From a virus, in IMG/VR virus record IMGVR_UViG_3300017963_002423, positions 1 to 26,644 of that record: a stretch of 26,644 nucleotides of DNA; one strand, written 5' to 3'. The position numbers and the translations under genes are program-made. Below are positions 1-26,644 of the stretch, in pieces; positions within the stretch are counted from its first letter, which is position 1; each line of letters opens with the position of its first letter. The notes under the pieces were generated by a model. The model ran no database searches. It was not told the origin of the DNA and saw only the letters and a program-made list of their open reading frames with translations.

Positions 1-137
1 ATTCTTTTAAGCTCATCACTTAAGGTTAAAAGCGGAGCGATCTTACCCATATAGCCATCAGCCTTTGAAATTGCTTCAAAAACTTCTCCAATTTCTGCAA
101 CATCCTTAACAACATCAATCATTTGTTGACTAGGCAT
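1..137 (-). CDS. Partial small protein, N-terminal 45 residues, unknown
   Basis: This reading frame starts at ATG 137 and runs off the left edge of the window. It begins MPSQQMIDVVKDVAEIGEV and stays open for all 45 visible codons. A strong Shine-Dalgarno sequence (AGGAGGA, 141-148 on the complement) sits 5-6 nt upstream and fixes the start. The visible part is predicted helical, acidic and soluble, with no signal peptide or membrane segment. It lies just downstream of two small membrane proteins, where phages often keep lysis or other accessory genes. I do not recognise the family. The 74-bp spacer before it is unusually long for this window, so it may have its own transcription start. Confidence 0.7.
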   Translation of the reverse strand, partial: MPSQQMIDVVKDVAEIGEVFEAISKADGYMGKIAPLLTLSDELKR

Positions 138-211
138 AGATCCTCCTTTGGAATATTTAATTTTATGATTTTTTATTATTATACTATATTGGCAGGTTTT
201 CTAAAATCCCG
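138..211 (-). promoter_or_regulatory. A/T-rich spacer with ribosome binding site and -10-like box
   Basis: This is one of the few real spacers in the window. On the minus strand it carries TATAAT at 183-178 and a consensus ribosome binding site at 141-148. No good -35 hexamer stands 16-18 nt upstream of the TATAAT, so the promoter is only a possibility in very A/T-rich DNA. No hairpin followed by a T-run was seen, so I do not call a terminator. The ribosome binding site is certain; the promoter is weak. Confidence 0.3.
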
Positions 212-481
212 TTATTTTTTCTTTAAATTCTTACGACACCATTCGTCTAAAGCATCAATCTTAGCTTCAAGCCTTGCTATTCTTTCGGATATTTCTCTAA
301 TATCTCGCTTTAAATTCTGTGAATCATAATTATCTCTAATATCAGAATCAACTATGGCATCAATTTTATCAGAGTTGCTTTCTGTCTTTTGATATAAAAC
401 ACCAGCACCAAAGATATAAACTGCTAGTGTTAGGAAAATTCCAAGTGATTTATATACTTCTCTATGCCTGTCTGTCACCAT
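212..481 (-). CDS. Small membrane protein: one TM helix plus coiled coil
   Basis: From ATG 481 the protein is about 89 residues: a short charged N-terminus, one hydrophobic helix (LGIFLTLAVYIFGAGVLY), then a charged stretch. It ends in a heptad-like amphipathic segment (IREISERIARLEAKIDAL) and a Lys-rich tail. This fits a bitopic inner-membrane protein with a coiled-coil domain, as in Rz-type spanins or some holin-associated proteins, but no diagnostic motif proves a lysis role. The start is uncertain. In-frame alternatives are ATG 508 or 505, GTG 478 and TTG 535, and none has a clear ribosome binding site. Translation is probably coupled to the preceding overlapping gene. Confidence 0.65.
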   Translation of the reverse strand: MVTDRHREVYKSLGIFLTLAVYIFGAGVLYQKTESNSDKIDAIVDSDIRDNYDSQNLKRDIREISERIARLEAKIDALDEWCRKNLKKK

Positions 482-689
482 CTTCTCGTATGAAAAGTGT
501 TTCATCATCGTTATAAACTGGATCACGTTTTTCAATCCTTTGAAAAGTACCTTGTGGAGTCATGACAACTTGTCTTTTAATCCCAGGGATTTCTTTTTCA
601 AGCTCGATGATTTTCGGTCTAGTAACATAATATAGAATTATGAGATTTATAACAATTAGAGTTGATAATAAAATAATCAGAACTTGCAC
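462..689 (-). CDS. Small single-pass membrane protein, 75 residues
   Basis: The frame starts at GTG 689, preceded by AGGAGA with 5-nt spacing inside the end of the acetyltransferase gene. The N-terminus is a strongly hydrophobic helix (VLIILLSTLIVINLIILYYV), followed by about 50 charged residues, giving a signal-anchor topology. There is no lipobox cysteine, so it is not a u-spanin lipoprotein. It overlaps the acetyltransferase upstream by 13 bp and the coiled-coil membrane protein downstream, so the two membrane proteins are likely made together. Holin or spanin-like function is possible from position and topology only; alternatively the pair is part of the envelope-modification cassette that precedes it. 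Confidence 0.65.
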   Translation of the reverse strand: MQVLIILLSTLIVINLIILYYVTRPKIIELEKEIPGIKRQVVMTPQGTFQRIEKRDPVYNDDETLFIREDGDRQA

Positions 690-1195
690 TCATCTCTCCT
701 AAGACAATAAAGATAAGCGTCTAAGAATATTCCATTCTTAAAATAATAATCTGGCCTAAAACCAGTCTCTTTAAATCCTAATGATTTAAACATCTTTCTA
801 GCTGGATTACTTTCAAAACTTTCACCCCAAATCAGATTTAAGTTAAGCTCATTAAATCCAAATTTTATCAATGTCTTAAGACCTTTTTGAGCCAAGCCCC
901 TTTTCCTGTATTTAGGAAAGATATATAATGAGAATTCTGCTCTTTGATTCATATGATCAATATCTGTAAGGCCACATACTCCAATGAGCCCATTGGAAAA
1001 GTTATGAAGCTCAAACATCATAATCGATGGGTCTTGATCTTGCCTTTTATACCACTCAGCCTGTTGCATTTCAGATATTTCACCTACCTGCCTACACCAG
1101 CTTCTTACATCAACATCATTTCTAGCAAGCCGATACCTTTCAAGGTTTTTCTCCTTTAAAGGAACCATAAAGACATCTTGGTCATATTCAATCAT
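677..1195 (-). CDS. GNAT N-acetyltransferase, PseH/RimJ-like
   Basis: This 172-residue protein belongs to the GCN5-related acetyltransferase fold, which moves an acetyl group from acetyl-CoA to an amine. The acetyl-CoA-binding motif A is visible as YRKRGLAQKGLKTLIKFGF (Q/R-x-x-G-x-A/G type). The usual C-terminal half-site follows (NPARKMFKSLGFKETG, where an Asn precedes the last helix and the LGF-x-x-x-G turn). Length and layout match the RimJ-like branch that includes PseH, which acetylates the C4 amino group of UDP-linked amino sugars in pseudaminic acid synthesis. It is the last enzyme of the sugar cassette and its ATG overlaps the preceding stop by 4 bp. Its PseH-like role is inferred from neighbours; a protein or peptide substrate cannot be excluded. 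Confidence 0.85.
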   Translation of the reverse strand: MIEYDQDVFMVPLKEKNLERYRLARNDVDVRSWCRQVGEISEMQQAEWYKRQDQDPSIMMFELHNFSNGLIGVCGLTDIDHMNQRAEFSLYIFPKYRKRGLAQKGLKTLIKFGFNELNLNLIWGESFESNPARKMFKSLGFKETGFRPDYYFKNGIFLDAYLYCLRRDECKF

Positions 1196-1389
1196 TTAGG
1201 CTCGCCATAGAATTTATACATTAGCTTTACGACATCAAAAGCATTAATAGGTTGGTTAGGCTTATATCCTGTAAACTCTTGAAAGTTCTTCATCCAGACT
1301 TGAGCCTTTGCATCTGTCTCTTTCCCCATCTTATCAAGATGAACAACAGCGTCCGCTAGCTTGTCGTAAGTTGTAGAATCATTTTCCAT
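1192..1389 (-). CDS. Unknown 65-residue protein within the sugar cassette
   Basis: ATG 1389 is chosen over an upstream in-frame start at 1440 because GGGAG lies 7 nt before it and because it shortens the overlap with the aminotransferase to 11 bp. The product is small, predicted alpha-helical and soluble, beginning MENDSTTYDKLADAVVHL and rich in Lys, Asp and Phe/Trp. It has no Cys, signal peptide or membrane segment. The DSTT near the N-terminus is not the DSL phosphopantetheine site of an acyl carrier protein. Its position between aminotransferase and acetyltransferase, with 4-bp coupling to the latter, suggests a role tied to the cassette, but I cannot assign one. Confidence 0.7.
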   Translation of the reverse strand: MENDSTTYDKLADAVVHLDKMGKETDAKAQVWMKNFQEFTGYKPNQPINAFDVVKLMYKFYGEPK

Positions 1390-2572
1390 TTCTAACTCCC
1401 ATTGAAAAAGGGCTTTGAGGCATTTGGTGCTTAAACTCAAAACCGTCTTTGATTTTATTTAACACTCCCTTGCAAATCTGAAGCGTACTATCCATTTCTT
1501 TAATATGACCAAAAGTGAAGAACCATGACTTGCAAAATAGAATCTTTGATTTTGCCATCTCGGCCATGAAATTTGCAATATTTACATCAGAACCTTTAAA
1601 CACTCCCCTAGTAGGATATCCCTCAATGGTTACAGGTCCGCCAATAGCATTAAATTTATCTATGAATTCTTGACCTTTTTCCCACAGAAAATGGATTTTA
1701 TAGTCTGAGTTCTTTTGGACTAGCTCGCATACCTTATAGCAAGATGCGAGCGATAACACTTCTCCTGCGAACGTAGTAGAAACAAAAACCTGTTTATCAT
1801 CCATGATGTCGGCTTTTGCTCCTACTGCAGCCAATGGTAGACCATTAGCCATTGCTTTGCCAATAACAATCATATCCGGAATGATACCAAATGAATTCGA
1901 TACACTATATTTATCAAACCTAAAGCTTGTTATGACTTCATCAAATATTAACAGCGCCCCTGTATCATCGCACTTCTTTCTTAAGTCCTTAAGCCACTGA
2001 ATCCAGTCTTTATCAGTCCTTGTTATCACAGGTTCGATAATAACCGCAGCAGTATTAGAATCAATAGAGTCAAGGCTGATATACTGAATAATATTAGGAT
2101 CATCAGGCACCCCTTTGTGCGGTAATGTTAGGCTTACAAATTGATCATGATATCCATGATACCCATGAGATACCACTTTAGTCCTACCAGTTGCAGCTCT
2201 TGCATATTTCAAAGCTGCAGAACACGCTTCAGATCCAGACTTCAAAAACTTCCATCTATCAACAAAAACAAATATCTCTTTGAGCTTCTCTGCAGTCTCA
2301 ACTTCAGTAGTAGTGGGCAATGAATGGGAAAACCCACCATACATGTATTTCATAATATGCCTGTTTATATGATCATTGCCATATCCAAGAAAATTAGTCC
2401 CTAACCCACAAATATAATCAAGGTATTTAGCATCTTTTTCATCGTATAAATAAACATCATGACCATGCTTGATATGACTAGGATAAACACCACTAATTAA
2501 CATATCAGGATGCTTTGAATTAGTTAGAGCACCCTGTGAAATACAATTATCAGCTCTATGCTTCCAATTCAT
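1379..2572 (-). CDS. PLP class-III aminotransferase, GSA-aminomutase-like sugar aminotransferase
   Basis: The 397-residue protein has the full fold-type I, class-III aminotransferase pattern. The PLP phosphate-binding loop is SGSEA (112-116) and the aromatic stacking segment is HGYHGYHDQF (136-145). The pyridine-N aspartate lies in FDEV (210-213) and the Schiff-base lysine is K239 in IGKAMANGLPL. The TTFAGE motif (267-271) resembles glutamate-1-semialdehyde aminomutase. Heme synthesis is unlikely in this context. GSA-type aminotransferases occur beside NeuB and SpsF-like cytidylyltransferases in bacterial surface-sugar clusters, where they are presumed to aminate a keto-sugar intermediate. 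The canonical PseC/LegC enzymes are DegT-type, so this is a non-orthologous choice. The start overlaps the cytidylyltransferase stop by 4 bp. Confidence 0.9.
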   Translation of the reverse strand: MNWKHRADNCISQGALTNSKHPDMLISGVYPSHIKHGHDVYLYDEKDAKYLDYICGLGTNFLGYGNDHINRHIMKYMYGGFSHSLPTTTEVETAEKLKEIFVFVDRWKFLKSGSEACSAALKYARAATGRTKVVSHGYHGYHDQFVSLTLPHKGVPDDPNIIQYISLDSIDSNTAAVIIEPVITRTDKDWIQWLKDLRKKCDDTGALLIFDEVITSFRFDKYSVSNSFGIIPDMIVIGKAMANGLPLAAVGAKADIMDDKQVFVSTTFAGEVLSLASCYKVCELVQKNSDYKIHFLWEKGQEFIDKFNAIGGPVTIEGYPTRGVFKGSDVNIANFMAEMAKSKILFCKSWFFTFGHIKEMDSTLQICKGVLNKIKDGFEFKHQMPQSPFSMGVRNGK

Positions 2573-3273
2573 ATAATATAAAACCTATCTGCTGAGCTTT
2601 TGGATTTTGCCTTTTTGGTCTTATCAGAGCATATCTTTTGGTATGTCCTAACAAAATCAAGATCTTCTTCTGTATCTACTGAAAGCTTTAAATGAGATAT
2701 ATCAAGCCTTCCTATAACATTAGCCATCAAATAACCTTGTGGTTTTTGCTTTCTGATAAGTGTTGTTACATGCTCAAGATCAAAGTCATCTTCTGCATTT
2801 TCACACACCCATGAAAGCATCTTTGAAGACATGACCTCGCAGTCCCATCCATCAGGGTGCATCCTGTGATCTGGGTCTACATTAGAAACATAATCAAGAT
2901 CATATTGTACTGCTTTTGTAATATGATGAGAAATTATCTCAGGTGGTATCAAAGGGCAGTCTGAAGTTATGCGAACGACATAATCATGATCAGCAAGCTC
3001 AGAGTACCTAGAAAGAACATTATGCTCATCACCAGTAACAATATATAAATCTCTTCTATGCCTGTATATTTCACCAAGCTTATCCCCTTCAGGAATTAAA
3101 AGAGCAACATCAACTTCTAAGTTTTTAGGACCTCGGTTTAAATACGTTGCTGACTTTTGGGCGGCTTTTATAACCCACTCCAACATCGGTTTTCCGTTGA
3201 TCTCCATCATGCACTTTTTTGGGAGTCTCTGGCTTGTCATCCTTGCCTGAATCCCTATAACCACCCTTGACAT
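2569..3273 (-). CDS. Cytidylyltransferase, SpsF/NeuA-like (CMP-sugar activation)
   Basis: The 234-residue product matches the nucleotidyltransferase family that contains SpsF and CMP-acylneuraminate synthetases, which transfer CMP from CTP to a nonulosonic acid. The nucleotide-binding N-terminus IGIQARMTSQRLPKK (6-20) carries the Q-A-R-x-x-S-x-R-L-P signature. TGDEHNVLSRY (80-90) and TSDCPLIPPEI (103-113, with the metal-site aspartate) follow, then the later DFDLEHVT segment. ATG 3273 is chosen because GGAG stands about 9 nt upstream and the catalytic domain starts right after it. A longer form from 3306 is less likely. The C-terminus has a Lys/Ser-rich tail. It overlaps the oxidoreductase gene by 149 bp in another frame, which is unusual. 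Confidence 0.88.
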   Translation of the reverse strand: MSRVVIGIQARMTSQRLPKKCMMEINGKPMLEWVIKAAQKSATYLNRGPKNLEVDVALLIPEGDKLGEIYRHRRDLYIVTGDEHNVLSRYSELADHDYVVRITSDCPLIPPEIISHHITKAVQYDLDYVSNVDPDHRMHPDGWDCEVMSSKMLSWVCENAEDDFDLEHVTTLIRKQKPQGYLMANVIGRLDISHLKLSVDTEEDLDFVRTYQKICSDKTKKAKSKSSADRFYII

Positions 3274-3859
3274 ATTTTCCACTCCAAATCCTTTTGTGTG
3301 ACTCAATAATGTATTCTCTGTTTTCCTTTGGGTCCTTAAGCCATGAATCTAGCATATCAACATACGACTTATTCACTTCTTCCAAAGTCAGCTTTTTACC
3401 GTTGATCATGCACTTCCAAACAGGGCTGTCGTTGTTAATATAACAATCGCCTTTCGCTAGACCTATGATATTAAGGCAGTCCCATTCGATTCCATCTTTT
3501 CCAGTGTTGTAATAGTCATAATAAGTGGGACCATCACCATCAATACCTCTAATGAAAGCATATTGATTTACCATGGTTAGATTGATATCAAGATCAAGTA
3601 TCGATTCAAGAGCACCAAATTCACAAGATACTGGCTTTTCACATAAAATAGGTACGCCAAGTCTCTGCAATTCTTTAATGTTAAAGATATGTTCTGCAGT
3701 AGGTGAGCATATGATAATGCCTTCTACACCCACAGTGGTCAAACACTGGCCCCAAGTATCTTCATCAAACAACATGGGAGTTTTCCCAAGATACCTTAGA
3801 ATAGCTTGATATCTAGTTCCCATAGATCCTGAAGCACCAATTATTGCTATATTATCCAT
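3125..3859 (-). CDS. Short Gfo/Idh/MocA-type NAD-dependent oxidoreductase
   Basis: This 244-residue protein starts at ATG 3859 (AAAGGG 6 nt upstream; 8-bp overlap with the dehydratase). The NAD(P)-binding Rossmann start is GASGSMG (8-14). CSPTAEH (51-57) and the family-defining EKP (74-76) follow, so the nucleotide-binding half is intact. The C-terminal half is much shorter than the usual 330-360 residue family. The last 49 or so residues are basic, low in predicted order and out of frame over the next gene, so they may be a read-through tail after loss of an earlier stop. In sugar clusters these enzymes oxidise or reduce a sugar ring position; the substrate here is unknown. A frameshift or assembly error near 3270 is an alternative. 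Confidence 0.8.
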   Translation of the reverse strand: MDNIAIIGASGSMGTRYQAILRYLGKTPMLFDEDTWGQCLTTVGVEGIIICSPTAEHIFNIKELQRLGVPILCEKPVSCEFGALESILDLDINLTMVNQYAFIRGIDGDGPTYYDYYNTGKDGIEWDCLNIIGLAKGDCYINNDSPVWKCMINGKKLTLEEVNKSYVDMLDSWLKDPKENREYIIESHKRIWSGKYVKGGYRDSGKDDKPETPKKVHDGDQRKTDVGVGYKSRPKVSNVFKPRS

Positions 3860-4673
3860 TGAACACCCTTTCAATCATCCCCACCAAAACATCCATAGGA
3901 ATCTGTATGGCTGGATCATCAGACCTGTAACAATAATCATGGTTAGATTCTAATACTTCATGAATCTTCTCACCTGGCCTTATGCCAGTCTCAACAAGAT
4001 CAAAAACACCAACACCCATATACGCTGCCATGGCACCAGCGACTTCAACAACTTTAGCAGCTCCCATCTCAGGTATATGTATTCCTTTGATTAATGATCT
4101 TTTAATCATGAATTTTGCAGCATCATCTATATGAATCCAGAAACGAGTCATATCTGTATCTGTAATATATACAGCATTTTCCTTTTCAAGGGTTTCTTTA
4201 AATGAGTGAAGAACAGAACCACGGCTTCCAAGAACATTACCCCAGCGCATGACAGAGCCGCCCTTAGAAAGAACATATTTCTCAGCCATCATTTTAGAGG
4301 CACCATACGCATTAATAGGCAAAACAGCTTTATCAGTGCTCGAAAAAATATACTTAGCACCATTTTCAATCGCCCAATTACAAGTATTAATAGTTCCATT
4401 TGTATTCACATCATAACAAAATTCAACGTTATACTCTGCAGTGTCAACATGCTTCATGGCTGCCAAATTATAGACTATTTTAGGCTTAACCATTGTTTTC
4501 CAGTGATGATCTCTTACATCACCTACAATATATTTAAACCCTGGGAAAAGCTTCTGCATCTGTTTTTGCTTAAGCTCACACCTTGAAATAATGCAAACTT
4601 CATCTTTAGACTTTTCAAATTGCCTAGCTAATGCATTACCTAAAGTCCCGGTTCCACCAAATATTACAATCAT
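3852..4673 (-). CDS. UDP-N-acetylglucosamine 4,6-dehydratase-like SDR (PseB/CapD type)
   Basis: The 273-residue product is an extended short-chain dehydrogenase. The NAD-binding motif is GGTGTLG (6-12). The family marker AAMKHV (71-76) is followed by SSTDKA (111-116) and the catalytic Y-x-x-x-K at Y123 and K127. RWGNVLGSRGS (143-153) and TDTDMTRFWI (171-180) are hallmark segments of PseB/FlaA1/CapD enzymes. These dehydrate UDP-GlcNAc to a 4-keto-6-deoxy sugar, with C5 epimerisation in PseB. This is the committed first step of pseudaminic acid and related sugar pathways. ATG 4673 is preceded by GAGGG and overlaps the upstream stop by 4 bp. PseB and CapD activity cannot be told apart by eye. 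Confidence 0.9.
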   Translation of the reverse strand: MIVIFGGTGTLGNALARQFEKSKDEVCIISRCELKQKQMQKLFPGFKYIVGDVRDHHWKTMVKPKIVYNLAAMKHVDTAEYNVEFCYDVNTNGTINTCNWAIENGAKYIFSSTDKAVLPINAYGASKMMAEKYVLSKGGSVMRWGNVLGSRGSVLHSFKETLEKENAVYITDTDMTRFWIHIDDAAKFMIKRSLIKGIHIPEMGAAKVVEVAGAMAAYMGVGVFDLVETGIRPGEKIHEVLESNHDYCYRSDDPAIQIPMDVLVGMIERVFNG

Positions 4674-4882
4674 TTGACATCCCTCGGCGACCATTGAAAC
4701 ATCTCAGATGGATTTGAAATCTGAATAGTGCAGACAGCACCGCCATTCAACAACTCAGCCAATAGATGATCTGCATCTTTTGTAAGTTGAACTTGAGGCT
4801 CTTTTTTCTTTTTAAGGTATAGAAATAAGGTAAGTAAGTTTGAAATGCCAAGTAAGGCACAAAATCCAATTAAATATTCCAT
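4670..4882 (-). CDS. Small membrane-anchored protein heading the sugar cassette
   Basis: From ATG 4882 (GGGA about 7 nt upstream) the protein is 70 residues. It opens with one hydrophobic helix (YLIGFCALLGISNLLTLFLY), then KKKKE on the cytoplasmic side by the positive-inside rule, then about 40 soluble residues ending PSEMFQWSPRDVK. It is the first gene after the cassette promoter and is coupled by 4 bp to the PseB-like gene. It could anchor enzymes at the membrane or act on the host envelope; the family is not recognised. A TTG start 12 nt further upstream is possible but weaker. Confidence 0.65.
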   Translation of the reverse strand: MEYLIGFCALLGISNLLTLFLYLKKKKEPQVQLTKDADHLLAELLNGGAVCTIQISNPSEMFQWSPRDVK

Positions 4883-4910
4883 AAAATATCCCAAACAGTA
4901 ATTTGTAAAA

Positions 4911-4940
4911 ATGTTACCATCTAAGATTTTAATATGTCAA
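4911..4940 (-). promoter_or_regulatory. Sigma70-like promoter for the sugar cassette
   Basis: On the minus strand a perfect -35 hexamer TTGACA (4940-4935) is followed after 18 bp by TAACAT (4916-4911), a 4/6 match to TATAAT. Transcription would start near 4904, about 20 nt before the first start codon of the cassette at 4882. It lies in a 54-bp gap between the tail-fibre block and the sugar genes, where a new transcription unit is expected. The -35 overlaps the stop codon of the preceding gene. The spacing is slightly long and the -10 imperfect, so activity is plausible but not proven. Confidence 0.5.
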
Positions 4941-5320
4941 TTGCTTTCTAGTTTAGCCCAATTATCGCAAGCCATAATCTGAATCCATTTTATGACCTTA
5001 ACTTCTTCCGGCTTTGAAAACCAATTAGAAAGATCCTTAGAAGAATAATAATCGCCCTTATAGTCTTCAGGCTTATCTTTATTGTTAAGCCATACAATGT
5101 CAGGCTTGTACCAATCAACTATGTTGAAATCATTAGCTATCTCAATATAATCTTCATAAACTTCAAATTTAGGATAAAAAGGCTTACCATCGTTTGTAGA
5201 CCATTTATCAGATTTAGCATCGTATACAATATATTGACTTTGATCCCATCCTTTATATTTAAATCTCTTTTGATCTACTTCCTTGTTTAACTCTTTTATT
5301 TTTTCTTCAAAGTTAGACAT
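4937..5320 (-). CDS. Unknown 127-residue protein after the fibres, possible fibre chaperone
   Basis: ATG 5320 has GGGA about 6 nt upstream and follows the fibre stop codon directly. The protein is charged, rich in Lys, Asp, Tyr and Trp (for example WDQSQYIVYDAKSDKWS), with no membrane segment and no cysteine-rich motif. Small proteins encoded just after a tail fibre often act as fibre assembly chaperones or cap the fibre tip. That is a positional guess; I see no Caudo_TAP-type signature. An ATG at 5332 in the same frame would add four residues but lies inside the fibre coding end. Confidence 0.6.
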   Translation of the reverse strand: MSNFEEKIKELNKEVDQKRFKYKGWDQSQYIVYDAKSDKWSTNDGKPFYPKFEVYEDYIEIANDFNIVDWYKPDIVWLNNKDKPEDYKGDYYSSKDLSNWFSKPEEVKVIKWIQIMACDNWAKLESN

Positions 5321-5322
5321 TT

Positions 5323-6501
5323 TTAATCCCATTCAGATGCTATAGTTGTCTCATCATTGATTTTCTCTATTGACCACCAAGGATAAAATATAGTGCTATT
5401 TGTTCCTGCAACAATATCTAGATCAAATGAATTTGAAGCACTAGAAAATGAAAGTATATATGTGCTTGTAATTCCTAAAACGTTTATCTGCTCTCCACTT
5501 AAAGATCCAGTAGAGTTATATCCAACATACCAATCATTTGCTCCAGATAAGGCTACATCTGCATTGTTTAATTGCGGCTGCATATAACAAGCTTCATCAG
5601 GCGCTTGCCTCCATTGCTGTGCTCCAACCGTAACTCTATAAACACCTTGAGGTATTGATGTCTTTGAAAGCTGACCAGTAGATGATGTGTTGTTATATGT
5701 GCTGGATGATTGATTTACTAGATACTTCCAAGTTTTCTTAAGAGCTGTTATATGCCACTCAGTCTGATCACACTGAACAGTTACAGACTCATTAATATAA
5801 TCAAGGTCTATGGTGGCTTCACCATCTATAGTTTCAGCGTTTTCACCGTCTACAGTAACTTTACCTGAAGCTGAATCTACCTTCTTAATAGTAATGATCC
5901 GGCCATCGTTATCAGCAGCGGTCGGTAAAGTAATCGTTCTATTAGTAGTTGATGTAGTCACATAAACAGATGATACTCCATCTATATCTGTTATCGGATA
6001 TGCTGCAGACTTTGCTTCATTATAAGATGCAAGTGTTTTTATCTGTGCACCGTTTGTATCGAAATATGTGAAACCACCTAAATCTAGCTCAGTACCATCT
6101 GCAGTTGATTTTAAATAAGTTGAAGAACTTGAATTGAAGAATACAGAGCCACCATCTGTTACAGCATTATCAAGACTTATAGAACGCCAGCACTGTGCTG
6201 ATGATCCTAGTGTGTAAGTGGCATCTGTTTTTGGCTCTATATTTGAAGCAACATATCCTATGAAGGTGATGTCATCAGACGTCGCATTCCCTAAAGTAAC
6301 CGCACCATTAAATGTCGCTGTGCTTGCGAAAGTGGCTGCCCCATTGAATTGCGCAGCACCACCAGCAGTCAATGCACTTATAGTGAAGTCCTTGGTCCCA
6401 TCAGAAGTACCATTAATAATGTCAGTGAAATTCTGATTTATCTCTGATGCTTCTAAAGTAGTGCCATTAGAAAATGAATATGTAACACTAATATTAGCCA
6501 T
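5323..6501 (-). CDS. Tail fibre-like protein 1, 392 residues
   Basis: The protein begins MANISVTYSFSNGTTLEASE and is low in charge and rich in Thr, Ser, Gly, Asn and Ala, with many short beta-strand repeats (for example AATFASTATFNGAVTLGNAT). Residues 1 to about 250 form a module shared with the next-door paralogue, including TAADNDGRIITIKK and VDGENAETIDG. The last 140 residues are unrelated and probably carry the receptor- or glycan-binding tip. Such beta-repeat N-termini with exchangeable C-termini are typical of phage fibres in aquatic phages. ATG 6501 has AGGA about 7 nt upstream. It is a virion protein by style and position; exact attachment is unknown. Confidence 0.8.
   Translation of the reverse strand: MANISVTYSFSNGTTLEASEINQNFTDIINGTSDGTKDFTISALTAGGAAQFNGAATFASTATFNGAVTLGNATSDDITFIGYVASNIEPKTDATYTLGSSAQCWRSISLDNAVTDGGSVFFNSSSSTYLKSTADGTELDLGGFTYFDTNGAQIKTLASYNEAKSAAYPITDIDGVSSVYVTTSTTNRTITLPTAADNDGRIITIKKVDSASGKVTVDGENAETIDGEATIDLDYINESVTVQCDQTEWHITALKKTWKYLVNQSSSTYNNTSSTGQLSKTSIPQGVYRVTVGAQQWRQAPDEACYMQPQLNNADVALSGANDWYVGYNSTGSLSGEQINVLGITSTYILSFSSASNSFDLDIVAGTNSTIFYPWWSIEKINDETTIASEWD
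5752..6501 (-). repeat. Fibre module copy A (paralogous 5' segment)
   Basis: This coding segment is paralogous to 6858-7577. The encoded residues share the same start, the INGTSDGTKDF segment, TDGTELD-GGFTY-like segments and the VDGENAETIDG motif. DNA identity is locally near-perfect, for example the 25-bp stretch at 5921-5945 equals 7036-7060. It indicates a tandem gene duplication or a recombination hot spot between the fibre genes. Confidence 0.8.
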
Positions 6502-6509
6502 GATGATTC

Positions 6510-7577
6510 CTAATCAATGAATCCAATTGTGGTCATATATATACTTTGCGTTCCAGTGTCAGCGACCGTAACATTTTGGGAGAACCTAGTATTTCCAGAA
6601 TCCCATTCCCAATCAGATATATTATCATTAGAACTAAACACACCCCTTGAAATGTTACCATTACCCTCAAGCGTCACCGGAATGGTGAAAGTTATAGTTC
6701 CAGACGAAGATGCTGATGTGTTATTAAAAACAACTCTTGTATGAATAACAGTAAGTCTACCTATTTTAGATATAAACCCAGAGTGTGAACCAGCAACATG
6801 CTGACCATTTGAAAATGTTACAGTTGGTGTGTATGTATCATAGACTTCAGAAGTTCCAATCTTCCACCATTCAGACCCATCTGAGATTATAGTTACAGCA
6901 TCATATTGAATATTAAGTGTATATGAAGCTAATCCATCTATAGTCTCAGCGTTTTCACCGTCTATTGTTACGGTGTAATCATAATCTAAATCAATTTTTT
7001 TAACGGTTATCTTCCTGCCAGTATTATCTGCAGCAGTCGGTAAAGTAATCGTTCTATTAGCGCTATTACAATCAACTGTTATGACAGATACTCCATCAGT
7101 ATCTGTGATTGTATAATCATCTTGCGCTGATATGTATTCAGTAATTCCTTTGATCTGAGCGCCATTAAGATCAATATATGTAAACCCGCCTATATCTAAC
7201 TCAGTGCCATCAGCAATACTTTGTATATACTGATCAGTGCCAGCATCAAAATAGATAGTACCACCATCAGTCGTATCATTATCTAGGTAAATATGCTGCC
7301 AACAAAGAGAGCTAGTACCAAGATCATAAGCTGCTGTAGTTGTAGGAACGATATTAGATGCCATTCTTCCTGTGAAAGTAATAGTATCTGTGGAGGCATT
7401 ACCTAAAGTAACATTGCCATTAGCAGTTAAAGATCCAGCGAGTGTCAATGCATTGATACTAAAATCTTTAGTGCCATCAGAAGTACCATTAATAATATCT
7501 GTGAAGTTGGTATTCACCTCACCTGCATCTGCTGCAGTACCGTTTGTAAATATATAAGTTACACTAATATTAGCCAT
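6510..7577 (-). CDS. Tail fibre-like protein 2, 355 residues
   Basis: This paralogue of the downstream fibre gene starts MANISVTYIFTNGTAADAGE and shares about 240 residues with it, with a roughly 12-residue shortening around residue 50. Its last 115 residues (for example FSNGQHVAGSHSGFISKIGR) differ completely from the other fibre, so the two probably recognise different targets or sit at different places in the fibre. The composition is Thr/Asn/Ser/Ile-rich, beta-strand repetitive and without cysteine clusters. The stop is followed by an 8-bp gap and then the second fibre. A G/A-rich ribosome binding site precedes ATG 7577. Confidence 0.8.
   Translation of the reverse strand: MANISVTYIFTNGTAADAGEVNTNFTDIINGTSDGTKDFSINALTLAGSLTANGNVTLGNASTDTITFTGRMASNIVPTTTAAYDLGTSSLCWQHIYLDNDTTDGGTIYFDAGTDQYIQSIADGTELDIGGFTYIDLNGAQIKGITEYISAQDDYTITDTDGVSVITVDCNSANRTITLPTAADNTGRKITVKKIDLDYDYTVTIDGENAETIDGLASYTLNIQYDAVTIISDGSEWWKIGTSEVYDTYTPTVTFSNGQHVAGSHSGFISKIGRLTVIHTRVVFNNTSASSSGTITFTIPVTLEGNGNISRGVFSSNDNISDWEWDSGNTRFSQNVTVADTGTQSIYMTTIGFID
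6858..7577 (-). repeat. Fibre module copy B (paralogous 5' segment)
   Basis: Counterpart of 5752-6501. The longest exact DNA block noted by eye is the GGTAAAGTAATCGTTCTATTAG-containing stretch at 7036-7060, plus shared sequence around 6940-6985 versus 5820-5865. The homology ends where the variable C-terminal regions begin. Confidence 0.8.
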
Positions 7578-7585
7578 AAATCCCT

Positions 7586-9343
7586 CTACCTGTTAGGAAT
7601 ACCGAACTGACCACTTGGCTCAGGTATTCCAAAATTTCTATTGTTAGATTGATTCAAAATCTTTTTATATTCGGGCTCATTAGCCCTTAAAGAAATGTGT
7701 GTTGCAATAAAGGCATTCGGGCTTTTTCTAGCAGCCTCTTCTAATATCTGCCCAAATCTTGATTTGGATACTTTAGCACCAACTTTAGCTAGTTTATCCA
7801 ATCCTATGGCCGCTGCTTGGGAACCATATTTTCTTGATAAGTTTGTTGCTAGTCCTAACAAAAGACCACTAGGGCCTAGGGCTGAAAATCCACCCGCTGC
7901 AAGTATAACATCCCTTAAGCCAATATCTCTATTTGTTTTGACAGCAGCTTCTAAATTTTGAGCAAGATTTTCAATATCAACAGACTTTCCATATAATTTG
8001 TTTGCCGCCAAAAGCTCATCTGCTGAGCCTGCTTTCCTTGCAGCATCAAAATTGACAATATCATCAAGAGATAGTTTTCCTTCAGTGATGAAATTTTCTA
8101 AGTTTTTCAATTTACCAGCAGAATCTTCCAATTCTTCTCTAATTATTCCATAAAGACGCTTTTTGAATGCCTGCGGCACAGCCTCAGAGTCGAACTTGGT
8201 TAGTTTGCCCTGAGAAGATTTTATGATTCTACCCCTATCGAAGGATGTTGTCCCCATTGCTTCGAAATCATCAGCAAGATTTTCAAGACGCTTTAATTGA
8301 CTTCTAAGAGGAGGATTTTTCTTAACTTCTTCGATCATGTTAGATCTGATACGATCTGCCACTCTTTTCATATTTACACCAAACGTATCATCAATCAGAT
8401 CTTTGATTTCTTTCCTTGTAAAGGTATTTCCATCAGCATCGATCAAAAAGCCTTCTTTGCCACCCTTGGGAACAAAGCCAAACAACTCACCTTTGTCCAC
8501 TTGCTCTTTAGCTTTTTTGATAATATCATCCAACTCATCAGTAGCGTCACCAATAGCTTGACCAGCTTTCTTTTTCAAATCCTTTGATTTCTTCAAAGCG
8601 TCAGATGCTCGAAATGATAATATATTTTCATCGAGAATGGTTCTGCCCACGTCATGGGTTCTTCCAGATTTCTCAAGCTTTCGAGTCATACTTTTCAACG
8701 GTCTAAGTGCTTTGACAGCTCTTTCCTCCGCCATTCTTTTAAGATTCTTAGGGCCAGCAGCTTTGAAAGCTTTGCCAATCCCATGAAAAGCACCTTCAAA
8801 CAATGCGCCTGTTGCCGCGCCTTTCAATATATCCTTTTTTCCCTCTACTGATGTTAAATCAGCTTTCGATTCACCAGCACCAAGGACACCACCAGATACA
8901 GCACCACGAGCCAAAGCACCACCAACTGAACCAGCAGCCTTTGCAAGACCAGAGCCTATACCGCCAGCAATAGCTCCGCCAATCTGCGAAACAGCAGTTG
9001 TTCCTGGATTTAGCTCTCTTGATCTATCTATAAGTTCACGTTCTTGCTGTTTATATGTTTCATACAGCTCATCAAAACTTCCTTTACCCATAGCAGAGTC
9101 GATACCAGCTCTACCAGCAGCTTTCAATTCATCTGAAAATCCAAATGAAATTCCTTGCGCAGCACCAATAAGAGCAGACTGAACTGGATGAAGCTTGTTT
9201 TTTTCCATCTCAGCAAGTTCATTCCTAATTTCATCAGGACTCATTTGTTCCACTGGCTTCATAGCTTGAGTTTGTTGCTGTTTAGATTGCCCAAGCTCTG
9301 CCATGATTTCATCTGCTGTCATTTGTTCCACTGGCTTTGGCAT
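7586..9343 (-). CDS. Internal virion / DNA ejection-type protein, 585 residues
   Basis: The largest of four consecutive internal-protein-like genes. The N-terminus holds a duplicated short motif (PVEQMTADEIMAELGQ at about residues 4-19 and PVEQMSPDEIRNELAE at 30-45). Gly/Ala-rich stretches able to contact membranes follow (GGAIAGGIGSGLAKAAGSVG). A long Lys/Glu-rich helical middle and a second hydrophobic Gly/Leu segment (ALGPSGLLLGLATNL) near residues 490-510 complete the protein. This architecture fits short-tailed-phage ejection proteins that leave the capsid and form a conduit in the host envelope. No lysozyme motif was seen. ATG 9343 overlaps the previous stop by 1 nt and has GGAAGG upstream. 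Confidence 0.7.
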   Translation of the reverse strand: MPKPVEQMTADEIMAELGQSKQQQTQAMKPVEQMSPDEIRNELAEMEKNKLHPVQSALIGAAQGISFGFSDELKAAGRAGIDSAMGKGSFDELYETYKQQERELIDRSRELNPGTTAVSQIGGAIAGGIGSGLAKAAGSVGGALARGAVSGGVLGAGESKADLTSVEGKKDILKGAATGALFEGAFHGIGKAFKAAGPKNLKRMAEERAVKALRPLKSMTRKLEKSGRTHDVGRTILDENILSFRASDALKKSKDLKKKAGQAIGDATDELDDIIKKAKEQVDKGELFGFVPKGGKEGFLIDADGNTFTRKEIKDLIDDTFGVNMKRVADRIRSNMIEEVKKNPPLRSQLKRLENLADDFEAMGTTSFDRGRIIKSSQGKLTKFDSEAVPQAFKKRLYGIIREELEDSAGKLKNLENFITEGKLSLDDIVNFDAARKAGSADELLAANKLYGKSVDIENLAQNLEAAVKTNRDIGLRDVILAAGGFSALGPSGLLLGLATNLSRKYGSQAAAIGLDKLAKVGAKVSKSRFGQILEEAARKSPNAFIATHISLRANEPEYKKILNQSNNRNFGIPEPSGQFGIPNR

Positions 9344-10422
9344 TATTGACCTTCCAATTCACGCAATCTTTGTTCAAGTTGTTGCTGCCTTGTCATCTGA
9401 CCACCTGAAGCTTCTGCCTGACTTTCTCCAGGAAGCACGCCAGCTTTATTTTCATTTGCTATCATCATTTCAAGTCCTTGAAAAAGTTCTTCTTCCGAAG
9501 ATATCGAACCTTTTCTAGATCTATATTCAGACAATGCATCTGGATCAGCACCAGCCTCTATGTTTTGGAGTTTGCTTTTCAAAGTATCTCTTACTAATCT
9601 AAGGCCAATCCTTAATTGTTCATCAGTTTTGTTTGGACCTAATCCAATTTCTTCCAGTAATCTTGCAGCTTCACCATCTGACACAGCACCGCCAGATCTT
9701 GCTTTCAAAACTGCGTTTCTTACTGAACTCACAAGTTGTCTAACTTCTTTTCCTTCATCTGAAAGCATTGTCTCAAAAACACCACCAACAAGAGGTAAAC
9801 TAGCAGCAACACCGGTTAATCCAACTCCAGGAATATCAGAATCAATATCAATCCCTATTTTTTTGTTAATTTTCTCAAGAGCATTCGTAACTTCCAGAAT
9901 TCCAGACTTGTTAACAGCATCAGAAATCTTTCTAACAGATTCATTTTTTGTTTTTGTTTTTTGTTCTTCGTCTTTGAGTTCAGCTCTAACATCTTTGAGT
10001 CTAGCCAATCCCAGCATTTCTCTTTGATAAGTAGACATGGATTCTTTTTTCTGATCAGGTATCAAACTGAACTTTTCACCAGCCGGGGTTTGAAATGTTC
10101 CTATAGAACCCTCAGCACCAGGCTCGCCACGCTTGAATTTTCCTGCAGTAGATAACAATTGCGGCGCTGTCAAAATACCTTTTTGAAGATTTTCTCTTTC
10201 GGTCGCTTTTGCTTGCAATTCAGCTAACTGTGCTTCATCGACCTTAACACCAGTTTCTGTTTGCTGCATCTTAAGATCATGCATCTTCTGTTGTTCTGGA
10301 GTTAATTCTTTTCCAAAAATCTGATCTTTTAACCCAAGAACAGAGCTAGCTATCTGCAATCCCTTAGCTAGCTTGGAAAAAGTATCATCCTTTTGCCTTG
10401 GCTGTTGTACTGCTACTGTCAT
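9343..10422 (-). CDS. Internal virion-type protein, 359 residues
   Basis: The predicted protein is mostly helical, starting MTVAVQQPRQKDDTFSKLAK. A Gln/Glu-rich helical region (TPEQQKMHDLKMQQTETG) precedes a central domain with a conserved-looking segment (KARSGGAVSDGEAARLLEEI). It ends in a Gln-rich, coiled-coil-like tail (QQQLEQRLRELEG). The 'RSGGAVSDGEAARL' style occurs in ejection or internal proteins of podovirus-like aquatic phages, where it is known only as a virion protein. It overlaps the Gly-rich gene upstream by 4 bp and the 585-residue protein downstream by 1 nt, so the set is co-translated. Exact role unknown. Confidence 0.65.
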   Translation of the reverse strand: MTVAVQQPRQKDDTFSKLAKGLQIASSVLGLKDQIFGKELTPEQQKMHDLKMQQTETGVKVDEAQLAELQAKATERENLQKGILTAPQLLSTAGKFKRGEPGAEGSIGTFQTPAGEKFSLIPDQKKESMSTYQREMLGLARLKDVRAELKDEEQKTKTKNESVRKISDAVNKSGILEVTNALEKINKKIGIDIDSDIPGVGLTGVAASLPLVGGVFETMLSDEGKEVRQLVSSVRNAVLKARSGGAVSDGEAARLLEEIGLGPNKTDEQLRIGLRLVRDTLKSKLQNIEAGADPDALSEYRSRKGSISSEEELFQGLEMMIANENKAGVLPGESQAEASGGQMTRQQQLEQRLRELEGQ

Positions 10423-10847
10423 GCCATTTGCCCCCTTCTGAGCCTCATTCTAGCAGATGCTAGCATAGGACCATATTGCTGTTGTATCTCAGGTGGTTCA
10501 TTCTGAAGCTGCATTTGCGCATCTCTTAAAGTCGCATCTGGATCATCAGTTATTTGACTTGATTGCGGCGCTGGAATGCCAGCTCCTTGCTGACCACCTT
10601 TGCCACCGCCCATAGCACCTGAAATGCCACCTGCAATACTTTGAAGACCAGATAATCTATCAGTACCTTTACCGCCAGAGTCAACCATTTGGCCTAAACC
10701 GCCACCAATGGAGCTTCCTAACTGAGCGCCTTTCAAAGCGCCACCTGGTCCACCAGTAAAGCCGCCAACAATAGCGCCCACTGCAGTTCCAGCCTTACCT
10801 AGAACACCAGCTTTACCCTTTTTGTTAAATTGTACTGGAACTGCCAT
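10419..10847 (-). CDS. Gly-rich internal virion-type protein, 142 residues
   Basis: Residues 10-95 are dominated by Gly and Ala (for example GTAVGAIVGGFTGGPGGALK and GGISGAMGGGKGGQQGAG). These resemble membrane-inserting glycine-zipper segments. The last 50 residues are polar and Gln-rich (QMQLQNEPPEIQQQYGP). Glycine-zipper proteins next to ejection proteins are common in short-tailed phages and are thought to help DNA cross the envelope. A consensus AAGGAGG lies 6 nt before ATG 10847. The stop is coupled by 4 bp to the next internal-protein gene. Confidence 0.7.
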   Translation of the reverse strand: MAVPVQFNKKGKAGVLGKAGTAVGAIVGGFTGGPGGALKGAQLGSSIGGGLGQMVDSGGKGTDRLSGLQSIAGGISGAMGGGKGGQQGAGIPAPQSSQITDDPDATLRDAQMQLQNEPPEIQQQYGPMLASARMRLRRGQMA

Positions 10848-10859
10848 TTTTACCTCCTT

Positions 10860-11615
10860 TTAAAATCTAAAGACACTCTTAATGCCTTTAACTGTTCCCG
10901 TTGTTGCTTGACCACCAAGGCTACCAGGATCGAATATGTTTTTCCCTGACGTTGAATCACTCCACCAGGATGTTCCTAGATTACCAATTTTATCAAACAT
11001 ATCTTCTTTATTGGCTTCATCTTTAGCCATTTTCATATTGAAGTTAGATATTTTTTCATCAAGCTCAAACTGTTTTTCTGAAAGACCATACTGCTTTTCA
11101 AATTGTTCGGCTTGTTGTTCTCTTGCAAGCTTTGATAAATCTCTTTGTTGTTGTCTTCCTAGCTTAGCCTGTTTGCCAGCAAATAACCTCTGTTCAAGCG
11201 CTTGCAAACCAGCAAACTTCTGACCTGCTTCTCTCTCTCCAGTAAGAAAACCTCTTTGAAGACCAGCTTGTTCAGCAGTAAATCCTCTTTGAAGTCCAGC
11301 TTGCTCTGAAGCGAATTTCTGGCCAGCTTCACGTTCACCGCGTTGGAAAGCTCTTTGCTTCTCAATTTGTTGACGTTTTAAAGCCGACTCCTCTTGAGCT
11401 GATTCTATTTGCCCTATTCTTTGCCCTAAAAGCTCTTGACCTTGTTTCTCTGCTAATTGTTCTTGTTTAATAGCAGCACCAGAACTAGAAAGACCAGCTT
11501 GGGCAAACTTTCTTCTTAAGCCTTCTTTTCTCTGCTGAACTGCAGCAGTAGTTTCACCCTTAGCTCTTTTTCTAGCTCTTTCAAATCTAGCATCTGGATC
11601 TATTTCTTGCGCCAT
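10860..11615 (-). CDS. Coiled-coil repeat virion-type protein, 251 residues
   Basis: The protein is nearly all charged helix. Its centre holds imperfect repeats built on EQAGLQRGF (residues about 104-130) and EREAGQKFA (about 94 and 132), and Gln/Glu/Arg dominate. This suggests a long coiled coil or an elongated rod. The C-terminal 40 residues change character to a Gly/Ser/Trp-rich segment (LGTSWWSDSTSGKNIFDPGS) that may anchor it. It sits between the hub protein (1-nt overlap) and the Gly-rich internal protein, so it is likely an internal or tail-needle-like component. No enzymatic motif was seen. Confidence 0.65.
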   Translation of the reverse strand: MAQEIDPDARFERARKRAKGETTAAVQQRKEGLRRKFAQAGLSSSGAAIKQEQLAEKQGQELLGQRIGQIESAQEESALKRQQIEKQRAFQRGEREAGQKFASEQAGLQRGFTAEQAGLQRGFLTGEREAGQKFAGLQALEQRLFAGKQAKLGRQQQRDLSKLAREQQAEQFEKQYGLSEKQFELDEKISNFNMKMAKDEANKEDMFDKIGNLGTSWWSDSTSGKNIFDPGSLGGQATTGTVKGIKSVFRF

Positions 11616-13522
11616 TATCTTAGTCCTTTCACATTATAAACAAAGTTCATACCTACAACCTTGAATTTCTGATCTGCTGTGTTTTGATTACTAAATTTAT
11701 ATTGAATACGTTTTCCCCTTGTTGGAGATAAATATATCCTTTCTTCTCCTTCATCAGAACCACCGCCCCACAAATCAGTACCATAAACCATAGTTCCCCA
11801 AACAGATCCAGGTGGTGTCAAGTCTACAGTTTGTGTGTCACCTTCACCAGAGTCGGAATCGATACGCTTAGTAAAGTTCATAAACCAAGCACCGGATAAC
11901 TCAAAGAATAACTGGCAGTATCTATAATCCTTAAAATAATTTTCATCACCGGGTTGACCAGTATATTCTTTAGTCCAAAAATAACTATCTATCGCTGATC
12001 CATCATCATTATATGCGGCGGTGTTCATCTCATAAACAAAACCATCAGCATCAGAAGAAGCATAATATAGATCACCATCATAAACAGTAAAGCTATTAGC
12101 TCCCAATCCAGTCCAAGGCGTCCAAGCATAAGGCTGGTTTTTAATCCTACCAAGAGAAAAATCAAATAGATAAATACGATTGTTCTTAATATTCCCACTG
12201 CCATAAGTACAAGTAATATAAGCTTTGTTCTTGTAAACAATGGATTCTATGTCATCTAAATAGATGCCTTCTTGAATATTAAATACATCTGGTTCTATTT
12301 TATCAGATTGCATTTCAGAACCAACTGCCGAGCTTGTTAAAAGGCTAGCAGATGGGTCTATAGTTTGACCTTCAATTGCAGCAAATCCTACCAACTTACT
12401 GTTTTCTATAGCAGGGAACATAACTTTGTTTTGAAACTTAAAAGGACCTGCAGGTGACATACACCCATAATTAGCTCTAACCCTCTGCTGAGTCCAGCCT
12501 GTCGGATCGGTGGTAGGCATGTATATGATCCAAGGATTATCCTTACAAAATACAACAATCGAGTTATCATAAACCGCTAATGATTGAGGGATATCAAAAG
12601 TATTATCGCCAATTCTTATAAAGTTAGTTGATTTAACCACGTATGGATTAGCTAGCTCAGAGTACCATATAAGATTGTTATCAGGATCAATCATAAATAG
12701 TCTTGCTTGATGATATACAATGCCAGAGAAACTAGGTGGTTCGCCATTATCAGATGGAGCCTCAACGCCAAGATCATCATCAATAATAGCATCTTCATAA
12801 GTAGTCGTGGTGTTGTCATTTATTGTTGCGACTCTTAAATATGTAGCACCTGAAGTAATTGTTCTGTAAAGATTTCTAGCGCTAACGCCGTAAGACTGTG
12901 GAGCCACATCTATTTCTGATACAAGAATGTTCTCAGATGCTGCAGCGAATGTTGTTGAAATTGGAGATATATCGCCTTCAACTAATGCAGAATTCACATA
13001 AGTAAAAGCATATCTGTAATCACCAGTTAAAGCTGTTCCTGTCGCTGCTGTGCTGGCAGTTACTGCCGACGCAGGACTAGGTATACCATGACGGGTAAAA
13101 TCATCACCACTACCACCATACTTATAGGGAGTGTTATTACCATTACAGAAAAACATATAATTTTCGTACTCAGCCGCGTGCACTCTTTCACCGGCTGTGT
13201 ATATTGACTGCGCTGATCCGATTGTTGTGAATGAGTCTCCTTGAAGGTCATATAAACTTCCCCCAAACCATGCCACCATAGTTTCAGAACCAGAATTATC
13301 ATGTCTCGTGTAAAGACCATCACAAGCATATGATCCAACTGATGTGGCATTTAATTTAGAAGTACCACCACGAGTTTCAACAGATCCCTCATCAAAAATA
13401 ACATTCTGGCAATCAGGTGATTCGTTGTCTTCAATGACAGAACGCTCAAATTTGTTGTTTAAGCCACCATCAAAGTGAATCCTTGATCTATTTGGATAAA
13501 TTTTGGAATTTATCTTTGTCAT
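11615..13522 (-). CDS. Tail hub/stabilisation protein, P22 gp10-like
   Basis: The 635-residue protein starts with a peptide typical of head-tail closure proteins (RIHFDGGLNNKFERSVIED, then SPDCQNVIFDEGSVETRGG). It continues as beta-rich repeats with DxxN/YYS-type blades (LFMIDPDNNLIWYSELANPY), consistent with a beta-propeller-like tail accessory factor. In P22-type phages gp10 extends the tail tube below gp4 and closes the head. Here the gp4-like adaptor is directly upstream with a 4-bp overlap, which supports the match. Near the C-terminus a GTDLWG motif recurs that is shared with a small neighbour. It may also bind fibres. Sequence-level proof of the gp10 family needs a profile search. Confidence 0.7.
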   Translation of the reverse strand: MTKINSKIYPNRSRIHFDGGLNNKFERSVIEDNESPDCQNVIFDEGSVETRGGTSKLNATSVGSYACDGLYTRHDNSGSETMVAWFGGSLYDLQGDSFTTIGSAQSIYTAGERVHAAEYENYMFFCNGNNTPYKYGGSGDDFTRHGIPSPASAVTASTAATGTALTGDYRYAFTYVNSALVEGDISPISTTFAAASENILVSEIDVAPQSYGVSARNLYRTITSGATYLRVATINDNTTTTYEDAIIDDDLGVEAPSDNGEPPSFSGIVYHQARLFMIDPDNNLIWYSELANPYVVKSTNFIRIGDNTFDIPQSLAVYDNSIVVFCKDNPWIIYMPTTDPTGWTQQRVRANYGCMSPAGPFKFQNKVMFPAIENSKLVGFAAIEGQTIDPSASLLTSSAVGSEMQSDKIEPDVFNIQEGIYLDDIESIVYKNKAYITCTYGSGNIKNNRIYLFDFSLGRIKNQPYAWTPWTGLGANSFTVYDGDLYYASSDADGFVYEMNTAAYNDDGSAIDSYFWTKEYTGQPGDENYFKDYRYCQLFFELSGAWFMNFTKRIDSDSGEGDTQTVDLTPPGSVWGTMVYGTDLWGGGSDEGEERIYLSPTRGKRIQYKFSNQNTADQKFKVVGMNFVYNVKGLR

Positions 13523-14157
13523 AAAAGTATAATCCCTGGTTCTTGTGGATAGTTTTCCATATCCTTAACAACAGCAAATTGATCACCATGCTTTTTCTTA
13601 GCATGTTGCCTTTTAATTCTTTGAATAGACTTTTCCCATAAATCTCTATGATATTGAGCCATCTGCATGTTCTGATCTTTGCCATACATTACAGATAATA
13701 TAAAATCTATCATTTGAAGATGATATTCTTCAGGGACCTCTAACACAGATGATGTCGTTACAGCTTGCGGTCTATTATATGAATAAACTGCTATCTCTAA
13801 GCTTGAGGTATCAGGTGTTGGATATAATATTAGTTCTTCGTTCCAGATCGCATATCCTGCAGACCTACCGGTAATTTCTGCTGTCGAGGTCTTTGGGTCA
13901 GATTCCAAAGAAACAGGATAAATCTTGTCACCATCATATTCAACTCTTCTAATAGCAAATGCTTGAGCTGGAAAAGCATATTCTCTAGTCCCAGATGTTG
14001 ATGTGGTGGTATATTTTCTTTCAATAACAAAAGATTCAAGAGCAAGTTCCATCTGACTCTGATAAATCAAATCCATAATCATATCTGTAGAATAGAAATT
14101 ATCACCAATGGCGTTATATCTATTTCTAGCAGCTTCTTCTAATTCTAATGGCGTCAT
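13519..14157 (-). CDS. Head-tail adaptor, P22 gp4-like
   Basis: The 212-residue protein opens with a helical region (PLELEEAARNRYNAIGDNFY, then STDMIMDLIYQSQMELALES). A beta region follows with the typical YAFPAQAFAIRRVEYDG and LILYPTPDTS segments. A C-terminal helix ends in a very basic stretch (QRIKRQHAKKKHGD). This order matches adaptor proteins that form a ring under the portal. ATG 14157 is chosen because its ATGA overlaps the preceding stop and GGAG sits about 7 nt upstream; the frame is open to 14169. A peptidoglycan hydrolase domain as in P22 gp4 is not seen. Confidence 0.75.
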   Translation of the reverse strand: MTPLELEEAARNRYNAIGDNFYSTDMIMDLIYQSQMELALESFVIERKYTTTSTSGTREYAFPAQAFAIRRVEYDGDKIYPVSLESDPKTSTAEITGRSAGYAIWNEELILYPTPDTSSLEIAVYSYNRPQAVTTSSVLEVPEEYHLQMIDFILSVMYGKDQNMQMAQYHRDLWEKSIQRIKRQHAKKKHGDQFAVVKDMENYPQEPGIILL

Positions 14158-14537
14158 GAGTCGCTCCATCCTGGGTCTGTTGCTGAATCTTCTGTATAAC
14201 CTGGATCTGTTGCACCATCTTCGGTGTAATCTGGGATATTTCTATCATCTGGATCGCATACACCATTATTGATGTAACAATATCCCTCTGAATCCCTTAA
14301 AGCCTCTAAATTCTGATTGATTGAATGATATATTACTTCAGATATCTTTATTGTAGCATCTTTTGACAAGGATTCTGTTAGAGTTGCAGTTTCAAATATA
14401 TACTTATGAATCCGCAGCTCATAATCTTCAGTATTGCCCCAAAGATCAGTGCCTAAAACAGCATCTCCCCACAGCTCCGCAGGTGAACCGCCAAGAACGA
14501 CTAAATTCTCAGAAATTGTAATACTATGATCGGCCAT
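14154..14537 (-). CDS. Small virion-type protein with C-terminal decapeptide repeat
   Basis: A 127-residue protein of unknown family. The N-terminus is beta-like (MADHSITISENLVVLGG), followed by ELWGDAVLGTDLWGN, which resembles a segment of the hub protein two genes on (VWGTMVYGTDLWGGG). The middle is helical. The C-terminus is very acidic with a tandem 10-residue repeat, YTEDGATDPG then YTEDSATDPG, ending WSDS. The repeat is also visible as a 30-bp DNA repeat at 14160-14220. It is coupled by 4 bp to the adaptor gene and is probably a minor head-tail or fibre-base component. Confidence 0.65.
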   Translation of the reverse strand: MADHSITISENLVVLGGSPAELWGDAVLGTDLWGNTEDYELRIHKYIFETATLTESLSKDATIKISEVIYHSINQNLEALRDSEGYCYINNGVCDPDDRNIPDYTEDGATDPGYTEDSATDPGWSDS

Positions 14538-14545
14538 AAGACCTT

Positions 14546-15013
14546 CTAGCTAATAGTTATCTCTGTTGTAACTGTCAGAGTATCATTGACACCCTTGTTT
14601 ATTACACCTTCAGTGTCCCTATTCAGCATTGTACCGCCGGTATTACTTGAAAAAAGACCATATTCCGCTATAGCACCTGCAGTGCCAGATGGAAATGTTG
14701 CTGTGACGCTATAAATAGCATTGGATGAATAAGAAACTGTGCCAGTATGCCTTTCGGATTCTACACCTAAAGTAGCATCAGCTGCTGTCTCTGATGTTGA
14801 ATCAGTTCCTATGGCAATATATCTCATAGTGAACGTTGATGCAGCAGTGGCAGCGGAATTTAAAAAAGAAGCCAAAAACTCAACACCGTTTGTGGTGATA
14901 ACATTCCTGCCTTCTTTGTAATCCTTAATAGATCCATTATCATCATACAAGGTAATATACCAATTACCCGTTAGTTTGATGTCTCGGTTTTCTTTACCAT
15001 AAACAGAATCCAT
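14546..15013 (-). CDS. Beta-rich structural protein, 155 residues
   Basis: The sequence is polar and rich in Thr, Ser, Gly and Ala, with alternating hydrophobic strands (TGNWYITLYDDNGSIKDY; YIAIGTDSTSETAADATLG; LTVTTEITIS). The pattern 'TTNGVEFLASFL...YIAIGTDST' is familiar from uncharacterised phage tail or head-surface proteins that precede adaptor genes. No enzyme motif or cysteines are present. The start overlaps the stop of the zinc-finger gene by 1 nt, with AAGGAC upstream. It is likely a virion surface or collar protein; the precise role is not known. Confidence 0.65.
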   Translation of the reverse strand: MDSVYGKENRDIKLTGNWYITLYDDNGSIKDYKEGRNVITTNGVEFLASFLNSAATAASTFTMRYIAIGTDSTSETAADATLGVESERHTGTVSYSSNAIYSVTATFPSGTAGAIAEYGLFSSNTGGTMLNRDTEGVINKGVNDTLTVTTEITIS

Positions 15014-15378
15014 TATAAGTCCTTAACTAACTTCTCCCTTGCATCATCGTCTACCATCTGACCTGTGTGCTTTGCTCTGACATGAGTCGCTAAACCCTGT
15101 TTTGTCTGAGAAGTAAAAGCACAAGCATGGCATCGGTATTCTTTATGCGTTACATCAGGAGCTTGGTTTTCAATCTTTTGCAACCTAATCATCTTGTAAC
15201 TTTCGTGAGTCTGAAGACCACCCTTGTCATACTTTGGCTGAAAAAATTGAGATTTAAAAAGAACAGCGTCCTCTCGTTCCATCTCTATATATTCTCCAGG
15301 ATCAATAACAATGTCTTCACCCCTGAAAGCTTCTCTATGCACAAATCTATTATCATTATAAACTCTAACCTTCGCCAT
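15013..15378 (-). CDS. C2H2 zinc-finger protein within the head-tail gene block
   Basis: Starting at ATG 15378 (GAGGG 5 nt upstream), the 121-residue protein has a beta-rich N-terminal half (MAKVRVYNDNRFVHREAF; EDIVIDPGEYIEMEREDA). A classical C2H2 finger follows: C83-x2-C86-x12-H99-x4-H104 in a segment starting YRCHACAFTSQTKQGLATHV. Single C2H2 fingers are rare in bacterial genomes but recur in small phage proteins. The first half looks like a beta-barrel structural domain, so the finger may stabilise it or bind DNA or protein during packaging. It is followed without gap by the beta-rich structural gene. A longer start at 15390 is less likely. Confidence 0.75.
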   Translation of the reverse strand: MAKVRVYNDNRFVHREAFRGEDIVIDPGEYIEMEREDAVLFKSQFFQPKYDKGGLQTHESYKMIRLQKIENQAPDVTHKEYRCHACAFTSQTKQGLATHVRAKHTGQMVDDDAREKLVKDL

Positions 15379-15405
15379 AATATCCCTCAAAATATAAAAT
15401 AAATA

Positions 15406-15675
15406 TTAGTGTCCAAAAACCATCAAATAAAACGTATCTCCAGATGCAACACCAGTAACTGCAACGGTTCCAGCAGTAGCAGTCCCTGCAACACCTTCGT
15501 TCATTCTTGTAAGCCCTGGTGCAGAAGCCATTGACTTTGGAGTCATAGCAACAGCATCAACTGATTTCATGCCAGTAACTATCGTCCCAGCAGCAGCATC
15601 AGCAGTGCAAGAATAAAATATTGCCTGCTTGTTACCCATGTTCATTCGTTCTAATATGTCATTATCATAAGCCAT
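15406..15675 (-). CDS. Small Ala/Thr-rich virion-type protein, 89 residues
   Basis: The product begins MAYDNDILERMNMGNKQAIF and then becomes Ala/Gly/Thr/Val-rich with short strands (GTATAGTVAVTGVASGDTFY), ending LMVFGH. A ribosome binding site (AAAGGG) lies upstream of ATG 15675. Size, composition and place among head genes suggest a capsid or collar surface protein. I do not recognise the family. It is directly downstream of the glycosyltransferase gene, which makes it one of several possible acceptor proteins. Confidence 0.6.
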   Translation of the reverse strand: MAYDNDILERMNMGNKQAIFYSCTADAAAGTIVTGMKSVDAVAMTPKSMASAPGLTRMNEGVAGTATAGTVAVTGVASGDTFYLMVFGH

Positions 15676-15687
15676 TTTTCTTACCCT

Positions 15688-16701
15688 TTAAAAAAGAATT
15701 TTCTTCGTCGCGCCACTTGGATCTTCAAACTGCTCGAAAATATGATTGCTCATATTCATCATATCAAGACATTTATCTAAATCCATTTGCTTAATAGTCC
15801 ATAGATTACCTTGAGCATATGATCCCAAACAACCGCCTTCTGTGCAATTGATATATTGACCTGGGACGTTCAAAGAAACCCAATCGAACCAACACTTGAA
15901 ATTATAATAACTCTGCCAGGTTTTTACTTTATGACCAAAAACATTATAGGCATCAATACAGTGACCCATATTCATGTCATACTTAGAATCCCATGAATGG
16001 AATCTTTTATCACCTGGATCAAAACTAAAATCAGCGCCTACAAATATTGTTGTTGGACATCCTAGCCAGCCCTTAGCAAAGTAAAGACAAGCTCCAAGAA
16101 CATTGCCACCATTAGAAATCATAGCCCTAAAAGGCTCTATATCATCAATCTCTTTTTCTAGTTCAACATTTGGTAAAGGTGCATTATATAAAAACACCTT
16201 ACCTTTCCATTTCTTGAAAAGCTCAGGATTAGTCCCAATATAAGCAATTAAAGTGCGGTCTTTGGTTAGTTCCCAATACTCTTCAGGTGTTTTAGATCCA
16301 CCTTCAGAGACTTCTTCAAGAACTACAGGACCAGCATCTAAACTTACATAATAATCAGGAGCAACACCAGCATCTTCAAAATAATGAAAATTATGCAAAC
16401 ATGAAACCAGTGGTATGCCTTTTCTGTCCCTTAACTTTTCATAATTAAACTTCAGTGAAGGACCAGAACCTGCAATAATACAAGGCTTATACAAATGCTG
16501 GTGGTACACTGAACCGATAGAATGCTTTTTGAAAGACCCAAAGTGTTTTTTGTTTTCTCTTATATTATTAAGCCAAGTGTTTCTCCAAGCAGCAATCGTC
16601 GAATCATCGTTAGACGTTGAATTTGACCTTAACTGCTGAGGTGCCACAGGTGGCGACATAATATAATTCTGATACTCACAAATATACTCACGTACTCTCA
16701 T
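15688..16701 (-). CDS. DUF115/Maf-like glycosyltransferase
   Basis: The 337-residue protein has the pattern of the DUF115 (MptE-like/Maf) family. GSGPSLK (78-84) follows a hydrophobic strand (CIIAG). The segment SNGGNVLGACLYFA (196-209) leads into a strand ending FVGADFSFDPG (220-230) with a His in KRFHSW (232-237), and NCTEGG comes later. Maf proteins transfer nonulosonic acids such as pseudaminic or legionaminic acid from CMP-sugars to Ser/Thr of flagellin in the cytoplasm. There is no signal peptide or membrane helix. Its place among head genes, in a genome with NeuB, a CMP-sugar synthetase and a PseB-type enzyme, suggests it glycosylates a phage protein. Family membership is fairly clear; acceptor and donor are inferred. 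The start has GGGA upstream. Confidence 0.8.
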   Translation of the reverse strand: MRVREYICEYQNYIMSPPVAPQQLRSNSTSNDDSTIAAWRNTWLNNIRENKKHFGSFKKHSIGSVYHQHLYKPCIIAGSGPSLKFNYEKLRDRKGIPLVSCLHNFHYFEDAGVAPDYYVSLDAGPVVLEEVSEGGSKTPEEYWELTKDRTLIAYIGTNPELFKKWKGKVFLYNAPLPNVELEKEIDDIEPFRAMISNGGNVLGACLYFAKGWLGCPTTIFVGADFSFDPGDKRFHSWDSKYDMNMGHCIDAYNVFGHKVKTWQSYYNFKCWFDWVSLNVPGQYINCTEGGCLGSYAQGNLWTIKQMDLDKCLDMMNMSNHIFEQFEDPSGATKKILF

Positions 16702-16732
16702 AAAAACATCCCATCGGTAAAATCATAAAAAA

Positions 16733-17221
16733 TTAGTAGCAACAAATATAAGCAGAACCACTAGCACTAGAAACAATAGCTTCCAAAGCTTTTCCGATAG
16801 CCGGGGCTAGGTTACCAGTAGTGTTAGACACTTTTTGGAAGTCACCATTAGCTCCCACTTCAAGTAGATCACCAGCAGCAACTGTTCCAGATGATGCGTT
16901 CATTTCAACAGGAGTTATTCCCCTTGAAACTAGCCACCCATAAGTTCCAGTTGTAAGTGTTGCATTTCTACAAACACCGACAACCAAATCAGCGCTTGTT
17001 ACGGCTGAAACTGTTACTGAGTATCCTGAAACTCCGGACTGCAGAACAGCACCAAATCCAGGATCAATTTGCTCACCACCGTCATTATAAACAAAAACGT
17101 ATTCACGACCATCAAACCATGCCCGCTGTCCAACTTCAGGATCTCGGCCAAGATTTAAAGCAGATGTTACATTTGAAGGCCCGCCAGAAAAGGCTACAGG
17201 ACCTGCAGAATTAAATCCCAT
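16733..17221 (-). CDS. Capsid decoration / head-surface protein, 162 residues
   Basis: The gene lies immediately after the capsid gene, with AAAGGAG before ATG 17221. The protein is Gly/Ser/Thr/Val-rich and beta-rich. It holds a cap-like fold pattern (QRAWFDGREYVFVYNDGGEQ; PGFGAVLQSGVSGYSVTV; LVVGVCRNATLTTGTYGWLV; VAAGDLLEVGANGDFQKV). These 'binds/caps the hexamer' beta-barrel proteins usually decorate HK97-type shells in aquatic phages. Many surface Ser and Thr residues make it an attractive acceptor for the Maf-like enzyme encoded next. It ends in YICCY. The decoration role rests on position and composition. Confidence 0.7.
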   Translation of the reverse strand: MGFNSAGPVAFSGGPSNVTSALNLGRDPEVGQRAWFDGREYVFVYNDGGEQIDPGFGAVLQSGVSGYSVTVSAVTSADLVVGVCRNATLTTGTYGWLVSRGITPVEMNASSGTVAAGDLLEVGANGDFQKVSNTTGNLAPAIGKALEAIVSSASGSAYICCY

Positions 17222-17245
17222 GATAAAAACTCCTTTAAAGTTAGA

Positions 17246-17464
17246 TTAAGCAGTAAGAGCTGTTAAGCCACCGTGTAATCTGTTGTTAGAAGATCCTAAT
17301 GCACCCATCCAAAGAATCCTAGAAACCTTAACCTGCTGGTTTATCGGCTTTTGGAACGGCTCGAAGCTCATGTTTCTCTTAGGATGATAGAACAAGTGCA
17401 AATGCGATAAGTTCAACATGAACATATGATTTGCTGGACAATGACTATCATGAACAATTGGAAT
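17246..17464 (-). CDS. Major capsid protein, 3' exon (C-terminal 72 residues)
   Basis: This exon continues the capsid reading frame after the intron. It starts IPIVHDSHCPANHMFMLNL and ends LHGGLTALTA. The first residues correspond to the [V/I]P-[I/V]-x-D-x-x-CP-[A/S] strand that in HK97-fold capsid proteins directly follows the FNG-type loop at the end of the 5' exon. FYHPKRNMSFEPF, the QKPINQQVKVSRILW strand and the LGSSNNR end segment complete the A-domain and C-terminal strand. Read alone, the frame could start only at a GTG (17467) with no ribosome binding site, which argues against a separate gene. The spliced product would be 234 plus 72, 306 residues, a normal length for the family. 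Confidence 0.85.
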   Translation of the reverse strand: MPIVHDSHCPANHMFMLNLSHLHLFYHPKRNMSFEPFQKPINQQVKVSRILWMGALGSSNNRLHGGLTALTA

Positions 17465-17723
17465 CACTTTTGTTACCCTTAAGGCTTTTTATCCCTAAGT
17501 TCTAACAGTTTCTTTTCCTGTTAGGTCAGCATACATTTTCATCTCAGTGAGATGCCGGACACTCGTGGCAGAATTATATTCTTTTTCAAGGTTCATCTGC
17601 TATGCGTTACGATGGTCAGAATTCTTTGCTTTTCTGACTTATCTCGGTATTGGCGTTTCAGCGTCTACCGATATTGCCCAGTCATAATCAAGCAGCTCAC
17701 GCAGCAAGACGGCCTTCCGTTTG
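17465..17723 (-). ncRNA. ORF-less group I self-splicing intron in the major capsid gene
   Basis: The 259-nt segment has no reading frame of its own. On the transcript the 5' exon ends AUGGU, which pairs with GCCGU (17713-17709) as P1, with the required U-G wobble at the splice site; C17723 extends the stem. P10 lies in exact register: intron GGAA (17718-17715) pairs with 3'-exon nucleotides +2 to +5, UUCC. P3 is UAUGACUGG (17686-17678) with CCAUCGUA (17615-17608), one bulged C. P7 is AGAAUU (17625-17620) with AAUUCU (17575-17570). A GGGCAA sits between P3 and a 6-bp P4/P5-like hairpin (17671-17644). The intron ends in G17465. Further perfect hairpins occur at 17554-17540 and 17524-17502. Splicing restores the frame, joining FNG to IPIVHDSHCP. 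P8 is not convincingly paired by eye. Confidence 0.85.
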
Positions 17724-18425
17724 ACCATTGAACATTAAGTTCTGGAATCCACCTTCTGCAGTCTTGCTATCCATAAAACGCTGTTGCGGCTGCAATAAAG
17801 CGTAGTAAGAATTATAAAGACTACGAGTTGTGACACCATAATTTGGCATTTCAGAATCAACAGAAGCATCTTGAAAAACGCTGTTCATTGCAGAAATTGA
17901 AGTTGTAGTTGTAGAACTATCAACTTGTGCTTGCCACCATGAGTTAGTCGCTTGACTAATCCCACCAACAGTCTGATCAACTGCAACAATGTCTCTCAAA
18001 CCAATAATAGATTTTGCTGTAGTTCCATCAGAGAAAAGACCAGTGCCAAGAGCATCTTTCAAAGTCTTTTCAGCTATCTCCATCTTAGACTTAAGAAGGT
18101 TTACAACAGCAGCATCACCACTATTCTTCAACTCATCTTCTTCTGAGATAGTTACACCAGCAAACAAGCTCTTCCAGTCATACTCAGCAGAAGTGATGTT
18201 CTCGACATCAACAGTGCTTAGAGTATCTGCACCAGAATACCAGCCGTTTGTGGCTTGTGCGTAGTTAAGTGGTAAAGTAATCTTTGTACCACCAGAAATA
18301 GACTTGTAAGATCCTCCATCCTTTATTTTCTTAAGTAAAGGATTTGAATCAAAGATGTTATCAAACATCTTAGGCATAATATACTTGTGTGTGATCGCAT
18401 TCAGCTGATCAATAGAAACCGCCAT
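17724..18425 (-). CDS. Major capsid protein, 5' exon (N-terminal 234 residues)
   Basis: The HK97-fold coat protein forms the phage shell. The exon begins MAVSIDQLNAITHKYIMPKM with GGAGG 7 nt before ATG 18425. It includes the E-loop/P-domain region (GGTKITLPLNYAQATNGWYS; YDWKSLFAGVTISEEDELKN), the spine helix (AAVVNLLKSKMEIAEKTLKD) and the A-domain start (LYNSYYALLQPQQRFMDSKT, then FQNLMFNG). It lies after the scaffold and before decoration genes. Without splicing the frame reads on for eight residues, QTEGRLAA, and hits TGA at 17697, giving a truncated 242-residue protein lacking an essential C-terminal part of the A-domain. No separate maturation protease is visible in this block. Confidence 0.88.
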
Positions 18426-18445
18426 GGTTTACCTCCATAATTGTT

Positions 18446-19396
18446 TTATGAAGCTCCAAAAATGTCTTGATCTTTTAGAGCTATATCCATTAGTTGATCT
18501 AGATTTTTTCCCTGAAGGTTTGGTGTGCGTGTTTTGGGAGTAGACTTGATGTCTAGTATTCCGTTTTTTTTACGCTCAACTTCAGCCTTCTCTTGAGCAG
18601 CTCTAGCCTGCTCTACTTGCATCTTCACTAAACTGTCGTGATGGTATGCTTTGAATGCTGCATTGAAATCTTGGATGCCAGATTTTTGCATAAATTCTAA
18701 AACTTCATACTCAAGACTTTTTCCAGTCTCAGGGTTTACATAGTCAAAATCAACGTCCTTGAACTGTTGTCTTGTCTTTTCCACTGCCTGAAACTGCTGG
18801 TCGAACTCTTTCTCATGAACAGCTTGCGCTTGCTGCTGCTGATAAGAATTCATGAAATCATTTATTGGGTTTAGTTTCTCTGCAAGCATGCTTTCTAACA
18901 TCTTCACGTTAGTCTGTTGCGGATCTTGTTCTAAACCCTGTTGCTGCGAGTATCGATTTTCCCAAGCGTTTGACCAATGATCATACCACTCAGGATTTTC
19001 TTTCGCATACTCTTCAAACTTACCATATTTTTCTTTTATCTGATTAGCAGAGTCAATCTGTGGCAAATACTCGTCGTTATATTGCTGCATCTTCTGGTTA
19101 TACTCATTCATGCGCTGAGCAAAATGGTAGCCACCTGATGCTCGCTTTAATATAGTAGCGAGATCCTCCTCAACATCTTTTCCACCATCAGTCTTGTAAC
19201 TTAATTTGTATTTTAACAGATCATCTTTTGTTTTGAAAGAAAGTGGCTGTTCTTCTGCTGCAGGTTGCTCTTCCTGAACCTGTTCAGCAGGCTTTTCTTC
19301 CTCTTGTTTGGCGTTGGGATCGCCGTTAATATCATCAAACTTATCAACATTTTCTATCATTTGATTGACATCGCTGTCTGTATAATCTGCTTCCAT
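18446..19396 (-). CDS. Capsid scaffolding protein
   Basis: The 316-residue protein is very acidic and Gln/Glu-rich, with an intrinsically disordered N-terminus (KQEEEKPAEQVQEEQPAAEE) and long helical stretches. Among these are LLKYKLSYKTDGGKDVEEDL, NQKMQQYNDEYLPQIDSANQ and EKEFDQQFQAVEKTRQQFKD. Another helical segment, VEQARAAQEKAEVERKKNG, precedes a C-terminal hook-like end (QLMDIALKDQDIFGAS). Position just before the capsid gene and composition are typical of scaffolds that guide procapsid assembly and are later expelled or degraded. No protease motif is seen. It is about 20 nt from the capsid gene, so the two are co-expressed. Confidence 0.85.
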   Translation of the reverse strand: MEADYTDSDVNQMIENVDKFDDINGDPNAKQEEEKPAEQVQEEQPAAEEQPLSFKTKDDLLKYKLSYKTDGGKDVEEDLATILKRASGGYHFAQRMNEYNQKMQQYNDEYLPQIDSANQIKEKYGKFEEYAKENPEWYDHWSNAWENRYSQQQGLEQDPQQTNVKMLESMLAEKLNPINDFMNSYQQQQAQAVHEKEFDQQFQAVEKTRQQFKDVDFDYVNPETGKSLEYEVLEFMQKSGIQDFNAAFKAYHHDSLVKMQVEQARAAQEKAEVERKKNGILDIKSTPKTRTPNLQGKNLDQLMDIALKDQDIFGAS

Positions 19397-19437
19397 GCAA
19401 AAACATCCTTAAAAAATATTCAATTGTAAAAAATATA

Positions 19438-19719
19438 TTAGACTGGAGTACCTTCAGGCTGATCTACTGGTACTGCCTGCGGACCTTGATCCTGTGGTGC
19501 GCCGCCGCCGCTCATAGTCTGAATAAGCTGCTCATACATGCTCATGATTTGCTCAACCATTTGCATAGCTTCAGGTGGTGCATCTGGAGTTGCTTGAACC
19601 ATCTCACCTAAAGTCTGAAGACCTTGGCCTAAATCCTGAAGAAAAGTATCAGCTCCGCCTTCTGCAGGTGCTCCTTGCATCTGCTCTTGTGGTGCTTGTT
19701 CGACCATTCCATCAGCCAT
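19438..19719 (-). CDS. Small Gln/Pro-rich protein between portal and scaffold
   Basis: The frame is read from ATG 19719, 6 nt after GGAGG; a GTG at 19722 is the alternative. The 93-residue protein is acidic and rich in Gln, Met, Pro and Gly (for example QAPQEQMQGAPAEGGADTF), with one helical centre (QMVEQIMSMYEQLIQTMSGG). It overlaps the portal stop region. Small proteins of this kind recur between portal and scaffold in aquatic phages; no function is known. A role in scaffold or portal assembly is only a positional guess. Confidence 0.7.
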   Translation of the reverse strand: MADGMVEQAPQEQMQGAPAEGGADTFLQDLGQGLQTLGEMVQATPDAPPEAMQMVEQIMSMYEQLIQTMSGGGAPQDQGPQAVPVDQPEGTPV

Positions 19720-19721
19720 CA

Positions 19722-21542
19722 CTAACCTCCTTGTTGAGCTGAAGCAGCTTCTGCCTCAGCTTGTTTGCGTTCAGCAAGCCTTTCAAGAACTCGCTCTTTA
19801 TTTGGGTAATCAATCTGAGATAAGACTTCTTCTTCGTCTATAATGCCTCGATCGAACAAGGCGTAAGACTTCTGCTCTTTATCAGCCACAGCAAATGGCA
19901 ACGAAGAGCCAGTGTTTATCTTAACATCAAATCTTCCAGCAATAAGAAACTCCTTGTCATCAGATGATACAGCTATATCACCGTTTTCCATCTCGACAAA
20001 TTCTCTGATGACACCAACCTTTTGAGCTTCACCAGTTTCAGGATCTTCTCTGTTCTCAACTCTAAATTTAAAGAATTGAGTGGAATCATCATTGTTAGTA
20101 ACTCTAAATACACGGTTCTTTGTATATTTTTCTAGCACGATATCTGAATACTGCCTAGCAAAATCTCTCATCATGGCATCAAGGTTTCGCTGCTTTTGTT
20201 TTATACGAGTTCTTGCGGCATCCATCAGCTGCTCGATAGCACTAGCAGCAGTAATAGAGGCAGGTGCTTCACCCCTAGTGACGTCTTGATTACCAGCCAC
20301 GCCATTGAACCAAGTCTCAAGCCTATCGACCAAAGAAAGAGCTGTCGGTGAAAGCTGAACGCCGATCTCTCTTCTAACCTCCGATCCTGGTTCTTTCTCA
20401 ACAACTAATCCCGTTCTATTCACAAGCTTGTGCGGATTGATTCCTGAAGAAGTGTCTACAATCCAAACAGGATTACCCATTAAGTTCAATATCTCCAAAG
20501 AAGCATTTAATATCTTGTTGAATGCTCTTTGCGGTGATTCAAGTTGCTCAACTTCAGAAACTCCAAAGAATTCCCTGGGAAGCATGTAATTTATATATTT
20601 AACAAAAGGAAAGTTGCCAGACGTTTGAAGCTCTTCTTCTTCAAGCAAGATACCATTCGCTATTTTGACAACTCTGCCAAACGGGTAAACTTTCTTAACA
20701 ATTACTTTAATATTGCCTTCTTCATCTTCTTCTTCAACTTCTTCAGTGTCATCTGGCTTCAGCCACGCCGTAAGAAGTAAAGTCTTCTGACTTTCTCTTG
20801 TCTTAGAAGAATCAAATGTAGCATCAGCCATATCAAGATCTGAATTAGACTGTCTTAACTGGTATTCGTTCAAAGCTGCCTTGGAAGACTGAATTGACTC
20901 GTGAATATCTGATTTAATCTTATCTTTCCATTCAGGATACTTCTTCTTGAGTCTGTCAGTATCAATAGGCTCAGCTTTTATAAAAGTATCTGATCTCTTA
21001 CCATTGACTTCACGAGCTTCATTATCTGGATAAAGATAAAACGGGTCTTCTGATTCAAAGACTGCAGATCCAACGCCGTAATCTACATCAGGATCATAAT
21101 GAACACTCCCCATACCGTGTCCATAAATATAGCCATCAAGAATGATTTCCGAGAGTGGCACTAGCCAATTATTTCTCTCCCAATCTGCATCAAGTAATTT
21201 ATTTAATACTTCTGCAAATTGCTTATCACTAGGCTCTTCAGGAATAAATACAGGCTTAGGTCTAGCATTGGTTTGCAAAGGCATGTTCGATTGTACTGTT
21301 TGCCAAATTAGATTAATAACTTCTTTTTGTCTGTGTTTTGGCATTCTTAAGTTATGCCAGTGGTCACCACGAAACATCTTATAATTATGTAGCCAGTTCT
21401 TGTCATACTTAGAGCGGTGCTGCTTAAGTCGCTTGAACTCCTTCATTACAAATTGAACAGTTTCAATAGCCTCTGGGCTTTGATCGAGATCGGGCTTAGT
21501 ATCAGGCCCTAATGCACCATGTTCAGGTATGTTATCGCTCAT
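19722..21542 (-). CDS. Portal protein, P22-type
   Basis: The 606-residue portal forms the dodecameric ring at one capsid vertex through which DNA is packaged. The N-terminus has the helical wing pattern (FKRLKQHRSKYDKNWLHNYK, then MFRGDHW). The typical NLIWQTVQSNMPLQTNARPK stretch, WERNNWLVPLSEIILDGYIY, and an Asp/Gly-rich strand GSVHYDPDVDYGVG follow. The later clip and stem region includes LESPQRAFNKILNASLEILN and GVAGNQDVTRGEAPASITAA, a strong portal hallmark. The last 100 residues are charged and Gln/Ala-rich. The start overlaps the zinc-ribbon gene by 4 bp. This family is used by short- and long-tailed phages, and the absence of tail-tube genes favours a short tail. Confidence 0.88.
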   Translation of the reverse strand: MSDNIPEHGALGPDTKPDLDQSPEAIETVQFVMKEFKRLKQHRSKYDKNWLHNYKMFRGDHWHNLRMPKHRQKEVINLIWQTVQSNMPLQTNARPKPVFIPEEPSDKQFAEVLNKLLDADWERNNWLVPLSEIILDGYIYGHGMGSVHYDPDVDYGVGSAVFESEDPFYLYPDNEAREVNGKRSDTFIKAEPIDTDRLKKKYPEWKDKIKSDIHESIQSSKAALNEYQLRQSNSDLDMADATFDSSKTRESQKTLLLTAWLKPDDTEEVEEEDEEGNIKVIVKKVYPFGRVVKIANGILLEEEELQTSGNFPFVKYINYMLPREFFGVSEVEQLESPQRAFNKILNASLEILNLMGNPVWIVDTSSGINPHKLVNRTGLVVEKEPGSEVRREIGVQLSPTALSLVDRLETWFNGVAGNQDVTRGEAPASITAASAIEQLMDAARTRIKQKQRNLDAMMRDFARQYSDIVLEKYTKNRVFRVTNNDDSTQFFKFRVENREDPETGEAQKVGVIREFVEMENGDIAVSSDDKEFLIAGRFDVKINTGSSLPFAVADKEQKSYALFDRGIIDEEEVLSQIDYPNKERVLERLAERKQAEAEAASAQQGG

Positions 21543-21904
21543 GATCTGATCTCTCCATGATCCATATTAACAGAATCCCACCTAGCCCGTTGTTTCTCTT
21601 GCCTATCATTATCAAACTTTTTATGTATTTTGTCTATTGGCTCGTTGCCAATCTCTTCCATGCCGCGCTTCTTAGCTTCTTTTCTAGCCTGAGAATTAGA
21701 TGAGAAATGCTTTCCAAATGCAGGGTTATAATGCGGCGTGTTCCAGTCTGCAGCCGATGATTTATCTATTCCTTGGGAACAAGATATTGTTCTGTCTGAT
21801 ATATTACCACATTCAGGACATAACTCTTCATCATCAATCTGTCTCACAGACTTAATTATTTCAAACTCATGCGAGCAATTACTACATAGGTACGGATATA
21901 TCAT
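21539..21904 (-). CDS. FmdB-like zinc-ribbon protein
   Basis: The 121-residue protein has an N-terminal zinc ribbon with two C-x2-C pairs (C7/C10 in YLCSNCSHEFE and C29/C32 in CPECGN), the pattern of FmdB-family regulatory or structural ribbons. The rest is basic and polar (KEAKKRGMEEIGNEPIDKIH), likely helical. FmdB-like proteins recur between terminase and portal genes in aquatic phages; proposed roles include transcription control and packaging, but none is established. It starts 3 nt after the terminase stop and is coupled by 4 bp to the portal gene. Confidence 0.8.
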   Translation of the reverse strand: MIYPYLCSNCSHEFEIIKSVRQIDDEELCPECGNISDRTISCSQGIDKSSAADWNTPHYNPAFGKHFSSNSQARKEAKKRGMEEIGNEPIDKIHKKFDNDRQEKQRARWDSVNMDHGEIRS

Positions 21905-21907
21905 ACA

Positions 21908-23248
21908 TCACCAATCATACTCTTCATTATCAAAACCTTGTTTGAGTAAATCATCTACAACATGAATCCTTGTGTCAATTGGATTCTGTTTTGGGGTAAC
22001 AGGTGCTCGCTTACTGAACATCGTCCTTGAAAGATGCATAGCATAAATCGGATACCTAAAAGCATCCATAGCATGATCATGTTGCTTCACTGGCAAAGTT
22101 TCTTTCACATCCTTATCTGCTGTCACATCCTCTTCTTCAGGATAATGATACATGGATATTTCATCTATAAAGTGCGGTGCTGCATCTGAAAACACATGAA
22201 ATTTATCTGTTGCTATCAACTCATAAGCAGCATCGATTCCAGCGCGAATATCATTATCAGCAGGAATAGCCGTAAGACGAGCTTTATTAAATTCGGCGAT
22301 ATTTGCAGGTGATGACGGGTCACAGTAGAACCTCTCTATATTATAAAGAATCTTAAGCCTTTCAGCAGCTTGCACTATCTCAGATATACGTCTGTTGGAT
22401 TGATAAAACTCATCGACTAAGAAAACACCATCATTAGGAGTAATAGCAAAAACCAATATAACAGCAGGATTAGTATAACCCCAATCAACACCAGCCACAT
22501 ACATTGTCTTAGGCTCTAATCTTGTGCGGTCAATCACATGATTATCTTCATCAAAGCATCCATAAACCAAACCCTCAATTTTATGGAATTCACCACCGTA
22601 GATCATATTGAACCGTCTTGGGTCCATAGTCTTTTTCTTACGCTGGAACTCTTCTTCAGGAAAGTAAGGATTCTCTCTTGATTGTGCCTGAATAATCAAA
22701 ACATCATCTTGCAAACGTCCCTTGTGATAAGGGCGGATATAATCAGAATAAATCCAGTTAAGAGTATATGGGGAAGTAGTGTATATAATCGGAGCTTGCT
22801 TAACTGAAGCCCTTGCTTGGATATTCTCGTGAAAGTAAAGCGAAAATAATCCAGCTTCATCACCCCAAACACCGCGAACATTGGTGATACCTACAACACT
22901 GTTGGCATCAGTACCGGTACGCATCCAGCAGGTCCCGCCGTTATGCATTTTAAAGCAAGCGTCGCCTTTTGAATACTCACCACATCCTTGCATAACTCTT
23001 AAAAACTCAGGTAATGTCGCTTGTTGCATGATCTTGTAGGTAGGTGCTGCAATAACGAAATTATCTTTCTCATCGATATGTTTGTGCATAAGAGCTTTGA
23101 TGAACAAAGCACCCACAGTGGTCTTTCCCCACTGAATGCCAGTAGCACATATCGTGATAAGACTATTTGAAAATAGAGCCTGATCTTGCTTATCACTATG
23201 AGGTCGCCAGATATCACTCAGAGCAAACAACCTTATACTCAGCGCCAT
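21908..23248 (-). CDS. Terminase large subunit
   Basis: The 446-residue packaging motor combines an ATPase and a nuclease. Walker A is TGIQWGKTT (36-44), a variant loop with Trp before GKT. Walker B with the catalytic glutamate is GVWGDEAG (D130, E131). The C-terminal RNase H-like nuclease acids are visible as D255 (GVDWGYTNP), D310 (YCDPSSP) and D391/D395 (HDHAMDAFRY). Length is normal. ATG 23248 overlaps the upstream gene by 35 bp without a clear ribosome binding site; a TTG a few codons later is a possible true start. It packs DNA together with the portal encoded downstream. Confidence 0.95.
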   Translation of the reverse strand: MALSIRLFALSDIWRPHSDKQDQALFSNSLITICATGIQWGKTTVGALFIKALMHKHIDEKDNFVIAAPTYKIMQQATLPEFLRVMQGCGEYSKGDACFKMHNGGTCWMRTGTDANSVVGITNVRGVWGDEAGLFSLYFHENIQARASVKQAPIIYTTSPYTLNWIYSDYIRPYHKGRLQDDVLIIQAQSRENPYFPEEEFQRKKKTMDPRRFNMIYGGEFHKIEGLVYGCFDEDNHVIDRTRLEPKTMYVAGVDWGYTNPAVILVFAITPNDGVFLVDEFYQSNRRISEIVQAAERLKILYNIERFYCDPSSPANIAEFNKARLTAIPADNDIRAGIDAAYELIATDKFHVFSDAAPHFIDEISMYHYPEEEDVTADKDVKETLPVKQHDHAMDAFRYPIYAMHLSRTMFSKRAPVTPKQNPIDTRIHVVDDLLKQGFDNEEYDW

Positions 23249-23540
23249 CTGCAGCAGCAGCAGTTAGAACTAACTTCATATGTCTTGTATAAGCATAATC
23301 TTCAAGGTCTATCATCATGTTAGATATTCCTGAAGCAACAACTGCAGTAGCACCGCTGTTGTACATATTCTTGAAAGTACCATCTTTCTCTGAAGCGCCA
23401 TGAATCTCAGCAGCACCAGCAATAGCAGAAGGTGTTTCTAAATAGACCTTCCTGTAAGATCTCCCAAGATCTATAGCATTGGACTCTGTTGCACCACTGG
23501 CAACAGTTAAAGTAAACACTCTTGTATCAAGCTGACTCAT
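23214..23540 (-). CDS. Small beta-rich virion-type protein, 108 residues
   Basis: The sequence starts MSQLDTRVFTLTVASGATES and is Ala/Thr/Val-rich. Its strands include RKVYLETPSAIAGAAEIHGA and ISNMMIDLEDYAYTRHMKLV. It ends in KVVCSE. The pattern fits a small beta-sandwich such as a fibre, collar or decoration protein. GGGAGG precedes ATG 23540, which overlaps the NeuB stop by 4 bp, and the 3' end overlaps the terminase start. Its place between a nonulosonate synthase and the terminase is unusual; a virion role is inferred only from composition. Confidence 0.6.
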   Translation of the reverse strand: MSQLDTRVFTLTVASGATESNAIDLGRSYRKVYLETPSAIAGAAEIHGASEKDGTFKNMYNSGATAVVASGISNMMIDLEDYAYTRHMKLVLTAAAADGAEYKVVCSE

Positions 23541-24451
23541 ATATACCTCCCTGTAATAGTCTGACCTTGTAAAATCTCTCTCTTAGCAACCTTGCCTTTG
23601 AGATATGATGTTAGCCTAAAACCTTCTGTCTCTGGCTTAAGACTTCTATAATAACCAAAGTTCTCACCATAAATTAACTTTTCACCAGCCGTAATCTTCT
23701 TTGTAGCAACACACCTACGGTTGTACATTGAAACCATTGGCATCTCATCAGGGCTAAGCAGGTTAAGTCTTTTCTTGCCCTTAAGCTTAGACATCATGTC
23801 CTGAAATTCTTTGTGACTAAGCGAATGCGGTGCATCCGGCGTATCAGTATAATCCAAGAAGTTCACATGCTTCTCGAAATACAAGACACCAAGATCTCTT
23901 GCTAGTATTGGTGTTTGATACACATCCAAAGAATGATCTGAAACACCAATCTTCTTAGTAAATATCTTCAAAACCTCAAGCTTATCTAAATCAGTACGCT
24001 TGGCTGGATAAGCAGATTCACAGTACATAAGCACTAATCTTCTGTTGTCGATCCAAGTTAATGCTTTTTCAACTTGCTCTTCTGTGTGTCCACCAGTGGA
24101 AAGAAGTATAAGCTTGTGCAAGTCCTTTGCTTGCTTAAGAAGATCTTCATACAACATATCTGAGCTAGCAATCTTGATGAAATCAATATACTGCGAATTA
24201 GCTCTAAGCGTCTCAGGGTTGAAGAACGTGCATGAAAATCCGATCCCCATATTACGCGCATATTTCGATAGCTGTGGGATCTCATCCAAATTAAGTATTG
24301 GCTTATAACCGAGATTCATTCCATACATATCTCTGTCTGTGAAATACTGAAACTTCACATAATCAGCGCCAGCTTCTGCTGCCATGTCTATTGACTTAAA
24401 ACAGTCTTTAAGGTTCTTTACATTAGAACAAATCTCAGCAATAACTTTCAT
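23537..24451 (-). CDS. NeuB-family nonulosonic acid synthase
   Basis: The 304-residue protein matches NeuB/PseI/LegI synthases, which condense phosphoenolpyruvate with a six-carbon N-acetylated amino sugar. The TIM-barrel signatures are in order: AEICSN (5-10), GADYVKFQYFT (28-38), KIASSDMLYEDLL (93-105), LSTGG (117-121), CESAYPA (144-150), GVSDHS (169-174), EKHV (193-196) and DAPHSLSHKEF (206-216). A C-terminal SAF/antifreeze-like domain (about 245-302) closes the active site in NeuB dimers. It is about 40 residues shorter than typical NeuB. The ATG overlaps the previous stop by 4 bp. It is separated by about 19 kb from the other sugar genes. Which nonulosonate it makes cannot be told by eye. 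Confidence 0.9.
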   Translation of the reverse strand: MKVIAEICSNVKNLKDCFKSIDMAAEAGADYVKFQYFTDRDMYGMNLGYKPILNLDEIPQLSKYARNMGIGFSCTFFNPETLRANSQYIDFIKIASSDMLYEDLLKQAKDLHKLILLSTGGHTEEQVEKALTWIDNRRLVLMYCESAYPAKRTDLDKLEVLKIFTKKIGVSDHSLDVYQTPILARDLGVLYFEKHVNFLDYTDTPDAPHSLSHKEFQDMMSKLKGKKRLNLLSPDEMPMVSMYNRRCVATKKITAGEKLIYGENFGYYRSLKPETEGFRLTSYLKGKVAKREILQGQTITGRYI

Positions 24452-25938
24452 TTTACCTTCCAAATTAATGATCCTGTTATCTCAGTTGATCCAGATGTTG
24501 ATTGAGCTGCTAATGTTAATACATCGTTTCTTTTGACAGTTATGCCTAGCTTCTCAAGATCGACTACTTCACTGTCAACACGAGCTAGACCAAATGTTCC
24601 TAGCTCTAAAGTCACACCATCATTAACATCAACATCTACAGTAGTAGTCATAACTTCTGTTATCGCATCTGTTGTATTACCCTCATGATACTGCCAGTCA
24701 GGATCTCCTGATAAAGTAGGATTAAGATACAAATATACCACTGCTGGTTTTGTACCATCAGAAGCAAATGTTGCCAGCAAAGCTTTTATCTCTCTAAGTT
24801 GAATAATTCCGTTAATCTCTGGCCTGACTCTAATGGATAATATATTTGCTGTAGTTGTAGTCACATTAGTATTTGTATTTCCATGACTATCAGGATTTAT
24901 CGTACTAATAGACTTTCCCTGGTTAGCACCAAACATACTAGCCATGTAAGCATTTAAATTAGTTGTTGATCCAATTGATGCAGCAAACACACCCATCTTA
25001 AATGATGGTGCCATCAAGCTAGGCGACTGATAGTTATTTGAATAATGAATCCTATGAACCATCTGAAATTTACCATTAGCAGGATTCTCTATGTGAAAAT
25101 CTATATTTCCATAACCAAGATACTGCTGTTTTATCTGGAATACATTTCCATTCTGTGGGTTAAGCACCATCGGAAACGGTCCAGATCCATCGCATCTATT
25201 AACATTCCACTCTTCCTGCAAATACCAAGTATCAACTACATCAGCACCAGCAGCTACTTGCTCAAATGTCCCTGCTGCAGTGCCTGTACTAGAAAAAGAA
25301 TATGTCCCAGATTGAGCACCCACCGCCTGACCAATGAAAAGAACTGTTTCATCATTACTAGTAGCTACCCAAACACTATTGTAATCATCAGCAGCTAGCT
25401 CTACACAAGTATGAACAATAGTGCCACTCGTTAAACTAACTGTATATTCAATATCATTTAATGTTACTGTTGCTGTTTCATTCCCAGATGCTGCCGCTGT
25501 TATCGTTAGCTTTCTGATCTCTAACTTACCTGCAGTCCTATGAAGAATACCAAAGTCAACACCGTTGTATCCAAAGGATAGTTCATTCCCTACAGCAATA
25601 GCACCAGCTCTCATAGAGCTTAAAGCAACACCTTCATCAAACCTTGCTGTAAATCTATAAACAGAACCTTGCCCAGGCTTATAAGCAACTGCATTCTGAC
25701 TTCTAACTATTCCATAACCGCCAACATCTGTTCCAGTCTGACATCTCCACTCATAACCAGTACCAGTATCTTCAACAGCAACACTACCAGTTGTGCCTGT
25801 ATACACCTCAACTTCTTGCTGGGTCTTAAGACCAAGTGTTGCATCTAATTGAACTACAGGAGTATCTTCTGCAACTGACACTTCCCCAAAAGGAGTGACA
25901 GGATCAGATACCACTATATCCTTATACGAATCAGTCAT
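24448..25938 (-). CDS. Large beta-rich virion surface protein, 496 residues
   Basis: The protein is Gly/Thr/Ser/Asn-rich and nearly all beta, with lectin- or jelly-roll-like strands (VYRFTARFDEGVALSSMRAG; ELSFGYNGVDFGILHRTAGK; TATVTLNDIEYTVSLTSGTI). A C-terminal half has a domain of the kind seen in phage head-surface or fibre proteins (NILSIRVRPEINGIIQLREI; PAVVYLYLNPTLSGDPDWQY). No catalytic motif was recognised. It has AGGA before ATG 25938, is coupled by 4 bp to the small gene before it, and its stop overlaps NeuB. A virion glycan-display or receptor-binding role is possible; the family is otherwise unknown to me. Confidence 0.7.
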   Translation of the reverse strand: MTDSYKDIVVSDPVTPFGEVSVAEDTPVVQLDATLGLKTQQEVEVYTGTTGSVAVEDTGTGYEWRCQTGTDVGGYGIVRSQNAVAYKPGQGSVYRFTARFDEGVALSSMRAGAIAVGNELSFGYNGVDFGILHRTAGKLEIRKLTITAAASGNETATVTLNDIEYTVSLTSGTIVHTCVELAADDYNSVWVATSNDETVLFIGQAVGAQSGTYSFSSTGTAAGTFEQVAAGADVVDTWYLQEEWNVNRCDGSGPFPMVLNPQNGNVFQIKQQYLGYGNIDFHIENPANGKFQMVHRIHYSNNYQSPSLMAPSFKMGVFAASIGSTTNLNAYMASMFGANQGKSISTINPDSHGNTNTNVTTTTANILSIRVRPEINGIIQLREIKALLATFASDGTKPAVVYLYLNPTLSGDPDWQYHEGNTTDAITEVMTTTVDVDVNDGVTLELGTFGLARVDSEVVDLEKLGITVKRNDVLTLAAQSTSGSTEITGSLIWKVK

Positions 25939-26063
25939 TTTTTAATCCTAAGAATGTTCAAGAATTTCTTCCACAATGTTAACTTAGGAACGCTTGGAAT
26001 AGTAACACATTTCTTACCACCCCAAACATGGATGTGAACATCACTTATCTTCTGCTGAGACAT
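25935..26063 (-). CDS. Small basic protein, 42 residues
   Basis: A short frame between the small terminase and the 496-residue protein: start ATG 26063, stop TGA overlapping the next ATG (ATGA). The product begins MSQQKISDVHIHVWGGKK and ends FLNILRIKK, so it is basic and partly hydrophobic. AAGGA stands about 8 nt upstream. It fills an otherwise empty 102-bp gap, overlaps the TerS end by 23 bp, and has the same coupling style as its neighbours, which supports it as a real gene. Function unknown. Confidence 0.55.
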   Translation of the reverse strand: MSQQKISDVHIHVWGGKKCVTIPSVPKLTLWKKFLNILRIKK

Positions 26064-26442
26064 CTATCGCATCCTTGTCTTCTTCGTGACCTAAAACAAC
26101 TTGCTCACCATTTCTTCTGTTAATCACCATAGGCTTGGGAAGCTGAATCTCAATATTCTCCTTAACCTTACCCATCATCCTATCCCATATCAATGCTGCA
26201 GCCTTAGTGTCACCACCTAGAGACTTCTGCATGATAGTACCAACAATCTTCTCCATAAGAAGAATGTCTTTTTTATTCATATGCTTTTCAAATTCAGGAT
26301 AGGTCATCAAAGAGAAACGATGAAATATGCCTTGGAACAAGGTCTTAGACATCTTAGCAGCTTTGCGGATCTCTTCTGGCTGTGGTGGCTGACCTGGACC
26401 GCCTTTATGACCTTTTTTAAAGCTTGTAGAACTTTTTGCCAC
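26041..26442 (-). CDS. Terminase small subunit-like protein
   Basis: The 133-residue product starts at GTG 26442; the nearby ATG at 26446 is out of frame and closes after nine codons. The N-terminus is Gly/Lys/Pro-rich (KKGHKGGPGQPPQPEEIRKA), the DUF5681-type basic arm seen in phage proteins next to terminases. A helical core follows (FHRFSLMTYPEFEKHMNKK; KIVGTIMQKSLGGDTKAAAL), then an acidic tail (GHEEDKDAIDVSAEDK). Such proteins are thought to recognise DNA for packaging. It is the first gene of the late block. A GGCGGA motif lies just upstream. Confidence 0.65.
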   Translation of the reverse strand: MAKSSTSFKKGHKGGPGQPPQPEEIRKAAKMSKTLFQGIFHRFSLMTYPEFEKHMNKKDILLMEKIVGTIMQKSLGGDTKAAALIWDRMMGKVKENIEIQLPKPMVINRRNGEQVVLGHEEDKDAIDVSAEDK

Positions 26443-26483
26443 CCATTTCCGCCCATTAACTATACATCTTCAACGATATCAAT

Positions 26484-26489
26484 ATTATA
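26484..26489 (-). promoter_or_regulatory. Possible promoter -10 box for the late block
   Basis: A perfect TATAAT lies in the 56-bp gap between the stop of the partial gene and the small-terminase-like gene. It is preceded by TG, but not at the exact extended -10 spacing. A -35 hexamer is weak (A/T-rich, TTATTA-like). Transcription would start near 26477. Given the A/T-richness this is only a candidate, but it is the sole gap upstream of the head genes. Confidence 0.35.
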
Positions 26490-26498
26490 CAAAATTAT

Positions 26499-26644
26499 CT
26501 AAAAATAATAATTACTTGTAGCTGTGAAATCAGCATAACCATCTGACCAAGAAGATTCAAGCAAAAACTCTAAGTGTGGAACAAGATGAATCTGTGATCC
26601 AAAGCTATATGTTTCACGTGAATCATCTGTATATTTCAAGTAAG
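26499..26644 (-). CDS. Partial protein, C-terminal 47 residues, possible outer-membrane beta-barrel
   Basis: A frame open from the right edge (26642) to TAG 26499. It is rich in Ser, Tyr, Phe and Asp, with alternating strands (YSFGSQIHLVPHLEFLLESS). It ends ADFTATSNYYF, and a terminal Phe with hydrophobic or aromatic residues at positions 1, 3 and 9 from the end is the classic C-terminal signature recognised by the outer-membrane assembly machinery. If right, the phage carries an outer-membrane barrel, unusual in the late region. A fibre or other beta-rich virion protein is the alternative. The upstream part is outside the window. Confidence 0.6.
   Translation of the reverse strand, partial: YLKYTDDSRETYSFGSQIHLVPHLEFLLESSWSDGYADFTATSNYYF

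Follow-up and report, generated by a model that had tools for sequence, protein, structure and literature searches.

The phage group to which the virus record described here belongs likely makes a sugar of the nonulosonic acid type and attaches it, in the host cytoplasm, to a structural protein of its own. Few cases of phage virion glycosylation are known. This reading is based on gene families, the fold of the transferase, the conservation of catalytic motifs, a co-occurrence that is near-universal and the constant placement next to the terminase and capsid genes, and from these we infer each reaction, the identity of the sugar, its acceptor and its effect. The best explanation of the phage system is the Maf/nonulosonate (NulO) glycosylation of the flagellin type moved into virus particle assembly, which suggests that these viruses produce a sugar coat for themselves and carry it.

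The whole stretch of DNA analysed, here called the window, is an IMG/VR virus record of 26,644 bp with a GC content of about 0.38. Its identified genes lie nearly all on the minus strand, as do all the genes given with coordinates in this text, and the seven sugar and transferase genes, all on the minus strand, keep the positions first assigned to them. The late block comprises the genes for the terminase large subunit (21908..23248; PHROG match 1.9e-44), the portal protein (19722..21542; PHROG 3.5e-51), the major head protein (17264..18425; PHROG major head 2.4e-50) and a 162-aa head-associated protein of decoration or scaffold type (16733..17221; PHROG head scaffolding 3.5e-5). Together with an SU10-type adaptor, these products, identified with PHROGs and Pfam, surround the NeuB gene and the Maf-like gene, which really are inside the virion block, as proposed in the first-pass annotation. 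The gene for the 162-aa protein, present in 17 of 21 near-full records, sits between the capsid and Maf genes. Behind the fibre-like genes, those for the five remaining enzymes are closely packed in one cassette (677-4694). The capsid gene is interrupted by an intron-like insert (17465-17723), whose excision gives back the reading frame seen in uninterrupted relatives; a sequencing error was ruled out as the cause of this split, since the insert has homologues in further phages, where they sit in different genes, and the joining is seamless. The phages of the group are uncultured and of the short-tailed type.

Relatives are numerous in IMG/VR. Besides another contig (L001), which matches the right-hand half of the window almost exactly, many further records share 30-65% protein identity with it. 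In 34 of the 35 loci reaching far enough, NeuB is located directly upstream of the terminase, on the same strand and within 2.5 kb, while Maf lies directly downstream of the capsid gene, within 1.5 kb, in all loci (72/72). The same NeuB neighbour was found in the loci fetched by terminase alone (L027, L028, L030-L035), without reference to Maf or NeuB. Co-occurrence in related phages, on which the proposal had been staked beforehand, thus speaks strongly in its favour. Downstream of the tail and fibre genes, the cassette order PseB, Gfo, cytidylyltransferase, aminotransferase, small ORF and GNAT also repeats itself. Chance does not explain an order and content found again in dozens of phages whose proteins are 30-60% identical.

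Among the Maf-bearing records of 26-40 kb (n=26), NeuB was found in 24, the aminotransferase in 23, and the PseB-like dehydratase and the cytidylyltransferase in 22 each; three of the records with missing genes are merely 26-29 kb long (G021, G027, G034), and one (G008) lacks PseB alone. Most of these long records were selected for the presence of Maf, so that its tally is conditional, and those selected by terminase (TerL) agree. Clustering the ORFs of the 21 near-full records gave Maf and the aminotransferase in 21, GNAT in 20, PseB, the cytidylyltransferase and NeuB in 19 each, and Gfo in 17, the last count being low because some Gfo ORFs are hidden by overlap. Apart from genes of virion type, the sugar enzymes and Maf are the sole widely shared genes of these records, other genes, including those for replication, being each present in a minority. 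Direct terminal repeats are a usual sign of a closed genome; they were found (114-127 bp) in six records, all of which carry Maf, NeuB, PseB, the aminotransferase and the cytidylyltransferase. Moreover, the median pairwise identity of Maf (52%) equals that of the capsid and exceeds those of TerL (47%) and the portal (42%). The phage group seems to have kept a near-entire sugar pathway and its transferase over the long term, more faithfully than its replication genes. Among 50,697 named phage records, Maf had no match and NeuB a single weak one.

The seven gene identities of the first-pass annotation were all confirmed by family searches in Pfam and NCBIfam, that of the Gfo/Idh protein by a weak match together with a WlbA-like structural model. 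The NeuB-family nonulosonate synthase, which would carry out the PEP condensation (23537..24451; Pfam NeuB 5.1e-37), scores 128 bits against a Pfam cut-off of 22, and the profile of the phage NeuB proteins (n=17) aligns over its full length with both pseudaminic acid synthase 8h2c, its best PDB match (3e-49), and NeuB 1xuu (6e-33); against the NCBIfam PseI equivalog the window protein reaches 97 bits (cut-off 340). The PseB/FlaA1-like UDP-sugar 4,6-dehydratase of the SDR type (3852..4694; Polysacc_synt_2 5.7e-57) has FlaA1 2gn4 as its best solved relative (7.9e-64) and scores 173 bits with the PseB model TIGR03589, short of the 408 cut-off; the active-site motif STDKA...Y..K is kept in 10 of 10 aligned phage sequences. 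The SpsF-like CMP-sugar cytidylyltransferase (2569..3273; CTP_transf_3, PF02348, 3.1e-15) finds 6oew, a "Cytidylyltransferase", as best PDB match (2.6e-20), followed by KdsB, and its PF02348 match stands beside 24 bits with the PseF equivalog (cut-off 206). For the GNAT acetyltransferase, which is PseH-like (677..1195; Acetyltransf_3, PF13302, 8.9e-15), the best NCBIfam match is PseH itself (TIGR03585), at 56 bits against a cut-off of 93. The NCBIfam "equivalog" cut-offs for Pse enzymes are reached by none of the window's proteins.

Two further enzymes of the cassette concern the amino group. The class-III PLP aminotransferase, HemL-like (1379..2572; Aminotran_3 1.8e-33), has PRK06209 as best NCBIfam match, and the GKA of its PLP lysine region is invariant across seven aligned phage sequences; an intein was considered for the aminotransferase of two relatives (G013 and G008). 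The short Gfo/Idh-like NAD oxidoreductase (3125..3862), about 205 residues long in relatives and with a conserved EKP motif, matches its Pfam family weakly (1.1e-4, just below the curated cut-off) and NCBIfam weakly as well. Its AlphaFold (AF2) model (pLDDT 83) has WlbA (WbpB) dehydrogenases as best PDB matches in Foldseek (E 2e-8). WlbA is a sugar-nucleotide 3-dehydrogenase which works with an aminotransferase. Because the modelled fold resembles WlbA, it is plausible that the Gfo/Idh-like protein and the class-III aminotransferase act as a pair installing the amino group. A small conserved ORF (1192..1440) lies between the aminotransferase and GNAT genes and has a homologue at the same place in L024 and L107.

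The gene set thus resembles, by sequence family, a pathway of the Pse type whose route would be incomplete or unusual. In fact, the curated models found PseC (DegT-type) in 0/26 long records, with positive controls responding in 13/14 genomes and in G064, and PseG in 0/26, with positive controls responding in 5/14 genomes; both are also missing in the six records with terminal repeats. The first-pass annotation had considered the phage set of PseB, aminotransferase, PseH, PseI and PseF sufficient for CMP-pseudaminic acid, a claim at odds with these absences and with the class-III aminotransferase and WlbA-like protein found instead; the reading of a complete pathway is rejected and the pathway claim weakened, while the finding itself is firmer than it was from sequence alone. 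The absence of PseC and PseG implies either that the sugar is finished by the host or that it is other than ordinary pseudaminic acid.

As regards bacterial counterparts, the aminotransferase profile returned only HemL from genome contigs (L105), and it was the cytidylyltransferase profile, run within the phylum to which the L105 genome belongs, that led to the bacterial context. The nearest cytidylyltransferases found belong to Acidobacteriota loci (L245, L249, L253) which, like the phages, carry the same type of aminotransferase, NeuB, GNAT and PseB nearby. Those that were annotated show curated PseB, PseC and PseG, and the loci differ from the phages in having in addition PseC (L245 and L249; DegT in L253) and PseG (L249). 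Since the class-III aminotransferase coexists there with true PseC and PseG, it need not replace PseC. Furthermore, the phage aminotransferases form one old clade, separate from the bacterial ones, and the phage of the window has therefore not acquired its own recently.

The alternative that best survives this evidence is that the phage genes do no more than top up or reroute the host's CMP-pseudaminate, the host giving PseC and PseG, so that ordinary host pseudaminic acid would be carried by the virions; this is possible, though short of likely. It gains from the two steps missing in 26/26 records and from the bacterial kin of the cytidylyltransferase, whose gene neighbourhoods include curated PseB, PseC and PseG, as well as from one relative (G018; 35.8 kb, with the same ORF at both ends) in which Maf is retained while NeuB, PseB, Gfo, the cytidylyltransferase and GNAT are lost. 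The aminotransferase remnant of this relative shows GAAN instead of the lysine-bearing GKAM, so that the PLP lysine is gone. Maf can therefore be retained without sugar synthesis by the phage, which fits a CMP-sugar supplied by the host. The class-III aminotransferase and the WlbA-like Gfo weigh on the other side, since their conservation is about as broad as that of the other genes and they have no role in the standard Pse route. With comparable reserve, it can be tentatively proposed that in this widespread phage family the core non-virion module is an own route to a previously undescribed sugar of nonulosonate type, with the class-III aminotransferase and the WlbA-like protein in place of PseC and no PseG, joined to a minimal Maf dedicated to the head; the virus would then encode a system that both makes the sugar and glycosylates proteins of its particles.

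In the preferred reading, synthesis and attachment by the phage, the PseB-like enzyme would dehydrate a UDP-amino sugar, to which the class-III aminotransferase would add an amino group, possibly helped by the WlbA-like oxidoreductase, and GNAT would then acetylate the product. A hydrolase, host-supplied or unrecognised, would free the sugar from UDP, NeuB would condense it with PEP, and the SpsF-like enzyme would make the CMP-sugar. Finally, the single-domain Maf would move the sugar to Ser/Thr of a head protein, before or during assembly, the candidate acceptors being the capsid or the adjoining 162-aa head protein. More generally, we infer the acceptor (capsid, decoration protein or fibre) and the biological effect. 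If this is true, the purpose of a sialic-acid-like particle coat, be it stability, adsorption or recognition, becomes directly testable, the minimal Maf would be useful for studies of acceptor choice, and a new nonulosonate may be revealed.

The position of the two late genes bears on a further alternative, namely that during infection the sugar goes not to the virion but to the surface of the host cell (its LPS, capsule, flagellin or pilin), blocking superinfection or the adsorption of progeny to debris. A precedent exists in prophage genes that alter the nonulosonate of the host capsule (epaA/epaB; PMC12053666), and NeuB and Maf could serve as ordinary late genes. Against it, the neighbour of Maf is the capsid gene in 72/72 loci and that of NeuB the terminase gene in 34/35, which means that the two are presumably expressed with the virion genes. 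The gene clusters shared by the 21 near-full records showed neither a flippase nor a ligase, a strong membrane segment is absent from every pathway protein, and Maf enzymes act on a protein, flagellin (PMC11339370). Modification of the host surface is thus less likely than that of the virion, and unlikely in itself.

The window's PF01973 protein is probably the enzyme that attaches the sugar to a particle protein. This Maf-type glycosyltransferase-like protein of 337 aa (15688..16701; PF01973, MptE/Maf, 6.7e-20) scores 72 bits against a cut-off of 34.6, and 16/16 homologues match PF01973 and no other Pfam family. Its AF2 model (pLDDT 90.6, pTM 0.90) has as best PDB match the solved Maf glycosyltransferase 5mu5 (E 9.3e-11, TMq 0.53), followed by the Methanocaldococcus HPPK 8sd5 (3.5e-5) and by human ST8SiaIII (1.1e-4). 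ST8SiaIII uses CMP-sialic acid. The sequence profile also places 5mu5 first (E 0.0045), through the region of the GSGPSL motif, which aligns with 5mu5; matches of the same profile to the phiX spike G (E 0.35-0.9) were judged to be due to chance. The DUF115/Maf-like transferase of the first-pass annotation is thereby upheld by sequence match and by fold, and profile searches placed neither it nor NeuB in unrelated families, PF01973 and NeuB both scoring above their cut-offs. That the protein should be a pterin diphosphokinase like MptE, or some enzyme of another kind, and keep company with NeuB by accident is highly improbable. The domain is named MptE-like by Pfam and HPPK is the second fold match, but Maf 5mu5 ranks first both in the sequence profile search and by fold, in the latter case five orders of magnitude ahead; a sialyltransferase is also among the fold matches, and the linkage with CMP-sugar genes is constant. 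An MptE/HPPK identity was accordingly ruled out as the best reading, 8sd5 ranking below Maf by both sequence and fold. Less probable still is a sugar that modifies phage DNA or serves as a small molecule, with Maf transferring to a non-protein acceptor, since, although phage sugar transferases often target DNA (literature cited in PMC12619734), none of the widely shared genes was recognised as one for base modification and Maf belongs to a family of protein O-glycosyltransferases.

Glycosylation by Maf enzymes takes place at Ser/Thr of flagellin, with little selectivity for the donor (PMC11339370). The phage protein shares with these nonulosonate transferases (5mu5 of Magnetospirillum; the C. 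botulinum Maf, PMC11339370) the PF01973 domain, the GSGPSL motif, the fold and the company of a CMP-nonulosonate pathway. It differs from them in being a single-domain protein of 337 aa (the model of 5mu5 comprises 632), made of the central domain and short extensions; the N- and C-terminal domains of a multidomain architecture were not found, the extra domains of cellular Maf are missing, and the N-terminal extension, with conserved W39, W43 and N50, is its own. Linkage to flagellin genes was likewise absent from the 72 loci, all of which show linkage to the capsid and not to flagellin; the terminase is linked as well. As for the CMP-pseudaminic acid pathway PseB-C-H-G-I-F of the Campylobacter/Helicobacter type, the phages have in common with it the PseB-, PseH- and NeuB/PseI-like genes, the CTP-transferase gene and the PseB motif, but they lack PseC and PseG (26/26), carry the class-III aminotransferase and the WlbA-like Gfo, and possess an SpsF-like enzyme rather than a curated PseF.

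Among viral systems, mycobacteriophage virions bear glycans on capsid and tail proteins (Freeman et al. 2023, cited in PMC12619734). The likeness lies in these glycans on particle proteins, whereas the passage on them in PMC12619734 describes no phage-encoded synthesis of nonulosonate. The Acinetobacter prophage genes epaA/epaB, which make 8-epi-pseudaminic acid and so alter the nonulosonate of the host capsule (PMC12053666), are likewise phage genes acting on a nonulosonate, but they target the capsule of the host and only epimerise a host-made sugar. No paper on a phage-encoded nonulosonate synthase together with Maf was found in the literature searched, outside which most subscription papers lie. 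The same capsid family occurs at 34-35% in the podovirus-like BUCT555 (a Stenotrophomonas phage), Mx9 (a Myxococcus phage) and ct52p938, which share with the window the late order terminase-portal-capsid; BUCT555 has an annotated GNAT, but in none of the three does the late block carry a gene annotated for nonulosonate or Maf, and they gave no match to Maf.

The major capsid gene of the window is interrupted, on the minus strand, by a 259-nt insert devoid of any ORF (17465-17723), whose removal restores the reading frame of the relatives with the junction LMFNG|IPIVHDSH. The last base of the 5' exon is a U and the last base of the insert is a G, the same boundaries that are found in group I introns, and the insert folds with a z-score of -3.3. 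No intron match was returned by an Rfam search of the window, and in one homologue of the insert a weak Intron_gpI match was detected (15 bits, E 0.18). The insert is probably a divergent group I intron.

Homologues of this insert were found in two other phage contigs, at codon 10 of the capsid gene in L147 (about 5282-5530) and in a fibre gene in L177 (about 20392-20634). Identity is 72-77%, and the genes concerned differ; these inserts too have the U and G boundaries, and the interrupted frames are regained when they are removed. Judging from these sequences, the insert type common to the three phages would be a mobile type of intron. Moreover, the RNA core of the capsid insert, with the pattern CGTAACGCNTAG...GAATATAA, is also present in unrelated phages (L225, at about 8161, L228, L220, L227, L224 and L221). 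By eye, some copies of this core are adjoined by HNH-like or LAGLIDADG-like reading frames, and those of L225 and L228 lie inside a terminase gene.

Other interrupted or enlarged genes were observed among the relatives. In L033, about 1 kb (8995-10001) splits the terminase gene between residues 42 and 43, and split portal genes occur in L010 and L014. The class-III aminotransferase frame is enlarged to 587 aa in L109 (7636-9399) and 548 aa in L110 (1321-2967) by a low-complexity in-frame insert at about residue 125-130, which may be a read-through intron or else an unusual insert. From 13933 to 26644 the window is identical to contig L001 except for a 62-bp deletion in the portal gene of the latter (window 21014-21077, L001 7011-7012), which may be a strain variant or an assembly fault.

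Two adjacent fibre-like proteins (5323-6501 and 6510-7577) have near-identical N-termini (MANISVTY.F.NGT) and appear, from their sequences, to be tandem paralogues, whereas most relatives carry a single copy. The sugar cassette is bordered on each side by a small ORF whose N-terminal segment is hydrophobic (462-689 and 4670-4894), the second having relatives in 15 of the 21 near-full related phage records; similar small ORFs follow the PseH-like acetyltransferase gene in L107 and L109. The late block also encodes two proteins whose cysteines are arranged in C2H2-like and zinc-ribbon-like patterns (15013-15390 and 21539-21904), each found in 17 of these records. In G018, a relative that has lost the sugar pathway, an ORF resembling an FkbM methyltransferase by eye (9041-9727, L191) lies close to the terminase gene, about where NeuB would normally be located.
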